A stretch of DNA of 64,000 bases from Actinophytocola xinjiangensis (GTDB lineage Bacteria > Actinomycetota > Actinomycetes > Mycobacteriales > Pseudonocardiaceae). Below the pieces are notes generated by a model, which saw nothing but the letters and a program-made list of their open reading frames with translations, was not told where the DNA came from and made no database searches. The stretch is from assembly GCF_001921215.1 (NCBI RefSeq), contig NZ_MSIF01000005.1:1-64000 (forward strand), in the 5' to 3' direction. Within the stretch, counting starts at the first letter, position 1, and each line of letters starts with the position of its first letter. Of this stretch, positions 1-64,000 are shown piece by piece. The translations under genes were made by a program, and so were the position numbers.

Positions 1-358
1 ATTAACCTGTCCAAAAGGCCAGGCACAAGCTCACTAGCATTTATCGGCACACTGTTGAGTTCTCAAACAACACACGCTCATCTACCATGACCCGCCGCGA
101 AGCGAATCAATCGAGAGACGCTAGTTGGTTTACTGCTTGGTTGGGATCCGTCACTCCCTACTTGGAAGACTGAAGTCAGTCTCACTTGGGAGGAGAACCG
201 GTTTCCCTGCGTCGCAGACTGTACCTGGTCCGCTTCGCGATGTCAACTCGCTCGGCCCAGCTCGCTGCTAGCCACTGAAGTGTATCACTGGCTTGCGGTG
301 TCCGCGTCGTCCGGGTCTGGCTCGCTAGTTCCGGGCCCGTCCGCCGCTCTGTGCGACG
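1..358 (-). promoter_or_regulatory. 5' leader of an rRNA operon (16S gene off the left edge)
   Basis: Read on the minus strand this stretch runs away from the two promoters at 365-394 and 218-246 toward the left edge. It contains the motif TTTGAGAACTCAACAG (complement of about 52-67), followed by a segment reading GTGCCGATAAATGCT. This block is typical of the antitermination/processing leader ahead of 16S rRNA in actinomycetes. No 16S sequence itself is visible, so the mature gene must begin beyond position 1. No protein gene is supported here. The family assignment is from recall of actinobacterial rrn leaders. Confidence 0.8.
218..246 (-). promoter_or_regulatory. rRNA operon promoter, downstream copy
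   Basis: On the minus strand the -35 TTGACA (246-241) is a perfect consensus and the -10 TACAGT (223-218) is separated from it by 17 bases. With the promoter at 365-394 it forms a tandem array, the usual arrangement for actinomycete rrn operons. Confidence 0.8.
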
Positions 359-364
359 AGGAGA

Positions 365-394
365 AAGTTAGCGACTCTGCACGTACAAAGTCAA
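365..394 (-). promoter_or_regulatory. rRNA operon promoter, upstream copy
   Basis: On the minus strand the -35 TTGACT (394-389) and -10 TAACTT (370-365) are separated by 18 bases, a good housekeeping sigma match. Transcription should start near 358 and run left into the rRNA leader. It lies 34 bases beyond the stop of the glutamine synthetase gene, which is on the same strand. Confidence 0.75.
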
Positions 395-427
395 ATCGGC
401 TGGTCAGAGGCGGTTTTCTGCGCGCGG

Positions 428-1771
428 TCAGAGCAACGGGAGCAGCGTGCGGAGCTCGTAGGGGGTCACCGAGCGCCGATAGGCGTCCCACTCGTTGCGC
501 TTGTTCCGGAGGAAGAAGTCGAAGACGTGCTCGCCGAGCGTCTCGGCGAGCAGTTCGGAGTTCTCCATCTCGGCGAGCGCCTCCCCCAGGTTCTGCGGCA
601 GGAGCTTGTACCCGGCCGCGCGACGCTCCGAGTCGGTCAGCGACCACACGTCGTCCTCGGCCGCCGGCGGCAGCTCGTAGTTCTCCTGCACACCCTTGAG
701 CCCAGCCGCCAGGATCACCGCGTACGCCAGGTACGGGTTACAGGCCGAGTCCAGGCTGCGGATCTCCACCCGGCGCGAGGACGCCTTGCCCGGCGAGTAC
801 ATCGGCACCCGCACGAGCGCCGACCGGTTGGCGTGTCCCCAGCACACCGCCGACGGCGCCTCACCCCCCGCTATCAGGCGTTTGTACGAGTTGACCCACT
901 GATTGGTCACCGCCGAGATCTCCCGGGCGTGACGCAGCAGCCCGGCGACGAACGCCTTGCCGGTCTTGGACAGCTCGTAGGGGTCCTCGCTGTCGTAGAA
1001 CGCGTTCCGGTCTCCCTCGAACAGGCTCACGTGGGTGTGCATGCCCGACCCGGGTTGCAGCGAGAACGGCTTGGGCATGAACGAGGCCCGGACGCCCTCG
1101 GTGATCGCGACTTCCTTGACCACGTACCGAAAGGTCATCACGTTGTCGGCCATGGTGAGCGCGTCGGCGTAGCGCAGGTCGATCTCCTGTTGGCCGGGCG
1201 CGCCCTCGTGGTGGCTGAACTCCACCGAGATGCCCATGGCCTCCAGCGTCTCGATGGCGTGCCGGCGGAAGTGCGTCGCCGTGGCGTGGCTCGCCTGGTC
1301 GAAGTACCCGCCGTTGTCCGCCGGGATCGGCTCGCGGCCGTCCTCGAACAGCTCGCTGAGCAGGAAGAACTCTATTTCCGGATGCACGTAGCAGGTGAAG
1401 CCGGCCTCGCTCGCCCTGGCCAGCGAGCGGCGCAGCACGTGCCGGGGATCGGCCCAGGACGGGGAACCGTCGGGCATCGCGATGTCGCAGAACATCCGGG
1501 CCGCGTAGTGATGACCGTCGGGGTTCTCCCACGGCAGGACCTGGAAGGTCGCCGGGTCGGGGCGGGCCACCATGTCCGACTCGGACACCCGCGCGAAGCC
1601 CTCGATCGCCGAGCCGTCGAAGCCGATGCCCTCGGCGAACGCGCCCTCCAGCTCCGCCGGCGCCACGGCCACCGACTTGAGGAAACCGAGCACGTCGGTG
1701 AACCAGAGCCGCACGAAGCGGATGTCCCGCTCCTCGAGGGTGCGGAGCACGAACTCCTGCTGACGATCCAT
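428..1771 (-). CDS. glnA2: Type I glutamine synthetase, GlnA2-like
   Basis: A 447-residue class I glutamine synthetase (ATP-dependent ligation of ammonia to glutamate, or a gamma-glutamylation variant). Family motifs visible in order: GFDGSAIEGF near residue 49, MPDGSPSWADPR near 98, EIEFFLL near 131, EFSHHEGAPGQQEIDL near 187, GMHTHVSLF near 243 and the ATP-site segment around NSYKRLIAGGEAP near 290. Length and the opening MDRQQEFVLRTLEERDIRF match my memory of M. tuberculosis GlnA2 (446 aa), a paralogue of the main GlnA1. Unlike GlnA2 as I remember it, the protein has ENYELPP (Tyr365) where GlnA1 has its adenylylation motif. It sits alone on the minus strand, upstream of and co-directional with the rRNA promoters. 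Confidence 0.93.
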   Translation of the reverse strand: MDRQQEFVLRTLEERDIRFVRLWFTDVLGFLKSVAVAPAELEGAFAEGIGFDGSAIEGFARVSESDMVARPDPATFQVLPWENPDGHHYAARMFCDIAMPDGSPSWADPRHVLRRSLARASEAGFTCYVHPEIEFFLLSELFEDGREPIPADNGGYFDQASHATATHFRRHAIETLEAMGISVEFSHHEGAPGQQEIDLRYADALTMADNVMTFRYVVKEVAITEGVRASFMPKPFSLQPGSGMHTHVSLFEGDRNAFYDSEDPYELSKTGKAFVAGLLRHAREISAVTNQWVNSYKRLIAGGEAPSAVCWGHANRSALVRVPMYSPGKASSRRVEIRSLDSACNPYLAYAVILAAGLKGVQENYELPPAAEDDVWSLTDSERRAAGYKLLPQNLGEALAEMENSELLAETLGEHVFDFFLRNKRNEWDAYRRSVTPYELRTLLPLL

Positions 1772-1794
1772 GTCCGCAGCCTAGGTAGATCGTG

Positions 1795-3096
1795 TTAACG
1801 CCGTGTTTCGACCGGCGCAGGATCACGGATCGGGCGAACGGCGAGCGACAGCAGGGCCGCGACCACGCAGAGGCCCCCGGCGAACCACCAGGCCAGGTCG
1901 TAGCTGCCTTCCAGGTCGCGGATCGCCCCCGCGCCCAGCGCCGCGACCGCCGCGCCGACCTGGTGGGAGGCGAACACCCAGCCGAACACGACCGGGCCGG
2001 ACTCCCCGAACCGGTCACGGCACAGTGCCACGGTCGGCGGCACGGTTGCGATCCAGTCCAGGCCGTAGAAGACGATGAACACCCACATGCTCGGCTCGGT
2101 CCCCGGCGCGAACAGCGACGGCAGGACCAGCAGGGACAGGCCGCGCAGCGTGTAGTAGGCGCCGAGCAGCAGGCGCGGGTCGACCCGGTCGGTCAGCCAG
2201 CCGGACAGGACCGTGCCGGCGATGTCGAAGATGCCGATCAGCGCGAGCAGCGACGCGGCCGTGGTGTGCGGCATCCCGTGGTCGTGCGCGGCGGAGACGA
2301 AGTGCGTGCCGACCAGGCCGCTGGTGGACGCGCCACAGATCGCGAAACCCCCGGCGAGCAGCCAGAACGTCCTGGTTCGGGCGGCGGCCCTGAGCACGTT
2401 GACCGCGCGCAGGACGCTGTTGCCGGATGGCATGACAGTTGCGGTCGAGGTGGGCACGGGCGCGCCGTAGGCGGTGGTGCCGACGTCGGCGGGGTGGTCG
2501 CGCAGCAGGGTGAGGACCAGCGGGACGACGGCCAGGGCGGCGATCGCGACGACCAGCGACGGCGTGCGCCAGCCGTGGTCGGTGGCGAGGCTGGCGACCA
2601 GGGGCAGGAAGACCAGTTGGCCGGTGGCGCCCGCGGCCGTGAGCAGGCCGCTGACCAGGCCCCGGTGGCGGACGAACCAGCGGCTGGTGACCGTCGCGAC
2701 GAAGGCCATGGACATCGAACCGGTGCCGACGCCGACGAGCACTCCCCAGCACAGCAGCAGTTGCCAGCTCTCGGTCATGACGACCGTGAGGCCGCTGCCG
2801 GCGGCCACCAGGACCAGGGCGCCGGCGACCACCCGGCGCATGCCGAAGGTGTCCATCAGGGCGGCGGCGAAGGGGCTGATCAGGCCGAAGAGCACCAGGT
2901 TGATCGACACCGCGGCCGAGATCGTGGCCCGCGACCAGCCGAACTCCTCGTGCAGCGGGTCGATCAGCACGCTGGGCACCGCGCGGAAACCGGCGGCCCC
3001 GATGAGGGTGACGAACGCCGCGATGGCGACCCACCACGCCCAGTGCAGTCGGAGAAGTCGCTGTTCAGGCCGTTGTCCCGGCTCGGTCCGCGTCAC
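1795..3096 (-). CDS. MFS transporter
   Basis: A predicted major-facilitator membrane protein of about 433 residues with twelve hydrophobic stretches, opening with WAWWVAIAAFVTLIGAAGF and carrying GMRRVV after the second segment, resembling the MFS motif A region. A longer reading to 3210 is possible. The GTG at 3096 is preferred because the extra residues are hydrophilic and would run into the divergent regulator's promoter. No strong ribosome site is visible. The gene is divergent from a GlxA-type regulator 105 bases away, a common transporter/regulator pair. The substrate cannot be told from sequence; monocarboxylate or drug export are possibilities. Confidence 0.85.
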   Translation of the reverse strand: MTRTEPGQRPEQRLLRLHWAWWVAIAAFVTLIGAAGFRAVPSVLIDPLHEEFGWSRATISAAVSINLVLFGLISPFAAALMDTFGMRRVVAGALVLVAAGSGLTVVMTESWQLLLCWGVLVGVGTGSMSMAFVATVTSRWFVRHRGLVSGLLTAAGATGQLVFLPLVASLATDHGWRTPSLVVAIAALAVVPLVLTLLRDHPADVGTTAYGAPVPTSTATVMPSGNSVLRAVNVLRAAARTRTFWLLAGGFAICGASTSGLVGTHFVSAAHDHGMPHTTAASLLALIGIFDIAGTVLSGWLTDRVDPRLLLGAYYTLRGLSLLVLPSLFAPGTEPSMWVFIVFYGLDWIATVPPTVALCRDRFGESGPVVFGWVFASHQVGAAVAALGAGAIRDLEGSYDLAWWFAGGLCVVAALLSLAVRPIRDPAPVETRR

Positions 3097-3201
3097 GGCG
3101 ACAAGCCTGTGCGAGACGCTCCGGCCTGACGAGTGGCCTGATCGCCAATATGTGAAAGGATCTGGCCAGTCCCGAGTTCGACGTGCGACGGAGGTGTGCC
3201 G

Positions 3202-4149
3202 GTGACGCACGAGGTCGTGGTCCTCGCCCTGGACCCGGTGAACGGCTACGACCTGGCCATCCCGTCGCAGATCTTCGGATCGGCCGGCGGCGACCGGTAC
3301 CGGGTGCGGGTGTGCGGACTCGACACGTCCCCCGTTCGGGTTCAGTCCGAGTACGCGATCGTGCCTGACTTCGGGGCCGAGGTCCTGGCCGAGGCGGACA
3401 CCGTGATCGTGCCGGGGACCCAGCTGGCCGGGCCCCGGCAGAGCGGTGAACTGCCCTCACGCGTCGCGGAAGCGTTCGCCACCATCCCCTCATCAGCGCG
3501 GATCATGTCGATCTGCACGGGGGCGTTCGTGCTGGCAGCGGCCGGACTGCTCGACGGACGGCCGGCGACGACCCACTGGGCGCACGCCTACACCTTCCGG
3601 CAGCTGTACCCGAACGTGTTGCTCGACGAGAACGTGTTGTTCGTCGATGACGGAGAGGTACTGACCTCGGCGGGGCTGGGCGCCGGCGTCGACCTGTGCC
3701 TGCACGTCGTGCGGCGCGACCACGGCGCCGAGGTGGCCAACCGGGCCGCTCGCTACTGCGTGGTGCCGCCGTGGCGCGAGGGCGGCCAGTCACAGTTCAT
3801 CGACCGGCACGTACCCGACGGCGGCACCGACGGCACGGCGCCGACCAGGGCGTGGGCGCTGCGCCACCTCGACCGCCCGCTCGACCTGGCCACGCTGGCC
3901 AGACACGCGAGGATGAGCGTGCGCACGTTCTCCCGGCGCTTCCGCGCCGAGACCGGCCTGTCCCCCGGCACGTGGCTGGTCCAGCAGCGGGTGCGGCACG
4001 CCATGCACCTGCTCGAATCGACCGATCTCGCCGTCGACGACGTCGCCGGCCGGGCCGGGCTGGGCACCGGCGCGTCGCTGCGTCAGCACATGCGGGCGGC
4101 ACACGGTGTATCGCCGCTGGCCTACCGCCGGACCTTCCGCGCCGGCTGA
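3202..4149 (+). CDS. GlxA-family regulator (DJ-1/PfpI domain plus AraC helix-turn-helix)
   Basis: A DNA-binding regulator of about 315 residues. The first 180 residues are a DJ-1/PfpI-like glutamine-amidotransferase fold, with VSICTGAFVLAAAGLLDG-type nucleophile-elbow sequence (visible as SICTGAFVLAAAGLLDG) and TTHW, used in this family for ligand sensing. Residues 220-310 are a double AraC helix-turn-helix (LATLARHARMSVRTFSRRF, then LAVDDVAGRAGLG), ending SPLAYRRTFRAG. Start: GGAGG at 3190-3194 suits GTG at 3202 (7-base gap) better than GTG 3196. Divergent from the MFS gene, which it probably controls (inference). A paralogue lies at 13213-14169. Confidence 0.9.
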   Translation: MTHEVVVLALDPVNGYDLAIPSQIFGSAGGDRYRVRVCGLDTSPVRVQSEYAIVPDFGAEVLAEADTVIVPGTQLAGPRQSGELPSRVAEAFATIPSSARIMSICTGAFVLAAAGLLDGRPATTHWAHAYTFRQLYPNVLLDENVLFVDDGEVLTSAGLGAGVDLCLHVVRRDHGAEVANRAARYCVVPPWREGGQSQFIDRHVPDGGTDGTAPTRAWALRHLDRPLDLATLARHARMSVRTFSRRFRAETGLSPGTWLVQQRVRHAMHLLESTDLAVDDVAGRAGLGTGASLRQHMRAAHGVSPLAYRRTFRAG

Positions 4150-4219
4150 GCCGTCCCGCCGCTCGACCGTTTTCTCGGACCGGGCATCGCTCTCAGGTAC
4201 GCGGTTCTACGATTCCGGC

Positions 4220-4912
4220 ATGATGCGCCGGATCCTGCTCGCCGTGCTCGCGTGTACGGCCGTGGCAGCCACCGCCTGCTCCTCCTCCGACGAACCGGCC
4301 GGCGATCTGCCGGACGGGGCCGGGCTGCTCAAGGACGCGGCGGCGACCACGGCGAAGATCGAGGCGGCGCACTTCACGCTGACGGTCAACGGTGAGGTCC
4401 CCGGCCTGGACGTGCGCTCGGCCGAGGGTGACCTGACCCGCGAGGGCGACGGCGGCGCCGCGCAGGGCACGGTGTCGATGAACCTGCTCGGGCAGCTGTT
4501 CGAGGGTGAGTTCGTGCTGGTCGACGACAAGGTGTGGATCAAGGGGCCGACCGGCGACCACCAGGAGCTGCCGGCGTCGATGGTCGCCAACCTCTACGAC
4601 CCCGGCGCGATCCTCGACCCGGAGCGCGGGGTGGCGAACGTGCTCTCCAACGTGCAGGACCCGGCCACGGAGGGCACCGAGGACATCGATGGTGAGTCCA
4701 CCTATCGGGTGAAGGGCAAGGTGGCGCGTGACGTCGTCTCCAGCCTGGTCCCGGGGATCGACTCGGACGTCGAGATCACGTTCTGGGTGCTCCAGGACGG
4801 CGACCACCGGCCGGTGAAGGCCAGCGTCGCGGTGCCGGCCGACGGCGACCCGAGCGTCGACGTGACGTTGTCCGACGTCGGCAAGCAGGTCGACATCACG
4901 CCGCCGGCCTGA
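4220..4912 (+). CDS. lprG: LprG-like lipoprotein (LppX/LprAFG family)
   Basis: A secreted lipoprotein of about 230 residues. ATG at 4220 (or 4223) gives a clean signal peptide [20 protein letters not shown], with a lipobox ending ATAC and a Cys that would be lipidated. Longer upstream readings lack a signal. The body shows the LppX/LprG pattern: [21 protein letters not shown], then [21 protein letters not shown] and [17 protein letters not shown]. In mycobacteria LprG carries triacylated glycolipids across the periplasm with the MFS protein P55. That partnership is supported here because its stop overlaps the ATG of a P55-like gene by one base (TGATG), giving translational coupling. Confidence 0.9.
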
Positions 4913-6441
4913 TGACGGCCGCGGAGACCACCCAGGAGACCATCACCCCCGCCGGCAGGGGACGCGCGATCGCGATCAGCGCCGGCGGGCTGGCCGTGCT
5001 GCTGGGCGCACTGGACACCTACGTCGTCGTCAGCGTCCTGCGGCAGATCATCGACGACCTCCAGATCCCGGTGAACCGACTCGAACGGGTTACCCCGATC
5101 GTGACCGGTTACCTGCTGGGCTACGTCGCCGCGATGCCGCTGCTCGGACAGGCGTCCGACCGGTTCGGGCGCAAGGCACTGCTGCAGGTGTGCCTCGTCG
5201 GCTTCATCGCCGGCTCGGTGGTCACCGCGATCGCCGACGACCTGGTCGTGCTGGTGATCGGCCGGGTGATCCAGGGTGTCGCCAGCGGCGCGTTGTTGCC
5301 GGTGACCATGGCACTGGTCGCCGATCTGTGGGCGACCCACAAGCGCTCGGCTGTGCTCGGCGCGGTCGGCGCCGCGCAGGAACTGGGCTCGGTCCTCGGA
5401 CCGCTGTACGGGATCGCGATCGCGGCGGTCGCCGGGTGGCGCGGGGTGTTCTGGGTGAACGTGCCGCTCGCGGTGCTGGCGATGATCGCGGTGCACTTCA
5501 CCGTGCCGTCGGTGCGCTCGGCCACCCGGGCGTCGGTCGACGTCGTCGGGGCCGCGCTGCTGACCGTCGTGCTCGGGCTGGCGGTGATCGGGCTGTACAA
5601 CCCGGAACCGCGCGAACGGGTTCTGCCGCCGTGGGGGGTGCCGCTGCTGATCGCGGCGGCCGTCGCGCTGGTGTGCTTCGTGCTGTGGGAGCGGCGCGCG
5701 CGGACCAAGCTGATCGACACCCGAGGCGTGTCACTGCGACCGTTTCTTGCCACGCTCGGTGCAAGCCTCGCCGCCGGCGCGGCACTGATGGTGACGCTGG
5801 TCAACGTCGACCTGTTCGCCCAGACCCTGCTCGGCCGCGACGACACCGGCAGCGTGCTGCTGCTGGTCCGGTTCCTGGTCGCGCTCCCGATCGGGGCGCT
5901 GGCCGGTGGCTGGCTGGCCGCCCGGTTCGGCGACCGGTTGCCGGCGGTGATCGGCATGCTGGTGGCGGCCGTCGGGTTCCTGCTGATCTCCGGGTGGCCG
6001 GTCGACGTGCTGGCCGCCCGGCACGACCTCGGTTTCGTCGCGCTGCCGCGCCTTGACGTGGACCTGGTGGTGACCGGCCTCGGGTTGGGCCTCGTGATCG
6101 CCCCGCTGTCGTCCGCCGCGCTGCGCGTCGTGCCAACCGAGCAGCACGGTGTCGCCGCCGCTGGCGTGGTGGTCGCCCGAATGACCGGAATGCTGATCGG
6201 TGTGGCGGGTCTGGCGGCCTGGGGCCTGCACCGCTTCCACACCATGACAGCTGACCTGAATACGCCGCTGCCGTTCGGCAAGTCGCCAGAGCAGGTGGAA
6301 CGCGAGGTCGAGGCGTACCGGGCGGCGGTGAACGACGCGCTGCTCACCCAGTACAACGAGATGTTCCTGATCACGGCGTTCGTCTGCGTCGCGGGCGCGA
6401 TCCTCGCGGTGTTCGTGACCGGCCGGCGCACGAAGGACTGA
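4912..6441 (+). CDS. P55-like MFS efflux pump (Rv1410c family)
   Basis: A 509-residue major facilitator of the 14-segment type. It has [18 protein letters not shown] in helix 1, motif A ([12 protein letters not shown]) near residue 80, [19 protein letters not shown], and a conserved C-terminal stretch around [19 protein letters not shown]. These agree well with my memory of the M. tuberculosis P55 pump, which works with LprG in lipid transport and drug tolerance. It follows lprG with a one-base overlap and is followed by a small membrane gene, again overlapping by one base (TGATG at 6439-6443), so the three form one operon. Confidence 0.92.
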
Positions 6442-6830
6442 TGGTCACCGCGCTGCTGGTGGCCGGCGGCCTGGCCACCCCGATCACCGGCCTGCTGATC
6501 CGGCCCAACGCGACCGGCGCCCGGCACGGCATGGTGATGTTCGTCGACATAGCACGTTTCGGCTGGTACGGGTACGCCCTGGCCGCGGCCGTGATGGTGA
6601 CGCTGGCGGTCATCGGGGTGCGGGCCGGGACGCCCGCCGGACGCCGGCGCGCGGTGTCCCTGGCCGGCGTGCTGATGGGGTTGACGGTCGCGCTCGGGGC
6701 GATGCACGCGTGGTTCGTCTGGCACGGGGTGTTCCTCGACCGGGGCCAGGAACTGCTGACCGCGGTCGCGGTCGCGGTGGCCGCGGCGGCGGTGTTCGCG
6801 CTGGTCACGGCACGTTCTCGCCTACGCTGA
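6441..6830 (+). CDS. Small four-helix membrane protein of the lprG-P55 operon
   Basis: A 129-residue protein I do not recognise. Four hydrophobic segments are visible (about residues 2-20, 43-60, 72-94 and 101-122), with short charged loops such as RAGTPAGRRRA between them, so it is probably an integral membrane protein. Its ATG overlaps the stop of the P55-like gene, indicating coupled translation and a likely shared role with the LprG/P55 export pair. No enzymatic motif is seen. It is the last gene of the operon; the next gene to the right is convergent. Confidence 0.7.
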   Translation: MVTALLVAGGLATPITGLLIRPNATGARHGMVMFVDIARFGWYGYALAAAVMVTLAVIGVRAGTPAGRRRAVSLAGVLMGLTVALGAMHAWFVWHGVFLDRGQELLTAVAVAVAAAAVFALVTARSRLR

Positions 6831-7400
6831 ACCGAACCGTTCGCGTGCCGAAGCCTGTGGACAACTCCCTCGCGTGAGCCTGGTCCGTCGGGGGTCGCGA
6901 CTACCCTTGACGCAAGGGATCCCCTTTCCCGCGGGGTGAGGAGTGGGGTGGAGATTTGCCTTCGCAACTGTCTGTGTGCGCTGATGCGAGGCGGTGACCA
7001 GGTCTGGGGCCGGATCGGGCCCACGTTCCGGGCCTCCCCCTGGTGCGGGGTGAGGTGAGCGGTGTCGGCGGTGCGGGGAGTCGGGAAGGTGGGGCGAGCG
7101 GCGTGGGGCCCGAGTGGCGGGCGCTGGCAGACGGCGCGAAGGCCGCAAAATGGCGGGAGCGGGGCCAACCGCGCGGGGCTCAGGAAGGTGACGCGAGCGA
7201 AGCCGACGGCACGGGGGCCAGCACGGCGCCGGAACGGTGCCGGCGACGCAGGGCCCAACACAGTGCCGAAACAGTGCCGGCGACGCAGGGCCCAACGGTT
7301 CCGGCAACACCAGACCCAACACGGTGCCGGCGACGCCGGGGCTCAGCGCGGTGCCGGTGGCGCCGGAGCCCGGCTGTGGCGAAACCTCGGGGGCCGTGGG
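6831..7400. other. Non-coding interval between convergent genes, with a repeat tract
   Basis: About 570 bases between two convergent genes. Open frames here are low-complexity Pro/Arg or Gly/Ala translations of GC-rich DNA with no ribosome sites, so I call no gene. The right part (7233-7372) is a degenerate tandem repeat listed separately. A short palindrome-like sequence AAGGGATCCCCTTT lies near 6914 but has no T-tract, so it is not a convincing terminator. Confidence 0.6.
7233..7372. repeat. Degenerate tandem repeat, period about 26 bases
   Basis: Units built on GGTGCCGGCGACGCAGGGCC recur: 7233-7259, a short copy at 7260-7270, 7271-7296, 7297-7320 (diverged), 7321-7346 (diverged) and 7347-7372 (most diverged). 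Two copies are nearly identical over the motif GTGCCGGCGACGCAGGGCCC. The tract ends 28 bases from the 3' end of the hydrolase gene. No function is evident. Confidence 0.7.
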
Positions 7401-8996
7401 TCAGGGTTGGCAGCGGGTGCCTTCGCTGGGGAGGGTGCCGTCGGTCAGGTAGTCGGTGCCGGCTTCGTCCACGCAGGGGTTGCCCTGGAGGAAGACGGTG
7501 TGCTGGGTCGCCTCGAAGGTCAGGAGGGCGCCGTTGAGGGCCTTGGCCAGGGAGACGCCGGCCTGGTAGGGGGTCGCGGGGTCGCCGGTGGTGGAGATGA
7601 CCAGGATCGGGGGGACGCCCTCCACCTGGGGCAGGTGGGGTTGGCCGGTGTTGGGGACCGGCCAGAAGGCGCAGCTGTCGCGGGCCGTCGACGGGGGGTT
7701 GCCGTCGTCGAGGAAGGGGGCGGCGGCCTTGTAGCGCTCGTTGACCTCGGCGACCTTCGCGGGGTCGGTCACCCGGGGGTCGTCGACGCAGCGGATGGCG
7801 ACGAACGCGTCCTGGGTGGTCGTGTACTCACCATCCGTCGATCGTTCGAGGTACAGGTCGGCGAGCATCATGAGGGTGTCGCCCCGGTGTTGCCGGAGTT
7901 CGTTCAGGCCCGTTTGCAGGTGGTCCCACAGCTGCTCCGAATAGAGAGCCTGGACGGTTCCGGTCGTGGCGTCCTCGTAGGACAGGGGGCGACCGTCGCC
8001 CACATCGATCGGGGACTCGGCCAGGGGGCGAACCAGGGACTGGTAGTCCGCGTTCGCCGAACTCGCCGAGGTGAAGGGGCAGTCCTGCTGGTCCAGGCAC
8101 CACGTGACGAAGTCGTCGAAAGCCTCCTGGAAGCCCTTGCCCTGGGCCACCACCTCCTCCACCGGGTCCTTGTTCGGATCCACCGCACCGTCGAGGACCA
8201 TCGCCCGAACACTGTCGGGGAACGTCTCCGCGTAGGTGCTGCCGATGCGGGTTCCGTAGGAGAAACCGACATAGTTCAGCTTCTCGTCGCCCAGGGCCGA
8301 GCGCAGCACGTCCATGTCCTTCACGACGTCCCTCGTGCCCAGGTTGGCCAGCATGTCGCTGCCGAACTCGGTGCGCTGCTCGCAGTTCGCCGCGTAGTCG
8401 CGGTTCTCCTGCTCGGCGCGCGCCACCCCCGCCGGGGACGCGTCCAGCTCCGAGTCGTCCGCGCGGTCGGCGTCGCGTTCCTCCCCGGTCACACAGCTGA
8501 TCGTGGGCTCGCTGGACCCGACCCCGCGCGGATCGAAGCCGACGAAGTCGAAACGGTCGGCCAGGTCCTCGTTCTCCGCCGCCAGCGACGCCGCCGTCGA
8601 CAGGCCCGCCACGCCAGGACCACCGGGGTTGACCATCAGCGAACCGATGCGTTCCGACTCGTCACCGGCCGACCGGCGCAGCACACCGATCCGGATCGTC
8701 TCGCCCGACGGGTCGGCGTAGTCCAGCGGCACCGACAGGCGGGTGCACTCCACCGCCGGGTCCGCCAGCGGCTGCGAGTCGAACTCGCCGGTCGCGTAGT
8801 CGGCGCACTTCTCCCAGGTCAGGGTCTGGGCATAGAACTCCTCCAGCTCCGGGGGAACCTCACCGGCCGGGCCCGCGCTCTGCTCGTAGGGCAGCTCCCG
8901 TTCGGCGTCCTCACCGACACGTGAGGTGCAGCCGGACGCCACGAGAGCGAGCATGATGGCCGACAGCGACAGCCGGCGAGGCAGAGAACGGGTCAC
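7401..8996 (-). CDS. Secreted alpha/beta hydrolase, CaeA/Hip1-like (tripeptidyl-aminopeptidase family)
   Basis: A 531-residue exported serine hydrolase. A lipoprotein signal (LALVASGC, Cys23) anchors it outside the membrane. The oxyanion segment NPGGPGVAG lies near 123-131, FDPRGVGSS near 154-162, the nucleophile elbow GFSYG at 244-248 (Ser246), Asp472 in TTGDPATPY and His499 in TQHTVF, forming the expected triad. The C-terminal part resembles the TAP-like domain of actinomycete tripeptidyl aminopeptidases. In M. tuberculosis the homologues Rv2223c/Rv2224c (CaeA/Hip1) sit between glnA2 and panB, as here. It probably trims peptides or cell-envelope proteins (family knowledge). Divergent from secA2. 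Confidence 0.92.
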   Translation of the reverse strand: MTRSLPRRLSLSAIMLALVASGCTSRVGEDAERELPYEQSAGPAGEVPPELEEFYAQTLTWEKCADYATGEFDSQPLADPAVECTRLSVPLDYADPSGETIRIGVLRRSAGDESERIGSLMVNPGGPGVAGLSTAASLAAENEDLADRFDFVGFDPRGVGSSEPTISCVTGEERDADRADDSELDASPAGVARAEQENRDYAANCEQRTEFGSDMLANLGTRDVVKDMDVLRSALGDEKLNYVGFSYGTRIGSTYAETFPDSVRAMVLDGAVDPNKDPVEEVVAQGKGFQEAFDDFVTWCLDQQDCPFTSASSANADYQSLVRPLAESPIDVGDGRPLSYEDATTGTVQALYSEQLWDHLQTGLNELRQHRGDTLMMLADLYLERSTDGEYTTTQDAFVAIRCVDDPRVTDPAKVAEVNERYKAAAPFLDDGNPPSTARDSCAFWPVPNTGQPHLPQVEGVPPILVISTTGDPATPYQAGVSLAKALNGALLTFEATQHTVFLQGNPCVDEAGTDYLTDGTLPSEGTRCQP

Positions 8997-9114
8997 ACGG
9001 CCGATCCTGCCATCGGAACGTGAATAGGCTGTGTTGGTTGGCCAGGAACCACTCGACGCCCCGCACCGTTACCGTGCAGGGCGGTTGTGTGAGCGAGCGA
9101 GGAGGTGAGCGTCG

Positions 9115-11460
9115 GTGGCGGCGTTCTTGCGGCGGGTCAAGGACCGGTTCAGCCGGCTCCTGGATCGTCCGGCCACCGTCGACATCTCCAAGTACCAGGA
9201 GCTGCTGAAAAGCATCGACTGGCGCGAGACGAAACTCGAGAAGCTCCCCGACGAGGAGCTGACCGAGGCCGCCACGCGACTGCGGGAGAAGGTCACCGGC
9301 GAGGACTACGACGAGAAAACGCTGGCCGAGCTGTGTGCGCTGGGGCGCGAGGCCGCCCGCCGCTCGCTCGACGAACGGCCCTACGACGTGCAGCTGCTCG
9401 GCGTGATGGAGCTGCTCGCCGGGCACATCGTGCAGATGGCCACCGGTGAGGGCAAGACGCTCGCCGGGGCGCTGGCCGCCGCCGGGTACGCGCTGCGCGG
9501 CAAGGCCGTGCACGTCATGTCCGTCAACGACTACCTGGCCCGGCGCGACGCCGAATGGATGGGCCCCATCTACGAGCTGCTCGGCGTGTCCGTCGGCTGG
9601 GTCGCCCAGACCTCCACCCCCGAGGAACGCCGCGCCGCCTACCGCAAGGACGTCACCTACGGCTCGGTCAGCGAGATCGGGTTCGACGTCCTGCGTGACC
9701 GGCTGTGCACCGACGTCGACGACATGGTCGGCCGCGAACCGGGCGTGGTGCTGGTCGACGAGGCCGACTCGGTGCTCATCGACGAGGCCAAGGTGCCGCT
9801 GGTGCTGGCCGGCTCGTCGGCCGAGGCCGAGACCGACCCCGAGGTCGCCAAGATCGTCCGCTCGCTGCGGCCCGGCGCCCACTACCAACGCGACGAGGAC
9901 GGCCGCAACGCGTGGCTCACCTCACGCGGCGCGAAAGCCGTCGAAAAGGCCCTCGGCGACATCGACCTGTACTCCGGCGAGCACAGCGACCGGCTGGCCG
10001 CGGTCAACGCCGCGCTGCACGCGCACGCCCTGCTCGAACGTGACGTCGATTACATCGTCCGCGACGGCAAGGTCCACCTGATCAACAGCTCCCGGGGCCG
10101 GATCGCGCTGCGCCAGCGCTGGCCCGACGGTTTGCAGGCCGCCGTCGAGGCCAAGGAGCGGCTGCGGCCCACCGAGAGCGGCGAGGTCCTCGACTCGATC
10201 AGCGTGCAGGGCCTCATCGGCCGCTACCCCCGGGTGTGCGGGATGACCGGCACCGCGGTGGCCGTCGCCGAGCAGCTGCGGGAGTTCTACGAGCTGCGGG
10301 TCGCGGTGATCCCGCCGAACACGCCGTGCGTGCGCGAGGACGACCCCGACCGTCTCTACGACACCGTCGAGGCCAAGGAGGAGGCGATCGTCGCCGAGAT
10401 CGCCTCCACCCACGAGACCAACCGGCCGATCCTCATCGGCACCCGCGACGTCGCCGAGTCCGAGCGGCTGGCCAAGATGCTCGCCGAGGCCGACGTGCCG
10501 TGCGTGGTGCTCAACGCCAAGAACGACGCCGAGGAAGCCGCGATCGTCGCCGACGCCGGCGCCTACGGCGCGGTCACCGTGTCCACCCAGATGGCCGGCC
10601 GCGGCACCGACATCCGTCTCGGCGGCCGCGACGGCGCCGACCACGACAAGGTCGCCGAACTCGGCGGGCTGCTGGTCATCGGCACCGGCCGCTACCAGTC
10701 CTCGCGGCTGGACGACCAGCTGCGCGGGCGCGCCGGACGTCAGGGCGACCCCGGCGGCTCGGTCATGTTCGCCTCGCTGGCCGACGAGCAGGTCGTGCAG
10801 TACGCGCCGGACGCCACCGCCGGCGCCGAACCCGACGACGACGGCAAGCTCACCGACCCGACCACCACGCGGTTCGTCGACCACGCGCAGAAGGTGTCCG
10901 AAGGTGTCCAGCTGGAGATCCACCGCAACACCTGGCGCTACACGCGGCTGATCGAGCACCAGCGCAAGGTGCTGCTCGAACACCGCGACGAGCTGCTCAC
11001 CACCGACCTGGCCGCCACCGAACTGGCCGCGCTGTGCGCCGACCGGTGGTCGGAGCTGTCGGAGGAGTGGTCCGAGGACGTGCTGGAACGCGCGGCGCGC
11101 CAGGTCATGCTCTACCACGTCGACGAGCGCTGGACCGAGCACCTGGCGTTCCTCGCCGACGTCCGCGAAACCATCCACCTGCGGGCGCTGGCCAAGGAAA
11201 CGCCGATCGACGAGTTCCACCGCACCGCCATCCCGGTGTTCCGGCAGATCCCCGACGAGATCGCCGAGCGCGCCGCCGAGACGTTCGCGACGGTCGAGAT
11301 CACCGAGGACGGGGCCGCGTTGGAGGCCGCCGGGCTGCGCCGGCCGTCGTCGACCTGGACGTACATGGTGCACGACAACCCGTTCGACACCGACGCCGAG
11401 CAGGCACTCCAGCGGGTCCGCGCGATGATCAAGAACGTGCGTGGCGGTGCCCGCCGATAG
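9115..11460 (+). CDS. secA2: SecA2 accessory preprotein translocase ATPase
   Basis: A 781-residue SecA-family ATPase that drives export of a subset of proteins through SecYEG. Walker A is MATGEGKT near 108-115, Walker B VLVDEADSVLIDEA near 212, followed by the preprotein cross-linking region. GMTGTA lies near 380, and motif VI appears as TQMAGRGTDIRLGG plus DDQLRGRAGRQGDPG. It is shorter than housekeeping SecA (usually above 900 aa) and ends without the zinc-binding tail, both SecA2 traits. Start: GGAGG at 9101-9105 precedes GTG 9115. The gene is divergent from the CaeA-like hydrolase, itself an exported protein. Confidence 0.95.
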   Translation: MAAFLRRVKDRFSRLLDRPATVDISKYQELLKSIDWRETKLEKLPDEELTEAATRLREKVTGEDYDEKTLAELCALGREAARRSLDERPYDVQLLGVMELLAGHIVQMATGEGKTLAGALAAAGYALRGKAVHVMSVNDYLARRDAEWMGPIYELLGVSVGWVAQTSTPEERRAAYRKDVTYGSVSEIGFDVLRDRLCTDVDDMVGREPGVVLVDEADSVLIDEAKVPLVLAGSSAEAETDPEVAKIVRSLRPGAHYQRDEDGRNAWLTSRGAKAVEKALGDIDLYSGEHSDRLAAVNAALHAHALLERDVDYIVRDGKVHLINSSRGRIALRQRWPDGLQAAVEAKERLRPTESGEVLDSISVQGLIGRYPRVCGMTGTAVAVAEQLREFYELRVAVIPPNTPCVREDDPDRLYDTVEAKEEAIVAEIASTHETNRPILIGTRDVAESERLAKMLAEADVPCVVLNAKNDAEEAAIVADAGAYGAVTVSTQMAGRGTDIRLGGRDGADHDKVAELGGLLVIGTGRYQSSRLDDQLRGRAGRQGDPGGSVMFASLADEQVVQYAPDATAGAEPDDDGKLTDPTTTRFVDHAQKVSEGVQLEIHRNTWRYTRLIEHQRKVLLEHRDELLTTDLAATELAALCADRWSELSEEWSEDVLERAARQVMLYHVDERWTEHLAFLADVRETIHLRALAKETPIDEFHRTAIPVFRQIPDEIAERAAETFATVEITEDGAALEAAGLRRPSSTWTYMVHDNPFDTDAEQALQRVRAMIKNVRGGARR

Positions 11461-11463
11461 CCT

Positions 11464-11484
11464 TTTTCGCCTGGGAGGCGAAAA
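11464..11484. terminator. Perfect hairpin directly after secA2
   Basis: TTTTCGCC (11464-11471) and GGCGAAAA (11477-11484) are perfect inverted repeats with a five-base loop, starting four bases after the secA2 stop and ending 17 bases before the nadE start. There is no separate T-tract, so it may be a weak terminator, an mRNA processing stem or an attenuator between the two genes. Confidence 0.45.
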
Positions 11485-11501
11485 CATGCGAGGATGGCCG
11501 T

Positions 11502-13205
11502 ATGGCTCAGCTACGCATCGCCTTGGCGCAGGTCAACGCCACCGTCGGGGATCTCGCGGGTAACGCGGGGCTCGTCCTCGACCAGGCCCGACAGGCCCGC
11601 GAGGCCGGCGCGCACGTCGTGGTCCTGCCGGAGATGGTGCTCACCGGCTACCCCGTCGAGGACCTCGCGCCGCGCGAGTCGTTCGCCCGGGCCTCGCGGG
11701 AGGCGCTCGGTGAGCTGGCCGGGCGGCTCGGCGACCAGGGCTGCGGGGACCTCGCGGTCGTCGTCGGCCACCTGGACCGGGACGAGGCCGGGCCGCGCAA
11801 CGCGGTCGCCGTGCTGCACGGCGGGAAGGTCGTCGCCACCCAGTACAAGCACCACCTGCCCAACTACGGGGTCTTCGACGAGCGGCGCAACTTCGTCCCC
11901 GGCGACACCCTGGACATCGTGCGGGTGCACGGCGTGGACGTCGGCCTGGTGATCTGCGAGGACATCTGGCAGGAGGGCGGGCCGATCGCCGCGCTCGGCG
12001 AGGCCGGCGTCGACCTGGTGGTCTCCCCCAACGCCTCGCCCTACGAGCGGGCCAAGGACGACGCGCGGCTGCCGCTGGTGGCCCGCCGCGCCGCCGAGGC
12101 CGGGGCGCCGCTGGTGTACGTCAACCTCGTCGGCGGGCAGGACGACCTGGTCTTCGACGGCGACTCGATGGTCGTCGACGCGGCCGGGAACCTGCTGGCC
12201 AGGGCGCCGCAGTTCGTCGAGCACCTGATGGTGGTGGACCTGGAGACCACCGCGCGGCGGGCCACGACCGCCGGGCGGGTCGGCGGGTTCACCGTCACCC
12301 GCCGCGTCCTGGACGACCAGCCGCTGCCCGCCTACGAGCCGGCGCCCGCGCCGATCGCCGGCGAGCCGCTGGACGAGCTGGCCGAGATGTGGGCGGCGCT
12401 GGTGCTGGGTCTGCGGGACTACGTGCGCAAGAACGGGTTCGCGTCGGTCGTGCTTGGCCTGTCCGGCGGGATCGACTCGGCGGTGTGCGCGGCGCTGGCG
12501 GTCGACGCGATCGGCGCGGGCAACGTGCACGGGGTGTCGATGCCGTCGGTGTATTCCTCGGACCACTCCCGCTCCGACGCGCTGGACCTGGCGCAACGCA
12601 CCGGGCTGCACTACGAGGTGCAGCCGATCGCCGAGATGGTGTCGGTGTTCACCGGGCAGCTGGGGCTGACGGGGCTGGCCGAGGAGAACGTGCAGGCCCG
12701 CTGCCGGGGCGTGACGCTGATGGGCCTGTCCAACCAGCACGGGCACCTGGTGCTGGCGACCGGCAACAAGACCGAGCTGGCGGTGGGCTACTCGACGATC
12801 TACGGGGACGCGGTCGGCGGGTTCGCGCCGATCAAGGACGTGCCCAAGACGCTGGTGTGGGAGCTGGCGCGGTGGCGCAACGCCCAGGGCGACGCGCCGA
12901 TCCCGGAGGCGTCGATCACCAAGCCGCCCTCGGCGGAGCTGCGGCCCGACCAGCTGGACACCGACTCGCTGCCCGACTACGAGCTGCTCGACCAGGTGCT
13001 GGACGACTACGTCGAGGGCGACCTCGGGTACCAGGCCCTGCTGGCCGCCGGGTTCGCGCCGGAGCTGGTGGACCGGGTGCTGCGGATGGTCGACGCCGCC
13101 GAGTACAAGCGCCGCCAGTACCCGCCGGGCACGAAGATCTCGTTCCGGGCGTTCGGCCGCGACCGGCGGCTGCCGATCACCAGCGCCTGGCGCGAGGGCA
13201 AGTAA
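11502..13205 (+). CDS. nadE: Glutamine-dependent NAD+ synthetase
   Basis: A 567-residue two-domain enzyme making NAD+ from deamido-NAD+ with glutamine as nitrogen donor. The N-terminal nitrilase-fold glutaminase has the triad Glu44 (LPEMVLTGYP), Lys116 (QYKHHLPNYGVFDE) and Cys152 (VICEDIW). The C-terminal synthetase has the PP-loop LGLSGGIDSA near 312, NLVLATGNKTE-like sequence (HLVLATGNKTELAVGY) and FAPIKDVPKT. ATG 11502 is preceded by GAGGA at 11490-11494. A longer in-frame reading upstream lies inside secA2 and is rejected. Co-directional with secA2 across a short hairpin. Confidence 0.96.
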   Translation: MAQLRIALAQVNATVGDLAGNAGLVLDQARQAREAGAHVVVLPEMVLTGYPVEDLAPRESFARASREALGELAGRLGDQGCGDLAVVVGHLDRDEAGPRNAVAVLHGGKVVATQYKHHLPNYGVFDERRNFVPGDTLDIVRVHGVDVGLVICEDIWQEGGPIAALGEAGVDLVVSPNASPYERAKDDARLPLVARRAAEAGAPLVYVNLVGGQDDLVFDGDSMVVDAAGNLLARAPQFVEHLMVVDLETTARRATTAGRVGGFTVTRRVLDDQPLPAYEPAPAPIAGEPLDELAEMWAALVLGLRDYVRKNGFASVVLGLSGGIDSAVCAALAVDAIGAGNVHGVSMPSVYSSDHSRSDALDLAQRTGLHYEVQPIAEMVSVFTGQLGLTGLAEENVQARCRGVTLMGLSNQHGHLVLATGNKTELAVGYSTIYGDAVGGFAPIKDVPKTLVWELARWRNAQGDAPIPEASITKPPSAELRPDQLDTDSLPDYELLDQVLDDYVEGDLGYQALLAAGFAPELVDRVLRMVDAAEYKRRQYPPGTKISFRAFGRDRRLPITSAWREGK

Positions 13206-13219
13206 CGCCTGATCAGGCG
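13206..13219. repeat. 14-base perfect palindrome at convergent gene ends
   Basis: CGCCTGATCAGGCG follows the nadE stop immediately and covers the stop codon of the convergent regulator. It could act as a weak bidirectional transcription-end stem; it has no loop or T-tract, so function is uncertain. Confidence 0.4.
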
Positions 13220-14169
13220 CCCCGGAAGGTGCGCCGGTAGGCCGAGGGCGCGGTGTGCATCGCGGCCTGGAAGTGGTGGCGGAAGGTGATCGGGGACTCG
13301 AAGCCCACGGCCGAGGCGATGCGTTCGACCGGCATCGTGGTGGCCTCCAGCAGCGGCAGGCTCGCGCGGACCCGCTGGTCGATCAGCCAGCGCAGCGGAC
13401 TGGTGCCGGCGCAGCGGCCGAAGTGGCGCAGGTAGGTCCGGGGCGACATCAGCGCGACGCGGGCCATGGCCTCGACGGTGATCGGCTCGGCGAGACGGTC
13501 GCGCGCCCAGGCCATGCTGGTGGCGACCCGGTTGTCATCGGGGTCGGCGGTGACCGGGGCCTCGATGTACTGGGCCTGCCCGCCCTCCCGGTGCGGCGCG
13601 ACGACCAGCCGCCGGGCGACCGCGTTGACCACGGCCGCGCCGAAGTCGCGGCGCACGATGTGCAGCGACAGGTCCAGGCCGGCGGCGCAGCCGGCGCTGG
13701 TCAGCACGTCGCCGTCGTCGACGTAGAGCGGGGACGGGTCGACGTCGACGGCCGGGTAGCGGCGACGCAGGCGCTCGGCGTAGCGCCAGTGGGTGGTGGC
13801 CCGGTGGCCGTCGAGCAGCCCCGCGGCGGCCAGCGCGAACGCGCCGGAGCAGATCGACACCAGCCGCGCGCCCCGGCTGGCGGCCAGGCGTAACGCCGCC
13901 ACCAGCTCCGGTGAGACCGGCGCGTCGACGTCGTGGACGCTGGGCACGATGACCGTGTCGGCGGCGGCCAGGGCGTCCAGGCCGTGGGGGGTGGTGAGGG
14001 TGGCGCCGCCGACGACCCGCACCGGCTCGGGGCGTTCGGTGCAGATCGTCAGCTCGTACCAGGGGGTGTCGATGTCCGGCCAGACCAGGCCGAACACCTC
14101 GGTGACGATGCCGGTTTCGAAGGCGGTCATGCCGTCGTAGGCCAGGACGGACACGGTCGGAGCAGCCAT
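13213..14169 (-). CDS. GlxA-family regulator (DJ-1/PfpI domain plus AraC helix-turn-helix)
   Basis: A 318-residue regulator with the same architecture as the protein at 3202-4149: a DJ-1/PfpI-like ligand domain (about 1-185, with LVSICSGAFALAAAGLLDG and ATTHW) and a C-terminal AraC DNA-binding domain (about 225-315, with MSPRTYLRHF and ASAVGFESPITFRHHF). It ends SAYRRTFRGA. The start ATG at 14169 gives an N-terminus of normal length. Convergent with nadE. The nearest divergent gene is only a doubtful small frame, so no target is obvious; the effector is unknown. Confidence 0.9.
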   Translation of the reverse strand: MAAPTVSVLAYDGMTAFETGIVTEVFGLVWPDIDTPWYELTICTERPEPVRVVGGATLTTPHGLDALAAADTVIVPSVHDVDAPVSPELVAALRLAASRGARLVSICSGAFALAAAGLLDGHRATTHWRYAERLRRRYPAVDVDPSPLYVDDGDVLTSAGCAAGLDLSLHIVRRDFGAAVVNAVARRLVVAPHREGGQAQYIEAPVTADPDDNRVATSMAWARDRLAEPITVEAMARVALMSPRTYLRHFGRCAGTSPLRWLIDQRVRASLPLLEATTMPVERIASAVGFESPITFRHHFQAAMHTAPSAYRRTFRGA

Positions 14170-14239
14170 GGCGAAATCTTATCGAACAGTGGCGTTCACG
14201 CCACTCGCCCGGACCGTCGTCCGAGCGCACGATGGTGTT

Positions 14240-14359
14240 ATGCGTACTTTCCTCCGACACCTCAGGGACCTGATCAACGACTTCGCGTACGGCGTCGACG
14301 CCGGCAACGCCATCCGCCACGGCGGCACCCCGCGCGCCCGGCACTCGCGTCGCGCCTGA
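14240..14359 (+). CDS. Possible 39-residue small protein
   Basis: A short frame MRTFLRHLRDLINDFAYG... divergent from the GlxA-type regulator. The first 18 residues would form an amphipathic helix; the tail is basic (GGTPRARHSRRA). The frame can be extended to 14168, but that overlaps the regulator start. No clear ribosome site precedes ATG 14240. I list it because its composition is less biased than the shadow frames around it, not because I recognise it. Confidence 0.3.
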   Translation: MRTFLRHLRDLINDFAYGVDAGNAIRHGGTPRARHSRRA

Positions 14360-14495
14360 AGCGCGGCTCGCGCCACGTGTGAAGCTCGCCTCAACGACCG
14401 CGCCTGCCCGCCGCCTCGGTGCGAGGCTGGACGGGTAAGCCACCCACAACACCCGGGGACCCGCGCGACGGGCCTCGAGGGAGGGACGGTCGACA

Positions 14496-15389
14496 ATGAC
14501 GTCAGCAGCAGTTCCCGCCGGCGGCGGCGAGGTAGCCGCCCCCTACGGCACGGGAGCGGGGGCCGCGCCGGACAGGCCGGCCAAGCCGGGCCGGCGGGTC
14601 CGCATCCACCACCTGCGGGAGCTCAAGGAGCGCGGCGAGCCGTGGCCCATGCTCACCGCCTACGACATGTACACCGCCCAACTGTTCGACGAGGCCGGGA
14701 TCCCGGTCCTGCTGGTCGGCGACTCCGCGTCCAACAACGTCTACGGCTACGAGTCCTCGCTGCCGGTCACGGTGGACGAGATGGTGCCGCTGGTGCGGGC
14801 GGTGACCCGCTCGGTGAAGCGGGCGCTGGTCGTGGCCGACCTGCCGTTCGGCTCCTACCAGCTCTCGCCGGAGCAGGCGCTGGCCACGTCGGTGCGGATG
14901 ATGAAGGAAGGCCGGGCGCACGCGGTCAAGCTGGAGGGCGGGCGGGCGTTCGCGCCGCACGTGCGGGCGATCACCCAGGCCGGTGTTCCGGTGATGGGCC
15001 ACATCGGGTTCACGCCGCAGAGCGAGCACAACCTGGGCGGCTACCGGATCCAGGGCCGGGGCGCGGCGGCCGGCGACGAACTGGTCGCCGACGCGATCGC
15101 GTTGCAGGAGGCCGGCGCGTTCTCCGTGGTGATGGAGATGGTGCCGGCCGAGGCGGCCAAGCGGGTCACCCACGAGCTGGAGATCCCGACCATCGGCATC
15201 GGCGCCGGCCCGGACTGTGACGCCCAGGTGCTGGTCTGGCAGGACATGATGGGCCTGCGTCAGGGCAAGGCGCCCCGGTTCGTCAAGCGCTACGCCGACC
15301 TGGCGGGCGTGATGACCGGTGCGGTGGAGCAGTTCGCGGCCGAGGTCCGTGGCCGCCAGTTCCCCGCCCCGGAGCACGTGTTCCACTGA
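14496..15389 (+). CDS. panB: 3-methyl-2-oxobutanoate hydroxymethyltransferase
   Basis: First committed step of pantothenate (CoA) synthesis: transfers a hydroxymethyl group from methylene-tetrahydrofolate to 2-oxoisovalerate. The 297-residue TIM barrel shows [33 protein letters not shown] (metal-binding Asp), [29 protein letters not shown] and IPTIGIGAG, all standard for PanB. About 35 N-terminal residues before [10 protein letters not shown] are extra and rich in Gly/Ala/Pro, as in mycobacterial homologues. GAGGGAGGG just upstream supports ATG 14496. A strong terminator follows at 15405. Confidence 0.96.
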
Positions 15390-15404
15390 CATTTCGACGC
15401 CGAG

Positions 15405-15438
15405 CGGCCGCCGGGGAAACCCGGCGGCCGTTCTTTTC
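15405..15438 (+). terminator. Rho-independent terminator after panB
   Basis: An 11-bp perfect stem, CGGCCGCCGGG (15405-15415) pairing with CCCGGCGGCCG (15420-15430), closed by a GAAA tetraloop and followed by TTCTTTT. It starts 15 bases after the panB stop. It is the clearest intrinsic terminator in the window. Confidence 0.9.
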
Positions 15439-15512
15439 GTTCCTGGTGTCGATGGGCGCCGGCGTCGCGCGACGTGTAGGCAGAATCGAAAAACTCACCA
15501 GGAGACGAATCG

Positions 15513-16145
15513 ATGAGCACGATCGTGGTCGAGACCTTCCTCACCCTCGACGGCGTCCTGCAGGCGCCCGGCGCCCGGGACGAGGACACCGAAGGCGGCT
15601 TCACCCACGGCGGCTGGCAGGCGCCGCTGTTCGACGAGGCGATGGGCGAGTTCGTCGGGGAGGCGATGGCGCACACCGAAGGGCTGCTGCTGGGCCGCAA
15701 GACCTACGACATCTTCGCCGGGTTCTGGCCCAAGCTCACCGAGGACCACCCCGACTACGCGTTCGGCCAGATCTTCACCGACATGCCCAAGTACGTCGCC
15801 ACCCGCACGCTGACCAGCGCTGACGTCGACTGGGAGAACACCATCCTGCTCAGCGAGGACATCCCGGCCGAGGTCGCGGAGCTGCGCGCGCAGCCGGGCG
15901 GCGAGATCAAGGTCGTGGGCAGCGGGGAGCTCGTGCAGACCCTGCTGGAGCACAACCTGGTCGACCGCTACCGGCTGATGACCTTCCCGGTGATGCTCGG
16001 CACCGGCAAGAAGCTGTTCGCCGGCGGCACCGTGCCCCGGGCGTTGGAGCTGGTGGAGTCACGGACGACGCCGGCCGGGGCGGTGATCACCGTCTACCGC
16101 CCGACCGGCGAGCCGACCTACGCCTCGTTCGAACCCGCTCACTGA
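15513..16145 (+). CDS. Dihydrofolate-reductase-fold protein (RibD C-terminal domain family)
   Basis: A 210-residue single-domain protein of the RibD-C/YyaP group. It opens with VVETFLTLDGVLQAPG, has LLLGRKTYDIFAGFWP near residue 55, KYVATRTL near 91, IKVVGSGELVQTLLEHNLVDRYRLMTFPVMLGTGKKLF near 130-167, the usual NADPH-fold segments. Members of this group are predicted reductases whose substrates are mostly unknown. AGGAGA precedes ATG 15513. The last bases overlap the end of the convergent SRPBCC gene. It stands alone after the panB terminator. Confidence 0.88.
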   Translation: MSTIVVETFLTLDGVLQAPGARDEDTEGGFTHGGWQAPLFDEAMGEFVGEAMAHTEGLLLGRKTYDIFAGFWPKLTEDHPDYAFGQIFTDMPKYVATRTLTSADVDWENTILLSEDIPAEVAELRAQPGGEIKVVGSGELVQTLLEHNLVDRYRLMTFPVMLGTGKKLFAGGTVPRALELVESRTTPAGAVITVYRPTGEPTYASFEPAH

Positions 16146-16666
16146 GTGGCCGTGGCCGGCCGGGACTCGAGGTGCGCCTTCAACCGCCCCAGGGTGGTGG
16201 CGATGTTGTTGGTGTTGGTCCCGGCCCGGTCCGGCTGTCCGGTGATGAGGATGGCGATCGGGACGAACCAGCGCGGTGCCTTGAGCCAGTTGGTGACGGT
16301 CAGCCGGCAGCCGGTGCCCTCAGGCACCAGGTCGTACTCCCAGCGGGAGATCGGCACCAGGAACTGGGCGCGCACCCGGTAGGCGAAGCGGCGGCCGGGC
16401 TCGGCCTCGGTGACCAGCGAGTGGGTGACCCAGCGGCGCCAGCGGTTGCGGTTGCTGCCGGCGAACCAGGCGCCGACCCTGGCCTCGGTGGCGCCGCGGA
16501 TCCACCGCACCTTGTAGAACTCCTCGGCGAACCCGACCATTGTGATCGGGTCGCTGACCAGCCGGTACACCTCGGCGGGCGAGGCGTCGAGCAGCACCTC
16601 GCCGGTCGCGAACGGGCGGGCGATCGCCTCCTGGTAGGCCTTCTTCTCCGGCAGGGTCTTGAGCAC
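16139..16666 (-). CDS. SRPBCC-fold (polyketide cyclase/START-like) protein
   Basis: A 175-residue protein with the START/SRPBCC pattern: ARPFATGEVLLDASPAEVYRLVSDP at the start, WEYDLVPEGTGCRLTVTNW in the middle and a long C-terminal helix (NNIATTLGRLKAHLE). Such proteins bind a hydrophobic ligand in a cavity. GTG at 16666 is chosen because GGAGG lies 6 bases upstream and longer readings run into the neighbouring gene frame. It follows the hydroquinone-reductase-like gene by 17 bases on the same strand, so they form a two-gene operon. Ligand unknown. Confidence 0.82.
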   Translation of the reverse strand: MLKTLPEKKAYQEAIARPFATGEVLLDASPAEVYRLVSDPITMVGFAEEFYKVRWIRGATEARVGAWFAGSNRNRWRRWVTHSLVTEAEPGRRFAYRVRAQFLVPISRWEYDLVPEGTGCRLTVTNWLKAPRWFVPIAILITGQPDRAGTNTNNIATTLGRLKAHLESRPATATQ

Positions 16667-16683
16667 AGAGCACCTCCGCGTTG

Positions 16684-17619
16684 CTACGCGCGACCGTGCG
16701 GGCGGTCCCAGCCGGACAGGTCGGGCCCCAGCGGGACGATCCTGGTCGGGTTGATGGCGTCGTGGGTGACGTAGTAGTGCCGCTTGATGTGGTCGAAATC
16801 GACCGTATCGCCGAAGCCGGGTGTCTGGTAGAGGTCGCGAGCGTAGGCCCAGAGCACGTCCAGTTCCGCGAGTTTGTGCCTGTTGGTCTTGAAGTGGCCG
16901 TGGTACACGGCGTCGAACCGGACCAGGGTGGTGAACAGCCTGATGTCGGCCTCGGTGAGGGTGTCGCCGAGCAGGTAGCGCTGCCCGGAGAGGCGTTCGG
17001 TGAGCCGGTCGAGTTCGCCGAACAGTGCGGTGAACGCCTCGTCGTAGGCCTGCTGGGAGCCGGCGAACCCGCAGCGGTAGACGCCGTTGTTGACGTTGCG
17101 GAAGATCGGGTCCATGACCTCGTCGATCTCGGCGCGCCGGTCGGCCGGGTACAGGTCGGGGGCGTCGGGGCGGTGGAACTCGCGCCACTGGGTCGACAGG
17201 TCCAGCGAGATCTGGGGGTAGTCGTTGGTGACCACCGTCCCCGACTCGATGTCCACAATGGACGGAACGGTGACCCGGCCGGTGAACTCCGGGTCGGTGG
17301 CCAGGTAGGCCTGGGACAGGTACTCGATCCCCAGCACCGGGTCGCGCCCGCCCTCGTCGAGGGTGAACCGCCAGCCCTTCTCGTCGCGGATCGGGTCCAC
17401 GACCGCCAGCGAGATCGCCTCCTCCAGCCCCAGCAGCCGCCGCACGATGATCGAGCGGTGCGCCCACGGGCAGGCCAGGCTCACCACCAGCCGGTACCGG
17501 CCAGGCTCGGCCCGCCAGCCCGACGAGCCGTCGGCGGTGATCCGCTGGGTGAACCGGTTGGCCTGGCGGACGAACTCGCCGCGCTCCGAGGTTTCCTTGC
17601 CGAACTGCGTGGTCGCCAT
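16684..17619 (-). CDS. Glutathionyl-hydroquinone-reductase-like GST (Xi class)
   Basis: A 311-residue thioredoxin-fold transferase. The N-terminal part carries LACPWAHRS near residue 49, with the catalytic Cys of Xi-class enzymes. The C-terminal all-helical domain has YRCGFAGSQQAYDEAF and YLLGDTLTEADIRLF. Family members reduce S-thiol adducts of hydroquinones. Because actinomycetes mostly use mycothiol, the physiological thiol here may differ (inference). First gene of an operon with the SRPBCC protein; divergent from a prolyl aminopeptidase with only 33 bases between starts. Confidence 0.9.
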   Translation of the reverse strand: MATTQFGKETSERGEFVRQANRFTQRITADGSSGWRAEPGRYRLVVSLACPWAHRSIIVRRLLGLEEAISLAVVDPIRDEKGWRFTLDEGGRDPVLGIEYLSQAYLATDPEFTGRVTVPSIVDIESGTVVTNDYPQISLDLSTQWREFHRPDAPDLYPADRRAEIDEVMDPIFRNVNNGVYRCGFAGSQQAYDEAFTALFGELDRLTERLSGQRYLLGDTLTEADIRLFTTLVRFDAVYHGHFKTNRHKLAELDVLWAYARDLYQTPGFGDTVDFDHIKRHYYVTHDAINPTRIVPLGPDLSGWDRPHGRA

Positions 17620-17652
17620 ACCGCGAGGCTATGCGCCGTGGAGACTGTGCGC

Positions 17653-18603
17653 ATGCGCTTGTTGTACCCGCCCATCGAGCCGCACGAGCAGGGCATGCTC
17701 GACGTCGGCGACGGCCACCGGATCTACTGGGAGGTCTCGGGCAACCCCGCCGGCAAGCCGGTGGTGTTCCTGCACGGCGGGCCGGGCAGCAACACCACCC
17801 CGCTGCACCGGCGGCTGTTCGACCCAGCGGCCTACCGGATCGTGCTGGTCGACCAGCGCGGCTGCGGGCGCAGCACGCCGTCGGTGGTGACCTCACGCGC
17901 CGGGCTGGTCGCCAACACCACCTGGGACCTGGTCGCCGACCTCGAACAGCTGCGTGAGCTGCTGGGGATCGATCGATGGCAGGTGTTCGGCGGGTCGTGG
18001 GGCGCGACGCTGGCCGCCGCCTACGCCCAGACCCACCCGCAGCGGGTGCACGAGATCATCCTGCGCGGGGTGTTCCTGTTGCGGCGCAAGGAACTCGACT
18101 GGATGTACCGGGGCGGCGCCGGCAACCTGTTCCCCGAGGCGTGGGCCGAGTTCGCCGCGCTGGTGCCCGACGGTGAGGACCCGCTGCACGCCTACCACCA
18201 CCTGGTCAACGACCCCTCCCCCGAGGTGGCCGCGCGGGCGGCGGCGGCGTGGAGCAACTGGGAGGGCGCGGCGGTGTCGCTGGTGCCCAGCCCGTCGATG
18301 ATCGCCACCTACGCCGACCCGACGTTCGCCGTGGCGTTCGCCAGGATCGCGCTGCACTACTTCGTCAACGACGGCTGGCTGGCCGACAACCAGCTGGTGC
18401 GCGACGCCGGCAAGCTCGGTGAGATCCCCGGGCGGATCGTGCAGGGCCGCTACGACGCGGTCTGCCCGCCGGCCACCGCGTGGGAGCTGCACCGGGCCTG
18501 GCCGGGCTCGACCCTGACGATCCTGCCCGAGGCCGGACACGCGGTGGCCGACCGGGGCGTGCTGGACGCCCTGCTGTCGGCCACCGACGAGTTCCGGCCC
18601 TGA
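17653..18603 (+). CDS. pip: Proline iminopeptidase (prolyl aminopeptidase)
   Basis: A 316-residue alpha/beta hydrolase releasing N-terminal proline from peptides. Visible: VVFLHGGPGSNTTP (oxyanion HGGPG), DQRGCGRSTPS, the nucleophile elbow FGGSWGATLA, NWEGA in the cap, an Asp in QGRYDAVCPP and the catalytic His in PEAGHAV. These are diagnostic for peptidase family S33 prolyl aminopeptidases. No signal peptide, so cytoplasmic. ATG 17653 is chosen over much longer upstream readings that overlap the divergent gene. It ends directly against the stop of the convergent propeller gene. Confidence 0.94.
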   Translation: MRLLYPPIEPHEQGMLDVGDGHRIYWEVSGNPAGKPVVFLHGGPGSNTTPLHRRLFDPAAYRIVLVDQRGCGRSTPSVVTSRAGLVANTTWDLVADLEQLRELLGIDRWQVFGGSWGATLAAAYAQTHPQRVHEIILRGVFLLRRKELDWMYRGGAGNLFPEAWAEFAALVPDGEDPLHAYHHLVNDPSPEVAARAAAAWSNWEGAAVSLVPSPSMIATYADPTFAVAFARIALHYFVNDGWLADNQLVRDAGKLGEIPGRIVQGRYDAVCPPATAWELHRAWPGSTLTILPEAGHAVADRGVLDALLSATDEFRP

Positions 18604-20898
18604 CTAGCGTCCGACGTCGCTCCTGGCGGCGGCGGCCACGATCCGCACCGACTCGTACCAGGTCAGCACCCGCTCCTCGACCAGCCGCGCGGCCAGGACA
18701 CCGACGTGCGCCACGAACAGGCCGTGGTGGGACCAGGGCCGGTCGTCGCGGATCAGGTCGTTGACCGTGCAGTCGGGCCCGGTGGCGTGGTTGGTGACAC
18801 CGCTGTCGACCGTGCCGAGCACGACGGTGGGCCGGGGGTCGGGGGCGGTGCCGCTCTCGGCGCAGACCGGGGTGTCGTAGCGCAGCAGGGTCGACCCGGA
18901 GCTGGCGTAGACGTCGCCGGAGCTGTGCACGGCCAGGTGGCCGACGGCCCGGTCGGCGAGCACGGTGCGTTCGCCGTCGCCGTCGGGGTCGAGGCTGAAC
19001 AGGGTCCGGCCGGCGAGGCTGCCGTAGAGCAGGCCGTCGACCGGGTTGTACTCCAGGGAGCCGGCCGAGCTGGTGGACGAGCCGTAGCTGTGCCGGACGG
19101 TGACCTCGGCGGTGTCCACGTCGACGGCGAACACCTCCTGGCCGGCCACGCCCCACAGCCGGCCCTGGTCGTCGAAGCTCAGCGCGGGGATCGTCGGTTT
19201 GCCGGGCGCCGGCACGAACTCCCACAGCTTGCGGCCTTCGGCGACCGACCAGGCGAACACCTTCGCCTCGGTCTGCGTCGGCGGCGTCGCGGAGTGTCCA
19301 CTGTAGATGGTGGTGCCGCCGTAGAGGACGCCGTCGCGGTAGGCCAGCGCCTCGATGCCCTGGTCGGTCACCACGCCGCGTTCGCTGGTCACCAGCTCAC
19401 CGGTGGCCGGGTCGTACAGCGCGAGCACCCCGGCCAGTTCTCCGAGCACCGCGAGCGTGCCGACCGCGACCAGGTCACCGGCGCCGGTCAGCGCGCGCGG
19501 GCGGATCTGGCGCTGGGCCTTGAAGTCGAACAGCCGCTTGGGGTTGTCGGCGTGGCCGGGCTCGGGGTGCGGCGAGTACTCGGGGCTGTGCCAGGGCAGC
19601 GCCGGGTCGTAGGCGTAGACCCGCGCGTCGGGGTAGGCGCCGACGTAGAGCGTGCCGTTGTGGTTGAGCATGCCCTCGGACTGGGAGAAGGTGTTGAACT
19701 CCTCGATCGCGCCGCTGTCGGGGTTGACCGCGGCGAACCCGCCGTTGAGGAAACCGCCGGTGTAGACCCGGCCGTCGGGGCCCTCGGCCAGGGTCGTGAT
19801 GTCGATCGGCTCGCCCTGCACGGCCGTCGGCAGGAACGACGAGGCGCCCGTTTCCGGGTTGTAGCGGAACATCTGGCCGCGCCACAGCAGGCCGACGAGG
19901 CTCTGGCCCGGGTAGTCGGGGTCGTCGAGCTCGGCCCAGCCGATGCCCCGGGTGTTGGCCACCCGGCCGGTGAACGGCACGCCGGTCTCGGTGAGCTCGC
20001 CGGTCGCCGGGTCGTAGCGGACGAGTTCGTTGGACCGGATCAGGTAGACCTCGCCGCCGGTGTCGGCGGGCGAGGGTTCCAGGCCGTGCACGTTCTCGAT
20101 CCGGTCGACCCACCGGCCGGCGGTGATGTCCCAGACGTGCAGCGGCGCCGGGAACGCCTCGCCGAAACGCACGTAGAGGTGGTCGCCGACCACGTCGACG
20201 TCGTAGGCCCAGGACTTGTCGTGGTCGGTCAGGTCCTCGGGCAGCGGCAGGGCGGTGCGCTCGCCGGTGTTCTTGTCGACGGCGTAGACCAGGCCGGGGT
20301 TCTCGGTGCCGGCGTAGATGGTGTCGCCGTGGGTGTCGACGCTGCGGACGTAGAGGCGCTCCGGGTCGAGTTGGCCGTAGTCGCGGAACTGGCCGGTGGC
20401 CGGGTCGTAGGAGAACAGCGAGCCGCCCGAGGAGGTGCCGCCGTAGACGACCGAGTTCTCGTCGGTGGCCACGTCCCAGACGAAGTCGGCGCCGAACGGC
20501 CGGCCGAGGTCGGTGAGGCCGCCGGCCTCGGTCCAGCGGAACAGTTTCGCCGAGCCGTAGGTGCCGACGTAGACGCTGCCGTCGGGGGCCGAGGTGACCG
20601 CCCACGAGCCGCCGGAGCCGGTCAGCGGGTAGCGGGCGAGGACCTCGCCGGTGTTCGGGTCGACGGCGTTGAGGTGGGCGGGGGCGCCGGAGGAGGCGCT
20701 CCACAGGACGGTCCGCCCGCCGGGTCCTGGGGCGACGACGCCGCCGATGAGCAGCACGTCCTGCAGGGGCGTGCCGATCTCGGTGACCCGGTCGGTGACC
20801 TGGTCGCTGGTGGGCGCTGGCTGGGCGCCGGCCGTGGCCGGCGTGGTCAGGGGTAAGGCGATGGCGAGGCTGAGCAGGGCGACGACGCTGCGTTTCAT
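18604..20898 (-). CDS. Secreted beta-propeller protein 1, with shared C-terminal domain
   Basis: A 764-residue exported protein of unknown function. A Sec signal (MKRSVVALLSLAIALPLTTPATAGA) is followed by many propeller-type blades built on YDPATGE/VNPDSG, GPDGRVYTGG and GGTSSGGSLF-like repeats, resembling PQQ/WD-like or SMP-30-like propellers, to about residue 690. The last 75 residues form a separate unit: GTVDSGVTNHATGPDCTVNDLI, HHGLFVAHVGVLAARLVEE and the ending IVAAAARSDVGR. This tail recurs in the protein at 21051-23585. AGGAGA precedes ATG 20898. Divergent from propeller 2; an operator copy (20957) lies 58 bases upstream. A role in sugar or glycan binding outside the cell is only a guess. 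Confidence 0.8.
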   Translation of the reverse strand: MKRSVVALLSLAIALPLTTPATAGAQPAPTSDQVTDRVTEIGTPLQDVLLIGGVVAPGPGGRTVLWSASSGAPAHLNAVDPNTGEVLARYPLTGSGGSWAVTSAPDGSVYVGTYGSAKLFRWTEAGGLTDLGRPFGADFVWDVATDENSVVYGGTSSGGSLFSYDPATGQFRDYGQLDPERLYVRSVDTHGDTIYAGTENPGLVYAVDKNTGERTALPLPEDLTDHDKSWAYDVDVVGDHLYVRFGEAFPAPLHVWDITAGRWVDRIENVHGLEPSPADTGGEVYLIRSNELVRYDPATGELTETGVPFTGRVANTRGIGWAELDDPDYPGQSLVGLLWRGQMFRYNPETGASSFLPTAVQGEPIDITTLAEGPDGRVYTGGFLNGGFAAVNPDSGAIEEFNTFSQSEGMLNHNGTLYVGAYPDARVYAYDPALPWHSPEYSPHPEPGHADNPKRLFDFKAQRQIRPRALTGAGDLVAVGTLAVLGELAGVLALYDPATGELVTSERGVVTDQGIEALAYRDGVLYGGTTIYSGHSATPPTQTEAKVFAWSVAEGRKLWEFVPAPGKPTIPALSFDDQGRLWGVAGQEVFAVDVDTAEVTVRHSYGSSTSSAGSLEYNPVDGLLYGSLAGRTLFSLDPDGDGERTVLADRAVGHLAVHSSGDVYASSGSTLLRYDTPVCAESGTAPDPRPTVVLGTVDSGVTNHATGPDCTVNDLIRDDRPWSHHGLFVAHVGVLAARLVEERVLTWYESVRIVAAAARSDVGR

Positions 20899-20956
20899 CG
20901 GTTCTCCTGGCGTGGGGCCACGGGGTGTCCGGGACTCTAACGCCCAGGGCCAATAT

Positions 20957-20968
20957 CGGTAAAGACCG
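20957..20968. promoter_or_regulatory. Regulon operator A
   Basis: CGGTAAAGACCG, flanked by ATAT and AAAC. One of seven copies of an imperfect palindrome (consensus CGGYCYRGMCCG) found only in front of transcription units of this accessory locus. It lies between the divergent propeller genes 1 and 2, nearer propeller 1. Confidence 0.7.
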
Positions 20969-21015
20969 AAACTGTGGCACTGGTGACCTGGCCCGCGAGG
21001 TGTACGGTCCTATAA

Positions 21016-21027
21016 CGGCTCAGACCG
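21016..21027. promoter_or_regulatory. Regulon operator B
   Basis: CGGCTCAGACCG, flanked by ATAA and AAAC, 23 bases before the propeller 2 start codon and 59 bases from copy A. A possible -10 (TATAAC, 21011-21016) touches it, which would suit repression. Confidence 0.72.
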
Positions 21028-21050
21028 AAACCCGCCCCGAGGAGGCCGTT

Positions 21051-23585
21051 ATGCGACGAGCCCACCGAGCCCGACGAGCGCTACGCCTGGCGATCGTCGC
21101 CGCGAGCGTGGCGCTGATCGCCCCGACAGCGCCGGCAGCCGCCGCCGACCCCGTCTTCCGCGAGATCAGCCCGCTGCCGCTGGACGGCGTCACCTCCCCC
21201 GGCTCGGCCCTGGGCACCGGACCCGACGGCCAGCCCTGGCTCTACCTCGTCTCCTCCGGGTCGCCGGCCGTGCTCAGCGTCGTCGACGCCCGCACCGGCG
21301 AACGCCAGCACGAGTTCCCGCTGCCCGGCGCCGCCGGCTCGTGGGCGGTCCAGACCGCACCCAACGGCGACGTCTACCTCGGCACCTACTCCCAGGGCCG
21401 GCTCTACCGCTGGACCCCCGGCGCCGCCGCCGTCGAGGACCTCGGCCAGCAGATCCCCGGCGAGACGTTCATCTGGTCGCTGGACATCGACCAGGACGGC
21501 ACCGTCTACGGCACCACCGGCCAGTTCGACGCGCACGCCTTCCGCCACGACCCGGCCACCGGCCGGACCACCGACCTCGGCGCGCTGGGCGCCGGACCGG
21601 AGAACCTGATCGCCCGCTCCATCGCCGTCGGCGACGGGAAGGCCTTCGTCGGCACCGGCGCCACCCCCCGGTTGGTCGAGATCGACCTGGCCACCGGCGC
21701 CCACCGCGACCTCGACCTGCCCGCGCCGGCCCGCGAGCTGGACTACGTCTACGACCTCGACCTGCGCGGCTCGCTGCTGTTCGTCCGCGCCACCCCCGAC
21801 GGCCGCCCCCAGCCGCTGTACGTCTACGACGTCGCCACCGGCGAGTGGATCGACACCATCCCCGGCGCCCACGGCCTGACCGTGTCCCCCACCGCCGCCG
21901 ACGGCACCACGGTCTACTTCACCAAGGACGAGCAGCTGTACCGCTACGACCTGACGACCCGCGAGTGGACCGCCACCGGCGTCGGCGGCGTCGCCGACCT
22001 GCGCGGCTTCGGCTTCCTCGACCTCGGCCAGGACGACTGGCCTGGCCAGAGCCTGGTGGGCCTGGACCACCAGGGCGGCTACGTCGTGTACTCGCCGGCC
22101 ACCGGCGCCCTCGAACACCGCACCGCCGACGCGGTCGCCGCCCCGGCACCCATCCGCTCGATCACCGAGGGCCCCGACGGCCTGGTGTACGCGGGCGCCT
22201 TCCTCGCCGGCGGCCTCGCCAGCTACGACCCGGCCACCGGCCAGACCCGGGGTTTCGCCCCTGAGGTCGGCCAGGCCGAGGGCATGACCAGCCACGACGG
22301 CGCGCTGTGGGTCGGCACCTACCCCGGCGGCGAGATCTACCGCTACCGCCCAGACGAGCCGACCGAACCGGGCATCAACCCGAGGCGGGTGCTGCGCCTG
22401 TACGAGAGCGCCGGCCAGTCCCGGCCCTTCGCGCTGACCTCCGCCGGCCGCTACCTCGCGATCGGCACGGTCGCGCGCAACGGCCACCCCGGCGGTGGCC
22501 TGACCCTGCTCGACCCGGCCACCGGCGAGCACTGGTTCGACGACGTGGTGCCCGGCCACAGCGTCATCGGCCTGGCCTACCGCGACGGCGTGCTCTACGG
22601 CGCGACGTCGGTGTTCGGCGGCGCCGGTGGCCCGCGCCCGACCGAGACCGACGCCGTGGTGTTCGCCTACGACGTGCAGCGGCGGGTGAAGCTCTGGGAG
22701 GTCGCGCCGGTGCCCGGGGAGGGCGCGCTCGGCGAGATCGCGTTCGACCGCGACGGCAAGCTGTGGAGCCACACCCCGGTCACGGTGTTCCGGCTGGACA
22801 CCGCGACCCGGCGGGTGGAGGCGGTGCGCAACTACGGGGACTACCCGTGGGACACCGTCGAGCAGGCGTGGGTCGGCGCCCGGCTGTGGATCGACCCGTA
22901 CGACGGCGCGCCGCACGTGGTCACCCAGGGGGCGGCCTACCGGATCGACCCGGTCACCCTCGACCGCGCGCGGTTCTTCCGGCCGGCGTCGTTCGGCTTC
23001 GCGCACAACAACGGCCACTACTACCTGGCGCGCGACCCGATGGCCTGGGAGTACACGCCGGCCGAGCGGCCGGCGGCGCGGGTCACGGCCGGCGGCGAGG
23101 CCGTGGTGCCCTGCGGCGAGCAGACCGCCACGCTGTCCGGGTTCGGGCCGGGCGAGCTGGTCGAGCTGTGGCTGCGGCCCTCGGCGCACTACCTCGGGTC
23201 GGTGCGCGCCGGCCAGGACGGGCGGCTCACCCACCGGTTCACCGTGCCCGGTGATCTCCCGGCCGGGGCGCACCGGGTCGAGGTGCGGCGGGTGCAGACC
23301 AACGCCTCGCTCGGCGCGCCGGTGACCGTCGCGCCGCCGCCGCCGCAGACCGGGTACGCGACCGTCCGGTTCGGCGCGGTCGACTCGCGGGTGCCCAACC
23401 GGGCCCGCGACAACGGCTGCACGTTCCTCGACGAGGTGTGGCTGGCCGCGCCGTTCACCGATCACGGCGACGCCGTGGACACCGTCGCCGGCCTGGCCGA
23501 CCAGTGGCTCGCGGACGGTCTGTTCTCCGAGCGGGAGCGCGGCGCGGTCGTCGCGGCGGCGGCGCGGTCCGATGTCGGGCACTGA
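21051..23585 (+). CDS. Secreted beta-propeller protein 2, with shared C-terminal domain
   Basis: An 844-residue exported protein, paralogous to propeller 1. A basic signal peptide (RRALRLAIVAASVALIAPTAPAAAA) is followed by repeated blades with YDPATGQTRG, LVYAGAFLAGG, VYGTTGQF and similar motifs to about residue 680. An extra domain around 690-765 (VVPCGEQTATLSGFGPGEL, THRFTVPGDLPAG) looks like a beta-sandwich. The last 75 residues (VRFGAVDSRVPNRARDNGCTF, HGDAVDTVAGLADQWLADGL, AAAARSDVGH) match the tail of propeller 1. GAGGAGG precedes ATG 21051. It heads a four-gene unit with two amidohydrolase-fold proteins and a DegT enzyme. Function unknown. Confidence 0.8.
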   Translation: MRRAHRARRALRLAIVAASVALIAPTAPAAAADPVFREISPLPLDGVTSPGSALGTGPDGQPWLYLVSSGSPAVLSVVDARTGERQHEFPLPGAAGSWAVQTAPNGDVYLGTYSQGRLYRWTPGAAAVEDLGQQIPGETFIWSLDIDQDGTVYGTTGQFDAHAFRHDPATGRTTDLGALGAGPENLIARSIAVGDGKAFVGTGATPRLVEIDLATGAHRDLDLPAPARELDYVYDLDLRGSLLFVRATPDGRPQPLYVYDVATGEWIDTIPGAHGLTVSPTAADGTTVYFTKDEQLYRYDLTTREWTATGVGGVADLRGFGFLDLGQDDWPGQSLVGLDHQGGYVVYSPATGALEHRTADAVAAPAPIRSITEGPDGLVYAGAFLAGGLASYDPATGQTRGFAPEVGQAEGMTSHDGALWVGTYPGGEIYRYRPDEPTEPGINPRRVLRLYESAGQSRPFALTSAGRYLAIGTVARNGHPGGGLTLLDPATGEHWFDDVVPGHSVIGLAYRDGVLYGATSVFGGAGGPRPTETDAVVFAYDVQRRVKLWEVAPVPGEGALGEIAFDRDGKLWSHTPVTVFRLDTATRRVEAVRNYGDYPWDTVEQAWVGARLWIDPYDGAPHVVTQGAAYRIDPVTLDRARFFRPASFGFAHNNGHYYLARDPMAWEYTPAERPAARVTAGGEAVVPCGEQTATLSGFGPGELVELWLRPSAHYLGSVRAGQDGRLTHRFTVPGDLPAGAHRVEVRRVQTNASLGAPVTVAPPPPQTGYATVRFGAVDSRVPNRARDNGCTFLDEVWLAAPFTDHGDAVDTVAGLADQWLADGLFSERERGAVVAAAARSDVGH

Positions 23586-23586
23586 G

Positions 23587-24339
23587 ATGTCGAGCGCTGA
23601 GGGAGTGCGGGTCTTCGACGCGCACCGGATCGCCGGCCCGGTGCCCGGCGAACCCGCCGCCGACCCGGCCGGGCTGCTCGCCGACCTGGACCACCTGGGC
23701 ATCGACGCCTGCGCGGTGACCACCAGCGCCGAGCTGCTCGGCGACCCCGCCGGGGCCCCGGCGCGGGACGCGGCGAGAACCTGGTCGGCGCGGGCCAGGT
23801 TCCTGCCGGTCCCGGTGATCGTGCCGGCGGTCGCCGGCGCCGGCTGGCCGGCGGACGTGGACGAGCTGCTCGCCACCCCGCCGGCGATGGTGCGGATCTG
23901 CCCGCGGCGGCACCGGTTCGACCCGCACGGGCCGGTCGCGTCCGCCTGGTGGGCCGCGCTCGCCGGGCACGGCGTGCCGGTCGCGCTGGACGTCACCGAG
24001 TGCGGGCTGGACACGGCCGCCGCGCTCGCCCGCGCCTGGCCCGAGCTGGGACTGCTGCTGCTCACCCCCGGCTACCGCGAGCTGCGGCGGCTGGCCGAGC
24101 TGCTGGACACCGCGCCCGGCGTGCGCGTCGAGACCGGCACGCTGGTGGCCGCCGGCGCGGTGGAGTGGCTGGCGCGGCGGTTCGGCGCGCACCGGCTGGT
24201 GTTCGGCTCCGGCGCCCCGCGCTGGGACGACGCCGGTGCCCGGTTCCTGCTCGACCACCTGGAGCTGCCGGAGTCCGACGTGGCGCTGATCGCCGCCGGC
24301 AGCGCGGCGGCCCTGATCGGACAGAGGTGGCCCTGGTGA
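23587..24339 (+). CDS. Degenerate amidohydrolase-fold protein, copy 1
   Basis: A 250-residue TIM-barrel-like protein related to the next gene but with the metal-site residues lost. The first-strand motif is FDAHRIAG instead of DxHxH; the later GTD motif is replaced by VFGSGAPRWD; the central His motifs are missing. It may be a non-catalytic partner of the intact enzyme downstream (inference). ATG 23587 lies just after the propeller 2 stop; ATG 23572 is an alternative. Its stop overlaps the next start (GTGA). A second degenerate copy with the same GSGxPRxD signature is at 34685-35428. Confidence 0.72.
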   Translation: MSSAEGVRVFDAHRIAGPVPGEPAADPAGLLADLDHLGIDACAVTTSAELLGDPAGAPARDAARTWSARARFLPVPVIVPAVAGAGWPADVDELLATPPAMVRICPRRHRFDPHGPVASAWWAALAGHGVPVALDVTECGLDTAAALARAWPELGLLLLTPGYRELRRLAELLDTAPGVRVETGTLVAAGAVEWLARRFGAHRLVFGSGAPRWDDAGARFLLDHLELPESDVALIAAGSAAALIGQRWPW

Positions 24340-25097
24340 TCATCGACGCGCACGGGCACGTCGGCGGCTGGGACCAGTTCCTGGTCCCCCAGCCCTCGGC
24401 GGACTGGCTGGTGGCGACCTCGTCCAGGATCGGTATCGACGTCACCGGCATCTCGCACCTGGTGGCCGTCGGGTACGACACCCGGCTGGGCAACCGGCTC
24501 GCGCTCGCCGAGGCCGCCCGTTTCCCCGGGCGGCTGGGCGTGTGGCTGGTCGCCGACCCGCACGACCCCGACGGCCCCCGGGTGGCCGACGACCTGCTCG
24601 ACACCCCGGGCGTGTGGGGGTTCAAGCTGCACCCCGACACCCACGAGTGCCCGGTCACCGACTCCCGCTACGGGCCCTACCTGCGGCGGGCGGTCGAGCG
24701 GGGTGTGCCGGTGCTGTCGCACTCGCAGACCCGCTCGCCCTACTCCGACCCGGCCGACCTCGCCGAGGTGGTGGACCGCCATCCCGGGCTGACGCTGCTG
24801 GCCGGGCACGCCGGACTGTGGCAGGACGGGTTCGTCCGGGCCGCCGAGCTGGCCGCCGCGCACGACGGCCTGTACCTGGAGATCTGCGGGTCGCGGCTGA
24901 CGGCGCGCTGGCTGGAGCGGCTGGTCGCGATCGCCGGCGCCGAGCGGGTGCTGTTCGGCACCGACGCGACCTTCCTTGACCCGCGTGCCGGGCTGGGCAA
25001 GGTCGTCAACTCCCGGCTGTCCGCGCACGAGCGTGACCTCGTGCTGGGCGGCAACGCCGCGCGCCTGCTCGGCGCACGCCTGAACCCCGAGAGGTGA
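24336..25097 (+). CDS. Amidohydrolase family protein (intact), copy 1
   Basis: A 253-residue member of the amidohydrolase-2 (ACMSD-like) metallo-hydrolase/decarboxylase family. Metal and catalytic motifs are all present: IDAHGHVGG at the start, GFKLHPDTHE, VLSHSQTRSP, LLAGHAGLW and VLFGTDATFLD. The substrate is not known; family members hydrolyse C-N/C-O bonds or decarboxylate. GTG 24336 overlaps the stop of the degenerate paralogue (GTGA), and the DegT gene begins three bases after its stop, so the products are made together. The equivalent enzyme in the second module is at 35425-36174. Confidence 0.82.
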   Translation: MIIDAHGHVGGWDQFLVPQPSADWLVATSSRIGIDVTGISHLVAVGYDTRLGNRLALAEAARFPGRLGVWLVADPHDPDGPRVADDLLDTPGVWGFKLHPDTHECPVTDSRYGPYLRRAVERGVPVLSHSQTRSPYSDPADLAEVVDRHPGLTLLAGHAGLWQDGFVRAAELAAAHDGLYLEICGSRLTARWLERLVAIAGAERVLFGTDATFLDPRAGLGKVVNSRLSAHERDLVLGGNAARLLGARLNPER

Positions 25098-25100
25098 GAC

Positions 25101-26285
25101 ATGACCACCCTGGCGATCGACGGCGGCACCCCGGTGCGCGCCGAGGGCTGGCCGTCCTGGCCGCCGGCCGCCACCCCCGAGCAGCACGCGCTGCTGCGCG
25201 AGGTCGTCGACAGCGGGCACTGGGGCTCGACCAGCGGGCGGCGCTGCGCGGAGTTCACCGAGGCGTTCGCCGCCCGGCATGGCTGCGCGCACGGGGTGAC
25301 GGTGGCCAACGGGACGCTGGCGCTGTTCGCGGCGCTGCGCGCGGCCGGTGTCGGTGAGGGCGACGAGGTCGCCGAGGTCATCGTGCCGGGCTACACGTTC
25401 GTCGCGTCGGCGACCTCGGTGCTGCTGGCCGGGGCGCGGCCGGTGATCGCCGACGTCGACCCCGACCACCTGCACCTGAGCGCGGCCACCGTCGAGGCGG
25501 CGCTGACCGACCGCACGCGGGCGATCATGCCGGTGCACCTGGCCGGCAGCCCGGCGCCGATGGACGAGCTGACGGCGCTGGCCGCCCGCGCGGGGGTGGC
25601 GGTGGTGGAGGACGCGGCGCAGGCGCACGGCGCGGCCTACCGCGACCGGCCGGTCGGCGGTCTCGGTGACGCGGCGACGTTCAGTTTCCAGGCCAGCAAG
25701 GCGATGTCGGCCGGCGAGGGCGGGCTGATCACCACCAACGACGCGGCGCTGGCCGACGCGGCGTGGTCGGTGTGCAATCTCGGGCGGGTGCGCGGCGGCG
25801 CCTGGTACCACCACGCCGAGCTGGGCTGGAACCTGCGGATGACCGAGTTGCAGGCGGCGTTGCTGACGCCGTGGCTGGATCGTCTCGACGCCGAGATCGA
25901 CCGGCGGGAGGAGTTCGCCACCGGTCTGGCCGCCGCGTTGACCGGTGAGCTGCCGGTGCGGGTGGTCGGCGATCCGGAGGGCACCACCCGCAACACCCGG
26001 CACCTGTTGCTGCTGCGTCTGGACGAGCACGTCGACAAGGCGTGGGTGGTGCGGGCGCTGGCGGCCGAGGGTGTGCCGGCCGACGCCGGCTATCCGGGGT
26101 TGGGGCGGATCACGCCGGTCGCGGAGAACGCGGTGGTGCTCGACGCGCCGGGGGTGGACCGGGCGGCCGCGTCGGTGCTGTGGCTGCGTCAGGACGTGCT
26201 GATGTCGGGCGCCGCCGGGGTGGGTGACGTGCTGGCCGCGTTGGAGCGTGTGGTGGCCGATCCCCGGGCGTTCGGCCGGTCCTGA
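25101..26285 (+). CDS. DegT/DnrJ/EryC1/StrS aminotransferase 1
   Basis: A 394-residue PLP enzyme of the sugar-aminotransferase family, which transaminates keto-sugars or keto-cyclitols. Visible: GCAHGVTVANGTLALFAAL (PLP phosphate site), VIVPGYTFVASATSVLLAG, PVIADVDPDHLHLS, VEDAAQAHGAAY, the Schiff-base Lys in SFQASKAMSAGEGG, and LGWNLRMTELQAA. Last gene of the unit headed by propeller 2. A paralogue lies at 33483-34688. Closest functional guesses are aminocyclitol-type enzymes, by family only. Confidence 0.9.
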   Translation: MTTLAIDGGTPVRAEGWPSWPPAATPEQHALLREVVDSGHWGSTSGRRCAEFTEAFAARHGCAHGVTVANGTLALFAALRAAGVGEGDEVAEVIVPGYTFVASATSVLLAGARPVIADVDPDHLHLSAATVEAALTDRTRAIMPVHLAGSPAPMDELTALAARAGVAVVEDAAQAHGAAYRDRPVGGLGDAATFSFQASKAMSAGEGGLITTNDAALADAAWSVCNLGRVRGGAWYHHAELGWNLRMTELQAALLTPWLDRLDAEIDRREEFATGLAAALTGELPVRVVGDPEGTTRNTRHLLLLRLDEHVDKAWVVRALAAEGVPADAGYPGLGRITPVAENAVVLDAPGVDRAAASVLWLRQDVLMSGAAGVGDVLAALERVVADPRAFGRS

Positions 26286-26292
26286 ACCGGTC

Positions 26293-26322
26293 TTGACACC
26301 ATCCTCGGCACTGAATTACGGT
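26293..26322 (+). promoter_or_regulatory. Promoter of the epimerase-DHDPS unit
   Basis: TTGACA (26293-26298) and TACGGT (26317-26322) with an 18-base spacer. The -10 overlaps the left half of operator C, so a bound regulator should block the polymerase. Confidence 0.6.
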
Positions 26323-26330
26323 CTGGTCCG
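26319..26330. promoter_or_regulatory. Regulon operator C
   Basis: CGGTCTGGTCCG, flanked by ATTA and AAAC, 18 bases before the epimerase start codon and overlapping the -10 element of the promoter at 26293-26322. Confidence 0.75.
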
Positions 26331-26348
26331 AAACTAGAGGGGGTGGTC

Positions 26349-27356
26349 ATGCGTACCGAAGCCGAGCTGGAGGCGCGGCTCGCCGCACCGAGCCCTGGCC
26401 TGGTCGAGGACCTCGCCGCGCTCGAGGGCGACCTGATGGTCCTTGGCGCGGGCGGCAAGCTCGGCCCGAGCCTGGTCCGGTTGGCCCGCAACGCGATGCC
26501 CGCCGGCCGGCGGGTGCTCGCGGTGTCCCGGTTCACCGAACCCGGCCTGGCGCGCGGCCTCGCGGACGCCGGTGCCGAACCGGTCGTCGCCGACCTGGCC
26601 GACGAGGACGCCCTGCGCGCACTGCCCGACGCGGCCAACATCGTGTTCCTCGTCGGCGCCAAGTTCGGCACCGCCGGCAACGAGTCGGCCGCCTGGTTCA
26701 CCAACACCTACCTGCCCGGCCGGGTCGCCCAGCGTTTCGCGGGCAGCCGCATCGCCGCGCTGTCGACCGGCAACGTCTACCCGTTCACCCCCGCCGGCTC
26801 CGGCGGCGCCACCGAGACCACCCCGGTCGCCCCCGTCGGCGACTACGCCATGAGCTGCCTTGGCCGCGAGCGGATCCTCACCCACTTCGCCGGCCGCGAC
26901 GGCACCCCGCTGTCGCTGATCCGGCTCAACTACGCCGTCGAACTGCGCTACGGCGTGCTCGTCGACCTCGCCAGGTCGGTCCACGCCGGCGAACCGGTCG
27001 ACCTGGGCACGGGCTGCGTCAACGTCGTCTGGCAGGGCTACGCCAACGAGGTCACGCTGCGCTCGCTGCGCCTGGCCGACACCCCGCCGACCGTCCTGAA
27101 CGTCACCGGCCCCGAAGTCGTGTCGGTGCGCTGGGCGGCGACCGCGCTGGCCGAGGCGATGGGCCGCGAGGTCACCTTCACCGGCACCGAGTCGCCGACC
27201 GCGCTGCTGTCCAACGCGGCCCGCTGCCTGCGGCACTTCGGCTACCCCGAGCTGACCCCCGCCGAGCTGATCGAGCACACCGCACGCTGGGTCACCGACG
27301 GCGGGCGGCTGCTGGACAAGCCAACCAAGTTCGAGCGCAGAGACGGACGGTTCTGA
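26349..27356 (+). CDS. NAD(P)-dependent epimerase/dehydratase-like protein, atypical active site
   Basis: A 335-residue extended short-chain dehydrogenase. The nucleotide site reads VLGAGGKLGPSLVRLAR, and AALSTGNVYPF corresponds to the catalytic Ser/Thr region. At the usual YxxxK motif it reads YAMSCLGRER, so the catalytic Lys is absent. Either the chemistry differs or a relaxed family motif applies. ATG 26349 is chosen because GAGGGGG ends about five bases upstream; GTG 26343 is an alternative. It is the first gene after operator C and is followed two bases later by a DHDPS-like gene. Substrate unknown, probably a nucleotide- or free sugar. Confidence 0.82.
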   Translation: MRTEAELEARLAAPSPGLVEDLAALEGDLMVLGAGGKLGPSLVRLARNAMPAGRRVLAVSRFTEPGLARGLADAGAEPVVADLADEDALRALPDAANIVFLVGAKFGTAGNESAAWFTNTYLPGRVAQRFAGSRIAALSTGNVYPFTPAGSGGATETTPVAPVGDYAMSCLGRERILTHFAGRDGTPLSLIRLNYAVELRYGVLVDLARSVHAGEPVDLGTGCVNVVWQGYANEVTLRSLRLADTPPTVLNVTGPEVVSVRWAATALAEAMGREVTFTGTESPTALLSNAARCLRHFGYPELTPAELIEHTARWVTDGGRLLDKPTKFERRDGRF

Positions 27357-27358
27357 GC

Positions 27359-28402
27359 GTGACCACCACTGCCACCTCCGCGCGCGAGCTGTTCCGGTCC
27401 GGGGTGGTCATCCCGGCCCACCCGCTGGCGCTGACCGCCGACCGGCGCCTCGACGAACGCCGCCAGCGCGCGCTGACCCGGTACTACGTCGAGGCCGGCG
27501 CCGGCGGGCTGGCCGTCGGGGTGCACACCACCCAGTTCGCCATCCACGGCACCGACCTGCTGGCCCCGGTCCTGGAACTGGCGGCCACCACCGCCCACGA
27601 GTACGAGCGGCGCACGGTGCTGGTCGCCGGGGTCGTCGGCCCCACCAGCCAGGCCGTCGCCGAGGCCGAGCTGGCCGCGTCACTGGGCTACGACATGGTC
27701 CTGCTGGCCCCGCACCCCGACCTCGACGAGGACGCGCTGCTGGACCGGGCGCGGGCGGTCGGCGCGGTGCTGCCGGTGATCGGCTTCTACCTCCAGCCCT
27801 CGGTCGGCGGGCGGGTGCTGTCCCGGACGTTCTGGTCGCGGCTGACCGCCGTGGACACCGTCGTGGGCATCAAGGTCGCGCCGTTCGACCGCTACCGCAC
27901 CCTCGACGTGCTGCACGGCGTGGCCCAGGCCGGCCGCGAGGACGAGGTGTCGCTCTACACCGGCAACGACGACCACATCCTGGCCGACCTGATCACCTCC
28001 CACCAGGTCGTGGTCGGCGACCGGCGGGTGGCGGTCGAGTTCGTCGGCGGGCTGCTCGGCCAGTGGTCGCTGTGGGTGCGCCAGGCCGTCACCCTGCTCG
28101 AACAGACGCGCCTGGCCCGCGCCGGTGACCTGGCGCAGACCCGTCGCCTGCTCACCCTCGACGGCCAGCTCACCGACGCCAACGCCGCGATCTTCGACTC
28201 CGCCAACGGTTTCCACGGCTGCATCCCGGGCATCCACGAGGTCCTGCGCCGCCAGGGCCTGCTCGCCGGTCGCTGGTGCCTTGACCCGGCCGAGGAGCTC
28301 TCGCCGGGTCAGCTGGCCGAGATCGACCGGGTCCTGTCGGCCTACCCGTGGTTGCAGGACGACGAGTTCGTCGAGAGCCACCTGGACCGCTGGCTGTCCT
28401 GA
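27359..28402 (+). CDS. Dihydrodipicolinate-synthase-family protein 1
   Basis: A 347-residue class I aldolase/lyase of the DapA family, which forms a Schiff base with keto acids. Lys is present in VVGIKVAPFDRYRT, and the conserved aromatic segment is IGFYLQPSVGG. The N-terminal SGVVIPAHPLALTADRRLDERRQ and GAGGLAVGVHTTQF fit the first barrel strands. It is longer than true DapA (about 290 aa) and carries a C-terminal helical extension (WCLDPAEELSPGQLAEIDRVL), so a role in lysine synthesis is unlikely. Start GTG 27359 is two bases after the epimerase stop. Convergent with the regulator gene. Confidence 0.82.
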   Translation: MTTTATSARELFRSGVVIPAHPLALTADRRLDERRQRALTRYYVEAGAGGLAVGVHTTQFAIHGTDLLAPVLELAATTAHEYERRTVLVAGVVGPTSQAVAEAELAASLGYDMVLLAPHPDLDEDALLDRARAVGAVLPVIGFYLQPSVGGRVLSRTFWSRLTAVDTVVGIKVAPFDRYRTLDVLHGVAQAGREDEVSLYTGNDDHILADLITSHQVVVGDRRVAVEFVGGLLGQWSLWVRQAVTLLEQTRLARAGDLAQTRRLLTLDGQLTDANAAIFDSANGFHGCIPGIHEVLRRQGLLAGRWCLDPAEELSPGQLAEIDRVLSAYPWLQDDEFVESHLDRWLS

Positions 28403-28406
28403 CCGC

Positions 28407-29618
28407 TCAGGGGCGCAGCGTGAGCCGGTAGAGGGTCAGCGGGCGGCCGCTGCCGCCGCTGGCCTGGCTGCCGGTGCGTTCGGCCAGGCCAGCCAGCTCC
28501 AGGCGGTTGAGCATCCGGCGGGCCGTGCGCTGCTGCACCCCGAGCCGGTCGGCGATCTCGCGGGTGTTGAGCTGGGCGTCCTCGCCGGCGTCGGCCGCGG
28601 CGTAGAGCTTCTCCAGGGTCGCGACGGAAAGCCCGACGCGGCGGCTGAGCACGGCCAGGTTCGGGGCGGCGGTGGTCTGCGGCGTCCCGGACTCCAGGAC
28701 GATGTCGGTGTCGGCGCGCAGGCACAGCACGGCCGCGACGTCGCCGATGCGCCGCGCGCGGGCCAGCGCCCGGCGGGCCAGGCTCTCCGCCTCGGCCGCG
28801 CTACGACCCATGCCGAGTCCGATGTGGACGATCGACTGGTTGGTGGCCAGCCGCGAGAGCATGGGCAACCGGGTGAAACCGCCGGTGACCTCGTGCAGCG
28901 GGCCCCGGGTCGTCACCAGCAGATGCACCCCCGACCGGTAGGCGGCCACCGTCCCGCCCAACGCCGCCGCCTCACGCAGCAGGCCGTCGTCGTCGCTGAC
29001 CTCCACCAGACCCAGCACGATCTGGGCGTCCTCGGTGACCTGGCCCTCGGCCGCCGGCAGCAGCTGGCGCAGGGCCAGGCGCACCGAGTGCGTCGAGGGA
29101 ACCAGGCGCAGCACGGTCAGCTCCCCGCGCAGCTGCTCGTACACCGAGCTCAGACAGGTGATCGCCAGCCGCGCCGGGTTGCGCCGGTGGAAGGCCACCA
29201 CGGCCGAGGACGTCAGGTTCTGCCGGTAGGGCAGGGTGCGCACCCCCTCGGTCGGCAGACCGGCGTCGGTGTACGCGCCGGCCACGTCGGCCGAGGGCAG
29301 GGTGTCGATCGACAGGCTGGTGATGTCGTGGCCCTCGTGCTGCAACCGGACCAGGGCGCTGAGCAGCGTGTCACCGGAGTAGTCGACGAACGCCGCCGGG
29401 CGGGTCAGCTTCCCGGCGTCGCGGGCCAGCAGGTAGGGCAGGATGCCGGTGAACAGCCAGCCGTCGACCTCCGAGCCGTGCGCGTCGACGAGGTCGGGGG
29501 CGGCCGACTCGTGGTCGTAGTCGAACCGCAGCGCGGTGACGCCGGGTTGTTCCTCGCAGATCGCGGCGACGTCGTCGACGAGATCTCCGGGCCCCACCAC
29601 CCCGATCGACAACGTCAT
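28407..29618 (-). CDS. Winged-helix regulator with an unfamiliar sensory region
   Basis: A 403-residue protein I cannot place in a named family. Residues 1-190 look like an alpha/beta ligand domain (SIGVVGPGDLVDDVAAIC, VDGWLFTGILPYLLA). Residues about 205-320 look like a ferredoxin-type or degenerate cyclase fold (IGLGMGRSAAEAESLARRAL). The C-terminus from about 340 is a winged helix (LNTREIADRLGVQQRTARRMLNRLE then LTLYRLTLRP). It is the only DNA-binding protein in the locus and the last gene of the minus-strand unit 31369-28407, whose start is preceded by operator F, so it is the best candidate to bind the seven operators and to regulate itself (inference). GGGGA precedes ATG 29618. Confidence 0.75.
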   Translation of the reverse strand: MTLSIGVVGPGDLVDDVAAICEEQPGVTALRFDYDHESAAPDLVDAHGSEVDGWLFTGILPYLLARDAGKLTRPAAFVDYSGDTLLSALVRLQHEGHDITSLSIDTLPSADVAGAYTDAGLPTEGVRTLPYRQNLTSSAVVAFHRRNPARLAITCLSSVYEQLRGELTVLRLVPSTHSVRLALRQLLPAAEGQVTEDAQIVLGLVEVSDDDGLLREAAALGGTVAAYRSGVHLLVTTRGPLHEVTGGFTRLPMLSRLATNQSIVHIGLGMGRSAAEAESLARRALARARRIGDVAAVLCLRADTDIVLESGTPQTTAAPNLAVLSRRVGLSVATLEKLYAAADAGEDAQLNTREIADRLGVQQRTARRMLNRLELAGLAERTGSQASGGSGRPLTLYRLTLRP

Positions 29619-29670
29619 CGCATCATCCCCAAAAGTCGAGTTCCGGCCCCAGCCGCAATGCTAGCCCCGC

Positions 29671-30627
29671 TCAGGTGAGTAGCGAGACCAGCAGTTCCAG
29701 GTGCTCGGCCGCCTGTTCCGCACCGCCGCCCTCGTGCCCGTTGTAGGGCCACACCCGCAGGTGTTTCTCGCCCGCGTAATGGTTGTGGGCGGCGAAAACC
29801 GTCGACGGCGGGCACACCTGGTCCATCAACGCGGCGGAGAACCACGCGGGCACCGTCGCGCGCGCCGCGAAGTTCAGCCCGTCGAAATAGCTCAACGTGG
29901 TGAAAACGTCGGCGATCTGTCCGCGATGGGCCCGCAGATAGGCCGTGATCTCCGCCCGGGAACCCGCCGCGCTGATTTCCGTCGCCCGCCGGAACGCCGT
30001 CAGCGACGGCACGTCCAGCACCGCCGCGCGCACCAACGGCGAAGCCAGTCCGGCCACCGCCAGCCCCACCCCGGCGCCCTGGCTGCCGGCCAGCACCGCC
30101 ACCCGGTCCGGGTCGACGCCCGGCAGCGCCCGCGCGGCCTCGACCGCGCGGACCGCGTCGGTGTAGACCCGCCGGTAGTAGTAGGTGTCCGGCCCGCCGA
30201 GGCCCCGGGTGAGGAAGCCGGGCACCTCGCCGCCGGTCCCGCCGACCGGGTCCGGGGTGTCGCCGCCCTGGCCCCGGGTGTCCATCACCAGGGTCGCCAG
30301 CCCGCACGCGGGCAGCGCCAGCCACTCGTGCGGCCGGCCGCGCCCGACCGTGTACCCGAGGTAGCGCACGACGCAGGGCAGCGGGCCGGCGTGCCCGCGC
30401 GGGCGCAGGAACCAGCCGCCGATCCGGTGGCCGCCGAAGCCGGCGAACTCCACCGCGAACACGTCGACCAGCGCGAACGGGCCGTCCTGGCGCACCAGTA
30501 CGGGGTCGAGCGGGTGGGCGCGGGCCTCGGTCATGGTCCGCGCCCAGAACGCGTCGAAGTCGGCGGGCTCGTCGCGGTCGGGCAGGTACTCCCACAGCCG
30601 TTCCAGCGGCAGGTCGAACAGCGGCAT
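29671..30627 (-). CDS. Acetyl-xylan-esterase-like hydrolase (AXE1/cephalosporin-C deacetylase family)
   Basis: A 318-residue alpha/beta esterase that removes acetyl groups from sugars or related compounds. It begins with the family signature FDLPLERLWEYLPD, has VVRYLGYTVGRG, LVMDTRGQGGDTPD, the nucleophile elbow AVLAGSQGAGVGL, an acidic residue in ALMDQVCPPS and the catalytic His in PYNGHEGGG. No signal peptide, so it acts on imported substrate. CGAGG precedes ATG 30627. It lies 10 bases after the epimerase gene and 52 bases before the regulator, in one minus-strand unit. Confidence 0.9.
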   Translation of the reverse strand: MPLFDLPLERLWEYLPDRDEPADFDAFWARTMTEARAHPLDPVLVRQDGPFALVDVFAVEFAGFGGHRIGGWFLRPRGHAGPLPCVVRYLGYTVGRGRPHEWLALPACGLATLVMDTRGQGGDTPDPVGGTGGEVPGFLTRGLGGPDTYYYRRVYTDAVRAVEAARALPGVDPDRVAVLAGSQGAGVGLAVAGLASPLVRAAVLDVPSLTAFRRATEISAAGSRAEITAYLRAHRGQIADVFTTLSYFDGLNFAARATVPAWFSAALMDQVCPPSTVFAAHNHYAGEKHLRVWPYNGHEGGGAEQAAEHLELLVSLLT

Positions 30628-30637
30628 CGGCGCCTCG

Positions 30638-31369
30638 TCAGGGTGTGCGTGCCGGGGCCCAGCCCAGCACCTCGGCGGTGTCGTCGGTCCCGGTGAGCGT
30701 GCGCGGGTCGCCGACGACCGGGAACGCGCGGTAGCCGCCCCGGTGGCGCAGGCCGGCCTCGACGGCGGCGGCGAGGTCGCCGGCGGCCAGCGCGGCGCTC
30801 GGCGTGCCGTCGGCCAGCCGGGGCCGGGTCAGCTCGCCGCTGTCGGGGCGGCGCCAGGCCGGCCAGTCCGCGTCGGGCGTCGGGTAGGCCAGGCGCAGCG
30901 AGCAGACCGCCGGCCGGGGCGCCCGGGCGGCCAGGGTGCGGCAGACCTCCTCGGCCAGGCGTTTGGACAGTCCGTAGGGCTCGACGGCGTCCGGCGGCGC
31001 GGCCGGGTCGACCGGCACCCGGCCGTAATCCGCGTACACCGACATGGTGCTGACGTGCACGAACGCCGTCAGCTCGTGCCGCCCGGCCAGGTCGAGGGCC
31101 AGGTGGGTCGAGCCGACGTTGACCGCGTACGCGGCGCTGACCCTGGCCGGGTCGGCGGTCCGGGGCACCACGGCGGCCAGGTGGACCACGGCGTCGGCGC
31201 CGGCGATCACGGCCGGGGCGCGCGGGTCGGTGAGGTCCGCGGCGACGTGTTCGCCCGGGCCTTCGGCGGCCGGGTCGAGCACGACCAGGTCGTGGCCGGT
31301 CAGGTGAGCGCACAGCAGGCGGCCGACCATCCCGGCGCCGCCGATCAACACCACTCGCACGAACCGCAT
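30638..31369 (-). CDS. NAD-dependent epimerase/dehydratase
   Basis: A 243-residue extended short-chain dehydrogenase with a standard active site. VLIGGAGMVGRLLCAHL is the NAD loop, VVHLAAVVPRT follows, then a Ser in STMSVY and YGLSK as the YxxxK motif. It is shorter than GalE-type enzymes (about 320 aa). First gene of the epimerase-esterase-regulator unit. Operator F lies five bases before its ATG. Uronate dehydrogenase-like or sugar dehydrogenase roles are possible; substrate unknown. Confidence 0.87.
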   Translation of the reverse strand: MRFVRVVLIGGAGMVGRLLCAHLTGHDLVVLDPAAEGPGEHVAADLTDPRAPAVIAGADAVVHLAAVVPRTADPARVSAAYAVNVGSTHLALDLAGRHELTAFVHVSTMSVYADYGRVPVDPAAPPDAVEPYGLSKRLAEEVCRTLAARAPRPAVCSLRLAYPTPDADWPAWRRPDSGELTRPRLADGTPSAALAAGDLAAAVEAGLRHRGGYRAFPVVGDPRTLTGTDDTAEVLGWAPARTP

Positions 31370-31373
31370 GTTA

Positions 31374-31385
31374 CGGCCTTGCCCG
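31374..31385. promoter_or_regulatory. Regulon operator F
   Basis: CGGCCTTGCCCG, flanked by GTTA and AAAT, four bases from the start codon of the minus-strand epimerase gene at 31369. A weaker match than the others, but with the same flanks. Confidence 0.6.
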
Positions 31386-31412
31386 AAATGCCAACCCCGG
31401 TTTAGCGTGTTA

Positions 31413-31424
31413 CGGCCCAGACCG
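31413..31424. promoter_or_regulatory. Regulon operator D
   Basis: CGGCCCAGACCG, flanked by GTTA and TATT, 17 bases before the propeller 3 start codon. Copies D and F share the 72-base gap between divergent units, 39 bases apart start to start. Confidence 0.7.
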
Positions 31425-31441
31425 TATTAACGGGAGGTCCG

Positions 31442-33451
31442 ATGAGACTGGTACTGCTGGCGGTCGTGCTGGCCCTGACGACAGCGGTCACCCCCGCCAC
31501 CGCCGCTGTCACCGCCGCTGTCACCGCCGCCCCGCCCCGCGCGGTCACCGGCACCGAACAGGACCTCGGCGACCCGATCGCCGGCCGGGTGCTGTCCCAG
31601 GAACAGTCCCAGGGCGTCGACGCCGACGGCCGCCCCCAGGCCTACTGGGTCAACGCCGGCAACGACGAGATCCCGGCGATCTTCCAGGTCACCGACCTGC
31701 GCTCGGGCGAGATCGTCTTCGGTCAGCGGCTGCCGTCGGGCGCCAACAGCTGGGCCAACACGTTCTCCACCGCCGAGGGCACCGTCTACTTCGGCATGAC
31801 CTCCGGCGAGCTGTACCGCTGGACCCCCGGCGACCCCGAGGTCACCTCGCTGGGCACCCCGCTGCCCGGCGAGGGCATCTGGCGCCTGGCCGCCGCCCCC
31901 GACGGCACCATCTACGGCGGCACCTACCCCGGCGGCAAGCTGATCTCCTACGACCCGGCCGACGGCACGGTCACCGACCACGGCCAGCTGATCGCCGGCG
32001 AGACCTACGGCCGCTCGCTGGTCGTCACCGACGAGTCGGTCTGGTTCGGCACCCAGCCCAACGCGCGCCTGGCCAGGTTCGACCGGGCCACCGGCGCGGT
32101 CACCCAGATCCCCCTGCCCGACCCCTACACCGCCCACGAGGTCGTCTACGACATGACCCTGGCCGGCGACCAGCTGTTCGTCCGGGTCCAGCCGTCCAAC
32201 GACCTGCTCGTGCTGGACACCGCCACCGGCGCGTTCGTCGACATCGTCCCCGGCATCTCCGGGCGCGCCATCTCCCCGCCCGACCCGGCCGGCGAGCACG
32301 TCTACTTCCGGATCGCCGCGCAGGGCATCGTCCGCTACCACCTGGAGTCCCACACGTGGGAGCCGATCGGCTGGGCGCCCAACGCGTTCCCCGGCAGTTG
32401 GGCGTGGATCGACCTGGACGACCCGGACTTCCCCGGCCAGACCCTGGCGATGACCTACTACTACGGCCGGATCTACGCCTGGAACCCGACCACGAAGGCC
32501 ACGAAGTACCTCGGCGAGTCCGGGCTGGAGGGCGCGCCGAGCCCGGTGCAGGCCCTGGGCGCCGGCCCGGACGGCGCGATCTACGCCGGCGCGTTCCTGT
32601 CCCCGCCCGGCATGGCCCGCGTCGACCCGGCGACCGCCACCACCACCGTGCTGGCCTCGGCCGGGCAGGTCGAGGGCTTCGGCAGCTACGACAACCACCT
32701 CGTCTACGGCCGCTACCCGGGCGGGCACCTGCTCGACTACGACCTCGACCGGCCGTGGGCCTACGGCACCAACCCCGGGCCGCCGGTGACCATCGGCGAC
32801 GAGCAGGACCGGCCGCAGGCGTTCGTCCAGGTCGGTGACCGGATGGCGGTGGGCAGTGCGCCGGTGTCCGGGCGGCTGGGCGGCGCGCTGACCCTGTGGG
32901 ACCCGGCGACCGGCGACACGACCGTGCACCACGACCTGATCCCCGACCAGAGCGTGGTGTCGCTCGCGACCCACGACGGCCTGCTCTACGGCGGCACCTC
33001 GGTGTACGGCGGGTACGGCATCGACCCGGTGGCCACCGACGCGCGGCTGTTCGTGTTCGACCCGGCCACCGGCGAGGTCCTTCGGCAGGTCACGCCGGTG
33101 CGCGGGGCGCGGGCGGTCAGCGGCCTGACCGTCGACGAGCGCGGCCGGATCTGGGGGCTGGCCGACGGGACGCTGTTCCTCTACGACCCGCGCGCCGGCC
33201 GGATCCTGCGCTCGGCGGCGCTGTTCGGGCAGGAGAACACCCGCTACGGCAGCGAGCGCGGGATGGTGCTGCGTGGCCGGTCGGCGTTCGTGGTCACCGC
33301 CGGGTCGCTGTGGCACGTGGACACCCGCACCTGGAAGGCCCGCGAGCTGGCCGGCGACCGGGTCGCGCACCTGGCCCAGGACCAGGACGGTCGGCTGTAC
33401 TTCGCCCGGGGCTCGCGGCTGTTCCGGTGGACCGAGGACGGCGACCGTTGA
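31442..33451 (+). CDS. Secreted beta-propeller protein 3
   Basis: A 669-residue exported propeller related to proteins 1 and 2. The signal peptide is MRLVLLAVVLALTTAVTPATA. Blades carry LYRWTPGDPEVTSLG, IYGGTYPGGKLISYDPADG, VWFGTQPNARLARFDRATG and RLFVFDPATGEVLRQV. It ends LFRWTEDGDR and lacks the 75-residue C-terminal unit of proteins 1 and 2. GGGAGG precedes ATG 31442, and operator D lies just upstream. It heads the second module: DegT enzyme, degenerate amidohydrolase, intact amidohydrolase. Function unknown; an extracellular or periplasmic-side binding or enzymatic role is likely from the signal. Confidence 0.8.
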   Translation: MRLVLLAVVLALTTAVTPATAAVTAAVTAAPPRAVTGTEQDLGDPIAGRVLSQEQSQGVDADGRPQAYWVNAGNDEIPAIFQVTDLRSGEIVFGQRLPSGANSWANTFSTAEGTVYFGMTSGELYRWTPGDPEVTSLGTPLPGEGIWRLAAAPDGTIYGGTYPGGKLISYDPADGTVTDHGQLIAGETYGRSLVVTDESVWFGTQPNARLARFDRATGAVTQIPLPDPYTAHEVVYDMTLAGDQLFVRVQPSNDLLVLDTATGAFVDIVPGISGRAISPPDPAGEHVYFRIAAQGIVRYHLESHTWEPIGWAPNAFPGSWAWIDLDDPDFPGQTLAMTYYYGRIYAWNPTTKATKYLGESGLEGAPSPVQALGAGPDGAIYAGAFLSPPGMARVDPATATTTVLASAGQVEGFGSYDNHLVYGRYPGGHLLDYDLDRPWAYGTNPGPPVTIGDEQDRPQAFVQVGDRMAVGSAPVSGRLGGALTLWDPATGDTTVHHDLIPDQSVVSLATHDGLLYGGTSVYGGYGIDPVATDARLFVFDPATGEVLRQVTPVRGARAVSGLTVDERGRIWGLADGTLFLYDPRAGRILRSAALFGQENTRYGSERGMVLRGRSAFVVTAGSLWHVDTRTWKARELAGDRVAHLAQDQDGRLYFARGSRLFRWTEDGDR

Positions 33452-33457
33452 TAGTTG

Positions 33458-33469
33458 CGGTCCAGCCCG
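33458..33469. promoter_or_regulatory. Regulon operator G
   Basis: CGGTCCAGCCCG, flanked by GTTG and TTAT, in the 31-base gap between propeller 3 and the second DegT gene. It suggests the DegT-amidohydrolase unit can be started or controlled separately. Confidence 0.6.
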
Positions 33470-33482
33470 TTATCGTCCCGAC

Positions 33483-34688
33483 GTGACGTCCAGCGGAATC
33501 CGGTTCCCCAGCGTCGCCGAGGCGGCCGGGCGAACCCTGGGCGAGGAGGAACTCGCCGCACTGGCGCGGGTCGTGGAGTCCGGGATGCTCTCCGGGGTCT
33601 GGGGCGGCGAGGTGCCCGCCCTGGAGGCGGCGATGGCGCGGCTGCACGGGGTGGCGCACGCGGTGGCCTGTAGTTCGGGCACCGCGGCCATCCACCTGGC
33701 CGTCGCCGGCCTTGGCCTGGACCCCGGCGACGAGGTCATCACCTCGCCGATCAGCGACTTCGGCTCGGTGGCACCGATCCTGGCGTGCAACGCGGTGCCG
33801 GTGTTCGCCGACGTCGACCCGGTCACCGGAAACCTCGACCCGGCGGCCGTGGCGGCGGCCATCGGCCCACGCACCCGCGCGATCCTGGCCGTGCACCTGT
33901 TCGGTGCCGCCGCGCCGGTCGCGGCCCTGCGGGCGCTGGCCGACGAGCACGGCCTGGCGCTGGTGGAGGACTGCGCCCAGGCGTGGCTGACCCGCACCGG
34001 CGAGGACCGGCTGGCCGGCACCACCGGCGTCGCCGGCTGCTTCAGCCTCCAGCAGTGGAAGCACATCACCTGCGGCGACGGCGGCCTGGTGATCACCGAC
34101 GACGCCGCGCTGGCCCGCCGGCTGCGGCTGTTCGCCGACAAGGGCTGGCCGCGCGAGACCGGCCGCCACCACGTCAGCTTCGGCCTGAACTACCGGATGA
34201 CCGAACTCCAGGCCGCGGTCGCCGGCGCGCAGCTGACCAAGCTCCCCGGGGTGCTCGCGGCCCGCCGCCGGCTGGCCGCGCGCCTGGTCGACGCCCTCGC
34301 CGGCCTGCCCGGCCTCACCGTCCCCCGGGACGTCGAGCGGCACGCGTGGTGGCTGTTCCCGCTGGTCCTGGACCCCGGCGGGCCGGACAACCGGGAGTTC
34401 GCCGCCGGCCTCACCGAGGCAGGTGTCCCGGCGCGCGCCGGCTACCTCAACGAGGGCCTGCACTGCGCGCCCGCGGTGACCACCGCGCCGGTGTACGGGT
34501 CGAGCCGCTACCCGCTGACCAGCCCGCCGGCCGACCGGGTCCCGCGCTACGGCCCGGGGACCTGCCCGGTCGCCGAGGAGCTGATCGACCGCACGCTGGT
34601 CGTCGTCGACTGGAACGAGCGGTACACCGACGAGCACGTCGACGTGATCGCCCGCGCGGTCACCGACCTGGCGGGGAGGTCGCGCTGA
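33483..34688 (+). CDS. DegT/DnrJ/EryC1/StrS aminotransferase 2
   Basis: A 401-residue PLP aminotransferase paralogous to the one at 25101-26285. ACSSGTAAIHLAVAGLGLDPGDEV (shortened here to ACSSGTAAIHLAVAGLG) is the phosphate site, VEDCAQAWLTRTG follows, the Schiff-base Lys is in SLQQWKHITCGDGG, and FGLNYRMTELQAAV is near residue 240. The QQWKHI context resembles the aminocyclitol-type branch of the family. GTG 33483 is the only start after the propeller stop that keeps normal length; no good ribosome site is seen. Its TGA overlaps the putative CTG start of the next gene. Confidence 0.9.
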   Translation: MTSSGIRFPSVAEAAGRTLGEEELAALARVVESGMLSGVWGGEVPALEAAMARLHGVAHAVACSSGTAAIHLAVAGLGLDPGDEVITSPISDFGSVAPILACNAVPVFADVDPVTGNLDPAAVAAAIGPRTRAILAVHLFGAAAPVAALRALADEHGLALVEDCAQAWLTRTGEDRLAGTTGVAGCFSLQQWKHITCGDGGLVITDDAALARRLRLFADKGWPRETGRHHVSFGLNYRMTELQAAVAGAQLTKLPGVLAARRRLAARLVDALAGLPGLTVPRDVERHAWWLFPLVLDPGGPDNREFAAGLTEAGVPARAGYLNEGLHCAPAVTTAPVYGSSRYPLTSPPADRVPRYGPGTCPVAEELIDRTLVVVDWNERYTDEHVDVIARAVTDLAGRSR

Positions 34689-35428
34689 GCAGCCTGCTGC
34701 CCCCGGTCCCGGCCGGCCGCGAGCGCATCGGCCTGGACGTCGACGTGCTGGTCGGCCGGGTCCCCAGCCGCCACGACCTGGACGCCTCCCGCCCGGCGGT
34801 GCTCGCCGCGCTCGCCGCCGCCGGCATCGACCGCGCCCTGACCGGGTCGCTGCGCGGCGGCCTGTTCGACGCCCGCTCCGGCAACGACGAGGTCCTGGCC
34901 GACCCGTCGCCGCCGCTGATCGGAGTCGGCACCGTGGACCTGCGCGACGCCCTGACCGCCGAGACGGAGCTGGTCCGGCTGGCCGGGGCCGGGGTGCGGG
35001 TGGTGCGCCTGTTCTGCGCCGAGCAGGGCGCCGAGCCGGACTTCCCCGGCCTGCGCCACGTCGCCGCCCTCACCGCCGCCCACGACCTGACCGTCCTGAC
35101 CAGCGGCGACGTCCGCCGCTACTGGCGGCCGTTCGCGGGGCGCGGCGCGCGGGTCTGCTTCCTGGACGTGCACGCCTACCACCTCGCCGACTTCGTCCTG
35201 CTGGCCAGGGACGAGCCCGGTTTCGTCGCCTCCACCCGCCTGCTCAACGCACCGGACTCGATCGAGCGGGTCGTGGCGGAGGTCGGCGCCCACCACCTCG
35301 CCTACGGCTCGGGCCTGCCCCGTTTCGACGTCACGCCCTCCGCCCTGCGCCTGCGCCTGGCGGACCTGACGTCGCAGGACTGGGCGACGGTCAGCCACGG
35401 CACGGCACGGAGCTGGCTCACCACATGA
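34685..35428 (+). CDS. Degenerate amidohydrolase-fold protein, copy 2 (CTG start likely)
   Basis: A protein of about 247 residues related to the degenerate copy at 23587. The first-strand motif is GLDVDVLVGR (both His lost), the GTD motif is replaced by AYGSGLPRFD, and the other metal ligands are missing. Only FLDVHAYH keeps His residues, at a different place. In-frame ATG, GTG or TTG is absent before the conserved N-terminus. CTG at 34685, overlapping the previous TGA (CTGA) and preceded by GGGGAGG, is the best start; GTG 34745 would cut off the first strand. Its stop overlaps the next ATG (ATGA). Probably a non-catalytic partner of the following enzyme (inference). Confidence 0.7.
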   Translation: MSSLLPPVPAGRERIGLDVDVLVGRVPSRHDLDASRPAVLAALAAAGIDRALTGSLRGGLFDARSGNDEVLADPSPPLIGVGTVDLRDALTAETELVRLAGAGVRVVRLFCAEQGAEPDFPGLRHVAALTAAHDLTVLTSGDVRRYWRPFAGRGARVCFLDVHAYHLADFVLLARDEPGFVASTRLLNAPDSIERVVAEVGAHHLAYGSGLPRFDVTPSALRLRLADLTSQDWATVSHGTARSWLTT

Positions 35429-36174
35429 TCATCGACGTGCACGCGCATGCCGGGCCGTGGTTCTTCGCCATGGACGTCGGCGCCCCGGACCTCGGGCTGG
35501 ACCTGATGCGCCGGTACGGGATCGACGTCGCGATCGTGTCGGCGGCCGAGGCGGTCACCTACGACGTGGTCTCGGGAAACCGCTGGCTGGCCGAGGTCCT
35601 GGCCGCCGATCCGCCGGACGGGCCACGCCGCTACGGGTACGTGACGGTCAACCCGACCGACCTCGCCGCCGCCGAGGCCGACCTCACCCGGTACCTGCCC
35701 GGCGGCCGGTTCGTCGGCGTCAAGATCCACACCAGTTACCCCGCGCAGGGCCTTGGCTCCACGGCGATGCGCGAGGCGCTCGGGCTGGTCGCCGACGCCG
35801 GGGTGCCGGCGCTGGTGCACACCTGGGGCGCCGACGTCTGGTCACTGCTGGACGTGTTGGACGCGCACCCGTCGCTGCGCCTGGTCGCCGGGCACATGGG
35901 TGGGCCGGCGTGGCGCGAGGGCGTGGCCGCCGCCGTCCGCTGCGAGCGGCTCTACGTCGAGCCGTGCTGTTCGATCACCGACCGGGGCAAGGTCCGGTAC
36001 GCGCTGGACCGGGTCCCGCCGGGCCAGGTGCTGTTCGGCACCGACGCCACGCTGATCGACCCGGCGGTCTCGCTCGGCATGGTCGCCGACGCGGAACCGG
36101 ACGACGAGGAGCGCGAGCGGATGCTGTGGCGCAACGCCTCGGAGTTGTTCGGTATCCCCGTGCGCACGGCCTAG
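35425..36174 (+). CDS. Amidohydrolase family protein (intact), copy 2
   Basis: A 249-residue amidohydrolase-2 family enzyme, paralogous to 24336-25097. All ligand motifs are visible: IDVHAHAGPW, GVKIHTSYPAQ, ALVHTWGAD, LVAGHMGGPAW and VLFGTDATLIDP. It is translationally coupled (ATGA) to the degenerate copy and ends the module headed by propeller 3. Hydrolysis or decarboxylation of a locus-specific metabolite is likely, but which is not shown by sequence. The ABC importer genes follow after a new promoter. Confidence 0.83.
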   Translation: MIIDVHAHAGPWFFAMDVGAPDLGLDLMRRYGIDVAIVSAAEAVTYDVVSGNRWLAEVLAADPPDGPRRYGYVTVNPTDLAAAEADLTRYLPGGRFVGVKIHTSYPAQGLGSTAMREALGLVADAGVPALVHTWGADVWSLLDVLDAHPSLRLVAGHMGGPAWREGVAAAVRCERLYVEPCCSITDRGKVRYALDRVPPGQVLFGTDATLIDPAVSLGMVADAEPDDEERERMLWRNASELFGIPVRTA

Positions 36175-36183
36175 TCCGGCCTA

Positions 36184-36212
36184 TTGACGTCGGGAAACCC
36201 TTCCCATAGATT
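36184..36212 (+). promoter_or_regulatory. Promoter of the ABC importer operon
   Basis: TTGACG (36184-36189) and TAGATT (36207-36212) with a 17-base spacer. The predicted start, near 36219, lies just before operator E. Confidence 0.65.
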
Positions 36213-36226
36213 CCGGGTCTATATTT

Positions 36227-36238
36227 CGGTCCGGACCG
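36227..36238. promoter_or_regulatory. Regulon operator E (perfect palindrome)
   Basis: CGGTCCGGACCG is a perfect 12-base palindrome and the best match to the locus consensus. It sits about 8 bases downstream of the predicted transcription start and 20 bases before the binding-protein gene, a roadblock position expected for repression. Confidence 0.78.
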
Positions 36239-36258
36239 CTATTAGGAAGGAAGCGCCC

Positions 36259-37497
36259 ATGAGAAAGGTGGCGGCAGCCAGCCTGGCGCTCTCGCTCGGT
36301 CTCGTCGTGGCGGCCTGTGGGGACTCCGGGACCGGCGACGGTTCCTCGGTCACCATGTGGATGTACCCGGTCATCGCCGACCAGGAGGCCAGCAGGACGT
36401 TCTGGACCGAGGTCGAGCAGGAGTTCGAGAAGGCGAACTCCGACATCGACCTCACCATCGAGCTCCAGCCGTGGGACGGCCGGCAGGAGACGATCTCCAC
36501 CGCCCTGGCCTCCGGCACCGGCTTCGACATCGTGCTGCTCTCCCCCGACCAGATCCCCCAGCACGCCGAGCAGGGCTCACTGCTCCCGGTCGACGACCTG
36601 GTCGCCGACGAGGTCGACGCGTTCCTGCCCAACGCCGTCCAGGCCCTCACCGTCGACGGCGAGCTCTACGGCGCGCCGATCTACCACACGGTCGTCACGC
36701 CCATGTACAACAAGGCGCTGTTCGCCGAGGCCGGCATCACCGAACCGCCGGCCACCTGGGACGACCTGGTCGCGGCCGCCGGCCCGCTGGCCGCCAAGGG
36801 CATCCCGGTCCTGGACTACCCCGGCGACCCCGAGGAGACCCTCAACCTCACCTTCTACCCGCTGCTGTGGCAGGCCGGCGGCCAGGTGTTCTCCGACGAC
36901 GGCAAGTCCGTCGCCTTCGACGAGCCCGCCGGGGTGAAGGCCCTGCAGCTGCTCGCCGACCTCAACGAGGCCGGTGGGCTGCCCAAGGACGCGCCGACCA
37001 CCAAGAACACCGTCGAGGGGCGCGCGTTCACCAACGGCAAGGCCGCCGTCCTGCAGGGCGCCGACCTGGCCACCGCCCAGCAGCTGATCACCGCGCTCGG
37101 CGAGGACACCGCCGTGCCGATCCCGCCGCTGACCGACGACGCCCAGGTCACCTTCGGCATCCCCGGCGCCCTGTCGGTCTCGCACGCCACCGAGAACACC
37201 GACGCCGTCGCCACGGTCCTGAAGTACCTGTCCAGCGCCGACACCGCCACGAAGCTCGCCGAGGCGTCCGGGTTCTTCCCCGCGCGCACCGACGTCCAGA
37301 TGCCGGCGCAGGGCCCCGGCGTCGAGGTGTTCGCCGGCGCGCTGGAGTTCGCCAACCCAGGGGACGCGCACCCGGCCGCCCGCCAGGTGATGTCGATCCT
37401 CGCCCCGCAGGTGCAGGCGGTGCTGCTGGGCAAGAAGACGCCCGAGCAGGCGCTGGCCGACGCCGCCGCCGAGGCGGACCCGGTGCTCGCCAGGTGA
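36259..37497 (+). CDS. Sugar-type ABC transporter substrate-binding lipoprotein
   Basis: A 412-residue extracellular binding protein of the family 1 carbohydrate type. The lipoprotein signal ends LSLGLVVAAC, anchoring the protein outside the membrane. Typical segments are MWMYPVIADQEASRTFW, GTGFDIVLLSPDQIPQHAEQ, APIYHTVVTPMYNKALF and AEASGFFPARTDV. AGGAAGGA precedes ATG 36259. It is first in the importer operon behind operator E and overlaps the first permease gene. Substrate unknown; probably an oligosaccharide or sugar derivative, by family. Confidence 0.92.
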   Translation: MRKVAAASLALSLGLVVAACGDSGTGDGSSVTMWMYPVIADQEASRTFWTEVEQEFEKANSDIDLTIELQPWDGRQETISTALASGTGFDIVLLSPDQIPQHAEQGSLLPVDDLVADEVDAFLPNAVQALTVDGELYGAPIYHTVVTPMYNKALFAEAGITEPPATWDDLVAAAGPLAAKGIPVLDYPGDPEETLNLTFYPLLWQAGGQVFSDDGKSVAFDEPAGVKALQLLADLNEAGGLPKDAPTTKNTVEGRAFTNGKAAVLQGADLATAQQLITALGEDTAVPIPPLTDDAQVTFGIPGALSVSHATENTDAVATVLKYLSSADTATKLAEASGFFPARTDVQMPAQGPGVEVFAGALEFANPGDAHPAARQVMSILAPQVQAVLLGKKTPEQALADAAAEADPVLAR

Positions 37498-38408
37498 GGA
37501 GCCAGCCGAGCGTGACGCGGCGCGCCGGGGGCGAACGCCCCTGGCGCGTCCGGCTGCGCGACCCGGTCACCGGCCTGCTGTTCGTGCTGCCGATGCTGGT
37601 GCTGTTCGTGGTGTTCCGGTTCCTGCCGCTGGCCGGCTCGGTCGGCATGAGCTTCACCGACTACCGGATCAACGGCAGCTGGGACCCGGTCGGGCTGGAC
37701 AACTACCAGCGGCTGCTGTCCGACCCGGTGTTCCTCGACAGCCTCCAGGTCACCCTGATCTACGCGGCGATCTACGTGCCGCTGACCGTGGGTGTCGCCC
37801 TGGGCACCGCGCTGCTGCTCAACACGGTGGTCTTCGCCACCGGCCTGTTCCGCGGCGTGCTGTTCCTGCCGTACGTGACCAGCTTCGTGCTGGCCGGCGT
37901 GATCTGGCGCTGGGTGTACGAGTTCGACGGGCTGATCAACGGCCTGCTCGCCAAGGTCGGCTTCGAACCGATCGGCTTCCTGCAGGAGTCCTCGCTGGTG
38001 CTGCCGTCGCTGGCGGTGGTGGCGGCCTGGCGCGGCTTCGGGTACTCGATGCTGATCCTGATCGCCGGCCTGAAGTCCATTCCGGACTCGTTCCTGGAGG
38101 CGGCCAGGGTGGACGGCGCGTCGACCTGGCAGCGGTTCCGGTTCGTGGTGCTGCCACACCTGCGCCCGGTGCTGTTCTTCGTGCTGGTCATCGAGACCAT
38201 CGCCGCCTTCCAGGTCTTCGACACGATCTACGTGATGACCGGCGGCGGCCCGGTCCGGGCCAGCTACAGCCTGGTCTACGCCCTGTTCGACCAGGGCTTC
38301 GAGTTCTTCGACTTCGGCTACGCCGCGACCATCGGCATCGCGCTGTTCGTGATCATCCTGGTGATCTCGCTGATACAGCGGAAACTGCTCGACCGGGAGA
38401 CGACATGA
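37494..38408 (+). CDS. ABC sugar transporter permease 1 (MalF type)
   Basis: An inner-membrane permease of about 304 residues with six hydrophobic segments, beginning VTGLLFVLPMLVLFVVF and carrying the ATPase-docking EAA loop EAARVDGASTWQRFRFVVLP near residue 205 and the characteristic FDTIYVMTGGGP. GTG 37494 overlaps the previous stop (GTGA). GTG 37512 is the alternative and has a better ribosome site (GAGGAG at 37496-37501). Very long readings to 36357 are shadows over the binding-protein gene. Confidence 0.92.
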   Translation: MRSQPSVTRRAGGERPWRVRLRDPVTGLLFVLPMLVLFVVFRFLPLAGSVGMSFTDYRINGSWDPVGLDNYQRLLSDPVFLDSLQVTLIYAAIYVPLTVGVALGTALLLNTVVFATGLFRGVLFLPYVTSFVLAGVIWRWVYEFDGLINGLLAKVGFEPIGFLQESSLVLPSLAVVAAWRGFGYSMLILIAGLKSIPDSFLEAARVDGASTWQRFRFVVLPHLRPVLFFVLVIETIAAFQVFDTIYVMTGGGPVRASYSLVYALFDQGFEFFDFGYAATIGIALFVIILVISLIQRKLLDRETT

Positions 38409-39223
38409 CAGGCCGCCGCACGAGGGGGCAGGGGGCGCTGATCGCGCTGCTCGCGGTGATCTCCCTGCTCACCGTGGCCCCGTTCCTGGTGATGCTGGTG
38501 CTGGCGCTGTCGCCGCCCGGGGTGCAGAGCATCCCCGACCAGCTGCCCGACGAGCTGACCACCGACAACATCACCGGGGTGCTGTCCTCCCACGGCATGG
38601 TCCGCTGGACGCTGAACTCGGCGATCTACTCGGTGGTGTCGGTGGTGGTCATCCTGATCACCGCGACCATGGCCGGCTACGCCTTCGCGAAGAAACGCTT
38701 CCCCGGCCGGGACGCGCTGCTGTGGTCGTTCCTCGCGACGCTCATGGTCCCCTTCCAGGCGCTGCTGATCCCCACGTTCGTACTGGTCTCGGAGCTGGAC
38801 GGGGTGAACACGTTCTGGGGTCTGATCGTGCCGACGCTCGCGAACTCGCAGGCGGTGTTCCTGATGCGCCAGTTCATCCGCGAGCTGCCCGACGAACTGT
38901 TCGACGCCGCCAAGGTCGACGGCGCGTCCGAGTGGTGGGTGTTCTGGCGCCTGGTCCTGCCGCTCACCAAACCCATCCTGGCCACCCTCGGCGTGTTCGT
39001 GTTCCTCTGGCACTGGAACGACTTCCTGTGGCCGCTGGTCATCGCCCAGAGCGACAAGATGCGCACCCTGACGGTCGGCCTGGCCACCCTGCACGGCCAG
39101 AACGTCACCACCGCCGAACTGATGGCCGCCGCGACGGTGAGTGTCGTGCCGTGTCTGGTGGTGTTCTGGCTGCTCCAGCGGTACCTGGTGAACAGCATCA
39201 CGATGAGCGGGCTCAAGGGCTGA
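38405..39223 (+). CDS. ABC sugar transporter permease 2 (MalG type)
   Basis: A 272-residue inner-membrane permease with six predicted helices and the EAA loop (DAAKVDGASEWWVFWRLVLP). It ends in a MalG-like NSITMSGLKG. It is coupled to permease 1 by an ATGA overlap. No ATP-binding subunit lies in the window; actinomycete carbohydrate importers of this class usually borrow a shared MsiK-type ATPase encoded elsewhere (family knowledge). Confidence 0.93.
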   Translation: MTGRRTRGQGALIALLAVISLLTVAPFLVMLVLALSPPGVQSIPDQLPDELTTDNITGVLSSHGMVRWTLNSAIYSVVSVVVILITATMAGYAFAKKRFPGRDALLWSFLATLMVPFQALLIPTFVLVSELDGVNTFWGLIVPTLANSQAVFLMRQFIRELPDELFDAAKVDGASEWWVFWRLVLPLTKPILATLGVFVFLWHWNDFLWPLVIAQSDKMRTLTVGLATLHGQNVTTAELMAAATVSVVPCLVVFWLLQRYLVNSITMSGLKG

Positions 39224-39252
39224 TCGCCGGCTCCGGGTACTACTTTTGCCGC

Positions 39253-40155
39253 ATGCAGCCAGCCACGCGGGTCACCGAGCTGGCCGGCCGGCTCGACGGC
39301 CGGCTGATCGCCGCTGCCGCCACCCCGCTTCCGGCCGGCCCGGCCCCCGACCCCGGGGTGCTCGACGCCTACCTCGCCGGGCTGGTCGCCGACGGCGCCG
39401 GCGGGCTGGCGGTGTGCGCGCACACCGGCCGGGGTCCCTTCCTCGACCGCGCGGCGCGGGACCTGGTCGTGCGCCGCGCGGCCGCACTGGGGGTGCCGGT
39501 GATCGCCGGTGTCGGCGGGGCCGGCTCGGACGCGATGGCCGACGCGCGACTGGCGGCGGCCGGTGGGGCGGACGCGCTGCTGGTGTTCCCGCCGCCGGCC
39601 GACCCGCTCGGTCACCACGACGCGCTGTGGCGGGCGACCGGCCTGCCGCTGGTCGCGTTCGACCTGTACACCGCGCCCTACTCGCCGGCCGAGCTGGCGG
39701 CGTTGCTGGCGCATCCCGGTGTCGCCGGCGTCAAGCTGGCCCGGCTGCACGACGCGATCGCCTGCCAGGCCGGCATCGCGGCGGCCCGGGAAGCGGGGCG
39801 GCTGGCGATCACCGGCGAGGACCGGATGTTCGGGCCGTCGCTGATGTGGGGGGCGCGGGCGGCGCTGGTCGGCCTGGCCGCGGCGGCCGTCGGCCTGACC
39901 GCCGGGGTGCTGGAGTCCTACCTCGCCGGCCGGTACGCCGAGTTCGTCACCCGCTCGGCACGGCTGGACGCGCTGGCCGACGTGACCTTCCGCGAACCGT
40001 ACGAGGGTTACGTGCAGCGGATGCTGTGGATCGCCGAGGCGGAGGGCCGGATCCCGCCCGGCCACGCCCTCGACCCCCACGCCCCACTCCTGACCGCCGA
40101 CGACCGCCCCCGCGTGCTCTCCACCTGGCGCGACCTGACCGAGATCGAGGTGTGA
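39253..40155 (+). CDS. Dihydrodipicolinate-synthase-family protein 2
   Basis: A 300-residue DapA-family Schiff-base lyase/aldolase. Family features are GRLIAAAATPLPAGPAPD at the start, GAGGLAVCAHTGRGPFL, the Tyr segment VAFDLYTAPYSP and the Schiff-base Lys in GVAGVKLARLHD. It differs from DHDPS-like protein 1 in lacking the C-terminal extension. ATG 39253 lies 29 bases after the permease stop, probably in the same operon, and the Gfo/Idh gene follows two bases later. Likely acts on a keto-deoxy sugar acid or similar (inference). Confidence 0.83.
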   Translation: MQPATRVTELAGRLDGRLIAAAATPLPAGPAPDPGVLDAYLAGLVADGAGGLAVCAHTGRGPFLDRAARDLVVRRAAALGVPVIAGVGGAGSDAMADARLAAAGGADALLVFPPPADPLGHHDALWRATGLPLVAFDLYTAPYSPAELAALLAHPGVAGVKLARLHDAIACQAGIAAAREAGRLAITGEDRMFGPSLMWGARAALVGLAAAAVGLTAGVLESYLAGRYAEFVTRSARLDALADVTFREPYEGYVQRMLWIAEAEGRIPPGHALDPHAPLLTADDRPRVLSTWRDLTEIEV

Positions 40156-40157
40156 CC

Positions 40158-41057
40158 ATGCGGATCGCGCTCGCCGGGCTGGCCACCAGCCACCCGTTCA
40201 CCGACGCGAGGACCCTGGCCGACCACGCCGACCTGGTCGCGTGGGAGCCCGACCCGGCGCGGCGCGCCCGCTTCCTCACCGAACACCCGTCGGCCACGCT
40301 CACCGACGACCTGCCGTCGCTGCTGGCCACCGACCCCGACGGGGTCGTGCTCACCGTGCCGACCCCCGACCTGGCCGACGGACTGACCCAGGTCCTGGCG
40401 AGGGGCCTGCCGTGCCTGCTCAACAAGCCCGCCGCCGCCACCCCCGACCAGCTGCGACGCCTGGACACGGCCGCCGCGCTCGCCCCGAACCGGGTCATGT
40501 CCTCGTCGGTGCTGCGGTTCGCGCCCGCGCTCGCGGACCTGACCTTCGACCGTGACGACGTCGTCGCCGTCAGGGCCACCGTTCGCCACGACGTCGGGCT
40601 GTGGGCCACCGGCTACAACCCCTGGCAGGACGACCCGGCGGTCGGCGGCGGAACGCTGGTGTCGATGGGCATCCACGGCCTGGAACTACTGGTGGCCCTG
40701 CTGGGCGCCGAGGTCGAACTGGCCGGCGCCACCACCGGCGTCCGCCACCACGGCGGCCTGCGTTCCGAGGACACGGCCACACTCGCGCTGCGGTGGTCCG
40801 ACGGCATCACCGGCTGCGTCGAGGTGATCGGGGCGACGGAGATCGAGTTCTACGAGGTCACGCTGCACCTGCGGTCGGGCGAGGTACGCACGGTGATCGA
40901 ACCGGGGGACGATCCGGTGGAGGGCCTCGGCTACCGGGGAATGATCGAGGCGTTCCTCGGTCTCGTGCGCGACGGTGTCACCCCGGTGCCCTGGGAACAG
41001 ACCCGCGCGATCCTGAAGGTACTGACCACGGCCCGCTCAGCCACGGTCCAGGCCTGA
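40158..41057 (+). CDS. Gfo/Idh/MocA family oxidoreductase
   Basis: A 299-residue NAD(P)-dependent sugar or cyclitol dehydrogenase. The Rossmann start is MRIALAGLATSHPF, an atypical GxGxx[34 protein letters not shown] (the conserved EKP-like segment appears as NKP) and GGGTLVSMGIHGLELLVAL, with the catalytic His, follow. The Glu-to-Asn change at the EKP motif and the loose glycine motif suggest a divergent subgroup. It is the last gene of the importer operon. Reaction probably oxidation of an imported sugar, not proven. Confidence 0.82.
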   Translation: MRIALAGLATSHPFTDARTLADHADLVAWEPDPARRARFLTEHPSATLTDDLPSLLATDPDGVVLTVPTPDLADGLTQVLARGLPCLLNKPAAATPDQLRRLDTAAALAPNRVMSSSVLRFAPALADLTFDRDDVVAVRATVRHDVGLWATGYNPWQDDPAVGGGTLVSMGIHGLELLVALLGAEVELAGATTGVRHHGGLRSEDTATLALRWSDGITGCVEVIGATEIEFYEVTLHLRSGEVRTVIEPGDDPVEGLGYRGMIEAFLGLVRDGVTPVPWEQTRAILKVLTTARSATVQA

Positions 41058-41242
41058 ACCTTCCAACCGCTCCCCGAGTTGTCCACAGGCCACCGCCAAC
41101 CCCCCTCTCCCAGGCCTTTCCCCGGATAGAATGGCGCTGAGGGGTGCCCCCGGAGAGGGTGGGGGCCGTGGTACGGGGTTTGCGCTTCTCAGGCTTTCAT
41201 CGGTCATGGTCGTGGTGGCTGGGGTCCCGGGCGGTGGCGCCG

Positions 41243-42013
41243 TCATTCCTGGTTGAGGGTCGACTCCAGGATTTCCCTCGCCTCGACCAGGGACGGGCCG
41301 CACCAGGTCAGGTGGCGGCCGGAGATCAGGGCGTGGCGCACGCCGGGGAACGCCTCCGGGCCGTCGTCGACGGTGAACTCGTACGGTTCGTCCGGGAACA
41401 CGATCAGGTCCGCCTCACCGGCGGTGATCTTCGCCCGCAGGTCGTCCAGGCGCGGTCTGGGGTAGCGGTCCTGGGCGTCGGCATACGTGTTGGCCACGCC
41501 CAGGCGGTGCAGGACGTCGCCGGCGAAGGTGTCCCGGCCGATGACGATCCACGGGCGGCGCCACACCGGGATGATCGCGTGCGCCCGGACCGGGAGCGTG
41601 GGGCGCCACGTGGTCTCGGCGGCGACCAGCCACGGCGGTTCGCCCAGGCCGAGGCCCTGGGTGAGGAGGCGGCGGACCGACGCCAGGCCATCGGGGACCG
41701 TGCGGGCGGCGGCGGTCACCCAGACGGCGACACCGTCCGCCCGGAGACGTTCCACGTCCGAGGGGCGGTTCTCCTCGGCGTTGGCCACCACCAGGTCGGG
41801 GCGCAGCGCCAGGACGGCGTCCACGTCGGGGTACTTGGAGCCGCCGACCCGGGGGACGTCCAGCGTTGTCGGATGGGTGCAGTACTCGGTGGCGCCGACG
41901 ACCAGGCCCTGGCGGGTCGTCTCGATCGCGTCGGTCAGCGACGGGACGAGGCTGACCACGCGGGCCGGTGCCCCGCTCAGCGGCACCGGCTCGGCGAGGT
42001 CATCCACCAGCAC
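41243..42013 (-). CDS. Helical-backbone metal-receptor protein without a signal peptide
   Basis: A 256-residue protein of the periplasmic-binding family used for cobalamin or iron-siderophore receptors (BtuF/FepB-like): ARVVSLVPSLTDAI near the start, VVGATEYCTHP, VPRVGGSKYPDVDAVLALRPDLVVAN, and AGEADLIVFPDEPY. It has no signal peptide or lipobox, so it should stay in the cytoplasm. GTG 42013 overlaps the stop of the F420-dependent dehydrogenase (TAGTG), so the two are co-translated. Role unclear; a cytoplasmic cobalamin- or cofactor-binding protein is possible. Confidence 0.8.
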   Translation of the reverse strand: MLVDDLAEPVPLSGAPARVVSLVPSLTDAIETTRQGLVVGATEYCTHPTTLDVPRVGGSKYPDVDAVLALRPDLVVANAEENRPSDVERLRADGVAVWVTAAARTVPDGLASVRRLLTQGLGLGEPPWLVAAETTWRPTLPVRAHAIIPVWRRPWIVIGRDTFAGDVLHRLGVANTYADAQDRYPRPRLDDLRAKITAGEADLIVFPDEPYEFTVDDGPEAFPGVRHALISGRHLTWCGPSLVEAREILESTLNQE

Positions 42014-43017
42014 TATGACAGGGCCCGCAGCCTGGGCAGCAGGTCCTCGGCGAACTGGGTCAGGAAACGCTCCTGATCGTGCCCGGGACCGTGGAACACC
42101 AGGTGGTTCAGCCCGGCGTCCACGTACGGCCTGATCTGGGCGACCGCCTCGTCGGGGTCCGAGGCGACGATCCAGCGGCGGGTGACCTGCTCGATCGGCA
42201 GCTCGTCGGCCAGCCGCTCCATCTCCTCGGCCGAGTTGACCGTGTGTTTCTGCTCGGCGGTCAGCGACAGCGGCGCCCAGAACCGGGTGTTCTCCCGCGC
42301 CGCCGCCGGGTCGCGGTCGTAGGACAGTTTGATCTCGATCATCCGGTCGACGTCGGCCGCGTCCCGTTTGCCCGCCGCCGCGCCCTCGGCCATGGCGGGC
42401 AGCAGCTTGTCCGTGTACAGGTCCATGCCCTTGCCGGACGTGCAGATCATGCCCTCGCCCGCCCGGCCGGCGTACTTGGCGACGACCGGGCCCCCGGCCG
42501 CCACGTACACCGGCACCGGGCGTTGCGGGCGGTCGTAGATCCGCGCCCCGACCAGCTGGTAGTAGTCGCCGTCGACGGTGACCTCGTCTTGCGTCCACAG
42601 GGCGCGCATCAGACGCACGGCCTCGCGCAGCCTCGCGAACCGCTCCTTGAACTCCGGCCACTCCCGGCCGGACACGGCGATCTCGTTGAGCGCCTCGCCG
42701 GTGCCCACGCCCAGGATCATCCGGTTGTCGTAGAGCAGCGCCAGCGTCGCGAAGGTCTGGGCCATCACCGCCGGGTTGTAGCGGAACGTGGGCGTCGTGA
42801 CGCTCGTGCCGATCAGCACCCGCCGGGTCCGCTCCCCGACCGCCGCCATCCACGGGAACGCCGCCGGGGCGTGCCCTCCGTTGTGCCGCCACGGCAGGAA
42901 GTGGTCCGACACCCACACGCTGTCCAGGCCGACCTCCTCGGCCCGCACCGCGTACTCCACCAGGTCCCTCGGCCCGAACTGCTCCGCCGACGCCTTGTAG
43001 CCGATCCTCACGGTCAC
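42013..43017 (-). CDS. fgd: F420-dependent glucose-6-phosphate dehydrogenase
   Basis: A 334-residue LLM-class TIM barrel that oxidises glucose-6-phosphate and reduces coenzyme F420. Motifs closely matching my memory of M. tuberculosis Fgd1 are [83 protein letters not shown] and [10 protein letters not shown]. It supplies F420H2 for reductases. It is co-translated with the metal-receptor-like gene downstream; the small 64-residue gene lies 46 bases upstream. Confidence 0.95.
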
Positions 43018-43063
43018 GTCCTCCTCCTCGTCAGGAGAAAGCCTACGGAACGATCATCATGGG

Positions 43064-43258
43064 TCAGTCGTCGTTCCACTCACGTTCGGCCTTCTCCCAC
43101 GCCTTCGTGCGTTCCCGTGCGATCTCCAGCGCCCGCGACGCGGTCTCCCGGTCAGGGTAGGGACCGAGCCGGTCCGCCGCCCGGCAGACGTCGCCGTGTT
43201 CGACCGTGCCGTGCTTGGTGCAGTAGTACCAACCGGGGTCCGGGTTGTTGTCGGCCAT
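43064..43258 (-). CDS. Conserved small protein (64 aa)
   Basis: A 64-residue acidic/charged protein of a type I recall as widespread and uncharacterised in actinomycetes: PGWYYCTKHGTVEHGDVC at the start (two Cys and two His that could bind metal), then DRLGPYPDRETASRALEIA and a charged C-terminal helix ending WNDD. ATG 43258 is the only suitable start. It lies between fgd and the secretion-type operon; co-transcription with either is possible. Confidence 0.75.
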   Translation of the reverse strand: MADNNPDPGWYYCTKHGTVEHGDVCRAADRLGPYPDRETASRALEIARERTKAWEKAEREWNDD

Positions 43259-43274
43259 ACGAAAAGCCTAGGCG

Positions 43275-43742
43275 CTAACTCCAGGCCTGCTGGGTGGGAA
43301 ATCCACGCGGCGGGGTGTCCTGGTTGGCGTTGCGGTGCTGGGAGGGGATCGGGTCGGGGCAGGACACCAGCACCTCGGTCTGCTCGGGGTCGGCGATGCG
43401 CCGCCCGGACCGCTCCCGGTACACGACCTCACCGTCGGTGTCGATCTCCACCAGGTAGCCGACCTCGGCCAGCTGGTCCTCGTCCAGGTTCACCAGGCGT
43501 TCGCGGCGCGACGGGACCACCCGGTACTCCGGCCAGCTCAGGTGCGCGTAGGTCTGGTGGAACTCGGCCAGGATCTGGGCCATGGCCTGCTGCCAGGGCA
43601 GCGGCATCGCCTCGACCAGCGACCTGGGCAGCACCACGTACCCGTCCTGCACCCCCGGGTGCGGCGCGGTCAGGTAGTCGCGCACCGGCGTGCCGGACGC
43701 GGGGGCTGACAGGTGGGGCTGGATCGGCTCGGGCGTGTACAT
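43275..43742 (-). CDS. Uncharacterised protein of the secretion-like operon (155 aa)
   Basis: A 155-residue soluble protein I do not recognise. It has a Pro-rich N-terminus (MYTPEPIQPHLSAPASG), a central region with LPRSLVEAMPLPWQQAMAQILAEFHQTYAHL and REERLVNLDEDQLAEVGYLVE-like charged sequence (SRRERLVNLDEDQLAEVGY), and a polar tail. It follows the NlpC/P60 gene by 18 bases on the same strand, so it is probably the last or second-last gene of that operon. No domain is evident. Confidence 0.65.
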   Translation of the reverse strand: MYTPEPIQPHLSAPASGTPVRDYLTAPHPGVQDGYVVLPRSLVEAMPLPWQQAMAQILAEFHQTYAHLSWPEYRVVPSRRERLVNLDEDQLAEVGYLVEIDTDGEVVYRERSGRRIADPEQTEVLVSCPDPIPSQHRNANQDTPPRGFPTQQAWS

Positions 43743-43760
43743 CGGACGACCCCCTCAGTT

Positions 43761-44762
43761 CTAGACGCCCGGCCGCACGGCCTGGGCCACCAACTCGGCT
43801 TCCCCCCACTCGACAGGCCGGATGTGCACCGGCACGCCGTCCTGCTGTGCTTCCACGATCTTGCCGTCCCCCAGATACATCGCGACGTGGTGGATGGTGG
43901 CCGGGTCGTTCTCGTCGTAGGCCCAGAACAGCAGGTCACCCGGCTGGGCCTGCTCGACCGGCAGCATCGCGCCCGCCCGGTACTGCTGGCGCGACACCCT
44001 CGGCAGGGTGATCCCGGCGTCGCGGTAGGCCTGCAGCATCAGGCTCGAACAGTCGAAGGAGTTCTGGTGGGTGGTCAGCGCCCCCCACTGGTAGGGCTTG
44101 CCCTGCTGGGACAGGGCGAAGTTGATGGCGTCGCCGGCCTGTTTGCTCGGCGGCACCAGCGCCCCGGTGCCCTGGCCGCAGCCGGTCGGGTCGGCCACCA
44201 GGCCGACGTTGCCGATCAGGTGGGCGGCCATCGGCTCCCACTGGTGGTACCGGTCGGGGAACGCCGAGCGCTCCACGTCCTGCGCCGACTCACCGGGCCG
44301 CTGCTGCTCCCAGTTGGGCACCTCGACCAGCACGTCGTAGAACTTGTTGATCGCGTAGGTGGGGTCGATGACCTCGGCCGGGGAGCCCCAGCCCATCGAC
44401 GGGCGCATCTGGAAGATGCCCAGCGAGTCGCGGTCGCCGTAGTTCAGCGGGCGCAGACCGGACTCGGTCATGCCGGCCTGGATGGCGACCTGCCACGCCC
44501 GGGGCGGCAGCTGGCGTTCCTTGCCGATCTGGATGATCTGGGCGACGACGGCGCGCTGCGGTTCCTCCAGGTTCGCCGCGTCGTCGGCGCCGCTGCCGGC
44601 CGGGCCGGAGGTGATCGGGCCGAGCGCGGCGTTGCACGGCAGCGTGGTGGCGCGGGCCTGGGCGCGCTGCTGGTCGTCGTTGACGACGGTGGTCACCGCG
44701 GCGATCGTGATCGCGGCGATCGAGGCCAGCACGATCAGGCCGGCCACCAGGGCGGTCTTCAC
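43761..44762 (-). CDS. NlpC/P60 cell-wall hydrolase with N-terminal transglycosylase-like region
   Basis: A 333-residue envelope protein. One N-terminal membrane segment (ALVAGLIVLASIAAITIAAV) would anchor or export it. Residues about 75-190 resemble a lytic-transglycosylase-like region (AIQAGMTESGLRPLNYGDRD, IFQMRPSMGWG). Residues 210-333 are an NlpC/P60 (C40) peptidase: Cys in NSFDCSSLMLQAY, GDLLFW, and His in HHVAMYLG. Such two-activity wall hydrolases open peptidoglycan for conjugation machines. The GTG start lies one base after the previous stop, with GGAGG 9 bases upstream. Confidence 0.88.
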   Translation of the reverse strand: MKTALVAGLIVLASIAAITIAAVTTVVNDDQQRAQARATTLPCNAALGPITSGPAGSGADDAANLEEPQRAVVAQIIQIGKERQLPPRAWQVAIQAGMTESGLRPLNYGDRDSLGIFQMRPSMGWGSPAEVIDPTYAINKFYDVLVEVPNWEQQRPGESAQDVERSAFPDRYHQWEPMAAHLIGNVGLVADPTGCGQGTGALVPPSKQAGDAINFALSQQGKPYQWGALTTHQNSFDCSSLMLQAYRDAGITLPRVSRQQYRAGAMLPVEQAQPGDLLFWAYDENDPATIHHVAMYLGDGKIVEAQQDGVPVHIRPVEWGEAELVAQAVRPGV

Positions 44763-44763
44763 C

Positions 44764-45384
44764 TCAGGTCACCTCCTCGTAGGAGGTGACGCGCCAGCCG
44801 TCGGGCGTGGAGATCAGCGTGATCGACAGGGTCGCGCCGTCGGTGGGCAGGGTGACGGTCAGCGAGTTGGTGAACGACTCGGTCGCCTCCGCCGGGCCGG
44901 TGACCTCGGTCGACGGCACGTTCTGCGGGTCGACCGTCGCCAGCTCGACCATGTACTCGGGGTCGGTGAACGGCTCCAGCCCGGCCAGCCACGCCTCCGA
45001 GGTGGTGTCCTCGGAGTGGTCGACCCAGGCCCGCGCCCACTGCTCGGCGACGTCCAGGGCCGCCGGCTCCGGCTCCGCCGAGGACGGGCGCTGGGGCGGC
45101 GACGGGATCCTGGTCGGCAGCGACGTGCTGGCCGGCGCGCCGGTCGTCGCGGCCGGGGCGTCCGGACCGCCGGCGGCGTCGGTGGTGGCCGGCCCGCTGG
45201 TCTCGGCGGCCGCGCCGGGGTCGTTGTCCTCGGAGCCGGTCAGCTGGGGGACGACGACGCTGATCGCGATGACCAGGACGCCGAGCACGACCAGCAGCAC
45301 CACCAGGTGGGTCGGCGAGCGCATCGGCCAACCCCAGAGCTTGCGGTACACCGCGGCACGGCCGCGGTTGGTGCGGATCGGCAT
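44764..45384 (-). CDS. Single-span envelope protein of the secretion-like operon (VirB8/TcpC-like position)
   Basis: A 206-residue protein with a basic cytoplasmic N-terminus, one transmembrane helix (LVVLLVVLGVLVIAISVVV, residues about 27-45), an Ala/Pro/Thr-rich linker to about 105 and a compact C-terminal domain (ALDVAEQWARAWVDHSEDT ... TPDGWRVTSYEE) that could have an NTF2-like fold. Topology and operon place recall VirB8/TcpC proteins, but sequence similarity is not evident to me. One base separates it from each neighbour's reading frame. Confidence 0.7.
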   Translation of the reverse strand: MPIRTNRGRAAVYRKLWGWPMRSPTHLVVLLVVLGVLVIAISVVVPQLTGSEDNDPGAAAETSGPATTDAAGGPDAPAATTGAPASTSLPTRIPSPPQRPSSAEPEPAALDVAEQWARAWVDHSEDTTSEAWLAGLEPFTDPEYMVELATVDPQNVPSTEVTGPAEATESFTNSLTVTLPTDGATLSITLISTPDGWRVTSYEEVT

Positions 45385-45385
45385 G

Positions 45386-47458
45386 TCATCTCACCACCGC
45401 GTCGGTGTCGCGCGGTCCGTCGCGCAGCGGCATCGGCCGGGGGGCGCGCCGGGGCGCGGGTTCACGTACCTCCAGCCCACGCGACGGCCGGTACACCACG
45501 TGCACCGGCCGGCCGGCGACCATCTCCACGTCGGCGGGCCGTGGCTGCTGGCGCGGCGGGGTGACCGGCACGCTCTCGTAGCGGCCCTCGCTGCGGCGGC
45601 TGCCGACCTGGGAGGGCACCACGACCGCGTCCTCGCCGTACTCCCAGCCCCGGTCCCAGCCCCGGTCGGTGACGGTCGCGGTGTCCACGACCCGGCTGGC
45701 CCGCCCGCCGATGGCCGCCGGGCCGCCGCGCCCGTACGGGCCGGACGCCAGGGTGGCGTCGACGTCGCCGCGCGCGGCGGGCAGTGCCCGGCCGCCCCGG
45801 GACGCCTCGACGCCGCGCCGACCGTCCAGCCGCTGCGCGGTCGCCATGATCGGGCCGGCGGCCTCCGGGCGGGGGCGGCCGATCCGGCCGCTGGTGGTCA
45901 GGGTGTCGCCGGCGAGTTCCTCGTCGCGCAGCTGGTCCCAGAACTCGTCCTGCGGGCCGCGCTGGTTCTGCTGGCCCTTGCGGCGGCGGAACCGGGAGAA
46001 GATCCCGCCGGGTGTCGGCATCGACGCGCCGGCCACGCCGACCGACAGCTCGACCATCTGCCACATGCGCTTCATCGGCCGGCCGACGATCATGAACACC
46101 AGCGTGACGATGCCGGCCAGCAGCATCTGGGTGAGCATCGTCAGGCCCACGTCCGGGCTGAAGATCATCTGCAGGAACTTGAAGTGGATACCGGCCAGCA
46201 CGGCCAGGATCAGCACGTTCAGCACGACCGCGCCGACCGCGCGGCCGACCTTGCGCAGGATGTCGTGGTGCAGCAGCGCCACCAGGCCGATCACCGGCGC
46301 GGCCAGGGTGAAGATCCGCAGCAGCAGCTGGGCCAGCAGCACCGCCAGCTTGGCCATGAACTGGAAGAACGAGTACACCAGCGACTGGAAGAACGCCAGG
46401 AACCCGGCGCCGGTGCGGCTGCCCTCGGTGCCGGTGAAGTAGCCCTGGGAGGCGCCGAGCTCGTTGTAGATCCGCTGGTACTCGGCGCGCTTGGCGGCCT
46501 CCGCCTCGTCGCTGGAGTCGTTGCCGGCGACCATGTCGTCGCGGGTCCAGGCCTGGGCGGCGAGCAGCTGGCGGCCGAACTCGGTGGCGTCCGGGTCGTC
46601 GGGTTGGCCGAACTCGCCGCGCAGCCAGTTCTCGTAGACGACCCGGGTGTGCAGCTCGTTGGGCAGCACGTGTTGCTGCACGTCGTCGCGGTTGGGGTCC
46701 TCGAACCCGCTCTGGATGCCGGTGGTGGTGTCCACGATCAGCTTGTCGACCGCGTCGTAGTTGTTCACCAGCACCAGCGTCGAGGCGGCCAGCCACATGC
46801 CGCCCAGCGCCCACAGCCCGCGCCGGCTGACCGTGGCGAGGTCACCGCGCCAGATCTGGCGGAACATCAACACCGCCAGAATGATCATGAAGAGGCTGAA
46901 CAGCTGCATGTAGACGTTGTCGAACACGGCGTTGGCCGCGTCGCCGATCTGCTGGTTCAGCCCGCCGAGCACGCCGCCCTCGCTCAGCGTGTAGTGCAGC
47001 GAGTTGGTGGCCGCCACGATGTTCTTGCCGATGTTGAACAGCTGGTTGCCGACCCAGGTGTCGATCGTGGTGCTCGGGTTGGACAGCGACAGCGGCTGCT
47101 GGCAGTTCGGGTCGTACTCGTGCCACACCATGCCGGCGTAGCCGTAGTCCCGGTACGGGCTGTTCGGGAACTTCTCGTCGGTGTAGGGCACCGGGTTGTC
47201 CGGCTCGAAGCGCAGACCGTTGCCCTGCGGCGGGTCGATCGCCCCCGCCATGCCGGCGCCGGGCCGCTCCGGGAACGGCGCGCAGCTGGTGTCGGGCTCC
47301 TGGGCCATGGCCGGCGAGCCGATCAGCGTCCACCCGCAGACGATCGCGATCACCACGGCGAGCGACGCGACCTTCCCGGACCGGTGAGTGGAACTCTTCC
47401 CTCGGCGCCGTGCGATGACGATCAGCACGGCGGCAACCACCACCAGGAAAGTGATCAT
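45386..47458 (-). CDS. Large polytopic membrane protein of the secretion-like operon (VirB6/TrbL-like position)
   Basis: A 690-residue membrane protein. An N-terminal helix (ITFLVVVAAVLIVIA) and a second (VASLAVVIAIVCGWTLIG, ending PAMAQ) precede an extracytoplasmic region with paired Cys (DTSCAPFP, DPNCQQP). Six or more helices then lie between about 185 and 460 (for example LFSLFMIILAVLMFRQIW and FFQFMAKLAVLLAQLLLRIF). A long basic, Arg/Pro-rich cytoplasmic tail fills 480-690. This layout matches VirB6/TrbL-type channel proteins of conjugation systems. ATG 47458 overlaps the ATPase gene end by four bases. Confidence 0.75.
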   Translation of the reverse strand: MITFLVVVAAVLIVIARRRGKSSTHRSGKVASLAVVIAIVCGWTLIGSPAMAQEPDTSCAPFPERPGAGMAGAIDPPQGNGLRFEPDNPVPYTDEKFPNSPYRDYGYAGMVWHEYDPNCQQPLSLSNPSTTIDTWVGNQLFNIGKNIVAATNSLHYTLSEGGVLGGLNQQIGDAANAVFDNVYMQLFSLFMIILAVLMFRQIWRGDLATVSRRGLWALGGMWLAASTLVLVNNYDAVDKLIVDTTTGIQSGFEDPNRDDVQQHVLPNELHTRVVYENWLRGEFGQPDDPDATEFGRQLLAAQAWTRDDMVAGNDSSDEAEAAKRAEYQRIYNELGASQGYFTGTEGSRTGAGFLAFFQSLVYSFFQFMAKLAVLLAQLLLRIFTLAAPVIGLVALLHHDILRKVGRAVGAVVLNVLILAVLAGIHFKFLQMIFSPDVGLTMLTQMLLAGIVTLVFMIVGRPMKRMWQMVELSVGVAGASMPTPGGIFSRFRRRKGQQNQRGPQDEFWDQLRDEELAGDTLTTSGRIGRPRPEAAGPIMATAQRLDGRRGVEASRGGRALPAARGDVDATLASGPYGRGGPAAIGGRASRVVDTATVTDRGWDRGWEYGEDAVVVPSQVGSRRSEGRYESVPVTPPRQQPRPADVEMVAGRPVHVVYRPSRGLEVREPAPRRAPRPMPLRDGPRDTDAVVR

Positions 47459-50400
47459 GCCGCGTCGACCCGCCCCCGTTTGCCTGCCTTGGCACTGCCA
47501 CCGTCCGGACTGGTGCCGCCACCACCGGAACCGTTGCCGCGCTGGTCCACCGGGGGACGCGGGCTCGGTCGCGGGGGCTCACCGTTGGGTGCGATCTCGC
47601 CGCCCATGGCCTCCTCGGTGAGGCCCAGCTCATGGTCGGCCGCCAGCTCGAAGTCCTCGTCCTCGGCCGGGCCGGACAGGCCCCGGGACTCGTCGTCCAC
47701 GCTGCCGTCGGTCGGCGGACCGTCGGCGTCGTCCGGGTCGGGCAGCGAGGGGGCGTGCTGGTCGGGGGACAGCACCGCGCCGGCCGCGCCCTCGCGCAAC
47801 GCGTCCGGGGTGGTGTCCAGCGCGCCACGCACGTGATCCAGGTGCCCGCCGGACAGGTCGATCCGGATCCGCTCGACCCCGCCGGCACCGTCACCGAAGA
47901 CGAACTGGCGGGGCGAGGTGTCCCGCTCGGTGTCGCGGTGCGCGCCGGGCCGGCGGCCCAGGCTCGCGATGACCTGCTCGTAGCCGGCGCCGACCGCGAC
48001 CTTGAGCAGCCGCAGCGCGTCGGCCTGCGCCTGCTCGTCGTCCAGCCGCCCGACGAACACCGAGTCGAGCAGGGTGACGAAACCCTGGATGCGCAGGAAG
48101 TCCGCCGGGATCTGCGAGGACAGCAACACCCGGACGTTCCACTTGCGGGAGTCACGGGCGAAGCGGTTCATCAGCACCCGGCCGGTCGGCACCTCCGACA
48201 GGAAGAACGCCTCGTCGATCCAGACGCCCTTGCGCAGGTCCTTGGGCCGCTCGTAGATCGACCGCTGGGTCAGCCACGCCGCCAGGTTCAGCATCTCCAC
48301 GCCCAGGGACTCGGCGTCGGTCCAGTGCTCGCGGCCCACACCGTCCTTGGGCAGGGTCAGCCCGGCCATGGTGAGCACCGTCAGCCGGTCGTCGCGGGTC
48401 TCGTTGTACGGGTCGGCGTCCTGCTCGGGGATGAGCAGCTGCATCCGCTCGCGCATCTCGTCGAGGAAGTCGGCGACCACCACCGCGTGCTCGTGGTGCT
48501 CGGAGGCGTCGCGGCGCAGCGCCTCGAACACCAGGCTCGGGTCGGCGTCCTGCCGCCCGCCGACCATCCGCACCGCCCGCAGCAGCACGATCCTGGTCTG
48601 CGGCATCCGGGCCACGTCGTAGGGCAGCAGCCCGGTCAGCACGTCGAGCACCAGCCGGCGGCGGGTCGCGGCGGCCAGCGCCTTCTCCCGGCGCCACGAC
48701 CGCTCCGGGTCGTCCTCGTCGACGAAGTGGTCGAAGTGCGGCTCGGCCACCACCCGGTACGGGTTGAGGATCCCCGGTTCGGCGTTGAGCAGGTTGATCG
48801 GCCGCGCGTAGGGCCGCAGCTCCGGCAGGTCACACAGCCGGGCCAGCGGGCCGGACGGGTCGAGCAGCGTCCAGTGCGCCCCCGACCGCAGCGTCTTGTA
48901 GACGACGCCGCCGCCGAGGAACGAGTTGTGCGTCGGAACGCATGTCCTCCCAGCGAGGTACATGTGATCCGCGTTGTCCACCTGGACGCAGCGCACCGGC
49001 ACTGACTCCACCGGCACAACCTCAGTAACGTACCGGTAACGGTTCGTGTCCCGGGTGGCCGGGTTGAGCCGAGAGAGTTTTCTGGTGAGCCGGAACACCT
49101 TGTCCGAGGTGGTGAACGAAACGATGTACATGGTGGACGTATGTGGGTGCCGTCCCCGCACCGCCTTCATGCGCCACCGAGGCTGGTAGCCAAGGCTCAG
49201 GGCAAGCTCGCGGAAACCACGCGCCAGGCGTTCGTTCGTCACGCCGAACTCGATTCCCCCGGTCGGCTTGCAGTAACCGTCCGTGTCGAGCAGACCCGCG
49301 AGAAGCGCGCGACGCTGGCTTTCGGAAGCGCGCAGGTAACTGAGCGGGATGTGCTTGTTGTTCAGCACACCGAGTTGTCGCAGACGTGACTGCACCGTTC
49401 CCGGCAGGCTGTAGTCCCGCTGCGACGGTCGGTACCGGCACTCCTGTCCAGTTGCCTCGATCTCATCGATGATCTCCTGGTCGAAGACCGTGATGGCGGC
49501 CCGGCAGGAGGTCCCGTCACCGAGCCACACCCCGAGTGTGTACGGCTCGATGAGCAATTCGGCTTCCGGTAGGTCGAACGTCGCCGCTACCGGAACCGCG
49601 TGGTTGAGTTGCTGGCCGTCCATGAGCGATGCGGCGATCTCAACGGTCGTGTGCACCGTCGGCTGCTGGCTGACCTCCAGTGAGATCTCCCCACGTCGCC
49701 AGTGCCCTCGGACGAAGCGCGAGTAGTAAGAGGTCCCGTCGCTACGGCCTGCCGGCGTACGCCGATAGGTCCACCTGGTCGTCGGCTCACCGCAGCCGCA
49801 GGCACAGCTACCCGGAGGTGGCACCGGGCCTGGGACCGTGGCCGCGGCCCGCCGCAGCCGTTCCGCGAGACGGTCCTGTGCCTCCCAGTCCTTCCTCGTA
49901 CGGGTCAACCACTGATGCTGCGCATCCGCGCGGATCACCGACCCGTCGGAGAACTTCACGTCGTAGCACGGACGGTCCAGCATGACGTCAGTGGCCGCGA
50001 CCACGCGAGTCGGCTTGCCGTCCATCCCCAGCAGATAGTCGCCCACCCGCACCTGCGCCATCGTGGTCCAGCCGGTCGGGGTGGGCAGCGGGGTATCCAG
50101 GGCGAGCGCCTTCCCCCCGCCCAAACCGGCGACCATGGCCGTCAGGCCGGAGCCGTCGCGGATCTCCTGGGCCATCCACGGGTCCCAGGCCACCGGGCGG
50201 CGGGTCGCCGTGCAGGTCTCGCCGAGCAGGATGCCGCGCCGGTCACCGACCTCGGCGGTCGCCGTCGGCACCGCCGCCGCGGCCCACACCACCGAGCCCC
50301 GGCGCAGGTAGGCGCTGGAGGCCAGCGGCTCGCCGGGGATGAACTCGCGGGCCAGCGCGTACTGCGCCTCCGGGTGTTCGATGGCCACCTTCGGCTTGTA

Positions 50401-51744
50401 CAGCTCCAGCAGCTGCTGGGCCATCCGCAGCGCGTCGCGCTCGGTCGGGCCGGACACCGCCAGCCGCCACCACGAGCGGACCCGGGTGGCGAGCGCGGTG
50501 AACCCCGAGGTCATCTCGTCGTCGATCTCCAGTACCCGGGAGGCCTGGCGGGCCAGCGACTGCGGCGGCTCCAGCTCGTGCTCGTCGGTGTAGTGCCTGA
50601 CCTGCGAGCGGACCTTGTTCATCTGCCGGGACAGCTCGCCCTGCACGTCCTCCGGCCGGCGCACGTAGATCCGCGCCGACCACTCGACGGACGCGGCGAG
50701 CCGGTCGGAGTGCTGCACCCACGGGTCGTCGATCTCGGGGATCTGCAACCCGTGCATCTGGCCGACGGTGAGCACCGCGACGTGGCGGGTCATGCCGGCG
50801 TTGGAGCCGGTGCGCCCGCGCACGGTGACCGTCGGCGAGTAGGGCTCCTGGTGGAAGTCGGCGGCGTCGGTGAACGAGGCCAGGTCCTCGGGCTCCCACG
50901 CCGCGCCCGGCACGGCCGGCAGGTTGCGCGGCGCCGGCAGACCCAGCGAGCACGACCGGTGCATCAGCCAGGACATCTCCTCGGCGGTGACCGGCCGGCC
51001 CTCCAGCCCGGCCGAGCCGACGACCTGGTCGAGGTGCTCGACCTCGGAGTCGATGGCCAGCAGTTCGGCGTCCACGGCCGTCGGGAAGATCCGGCGCAGC
51101 AGCGGCGCGGCCCGCTCGACGGCCCGGTCGACCATGTTGCGGGTCTGCACCTGAACGCCGAGGTAGACCTCCTTCTCGGCCATCGACCGGCCGAGAAGTT
51201 GTTGCTGTTCACCGATGAGGTAGTCGTCGAAGGACATCGCGCCCGGGGTGTCCGGCATCCGGTTGACCGCGTTGTGCACGTGCGCCTCGGCCCACATGCG
51301 GATCGGGTACGGCCGGGTGGTGACCCGCAGGTGCAGCCAGCGGCCGGCCAGTTCGGCGTACTGGCCGGCGATGGCGGCGATCAGGTCCTGGCGCTGCGAG
51401 TCGGAGCGGAACGACCAGCGCTGCGGCGAGAGCCGGTACCAGGCGAACACGTCGTGGCCGTTGCGCAGCAGGTGCCCGTCGATGCTGCGGGCGGCGATCG
51501 AGGGCGTGTAGGTGGGAATGGAGGACTCCCCTGGCAGGCGCCGGTTGCGTTTCCCGCCTCGGCCGGGGGCGACCGCCGGCCGGTACTGCGCCTGGTAGGC
51601 GGGGTCGGGCCGCAGCGGTTCGCGGACGGTCGGGGCGTCGGGGGCGGAGTGCCGGCCGTGCGGCCGTGGCCGGGGACCCGGTTGCGGGTAGGGCGTTGGC
51701 CGCTGGTCAGGAGCGGGTTTGCCTCGACGTCCGAACACCGCCAC
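47455..51744 (-). CDS. VirB4/TraE-like conjugation ATPase interrupted by an intein
   Basis: A 1429-residue reading frame coding for an ATPase of about 1034 residues plus a 395-residue intein. The N-terminal 60 residues are Pro/Arg-rich and disordered. Residues 70-530 form the VirB4-type N-terminal domain. The P-loop AGLGGGK (to residue 545) is continued by SFLGGG after residue 940. Walker B (GVWIDEAFF) is near residue 1172. The C-terminal 110 residues are acidic and low complexity. VirB4 proteins power type IV secretion. Without splicing the ATP site would be broken, so splicing is needed for activity. The start lies inside the preceding gene (38-base overlap). Confidence 0.88.
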   Translation of the reverse strand: MAVFGRRGKPAPDQRPTPYPQPGPRPRPHGRHSAPDAPTVREPLRPDPAYQAQYRPAVAPGRGGKRNRRLPGESSIPTYTPSIAARSIDGHLLRNGHDVFAWYRLSPQRWSFRSDSQRQDLIAAIAGQYAELAGRWLHLRVTTRPYPIRMWAEAHVHNAVNRMPDTPGAMSFDDYLIGEQQQLLGRSMAEKEVYLGVQVQTRNMVDRAVERAAPLLRRIFPTAVDAELLAIDSEVEHLDQVVGSAGLEGRPVTAEEMSWLMHRSCSLGLPAPRNLPAVPGAAWEPEDLASFTDAADFHQEPYSPTVTVRGRTGSNAGMTRHVAVLTVGQMHGLQIPEIDDPWVQHSDRLAASVEWSARIYVRRPEDVQGELSRQMNKVRSQVRHYTDEHELEPPQSLARQASRVLEIDDEMTSGFTALATRVRSWWRLAVSGPTERDALRMAQQLLELYKPKVAIEHPEAQYALAREFIPGEPLASSAYLRRGSVVWAAAAVPTATAEVGDRRGILLGETCTATRRPVAWDPWMAQEIRDGSGLTAMVAGLGGGKALALDTPLPTPTGWTTMAQVRVGDYLLGMDGKPTRVVAATDVMLDRPCYDVKFSDGSVIRADAQHQWLTRTRKDWEAQDRLAERLRRAAATVPGPVPPPGSCACGCGEPTTRWTYRRTPAGRSDGTSYYSRFVRGHWRRGEISLEVSQQPTVHTTVEIAASLMDGQQLNHAVPVAATFDLPEAELLIEPYTLGVWLGDGTSCRAAITVFDQEIIDEIEATGQECRYRPSQRDYSLPGTVQSRLRQLGVLNNKHIPLSYLRASESQRRALLAGLLDTDGYCKPTGGIEFGVTNERLARGFRELALSLGYQPRWRMKAVRGRHPHTSTMYIVSFTTSDKVFRLTRKLSRLNPATRDTNRYRYVTEVVPVESVPVRCVQVDNADHMYLAGRTCVPTHNSFLGGGVVYKTLRSGAHWTLLDPSGPLARLCDLPELRPYARPINLLNAEPGILNPYRVVAEPHFDHFVDEDDPERSWRREKALAAATRRRLVLDVLTGLLPYDVARMPQTRIVLLRAVRMVGGRQDADPSLVFEALRRDASEHHEHAVVVADFLDEMRERMQLLIPEQDADPYNETRDDRLTVLTMAGLTLPKDGVGREHWTDAESLGVEMLNLAAWLTQRSIYERPKDLRKGVWIDEAFFLSEVPTGRVLMNRFARDSRKWNVRVLLSSQIPADFLRIQGFVTLLDSVFVGRLDDEQAQADALRLLKVAVGAGYEQVIASLGRRPGAHRDTERDTSPRQFVFGDGAGGVERIRIDLSGGHLDHVRGALDTTPDALREGAAGAVLSPDQHAPSLPDPDDADGPPTDGSVDDESRGLSGPAEDEDFELAADHELGLTEEAMGGEIAPNGEPPRPSPRPPVDQRGNGSGGGGTSPDGGSAKAGKRGRVDAA
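48925..50109 (-). other. Intein with LAGLIDADG endonuclease, class 3 type, in the P-loop
   Basis: 395 residues (ATPase residues 546-940). Block A: ALALDTPLPTPTGW, starting with Ala, not Cys or Ser. Block B: ADAQHQW with His65 and Trp67. Block F: PVRCVQVDNADHMYLAG with Cys374. Block G: VPTHN followed by extein Ser, with Thr393, His394 and Asn395. Trp, Cys and Thr at these places are the signature of class 3 inteins, which splice through the block F Cys. Two LAGLIDADG-type helices (LGVWLGDGT near 192 and LLAGLLDTDG near 269) indicate a homing endonuclease. A Cys cluster (CACGCGEP, residues 102-109) lies between. Insertion is exactly between Lys and Ser of Walker A. Confidence 0.92.
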
Positions 51745-52291
51745 CCCTCCTGTTCCGGGCCGGGCGCGGGGCCGGTCGGCCGCGCCTGCTGCTGTCCTTG
51801 CCTACTGGTTGACGGTCCACCCGCCGATTCGGTTGTCGACCTTGGTCACCGCGTTGCCGTCGGGACCGTTGGGCTCGGCGTTGACGTTCGCGTTCCCGCT
51901 GGTCCCGGGGGCGGCGTTCTCGTTGCTTCGGGCGGGGACGTTCGCCGCGGACCCGGACGCGGGTGGCGCTGGCCGCGCCGCCGGCGCCGCCGGTCTCCTC
52001 GCGGGGCGAGGTCAGCTCGTGCACCCACATCGCGGTGACCGAACCCAGCGGCCGTTCGTGGCTGATGCGTGAACAGATGAGCCTGGTCAGGGCGATGGTG
52101 ATGACCATTCCCCAGGCGATCGACCAGAACAGGGAAATACCGATCCGCCGTTCGATCGTGAGCACGACGAGGAAAACCACGACACCGACGCCCCACGCCA
52201 CGTATCGGGCGCGCCACGGCATCGTGGCTCTCGGCGGACCGAGCCAGACCGCATCGACGCGGTACACCTCGTCGTCAGTACGAATGCGCAC
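51707..52291 (-). CDS. TcpE/PrgI-like membrane protein of the secretion-like operon
   Basis: A 194-residue protein with two adjacent transmembrane helices (YVAWGVGVVVFLVVLTIE and ISLFWSIAWGMVITIALTRLI, about 30-75), a short conserved-looking segment (SHERPLGSVTAMWVHELTSPRE) and a long, very basic, Arg-rich C-terminal tail of about 80 residues. The two-helix layout just before the VirB4-like gene is that of PrgI/TcpE proteins of Gram-positive conjugation systems. The tail overlaps the ATPase start by 38 bases, so the last dozen residues are constrained by two frames. ATG or GTG at 52291. Confidence 0.72.
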   Translation of the reverse strand: MRIRTDDEVYRVDAVWLGPPRATMPWRARYVAWGVGVVVFLVVLTIERRIGISLFWSIAWGMVITIALTRLICSRISHERPLGSVTAMWVHELTSPREETGGAGGAASATRVRVRGERPRPKQRERRPRDQRERERQRRAQRSRRQRGDQGRQPNRRVDRQPVGKDSSRRGRPAPRPARNRRGGGVRTSRQTRS

Positions 52292-52310
52292 GCGAGTCCC
52301 CTGAATGTGC

Positions 52311-52577
52311 TCAGCCGGTGAACAGGCCGGCTATCCACGAACCGATTTCCTGGCCGGCGTTCGTGGTCACCGCCAATCCGATGATCGCCAGGGCGACGAT
52401 GACCCCGCCGAGCCGACGCATGACACCGGCGTTGTCACCTTTCCCGCCACCGAGCCAGAGCAGCAGCAGGGCGACGACGAGCAGCAGCAGGGGAATGAGG
52501 TTGTCGAGGATCCAGGCCTGGACCCCAGAGGTACCCAGGCCTTCTTGGGCGAGTTCGAGGGCGGTCGTGGCGATCAT
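52311..52577 (-). CDS. Small two-helix membrane protein (VirB2-pilin-like position)
   Basis: An 88-residue protein. A short N-terminal amphipathic part (ALELAQEGLGTSGVQAWI) precedes two hydrophobic helices (LIPLLLLVVALLLLWLGG and LGGVIVALAIIGLAVTT) joined by a short basic loop (GDNAGVMRR), and it ends with a glycine-rich tail. Size, topology and first place in the operon resemble VirB2/TrbC-type pilins. GGGAG lies upstream of ATG 52577. Confidence 0.75.
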   Translation of the reverse strand: MIATTALELAQEGLGTSGVQAWILDNLIPLLLLVVALLLLWLGGGKGDNAGVMRRLGGVIVALAIIGLAVTTNAGQEIGSWIAGLFTG

Positions 52578-53035
52578 GGCTTAACTCCCAAGTGCACGAG
52601 GAGGAATCTCCGCGGGGCACCTCGTGCGGCGTGGTCTGCTGGTCGTTCGTCGTTCGTCAGTGTGCGTCCGTGCGTCTGCTGTTCGACAACGAGTAGAGCA
52701 CGATTGCTATCACGATGTGTAGTGGTGCTCTGGCGCTCCGTAGATCGACATTGTGGGGCCCTCTCCTCCGCGCTGGATCGTGACATCTGACCACACCCAT
52801 CATCAGGGGAACAGGGCCATCGCCGCGGCAGGTCCACCCGACTTGTCCAAGCCGCAGGGCCAGGTTCACCCGGTTGCGGACAATCCCTCACGGTAGGTGC
52901 GGGTGACCGCACGTCAACCTGCCTTCGAACTCATGTCCGATAACCCGTTCGGTCGAAGCCGTGACGGTGGCCACTGCGCTGACCATCGGACGGCACGACT
53001 GCTCCGTTCGGTGCACGCCCCTCCCCAGTGTGCTG
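52578..53035. other. Non-coding interval between the secretion-like operon and RNase P RNA, with a candidate promoter
   Basis: About 460 bases without a supported gene. On the minus strand a candidate promoter reads TTGACG (52917-52912) and TACCGT (52895-52890) with a 16-base spacer; it would start the operon beginning at 52577 with a leader of about 300 bases. The spacer contains the palindrome listed at 52897-52912. The stretch 52640-52770 is noticeably richer in A and T than its surroundings. Confidence 0.45.
52897..52912. repeat. Inverted repeat inside the candidate operon promoter
   Basis: GTGCGG (52897-52902) and CCGCAC (52907-52912) are perfect inverted repeats around GTGA. It lies between the candidate -35 and -10 elements of the secretion-like operon, a position where an activator or repressor could bind. 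Confidence 0.4.
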
Positions 53036-53444
53036 TGGGCGAACGAGTCGGCATGTAAGCCGGATTCTGTCCCCGGCGCCGCGGTCACCCGCGCGCCGAT
53101 GGGCGGTCATCCATCTTGGCCTGCCGTCGCCGACAGGCTCGTGCGGCCTACCCGCAGGCTCGGGCGGGCAGCCCTCGAACGCCTGCGCAGGATCCTCGCG
53201 GATCCCTCTTGGCCTTGCTCCGGGTGGGGTTTACCGAGCCACCCCGGTCACCCGGGGTGCTGGTGGTCTCTTACACCACCGTTTCACCCTTACCTGGTGG
53301 GTCACACCAGGCGGTCTGTTCTCTGTGGCACTGTCCCGCGGGTCGCCCCGGGTTGCTGTTGGCAACCACCCTGCCCTGTGGAGTCCGGACTTTCCTCGAC
53401 GGGTCTCCCCGCCGCGACCGCCCTGCCGACTCGTTCGCCCTCCC
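53036..53444 (-). ncRNA. rnpB: RNase P RNA, bacterial type A
   Basis: The catalytic RNA of RNase P, which trims tRNA 5' ends. On the minus strand the conserved core GAGGAAAGTCCGGACTC (53397-53381) lies near the 5' end, GGTGAAACGGTGGTGTAAG is in the middle, and ACAGAATCCGGCTTA (53070-53056) is near the 3' end. The terminal helix P1 is perfect: GGGCGAACGAGTCGGCA (53440-53424) pairs with TGCCGACTCGTTCGCCC (53053-53037). Exact ends are estimates from P1. It lies between the RNase H/phosphatase gene and the secretion-like operon, all on the same strand. Confidence 0.95.
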
Positions 53445-53457
53445 AGGGTAGTCGCGA

Positions 53458-54615
53458 TCACGGGGCGGACAGGTGGGAGGTGTCGTTCACCAGACGGACG
53501 GAAGCGTGCCCGTCCGGGTAGAACTCGACCACGGACAGTGAGGCGAGGTCCAGGTGCAGCCGGTGGAGCAGCGCCGGCCCGGCGTCCAGGCCCATCCGCA
53601 GCAACGACTTGATGGGCGTGACGTGGCTGACCACGATCACGTCGGCGCCGCCGTAGCGGGCGATCAGCTCGTCGCGCGCCCGCCGAACGCGCCGGTGGAC
53701 GGCGTCGAAGGACTCGCCGTCGGGCGCGGGCACGGCCGGGTCGGCCAGCCAGCGGGCGTGCAGTTCGGGGTCGCGGGCGGCGGCCTCACCGAAGGTCAAC
53801 CGCTCCCAGGAGCCGAAGTCGGTCTCGGTGAGCCCGTCGTGCACCACGGCCTGCCCGCCGGTGGCCTCCACGACGGCGTCGGCCGTCTGCCGCGCCCGGC
53901 CAAGCGGCGAGACGACGACCGGGGTGGCGGCGTCGATCCCGCCGATGCCCGCCAGCCGCTGGCCTGCCGCCTTGGCCTGCCGTTCGCCGAGGGCGGTCAG
54001 CGGGACGTCACCCCGCCCGGAGTACCGCCGGTCGACCGACAGCTCGGTCTGGCCGTGGCGCAACAGCAGCAGCCGGGTCGGTGTCCCGGTGGCCCCGGTC
54101 CACTGCTGGGGCGAGGGCGACAACAACTCGGAGACCTCGGCCGTGTCGGCCGAGGTTCGGCCCTGTGCGGAGGTGGCGGGCCGGTGCGCCCGCTCAGCTT
54201 TTCCCGGGTTGCCGGCCTGGGCGTCCATCGCCTCGTTGGCGAGGCGGTCGGCGTGGGCGTTGCTCGCGCGCGGGATCCACTGGTAGGTGATCCGGTCGAA
54301 GCCGCCGGCCAGCTCCCGCGCCTCGACGACCAGCGGTTTCAGCGCGGGATGCTTGACCTGCCACCGCCCGCTCATCTGCTCGACGACGAGCTTGGAGTCC
54401 ATCCGCACCTCGACGGCGCTGGCACCGAGTCGCCGCGCGGCCCGCAGCCCGGCGAGCAGCCCCTGGTACTCGGCGACGTTGTTGGTGGTGACGCCGAGAC
54501 CCTCGGCGTCCTCGGCGAGCACGTCGCCGCTGCCGGCGTCGAACACCACCGCGCCGTAGCCGGCCGGCCCGGGGTTGCCCCGCGATCCGCCGTCGGCCTC
54601 GACGATCACCTTCAC
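53458..54615 (-). CDS. Bifunctional RNase HI / histidine phosphatase (Rv2228c type)
   Basis: A 385-residue fusion. Residues 1-135 are an RNase HI domain that cuts RNA in RNA-DNA hybrids: VEADGGSRGNPGPAGYG (first Asp), NNVAEYQGLLAGL (Glu), VRMDSKLVVEQM (Asp) and ASNAHADRLAN. Residues 190-385 are a histidine-phosphatase (phosphoglycerate-mutase fold) domain: LLLRHGQTELS, and a second His in VVSHVTPIK. M. tuberculosis Rv2228c has the same fusion and an alpha-ribazole-phosphatase-like activity, which fits the nearby cobC and cobD. GTG 54615 overlaps the previous stop (GTGA). Confidence 0.93.
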   Translation of the reverse strand: MKVIVEADGGSRGNPGPAGYGAVVFDAGSGDVLAEDAEGLGVTTNNVAEYQGLLAGLRAARRLGASAVEVRMDSKLVVEQMSGRWQVKHPALKPLVVEARELAGGFDRITYQWIPRASNAHADRLANEAMDAQAGNPGKAERAHRPATSAQGRTSADTAEVSELLSPSPQQWTGATGTPTRLLLLRHGQTELSVDRRYSGRGDVPLTALGERQAKAAGQRLAGIGGIDAATPVVVSPLGRARQTADAVVEATGGQAVVHDGLTETDFGSWERLTFGEAAARDPELHARWLADPAVPAPDGESFDAVHRRVRRARDELIARYGGADVIVVSHVTPIKSLLRMGLDAGPALLHRLHLDLASLSVVEFYPDGHASVRLVNDTSHLSAP

Positions 54616-55349
54616 AGGCCCGACTCCCCGGTGCGCACCAGGATCGCGCCGCACTCCTCGCAGGTCAGGACCTCGTCGGCGGACGAGGCGGAGATCCGGG
54701 ACAGTGCGCTGCGGTCCATCTCCAGCCGGCAGGCGCCGCAGCGGCGGGCCCGCAGCAGCGCCGCGCCGATGCCCTTGTTGGCGCGGACGCGTTCGTAGAG
54801 GGCGAGCAGCGCCTCGGGGAACACGGGCACCAGCTTGACCCGTTCGTCGTCGCGGCGGGCCTGGGTGGTGTCCAGGTCGGCCAGGGCCTCGTCGCGGCGG
54901 CGGGCGGCGTCGGCGAGGGTCTCCTGCGCCTTGGCGAGTTCGACGCCGGCGTGCTGCCCGTCGGCCTCGACGGCCTCCCGGCGTTCCATGATCTCGAGCA
55001 GTTCGTCCTCGAGCGTGGTCTGCCGGCGTTGGAGGGTGGCCAGCTCGTGTTCGAGGTCGGTGAGCTGTTTGGCGGAGACGCCGCCGCCGGCGAGCAGCGC
55101 CCGGTCGCGGTCGCCGCGGGCGCGGACGCCGTCGATCTCCTTCTCCTGGCGTTTGACCTCGCGGTCGAGATCGTCCAGGGCGGTCGCGTTGGCCACCTGG
55201 GCGTCCCGGCGTTCCCGCACCGCCCGCTCGGCGGCGGCGATCTCCTCAAGCTCGGGCAGCGTGCGGCGCCGATGCTCGGTTCGCGCGAGCTCCGCGTCCA
55301 CGTCGGCGAGTTCGAGCAGGCGGCGCTGCACGGCGGGATCGGCTTTCAC
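54612..55349 (-). CDS. Coiled-coil zinc-ribbon protein (C4-type, Rv2229c family)
   Basis: A 245-residue protein made mostly of long coiled-coil helices (residues 5-185, for example [18 protein letters not shown]) followed by a C4 zinc ribbon at the C-terminus ([10 protein letters not shown] and [10 protein letters not shown], two CxxC pairs). Homologues are conserved next to RNase H and Nif3-like genes in actinobacteria; a nucleic-acid or membrane-traffic adaptor role has been suggested for the fold but is not established. ATG 55349 overlaps the Nif3-like stop (ATGA). Confidence 0.92.
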
Positions 55350-56179
55350 CCTGGCATCCTCCCGGTAAGGCCTGGCACCGAAGCGACGGTCCAGGGATCG
55401 GTGCGGCGAGTTGAGACGGTGATGTCGACGTTACCGTCGAGGCCCGCGCGCAGGATCGCCGCCGCCTGCTCGCACCACGGCCACTCGCTGGCCCAGTGCG
55501 CGACGTCGACCAACGCGGGCCGCCCGGGATCGGCCAGGTGCTCGGCGGCCGGGTGGTGGCGCAGGTCAGCTGTGACGTAGACGTCGACCCCGGCGTGACT
55601 GGCCGCGTCGAGGTACCCGTCCCCGGCGCCGCCCGACACCGCGACCCGGCGGACGAGCCGGTCCGGGTCCCCCGAGGCGCGCACCCCGGCGGCGGTGGCC
55701 GGCAACGCCGCCCCCACCCGCTCGACGAACTCGGCGAACGTCTCGACGCCCGGCAGTTCGCCGATGCGTCCGATGCCGGTCCGCCCGTCCCCTGTGCCCG
55801 CCAACGGCCCGACCACGGTGAGCCCGAGGGCGGCGGCCAGTGCGTCGGACACGCCGGGGTCGGCGGAGTCGGCGTTGGTGTGCGCGCAGAACAACGCGGA
55901 GTTCGCCCGAACCAGCCGCTGCACCAACCGCCCCTTCGGTGTCTGCGCCGACACCCCGTGCACCCCCCGCAGGAACAACGGGTGGTGCGCCACGACGAGC
56001 TGCGCCCCGAGACCCAACGCTTCGTCCACAGTGGACTCGACCGGGTCGATGCAGATCAGTACGCGGGTGACCGGGTCGTCCGGGTCCCCACAGACCAGGC
56101 CCACCGCGTCCCACGCCTCGGCCAGCTCGGGCGGGTAGGCCTTCTCCAACACCGCGATGACGTCCGCGACCGTAACCAT
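55346..56179 (-). CDS. Nif3-like dinuclear metal centre protein (DUF34, Rv2230c family)
   Basis: A 277-residue NIF3/YbgI family protein. Metal-ligand motifs: [11 protein letters not shown] near residue 60, [15 protein letters not shown] near 95, and near the C-terminus [12 protein letters not shown] (His and Glu). These proteins form hexamers with two metals per subunit. Annotation as GTP cyclohydrolase 1 type 2 is common but poorly supported. ATG 56179 overlaps the cobC stop by one base (TGATG); GTG 56182 is an alternative. It is coupled to the zinc-ribbon gene downstream. Confidence 0.93.
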
Positions 56180-57231
56180 CACACCAACCCCGCTTTCAGG
56201 TTCCCGTGGTCAGACCCCAGCTCCGCCCGTAACGCGCGAACCAGCGCGGCGCACGACTCCGGATCCCGCACCGCCACCCGGAGGTGGTCGGCCGTCAGCC
56301 CCGGAAACGTATCGCCCCGCCGCACGGCGATTCCTCTGCGCCGCAGACCTTCCCGAACCCGTTCGCCGTCCTTCACCGTCAGCAGGAGGAAAGGCCCGGA
56401 CGCCGGCTCGTGCACCTCGATTCCCGGTATTCCCACCAGTTCCCCGACCAGCGACTCCCGGTTGCGGACGATCTCGTTGGCCACCCGCGCGGCCTCCGCC
56501 GTGGCCGCCGGACCGGAACAGGCCTCGACAGCGGCCAGCTGGAGCGTCCCCACAGGCCAATGTGGACGGTTGCGCGCGAGCCGCGCCAACACCTCGGGAG
56601 AGCCAAGCGCGTACCCCGCGCGCAGTCCGGGCAGGGCCCAGGTCTTGGTCAGCGACCGCACCACCAGAATTCCCGGGTTCGCCTCCCCGGCAAGCGATTC
56701 GGGCTCACCGGGAACCGCGTCCATGAACGCCTCGTCGACGACGACCACCCGCCCGGGCCTCACCAACCCGAGAAGGTCCGCGCGGTCGTGCAGCACCGAC
56801 GTGGGGTTCGTGGGATTACCGATCACGACAAGATCAGCGTCCTCCGGCACCGGCCCCAGCCGGTACCCGTCGTCGGCCGAGAGCATGATGCGCCGCACCG
56901 GAATCCCGGCCTGGCGCAACGCGACCTCCGGCTCGGTGAACGAGGGGTGCACCACCGCCGCGAGCCGCGACCGCAACCCCGGCAACAACGCGAACCCCTC
57001 GGCGGCGCCGGCCAGTACCAGAACCTCCTCCGCCGCCCGCCCGTGCCGCCGCGCGACAGCGTCCCTGGCCGCCAGATCCTCGGCCGGTGAGGGATAGCGC
57101 CCAACCCCACCCACCGCGTCGACCAACACGTCCCGCAACCAGTCCGGCGGGCCGCCGCCCCGCACGTTCACGGCGAAGTCGAGCAGCCCCGGGCGGGCGT
57201 CAACATCGCCGTGATGGCGCAAGTCGGTCAT
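56179..57231 (-). CDS. cobC: CobC-like PLP enzyme (threonine-phosphate decarboxylase / histidinol-phosphate aminotransferase fold)
   Basis: A 350-residue class I/II PLP enzyme, Rv2231c type. Visible: [14 protein letters not shown] (cofactor site), [33 protein letters not shown] (PLP Asp), the Schiff-base Lys in [20 protein letters not shown], and the carboxylate-binding Arg near the C-terminus (LRVAVRDPE). It is expected to supply the aminopropanol arm of cobalamin, matching cobD and the ribazole-phosphatase-like neighbour. ATG 57231 is preferred; the longer reading to 57312 adds unstructured residues. First gene of the four-gene minus-strand operon. Confidence 0.9.
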
Positions 57232-57504
57232 GGCGGCCGATCCTAGAGCCTGGTCATCCGTGGTTCGCCGCTGCGCGTTGAGGGTCACCTCGCCTCCGGC
57301 CGCTGACCCCACCGCCGAACCCGCCGGCTACCCGCCGCGCCCGGGCAACCACCCCCGCCGACCACGCACGGCGACCGCCCACCGTCCGTTCGGTGTCCCT
57401 CACCATCGCCCGCCACCGCCTTCGGGCAGCCCAGCCACCAGCCATGGTCGCCGGGCGGTGCGGGTGGGCGAGACCTGCCGGGCGGCAACCAGCACACTGG
57501 CCAC

Positions 57505-57999
57505 ATGCCCAGCCAACCTCACCTCCACCTGAGTTTCGTCTGCTCCGGCAACATCTGCCGTTCGCCCATGGCGGCGTTGGTCGTCGGCGAGCACCTTGAC
57601 CGCGCCGGGCTCTCCGAGCGGGTTCGGGTGACCAGTGCCGGCATCGGCCCCTGGCATGTCGGCGAGCCGGCCGATCCGCGCGCCGCCCGTATCCTCGCCG
57701 CGCACGACTATCCGACCGGGCACAGCGCCGCGCAGGTCGACTCGGAGCACCTGTCCGCGGATCTGCTGCTCGCGATGGACACCAGCCACGAGACCGCACT
57801 GCGTGACCTCCTCACCCACCAGGGTGATGACCCGTCCCGCGTACGGATGTTCCGGTCCTTTGACCCGCAAGCGCACGGTGACCTCGACGTTCCCGACCCC
57901 TACTACGGCCACGGCGACGGCTTCGCCGAGGTCCTGGGCATGATCGAAGCCGCATCCCCCGGGCTGGTCACCTGGGTCCGCGGCCACCTCACCCCGTGA
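57505..57999 (+). CDS. ptpA: Low-molecular-weight protein tyrosine phosphatase
   Basis: A 164-residue LMW-PTP. The active-site loop VCSGNICRSP (CX5R) lies at residues 12-21, TSAGIGPWHVG follows, and the general-acid Asp is in VPDPYYGHGDGF. It matches the PtpA type of mycobacteria, where it removes phosphate from protein tyrosines. The PtkA kinase gene that precedes ptpA in M. tuberculosis is not present here. The stop overlaps the next start (GTGA). The 270-base gap upstream to cobC (57232-57504) holds the divergent promoters, but no clear element was identified. Confidence 0.95.
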   Translation: MPSQPHLHLSFVCSGNICRSPMAALVVGEHLDRAGLSERVRVTSAGIGPWHVGEPADPRAARILAAHDYPTGHSAAQVDSEHLSADLLLAMDTSHETALRDLLTHQGDDPSRVRMFRSFDPQAHGDLDVPDPYYGHGDGFAEVLGMIEAASPGLVTWVRGHLTP

Positions 58000-58766
58000 C
58001 GGTCGCCCGGGAGGAGCGGCCCGACGGCACGGTCGTGGCCATCAAGCACAACACCGACCCGGGGGCCGCCGCCGCCGAGGCCGCCGGGCTCGGCTGGCTG
58101 GCCGACGCGGGCGCGGTGCGCGTTCCGGCGGTGCGTTCGCAGGACGACGAGTGGCTGGTCATCGACTACGTCACCTCGGCGCCCGCCACCCCGGCGGCCG
58201 CCGAGGAGTTCGGGCGAGGCCTGGCCCGGCTGCACGCCGCCGGCGCCCCGGCGTTCGGGTCGCCACCCCCCGGCGGACCGGTCGACGCCTGGATCGGACG
58301 CGCCCCGATGCGGAACGTGCCGGGCGAGGACTGGCCGTCCTGGTACGCCGCCCACCGCATCGAGCCGTACCTGCGCCTGGCCGCCGACCAGGGAATCTCC
58401 CTGCCGGACGTGGCGCGGGTCAGCGACCGCGTCGACTCGGTCGCTGGACCGGCCGAATCGCCGGCACGACTTCACGGTGACCTGTGGAACGGCAACGTGC
58501 TGTGGTCGGCGGACGGCGTGTGGCTGATCGACCCGGCGGCCCACGGCGGGCACCGCGAGACCGACCTGGCGATGCTGCACCTGTTCGGCTGCCCGCACCT
58601 GGAGCGGATCGTCGCCGCCTACGACGAGACCGCCCCGCTGGCCGACGGTTGGCAGGCGCGCCGGCCGCTGCATCTGCTGTTCCCGCTGCTGGTGCACACC
58701 GTGTTGTTCGGCGGCGGCTACGCGCGGCAGGCGTCGGAGGCCGCCCGGGCCGCGTTGCGCGGATGA
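57996..58766 (+). CDS. Fructosamine-kinase / ketosamine-3-kinase family protein
   Basis: A 256-residue protein-kinase-like-fold enzyme that phosphorylates sugar adducts on amines to let them fall off (protein deglycation). Visible: a Lys in GTVVAIKHN, GRGLARLHAAGAPAFGSP, the catalytic loop ARLHGDLWNGNVLW (HGDLWxGN), and the metal Asp in VWLIDPAAHGGHRETDLAM. GTG 57996 overlaps the ptpA stop, so both are translated together. The N-terminus is somewhat short compared with typical family members (about 290 aa). Confidence 0.9.
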   Translation: MTVAREERPDGTVVAIKHNTDPGAAAAEAAGLGWLADAGAVRVPAVRSQDDEWLVIDYVTSAPATPAAAEEFGRGLARLHAAGAPAFGSPPPGGPVDAWIGRAPMRNVPGEDWPSWYAAHRIEPYLRLAADQGISLPDVARVSDRVDSVAGPAESPARLHGDLWNGNVLWSADGVWLIDPAAHGGHRETDLAMLHLFGCPHLERIVAAYDETAPLADGWQARRPLHLLFPLLVHTVLFGGGYARQASEAARAALRG

Positions 58767-58785
58767 CCTGCCCTACCGTTGGGGT

Positions 58786-59592
58786 GTGCGTCTGCGGTTC
58801 CTGCTGAAGCCAGGCTGGTTGGCGTTGACGGCGGTGGTCATGCTGTTCGCCATCGCCTGTTTCGCCGTGCTCGCACCGTGGCAGTTCTCCCGCCACGCCG
58901 AACGCCAGACGACCAACGACGCCGTCACCGCCTCCACGACGGCCACGCCGGCGCCGCTGGCCGAGTTCACCGAGCCGCCCGCCGAGTGGCGCTCCGTGAC
59001 CGCCACCGGCACCTACCTGACGGATGACGAAGTCGTAGCCCGCCTACGCACGGTGCTCGGCGAGCCCGCGTTCGAGGTGCTCACCCCGCTTCGCCTGGCG
59101 GACGGCTCGGTGGCGCTCATCAATCGCGGCTACGTCCGACCCGATCAGGGTGACGTCCCCCGCTACGCCGAGCCACCGTCGGGCGAGGTGACAGTCACCG
59201 CCCGTTACCGCCCTGACGAGCGTGACCCGCGTTCCCGGGAGATTCTGCCCGGCCGCGACGGCCATCTCCAGGTCTACGCGGTCGATTCACGCGCGGTGGC
59301 AACGGCCACCGACCTGACGATCCGGCCCGGCTACCTGGCCCTGACCGACGAGGCCCCCGGGGTCCTGGCCCCGCTGCCGCTGCCGGTTCTGGAAGCGGGC
59401 CCGTTCCTGGGCTACGCCCTGCAGTGGATCACCTTCGGCGTGATGACCCTGCTGGCGTGGCTGTACTTCACCTGGCGTGAGGCACGCCCCGGCGGCGCGC
59501 TGACCAGGCAGAGCTCGCCGACCCAGCGCCGGTCGGTGGCACTGCAGATCGCCGAGGAGGAGGCCCGCGAACGGGCGGCGGCCGCTCAGTAG
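58786..59592 (+). CDS. SURF1 family membrane protein
   Basis: A 268-residue protein of the SURF1 family, which helps assemble cytochrome c oxidase. Two transmembrane helices flank the soluble part: WLALTAVVMLFAIACFAVLAPWQ at the N-terminus (shortened motif APWQFSRH follows) and ALQWITFGVMTLLAWLYF near 210. Family motifs FEVLTPLRLADGSVALINRGYV and GYALQWI are clear. It follows the kinase-like gene by 19 bases, in the ptpA operon, as in the mycobacterial order (Rv2235). Confidence 0.92.
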   Translation: MRLRFLLKPGWLALTAVVMLFAIACFAVLAPWQFSRHAERQTTNDAVTASTTATPAPLAEFTEPPAEWRSVTATGTYLTDDEVVARLRTVLGEPAFEVLTPLRLADGSVALINRGYVRPDQGDVPRYAEPPSGEVTVTARYRPDERDPRSREILPGRDGHLQVYAVDSRAVATATDLTIRPGYLALTDEAPGVLAPLPLPVLEAGPFLGYALQWITFGVMTLLAWLYFTWREARPGGALTRQSSPTQRRSVALQIAEEEARERAAAAQ

Positions 59593-59664
59593 CCACCGCC
59601 GGAGGGCGTCACCGAGGAAGTGGTGAGGTCGCGGGCGCTCAGCGGGCCTGCTCAGTGGTCCTGC

Positions 59665-60072
59665 TCAGTGGTCCTGGTCGAGGGCGTCGACGATTCGGGC
59701 CAGGACGGCGCGCCAGTGGTCGCGCTGGCGTACTCGTTCGGCCTCGTCGGCCAGGCGTTCCTGGTGGAAGCGGAGCACGGTGCGGCCCTCGCCCCGGGAG
59801 GACAGGGCGACCTGAACCGTCGAGTCGTGGTCCCAGCCGGCCGGGCGCCAGGTGATCCGCATCCGGTCGTGCGGCCGGAAACTCCGCACCTCGCCGACGG
59901 TGCCGTCCGCGCTCTCGTACCGATCGCCCCTGCTCGTCCCCAGTTCCGTCACCCCCAGCCAGAGCCGAAGTCCCCGGGGGCTCACCAGCAACTCCCACAC
60001 CTGCTCCACCGGGTGCCGCACGGTCCCCGAGACCCCGATCTCCCATCCGGCCCCCTGGGTCAGCCCCACCAT
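59665..60072 (-). CDS. SRPBCC/AHSA1-like protein
   Basis: A protein of about 135 residues with the START-like pattern: WEIGVSGTVRHPVEQVWELLVSPRG at the start, DRYESADGTVGEVRSFRPHDRMRITWRP in the middle, then FHQERLADEAERVRQRDHW in the C-terminal helix. ATG 60072 is chosen because GAGAGG lies eight bases upstream; ATG 60078 and GTG 60081 are too close to it. Divergent from a CGNR zinc-finger regulator, with nested inverted repeats between them, so it is probably that regulator's target. Confidence 0.85.
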   Translation of the reverse strand: MVGLTQGAGWEIGVSGTVRHPVEQVWELLVSPRGLRLWLGVTELGTSRGDRYESADGTVGEVRSFRPHDRMRITWRPAGWDHDSTVQVALSSRGEGRTVLRFHQERLADEAERVRQRDHWRAVLARIVDALDQDH

Positions 60073-60089
60073 CGTCATCACCTCTCACT

Positions 60090-60133
60090 GTAACCACTTA
60101 AACCGGTAGGTCGTAACCTACTATAGTGGTTAC
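60090..60133. promoter_or_regulatory. Nested inverted repeats in a divergent promoter
   Basis: Outer repeat GTAACCACT (60090-60098) and AGTGGTTAC (60125-60133) are perfect; an inner repeat GTAGGT (60106-60111) / ACCTAC (60116-60121) surrounds CGTA. On the plus strand a -10-like TACTAT (60119-60124) places the transcription start at about the ATG 60134, suggesting a leaderless mRNA for the CGNR gene. Probably an autoregulatory operator. Confidence 0.6.
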
Positions 60134-60730
60134 ATGAGTGTTGGTCCCCGGGTACTCACCGGCCACAACGGGCAGCGGTTCACGTTCGACCCGGGAAGTT
60201 TCGCCATCGAACTGCTGCTGACCGGCGGCCCGGGCGCCTACGCGATCTGGGAGATCCTGCACGAGCCGGCCGACCTGGCGCGGTGGCTGACCACCTCCCG
60301 CCTGACCGACACCGCTCCCCTGCGCGTCGAGGACCTCCACATCACCCGAACCGACCTGGACAGGATCAGGGAGTTCCGCGACTGCCTGTGGAGGGCGGCC
60401 GAAGCCGTCATCCGAGGCGACCACCCGTCCGGCATCGACCTGACGGTCATCAACGCCGCCGCCGACCGCCGCCCCGTGCCCCGCCTCGACCCCGCGACCC
60501 TGACCCAGACCTGGGGGACGCCGGTCCACGGGGTCCAGGTGCTCGGCGCGGCGGCCGTGGACGCCATCGAGGTCCTCGCCAACGCACCGGCCGGCCGCCT
60601 ACGCCAGTGCTCGGCGGACAACTGCCAACTGCTGTTCGTGGACACGTCCCGGCCGGGCAACCGCCGCTGGTGCTCGATGCAGCGCTGCGGCAACCGCGCG
60701 AAGGTCGCCGCCCACCGCACCCGCTCCTGA
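60134..60730 (+). CDS. CGNR zinc-finger domain protein, probable regulator
   Basis: A 198-residue protein with an N-terminal ABATE-like stress-linked domain (LAIELLLTGGPG-type start, visible as FAIELLLTGG) and a C-terminal CGNR zinc finger: CSADNCQLLFVDTSRPG, then RRWCSMQRCGNRAKV, giving four Cys ligands. Such proteins are predicted transcription regulators. It is divergent from the SRPBCC/AHSA1 gene across nested palindromes. Its ATG follows the outer repeat directly, so no ribosome site is present. Confidence 0.9.
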   Translation: MSVGPRVLTGHNGQRFTFDPGSFAIELLLTGGPGAYAIWEILHEPADLARWLTTSRLTDTAPLRVEDLHITRTDLDRIREFRDCLWRAAEAVIRGDHPSGIDLTVINAAADRRPVPRLDPATLTQTWGTPVHGVQVLGAAAVDAIEVLANAPAGRLRQCSADNCQLLFVDTSRPGNRRWCSMQRCGNRAKVAAHRTRS

Positions 60731-60739
60731 CGGGTCGAT

Positions 60740-61678
60740 TCAGCGGCGGGCGCGGAACAGGGCGACCAGCGCCGCCAGGACGGTGGTCAGGCCACCCACC
60801 ACTCGTGACAGTTCGACCGCCCTTGTCACGTGGCCGGAGTCGGGAGTGCGGCCTTCGCCGAGGACGGGGCGTTCTTCCACGCCGTGCGCGTAGACCGTTC
60901 GACCGCCAAGGCGGACTTCCAGCGCGCCGGCGAACGCGGCCTCGACCCGCCCGGCGTTGGGGCTGGGGTGGGCGGCCGCGTCGGCCTGCCAGGCCTGCCA
61001 CGCCCCTCGCCAGGACCCGCCCACCACCGGTGCTCCGGTGACGGTGAGGGCGGCGGCGAGCCTGGCCGGCAGGAGGTTCACCACGTCGTCCAGGCGGGCG
61101 GAGGCCCAGCCGAAACGGCGGTAACGCTGGTTGCGGTAGCCGACCATCGCGTCGAGGGTGTTGATCGCGCGGTAGCCGAGCAGGCCGGGGACGCCGGCCA
61201 CCGCCCCCCACACCAACGGCGCCACGACCGCGTCGGAGGTGTTCTCGGCCACCGACTCGACGGCCGCCCTCGCCAGACCGTCAGCGTCCACATCGGACGG
61301 ATCGCGGCCGCACAGGTGTGGCAGCCGATCCCTTGCCGCGTCGAGCTTTCCGGCGTCCAGTTCGCGGCCGATGGCGGCGCCCTCGACGGCCAGCGAGCGT
61401 CCGCCCAGGACCAGCCAGGTCGCCGCCGCCGTGGTCACCACGCGGACGGCCGGACGACCCCGGCCGGCACGTTCGGCCAGCACGCCCAACGCCGTCGCGC
61501 CGCCGGCCAGTACCGCCACGTGCAGTACGCCCGCCGTCTTGTTGTCGCGGTAGAGCGTTCGCTCCACCCGTTGCGCCACTTTTCCGAAGCCGGCCACCGG
61601 ATGCCCGCGTCGTGGATCGCCGAATGCCCCGTCGGCGGCCACCCCGAGCAGTAGGCCGAACGCGCGCGCCACGCCCAC
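60740..61678 (-). CDS. cobD: Adenosylcobinamide-phosphate synthase
   Basis: A 312-residue membrane enzyme (CobD/CbiB) that attaches the aminopropanol arm in cobalamin synthesis. Family motifs: FGDPRRGHPVAGFGK near residue 18, LYRDNKTAGVLHVAV, ARAAVESVAENTSDAVVAPLVWG, YRAINTLDAMVGYRN, RRFGWASARLDDVVN, HPSPNAGRVEAAFAGAL. Several hydrophobic segments are present. GTG 61678 is chosen; the longer reading adds residues unlike the family. It matches the position of cobD beyond SURF1 in mycobacteria. Confidence 0.94.
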   Translation of the reverse strand: MGVARAFGLLLGVAADGAFGDPRRGHPVAGFGKVAQRVERTLYRDNKTAGVLHVAVLAGGATALGVLAERAGRGRPAVRVVTTAAATWLVLGGRSLAVEGAAIGRELDAGKLDAARDRLPHLCGRDPSDVDADGLARAAVESVAENTSDAVVAPLVWGAVAGVPGLLGYRAINTLDAMVGYRNQRYRRFGWASARLDDVVNLLPARLAAALTVTGAPVVGGSWRGAWQAWQADAAAHPSPNAGRVEAAFAGALEVRLGGRTVYAHGVEERPVLGEGRTPDSGHVTRAVELSRVVGGLTTVLAALVALFRARR

Positions 61679-61783
61679 TACGTCACCACCCCCCACGCCC
61701 CCGAACCGATTCCGGGCCACGCGTTCGTCACCGTAGCGCCAACGCCGGGGCGCCCGCGCACGGGCGCTGATTGGATGTGAGGC

Positions 61784-62239
61784 ATGTTGCGTGCGAGTCG
61801 ATACGGCGTGTTCCGGCGCCGCTACGAACTGTCCGACGACGGGAATCCGGTCACCGAGCTGGCCAGGTTCCGGCGGGAGAGCTGCGAGTTCCTGGTCGAG
61901 GGCGTGACGCTGCGCGTCACCAGAGAACGCGGCAAACGGTTCGTGCTCGACGGCCCCACCGGACGCCTCGCCACCGCCGACCGCGAAACCAGCCGCCGCT
62001 GGGCGATCACCACCCCGACCGGCCGACTCGAACTGGCCCGACCGTCGATGTGGAAGTCGGCGTGGGAACTGGGTCGCGGTGGCCAGCCCGTCGGGCGGAT
62101 CGCGTATGACGGAGTGTTCACGCGGACGTCGTACGCGGACCTGCCGAGCGACCTGCCGCTGGCCATTCGGGTGTTCGCGCACTACGTCGTGCTCATGATG
62201 TGGGAGCGCGCGGCCGCCGCGGCCGCCGCCTCCTCGTGA
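61784..62239 (+). CDS. Uncharacterised protein, possible tubby/LURP-one-like fold
   Basis: A 151-residue protein. Successive short beta-type segments (YGVFRRRYELSDDG, CEFLVEGVTLRVTRERGKRFVLDG, RWAITTPTGRLELARP) and a final hydrophobic helix (LAIRVFAHYVVLMMW) recall the tubby-C2/LURP-one-like barrel, but that is a weak guess. It ends in an Ala run (RAAAAAAAASS). Divergent from cobD, and its stop overlaps the start of the epimerase gene (GTGA). Confidence 0.75.
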   Translation: MLRASRYGVFRRRYELSDDGNPVTELARFRRESCEFLVEGVTLRVTRERGKRFVLDGPTGRLATADRETSRRWAITTPTGRLELARPSMWKSAWELGRGGQPVGRIAYDGVFTRTSYADLPSDLPLAIRVFAHYVVLMMWERAAAAAAASS

Positions 62240-63090
62240 ACCCGGCGAAGGTGCTGGTTACCGGGGCGGCGGGGTTTCTCGGGCGTGCCGTGGTTCGGGC
62301 CTTGGCCGGGCGGGGGCATTCGGTGACGGCGTTCACCCGGGGGGACGGCGCGGTCCCGGAGGGTGCCGATCGGCATGTTCGGGGTGACGTCCGGGACGCC
62401 CACCGGGTCGCCGAGGCGGTCGGTGGGGTGGACGCGGTGTGTCATCTCGCGGCGTTGACCGGGGTGCGGGCGTCGTTCGCCGAGCCGTTGGAGTACTGGC
62501 TGACCAATGTCGGCGGCACGGTCAACGTGTTGGCGGCGCTGGGCGGCGACGGTGGACGGCTGGTGGTCGCGTCCACGGCCGCCGGGCGGGACAGCAGTCC
62601 CTACGCGGCGACCAAGTGGGCCGCCGACCGGGCGTGCGCGGATGTCGCGGCCGCCGGTGGTCTCGGGGCGGTGAGCCTGCGCGCCTACAACCTGGCCGGA
62701 CCGGGGGATCCCGACGAGCGGCGGTTGATCCCGAAGATCCTGGCGGTCGCGGCGGGGCGCGGGGAGTTCGTGGTCAACGGTGACGGGTCGGTGATCCGCG
62801 ACTTCGTCCATGTCGAGGACATGGCCGACGCCGTCGTGCTGGCGTTGGACGCCTGCGCGGCGGGCGGGTGGCGGGGTTACGACATCGGGAGCGGGCGGCG
62901 CACGTCGGTGCTGGAGGTCGTGCGGGTCGTCGAGGACGTCACGGGGCGGGCGGTGCCGGTTCAGCACGCTCCGGCGGTGGACGAGCCGGCGGTGCTGGTC
63001 GCCGATCCCACGTCGGCGCGGCGGGAGTTGGGGTGGCGGCCGGCGCGCTCCGACGTCCGCAGGATCGTGGAGGACGCCTGGCGGTCGTGA
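62236..63090 (+). CDS. NAD-dependent epimerase/dehydratase
   Basis: A 284-residue extended short-chain dehydrogenase: VLVTGAAGFLGRAVVRAL at the start (GxxGxxG), VCHLAALTGVRASF, VASTAAGRDSSPYAATKWAADRA with the YxxxK motif (YAATK), VVNGDGSVIRDFVHVEDMADAV and GYDIGSGRRTSVLEVV. It resembles UDP-glucose 4-epimerase-like proteins but is shorter. GTG 62236 overlaps the previous stop. A reading to 62200 is possible but overlaps more. Substrate unknown. Confidence 0.9.
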   Translation: MNPAKVLVTGAAGFLGRAVVRALAGRGHSVTAFTRGDGAVPEGADRHVRGDVRDAHRVAEAVGGVDAVCHLAALTGVRASFAEPLEYWLTNVGGTVNVLAALGGDGGRLVVASTAAGRDSSPYAATKWAADRACADVAAAGGLGAVSLRAYNLAGPGDPDERRLIPKILAVAAGRGEFVVNGDGSVIRDFVHVEDMADAVVLALDACAAGGWRGYDIGSGRRTSVLEVVRVVEDVTGRAVPVQHAPAVDEPAVLVADPTSARRELGWRPARSDVRRIVEDAWRS

Positions 63091-63140
63091 CACCGGCGCA
63101 CCGGTTCCGATAGTTCACTGCTCGATGTACTGTTCTCCTC

Positions 63141-63743
63141 GTGCTGAACTCACAGAGGCAGGCCGTGCTGACGCGGCGGATCCGTTGGCTCGTCGCCGCG
63201 ACGATCGGGTACAACGTCGTCGAGGCCGTGGTGGCGATCAGCGCGGGAACGATCGCGTCATCGACGGCACTGGTGGGCTTCGGCCTGGACTCGGTGATCG
63301 AGGTGGCCTCGGCGGCGGCCGTGGCCTGGCAGTTCTCCGGCGCCGATCCGCACGCCAGGGAGCGGACGGCACTGCGCGTCATCGCGGTGTCGTTCTTCGC
63401 GCTGGCGGCCTTCGTCGGCGTGGAGTCGGTCCGGGCGCTGCTGGGCGGCGCGACGGCCGACCATTCCACCGTCGGGATCGTGCTGGCGGCGGTCTCGCTG
63501 GCGGTGATGCCGGGGCTGTCCTACGCGCAGCGACGGGCAGGCCGCGAACTCGGGTCGGCCAGCGCCGTGGCGGACTCCCAGCAGACCTTGCTGTGCACGT
63601 ACCTGTCCGGCGTGCTGCTCGCCGGCCTGCTGCTCAACAGCCTGTTCGGCTGGAGTTGGGCCGACCCGGTCGCCGCGCTGGTCATCGCGGGGGTGGCGGT
63701 GCGCGAAGGTCGGGAGGCCTGGCGCGGAGATCAGTGCTGCTGA
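63141..63743 (+). CDS. Cation diffusion facilitator-like membrane transporter
   Basis: A 200-residue membrane protein with about six helices and the CDF-type metal motif in helix 2 (GFGLDSVIEVASAAAVAW, with the Asp) and SAVADSQQTLLCTYLSG in helix 5. It lacks the usual C-terminal cytoplasmic domain, so it belongs to the short CDF-like group. Likely exports a divalent cation (family knowledge). Its 3' end overlaps the convergent DinB-like gene by 13 bases. Confidence 0.87.
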   Translation: MLNSQRQAVLTRRIRWLVAATIGYNVVEAVVAISAGTIASSTALVGFGLDSVIEVASAAAVAWQFSGADPHARERTALRVIAVSFFALAAFVGVESVRALLGGATADHSTVGIVLAAVSLAVMPGLSYAQRRAGRELGSASAVADSQQTLLCTYLSGVLLAGLLLNSLFGWSWADPVAALVIAGVAVREGREAWRGDQCC

Positions 63744-64000
63744 GACGGCGCGAGGATCTGTTCGCGCAGGATGTCGGCGTGGCCGCAGTGCTGGTGCAGT
63801 TCCCGCAGGACCTGGAGGTACACCCAGTGCAGGGTGCGCGGGCCGCCTCGGTGGCCGGTGACGACCGCGTCCAGCGGCAGGTCGGCGACCATCGTCCGCG
63901 CCGTCGCGCAGGCCGACCGGAACGCGGCGGTGACCGACTCGATGGTGTCGTGCGCCGCCAGCTGGAACGACTCGTCGGGAGAGTTCACCAGGCCCAGGTC
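63731..64000 (-). CDS. DinB / DUF664 family protein, C-terminal part
   Basis: The frame stays open to the window edge, giving at least 90 residues. The sequence LGLVNSPDESFQLAAHDTI at the edge and RTLHWVYLQVLRELHQHCGHADILREQIL near the end match the DUF664/DinB four-helix family, with the His residues of the metal site. Family members are about 165-175 residues, so about half the gene lies beyond position 64000. ATG 63985-63988 inside the frame is unlikely to be the real start. Predicted metal-dependent thiol-linked enzyme or stress protein. Confidence 0.8.
   Translation of the reverse strand, partial: DLGLVNSPDESFQLAAHDTIESVTAAFRSACATARTMVADLPLDAVVTGHRGGPRTLHWVYLQVLRELHQHCGHADILREQILAPSQQH

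What the first reader, a model, noticed from the sequence alone, without database searches (positions are those of the whole stretch)
18604..41057. Undescribed-looking regulated metabolic locus with secreted propellers, paired amidohydrolases and a sugar importer
About 22 kb holds three secreted propellers, two DegT enzymes, four amidohydrolase-fold proteins, two sugar epimerases, two DHDPS-like enzymes, a Gfo/Idh enzyme, an acetyl-esterase, an ABC importer and one regulator. All appear to share one operator. I know of no characterised pathway with this set. The importer and esterase suggest uptake and deacetylation of an unusual (amino) sugar or cyclitol; the propellers may capture or cleave it outside the cell. 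The function is inference; the gene content and shared sites are seen.
Basis: partly seen in the sequence, partly recalled or inferred. Interest (0 to 1): 0.8.

Follow-up and report, generated by a model that had tools for sequence, protein, structure and literature searches.

The report
Conserved actinomycete saccharide-scavenging regulon
A block of 19 genes in a soil actinomycete, apparently switched together by one new-looking regulator at one DNA site, seems to capture, import and break down an unidentified modified sugar by a route for which no description was found.

Summary
Window 18604-41057 has 19 genes with the stated content, in six apparent transcription units, each headed by an 18-bp palindrome, TTWCGGTC-NN-GACCGWAA. 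Of 14 distinct pattern sites in the 9.5-Mb genome, 7 lie here.

The block looks like a real regulon. In 28 loci with the regulator (window included) there are 84 operator sites; 80 lie just upstream of a block gene, and Markov runs give 0-2. Three flanking genes are conserved in 0 of 29 related loci.

Two corrections. The "four amidohydrolases" are two enzyme/pseudoenzyme pairs: 48 of 48 active-type rows keep all five metal/catalytic residues, 44 of 44 partner rows none or one. The acetyl-esterase is not core (2 of 29 loci).

Best reading: an inducible capture-import-catabolism regulon for an amino- or acyl-substituted saccharide, under an unclassified winged-helix regulator with a weakly supported GTP-cyclohydrolase-III/GGDEF-like domain. 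The regulon is well supported by sequence; substrate and amidohydrolase chemistry are not. No described match was found. Structure prediction failed, then was switched off.

The parts
18604..20898 (-). propA: secreted (Sec-type N-terminus, by eye) beta-propeller protein
   Evidence: PQQ_2 1.9e-13, DUF6923 2.4e-7
20954..20971 (.). operator site between propA and propB, 2 mismatches
21013..21030 (.). operator site upstream of propB, 3 mismatches
21051..23585 (+). propB: secreted beta-propeller protein; its C-terminal end resembles that of propA (by eye)
   Evidence: PQQ_2 5.6e-7, DUF6923 3.1e-6
23572..24339 (+). AH1: degenerate Amidohydro_2 pseudoenzyme, partner of AH2
   Evidence: Pfam 1.2e-7; metal ligands lost in the homologues aligned
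24336..25097 (+). AH2: Amidohydro_2 enzyme with full HxH/H/H/D set
   Evidence: Pfam 7.6e-35
25101..26285 (+). DegT1: DegT/DnrJ/EryC1/StrS aminotransferase, Lys200 conserved
   Evidence: Pfam 7.5e-89
26316..26333 (.). operator upstream of Epi1, 1 mismatch; no mismatch at the same place in L040, L042-L047, L049, L050 and L052
26343..27356 (+). Epi1: NAD-epimerase-family SDR without the catalytic Lys
   Evidence: Pfam 4.7e-7
27359..28402 (+). DHD1: DHDPS/NAL-superfamily protein; Lys172 and Tyr144 conserved, pyruvate-binding loop replaced by HTTQ
   Evidence: Pfam 2e-8
28407..29618 (-). REG: regulator, unassigned N-terminal part + GTP-cyclohydrolase-III/GGDEF-like middle part (weak scores) + C-terminal winged helix
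29671..30627 (-). AXE: acetyl-xylan-esterase-family hydrolase (accessory, seen in 2 of 29 relatives)
   Evidence: Pfam 9.5e-101
30638..31369 (-). Epi2: NAD-epimerase-family SDR with YxxxK (accessory, seen in 4 of 29 relatives)
   Evidence: Pfam 1.9e-20
31371..31388 (.). operator between Epi2 and propC, 2 mismatches
31410..31427 (.). second operator between Epi2 and propC, 2 mismatches
31442..33451 (+). propC: secreted beta-propeller protein
   Evidence: DUF6923 5.6e-9, Reg_prop 2.4e-6; family profile nearest to solved sensor-kinase propellers
33455..33472 (.). weaker operator-like site before DegT2, inside the propC unit, 3 mismatches
33483..34688 (+). DegT2: DegT-family aminotransferase, Lys193 conserved
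   Evidence: Pfam 1.9e-86
34685..35428 (+). AH3: degenerate Amidohydro_2 pseudoenzyme, partner of AH4 (start codon uncertain; first usual start 34745)
   Evidence: Pfam 2.9e-6
35425..36174 (+). AH4: Amidohydro_2 enzyme with full HxH/H/H/D set
   Evidence: Pfam 6.1e-31
36224..36241 (.). operator upstream of SBP, 2 mismatches
36259..37497 (+). SBP: sugar-type solute-binding lipoprotein (lipobox by eye)
   Evidence: SBP_bac_1 6.4e-41
37494..38408 (+). Per1: ABC permease
   Evidence: BPD_transp_1 2.5e-15; UgpA-like below cut-off
38405..39223 (+). Per2: ABC permease
   Evidence: BPD_transp_1 3.6e-21
39253..40155 (+). DHD2: second DHDPS-superfamily protein, HTGR in place of the pyruvate-binding loop (start uncertain; searched from 39220)
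   Evidence: Pfam 5.9e-11
40158..41057 (+). Gfo: Gfo/Idh/MocA-family oxidoreductase
   Evidence: GFO_IDH_MocA_C3 4.9e-11

Best explanation
An inducible saccharide-utilisation regulon. REG binds the 18-bp palindrome that heads all six apparent transcription units, its own included, and most likely represses them until it senses an intermediate. The secreted propellers bind or cleave a glycan outside the cell; SBP-Per1-Per2, with an ATPase coded elsewhere, import the product; Gfo, the SDRs, the two DHDPS-fold enzymes and two modules of 'DegT aminotransferase + active amidohydrolase with a dead partner' dismantle it without a kinase. The imported sugar most likely carries an amino or acyl substituent. 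SHOWN by sequence: gene content, co-conservation, conserved operators at gene starts, conserved enzyme/pseudoenzyme pairs. INFERRED: REG as the binder and as a repressor, shared ATPase, catabolic direction, propeller role, substrate class. OPEN: the reaction of the amidohydrolases.
For: In 29 related loci: REG 27, importer genes 27 each, DHD1 24, a propeller 23, Epi1 22, DHD2 22, DegT2 18, Gfo 18, AH3 14, AH4 13, in changed gene order; three flanking genes 0 of 29. All 19 genes in G031, 16 of 19 in G330, 17 of 19 in G240 and G353. Of 394 class genomes 18 hold REG, 19 hold AH2, 15 both; hypergeometric 6e-21, relatedness not corrected for. 84 operators in 28 REG loci (window included), 80 from -30 to 300 bp upstream of a block gene (starts extrapolated), Markov runs 0, 0, 2, 0, 0; 4 of 69 other loci hold any site, two of them contigs that end at DHD1. 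Many sites lie 20-60 bp before the start, where a repressor would act. REG-like proteins (23-31% identity) lie within about 4 kb of DHD1 in six Bacilli loci, L070, L081, L082, L083, L090 and L104. Some Epi1-DHD1 loci elsewhere carry GH20, NagA, NagB, amidase, PL22-like or PL3 genes. Precedent for an amidohydrolase-fold deacetylase followed by a PLP deaminase on an amino-sugar acid: OngB/OngC (PMC9537276, PMC12017989; passages read).
Against: No enzyme was tested and no transcript seen. The active AHs are nearest to an uncharacterised protein (3cjp, 1.9e-20), then to decarboxylases and hydratases (gamma-resorcylate decarboxylase 1.5e-17, ACMSD 9e-13, 4-oxalomesaconate hydratase 3e-10), not to deacetylases, so amide hydrolysis is only one option. 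The named DegT relatives of DegT2 are mostly nucleotide-sugar or cyclitol biosynthetic. In many Epi1-DHD1 loci no nitrogen-removing gene was recognised, though neighbours were only partly scanned. Three REG loci (G363:C16, G416:C11, G558) show propellers and importer without DegT or AH in 38 kb; G416 has a second REG and a DegT1-AH2-AH1 row on contig C44. PL3, GH20 and the like come from other loci, each from few, not from this one.
Confidence: 0.6

Rival explanations
1. Same regulon, but a sugar-acid/uronate pathway in which the amidohydrolases act as lactonases, decarboxylases or hydratases and no N-acyl group is involved: Gfo or an SDR makes a lactone, AH2/AH4 open or decarboxylate it, DHD1/DHD2 dehydrate or cleave the keto acid; the DegT enzymes handle one amino-deoxy position.
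For: Named solved relatives of AH2/AH4 are decarboxylases and hydratases, further off a lactone-opening 2-pyrone-4,6-dicarboxylate hydrolase at 1.1e-5 and 4dlf at 0.0016 (that 4dlf is a sugar lactonase is recalled). DHD1 is nearest to N-acetylneuraminate lyase 3.5e-6, DHDPS and L-2-keto-3-deoxyarabonate dehydratase; DHD2's only NCBIfam match is 5-dehydro-4-deoxyglucarate dehydratase, 42.6 bits against a cut-off of 278. FAA-hydrolase, 2-hydroxyacid dehydrogenase and enolase-superfamily genes occur near Epi1-DHD1 or near AH1-AH2. Lyase-type genes occur in a few loci.
Against: Does not by itself explain two aminotransferases and the hexosaminidase, NagA and NagB neighbours.
Confidence: 0.35
2. 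Envelope-glycan or nucleotide-sugar biosynthesis or remodelling, where the DegT enzymes build amino sugars and the propellers work in the cell wall.
For: DegT and epimerase families are mostly biosynthetic; DegT2's nearest solved relatives include perosamine synthetases and ArnB.
Against: No glycosyltransferase, nucleotidyltransferase or kinase among the Pfam matches of the block; an importer is among its most conserved parts (27 of 29); distribution is patchy: two other same-genus genomes hold a REG and at least three do not, unlike a housekeeping wall pathway.
Confidence: 0.12
3. Scavenging or making of an aminocyclitol or aminoglycoside-like compound, the two aminotransferases acting on two ring amines.
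For: DegT2's relatives include 2-deoxy-scyllo-inosose aminotransferases; the loop around its Lys looks like theirs (recalled). Two parallel DegT+AH modules would fit two nitrogen positions.
Against: No cyclitol synthase, kinase or glycosyltransferase among the Pfam matches; neighbours in other loci point to hexosamines and uronates; none of the 10 papers listed of 42 concerns aminocyclitol breakdown.
Confidence: 0.1

Closest known systems
Oxidative chitin utilisation (ong) pathway of Pseudoalteromonas (PMC9537276, passages read; PMC12017989, passages read)
   Same: Uptake, then an amidohydrolase-fold enzyme and a PLP enzyme acting in turn on an amino-sugar acid, with a dedicated repressor.
   Different: Ong uses an SSS symporter, a D-aminoacylase-like OngB, KdgK kinase, RidA-family OngD and a MurR/RpiR regulator; the block has an ABC importer, Amidohydro_2 pairs, DegT, two DHDPS-fold enzymes, no kinase, and an unrelated regulator.
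Actinobacterial sugar ABC-importer operons with a local repressor and a shared ATPase (general knowledge)
   Same: Lipoprotein SBP, two permeases, no ATPase in the operon, local regulator and palindromic operator.
   Different: REG shows no match to the effector domains of the usual LacI, ROK, GntR or DeoR classes, and six units with 19 genes share the operator.
DHDPS / N-acetylneuraminate lyase superfamily
   Same: Pfam DHDPS matches; Schiff-base Lys (DHD1, DHD2) and Tyr (DHD1) conserved.
   Different: The usual GxxGE pyruvate loop (recalled) is HTTQ in DHD1 and HTGR in DHD2; only weak similarity of DHD1 to any solved member (none at 1e-8, best 3.5e-6).
ACMSD / gamma-resorcylate decarboxylase branch of Amidohydro_2
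   Same: Fold family and metal-ligand set of AH2 and AH4.
   Different: About 250 residues, with an adjacent ligand-less partner in 29 of 30 loci and an adjacent DegT in 16 of 30.

Membership tests
Single-regulator regulon | one conserved operator at the start of every unit | tested here: met
   one of the 28 REG loci (G558) has no site with <=2 mismatches
Single-regulator regulon | REG binds the operator and controls the units | not testable with these tools
   only co-occurrence is shown: sites in 27 of 28 loci with REG and in 4 of 69 others
DegT/DnrJ/EryC1/StrS aminotransferase | family match and PLP-binding Lys | tested here: met
   Pfam; Lys in every ungapped row of 14 DegT2 and 5 DegT1 rows
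Amidohydro_2 enzymes (AH2, AH4) | HxH, two further His, Asp | tested here: met
   48 of 48 rows, the window's AH2 being in twice
Amidohydro_2 enzymes (AH1, AH3) | HxH, two further His, Asp | tested here: not met
   0 of 44 rows have all five, 44 of 44 have none or one; 6 rows have a gap at a ligand; the window's AH1 is in twice
Canonical DHDPS/NAL enzymes | Schiff-base Lys | tested here: met
   Lys172 at >=95% of ungapped rows, 67 DHD1 rows and 11 DHD2 rows
Canonical DHDPS/NAL enzymes | GxxGE pyruvate-binding loop (recalled) | tested here: not met
   HTTQ / HTGR conserved instead
Oxidative chitin (ong) pathway | GH20, D-aminoacylase-type deacetylase, KDG kinase, RidA, MurR/RpiR regulator in one cluster | tested here: not met
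   none among the Pfam matches of the block
PL22 oligogalacturonate lyase (propellers) | Pectate_lyase22 match | tested here: not met
   no match at E<=0.1 for propA, propB or propC
LacI/GntR/ROK/TetR-type regulators (REG) | matching effector domain | tested here: not met
   winged-helix matches only in REG itself, plus GGDEF_GdpP and GCH_III each in 5 of 12 relatives

The most novel reading that the evidence does not exclude
An undescribed kinase-free pathway for a doubly substituted (for example di-N-acylated diamino) saccharide: two parallel modules, each a DegT aminotransferase with a heterodimer of an active and a dead amidohydrolase, feed two unusual DHDPS-fold enzymes. It is controlled by a new class of transcription factor that senses a pathway intermediate through a GTP-cyclohydrolase-III/GGDEF-like domain and that is also found near the same core gene pair in Bacilli.
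Probability: 0.25. Interest if true: 0.78.

Novelty: new variant of a known kind. Interest (0 to 1): 0.56.

Why it matters
It would add a catabolic route to the many unassigned sugar-uptake loci of soil actinomycetes, a catabolic use of DegT enzymes, a conserved enzyme/pseudoenzyme pair in the amidohydrolase superfamily, and a regulator that matches no NCBIfam model. The Epi1-DHD1 pair is spread over several bacterial phyla (67 of 80 fetched DHD1 loci hold Epi1 by gene call), so one substrate assignment would annotate a widely scattered two-gene module.

Tried and rejected
Rejected: esterase as the key to the substrate (2 of 29). My own idea that each Epi1-DHD1 locus pairs an amide hydrolase with an amino-group remover (note): it would fit this block only if the AHs cleave amides, and fits Ruania (NagA+NagB) and some Bacilli (M20 peptidase, serine dehydratase chains), but nothing of the kind was recognised in Bradyrhizobium and other alphaproteobacteria apart from an amidase in L071, and the AHs' named relatives are not deacetylases. 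Ong pathway as a match. Aminocyclitol breakdown in print: none among the 10 papers listed of 42. Propellers as PL22: no Pfam match.

Led nowhere: structure prediction of propC and REG. NCBIfam gave no match above its cut-off for the 18 of 19 block proteins tested (Per2 was not), only for two flanking genes. Eight accepted paper searches of ten allowed gave no description of the set.

Limits: gene starts in loci come from a simple codon-composition caller. The 28 REG loci include the window and ten Nonomuraea and are not independent. The 29-locus matrix includes L053 and L054, whose contigs end at DHD1, so REG could not be seen, and many loci are cut at 10-20 kb, so absences there are uncertain; L039 was left out as the same contig as G031; G146, G047 and G010 (REG about 30%) were left out; identity thresholds were set by me. 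Of 161 operonic neighbour proteins, 62 were scanned together, which counts families without naming loci. Class-III aminotransferase (L094, L114) was recognised by eye only. One search, meant to remove duplicate rows, did not catch the window's AH1/AH2, which entered also as L156.
Full report
What is there. The finding spans 19 genes. Searches place them and name them by Pfam: propA(-); propB-AH1-AH2-DegT1(+); Epi1-DHD1(+); Epi2-AXE-REG(-); propC-DegT2-AH3-AH4(+); SBP-Per1-Per2-DHD2-Gfo(+). The six units are read from gene order and spacing, not from transcripts. The window lies in a 9.5-Mb genome. The nearest named relative is Actinophytocola gossypii (L039, REG 88% identical); the genome tool ranks G031, a contig of the same length with the same matches, in the same genus, so the window is probably from that genus (inference).

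The operator. Reading the intergenic stretches gave the palindrome TTWCGGTCNNGACCGWAA. In the window 8 sites have at most 3 mismatches; 7 are in the block, six at unit starts and one before DegT2; Markov runs give 0.3 on average (20 runs). A pattern search of the whole genome gave 16 rows, two of them the second strand of the same sites, so 14 distinct sites, 7 in the block, against 1 for the reversed pattern. Since the consensus came from these sites, the relatives are the real test: 28 loci with a REG of at least 36% identity (the window included) hold 84 sites with at most 2 mismatches; 80 lie from -30 to 300 bp upstream of a block gene, 27 of 28 loci hold at least one (G558 none), and five Markov runs of the same loci give 0, 0, 2, 0, 0. 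Of 69 other loci 4 hold a site, two of which (L053, L054) are actinobacterial contigs that end at DHD1. Fisher's exact test gives 1e-18, but the loci are related and not independent (ten are Nonomuraea). In most of the Nonomuraea-type loci a site lies between REG and DegT2 about 30 bp from the REG start, and in the window REG is the last gene of a unit headed by two sites, so REG probably controls itself.

Co-conservation. REG was found in 11 of 200 family genomes at 1e-20 and 18 of 394 class genomes at 1e-40, the window's own genome included in both. Contexts show the same set in different order: 29 related loci hold REG 27, SBP/Per1/Per2 27 each, DHD1 24, any propeller 23, Epi1 22, DHD2 22, DegT2 18, Gfo 18, AH3 14, AH4 13, AH2 9, AH1 8, DegT1 7, Epi2 4, AXE 2, and the three flanking genes 0. 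Absences are partly due to short loci. G031 holds all 19; G330 holds 16, G240 and G353 17. AH2 (1e-25) is in 19 of 394 class genomes and REG in 18, with 15 shared. Three loci (G363:C16, G416:C11, G558) have REG, propellers and importer but no DegT or AH within the 38 kb read, though G416 has a second REG and a DegT1-AH2-AH1 row on another contig. In G363 a propeller is fused to a DUF6351 tannase-like domain (4.6e-243), and G416 has a 77% identical protein.

Enzyme/pseudoenzyme pairs. Typed by best match and then aligned, 48 of 48 AH2/AH4-type rows keep HxH, both further His and the Asp; 44 of 44 AH1/AH3-type rows keep none or one (27 none; six rows have a gap at a ligand; the window's AH1 and AH2 are each in twice). 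Of the 32 AH2-type matches, 30 gave loci; in 29 of these the degenerate partner is adjacent, the exception L181 beginning near a contig edge. A DegT lies beside the pair in 16 of 30, the FAA-hydrolase relative in 9, a REG-like protein alone in 4 and none of the searched partners in 1. So the dead partner is a conserved feature; a heterodimer is the simplest inference.

The core pair Epi1-DHD1. By gene call, 67 of the 80 hold Epi1; record titles span actinobacteria, alphaproteobacteria, Bacilli, Bacteroidota, Acidobacteriota and others. Neighbours include GH20 (L074, L084, L087; L093 by clustering), NagB (L061), NagA (L061: 3.1e-31 to a solved GlcNAc-6-P deacetylase; L057 by clustering), GlcNAc 2-epimerase (L057), amidase (L071), M20 peptidase (cluster of L081, L082, L084, L113), serine dehydratase chains (clusters in L081, L082, L090, L104, L110), PL22-like (L060), PL3 (L046), an enolase-superfamily protein (L107), and FAA hydrolases (L059 type). 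Away from that pair, G146 has a heparinase II/III-like gene beside a DegT-AH1-AH2-FAA hydrolase-DegT-REG row. Several alphaproteobacterial loci instead have Gfo/Idh, DUF993, AP_endonuc_2 or NMT1-type transport. This points to sugars or sugar acids, with both hexosamine and uronate themes, and does not decide between them. REG-like proteins lie near the pair in L070, L081, L082, L083, L090 and L104.

Regulator. REG's C-terminus gives only generic winged-helix matches. Of 12 relatives, 5 match GGDEF_GdpP (best 8.4e-10) and 5 GCH_III (best 4.7e-5), REG itself neither; the profile's best solved-structure match is GTP cyclohydrolase III at 9.5e-4. No NCBIfam model matches. I infer a one-component regulator with a nucleotidyl-cyclase-like sensory fold; weak scores keep this provisional.

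Chemistry. DHD1 and DHD2 keep the Schiff-base Lys but not the usual pyruvate loop. The AHs are nearest to an uncharacterised protein, then to decarboxylases and hydratases, DegT2 to sugar and cyclitol aminotransferases, propellers to two-component sensor-kinase propellers (2.9e-12), which suggests ligand binding as much as cleavage. I therefore commit to the catabolic regulon (about 0.6) and leave the bond cleaved by the AHs open.

Known or new. Searches of the held library (8 of 10 allowed) listed no paper that I could see describing this set; only listings and starts of abstracts were seen, apart from passages of PMC9537276 and PMC12017989. Most subscription-journal papers and all bioRxiv preprints are missing from the library, so absence in print is not proven. 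The kind (regulated sugar-uptake locus) is known; the enzyme set, the paired pseudoenzymes and the regulator make it a new variant.

Noticed in passing
L149:9566-14110 (+) and L154:8950-13482 (-): 1515/1511-aa proteins, 77% identical, joining a block-type propeller with a DUF6351 tannase-like domain (Pfam run on the first only), beside tandem REG copies and the importer.
   Followed up: partly
L035:10387-18581: Row of Gfo/Idh, heparinase II/III-like, DegT, AH pseudoenzyme, AH, FAA hydrolase and DegT followed by a REG-like gene (33%), without the operator at <=3 mismatches: a possible sister system.
   Followed up: partly
L046:17708-18943: PL3 pectate lyase with ricin-type lectin domains between DHD2 and the propeller in Nonomuraea solani.
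   Followed up: no
window 42013-43017 and 41243-42013: F420-dependent glucose-6-phosphate dehydrogenase beside a helical-backbone metal-receptor protein, just outside the block.
   Followed up: no
L059:2471-4480 and relatives (cluster 18, 6 loci): About 670-aa protein without a Pfam match at 1e-4, beta-helix-looking by eye, beside Gfo/Idh-like, importer, Epi1-DHD1, 2-hydroxyacid dehydrogenase and FAA-hydrolase-type genes.
   Followed up: no
L148-L149 (G363), L154-L155 (G416), L016-L018: The REG family has paralogous branches: tandem copies in G363 and G416, and 31-35% relatives in G047, G146 and G010; worth a family model of its own.
   Followed up: partly
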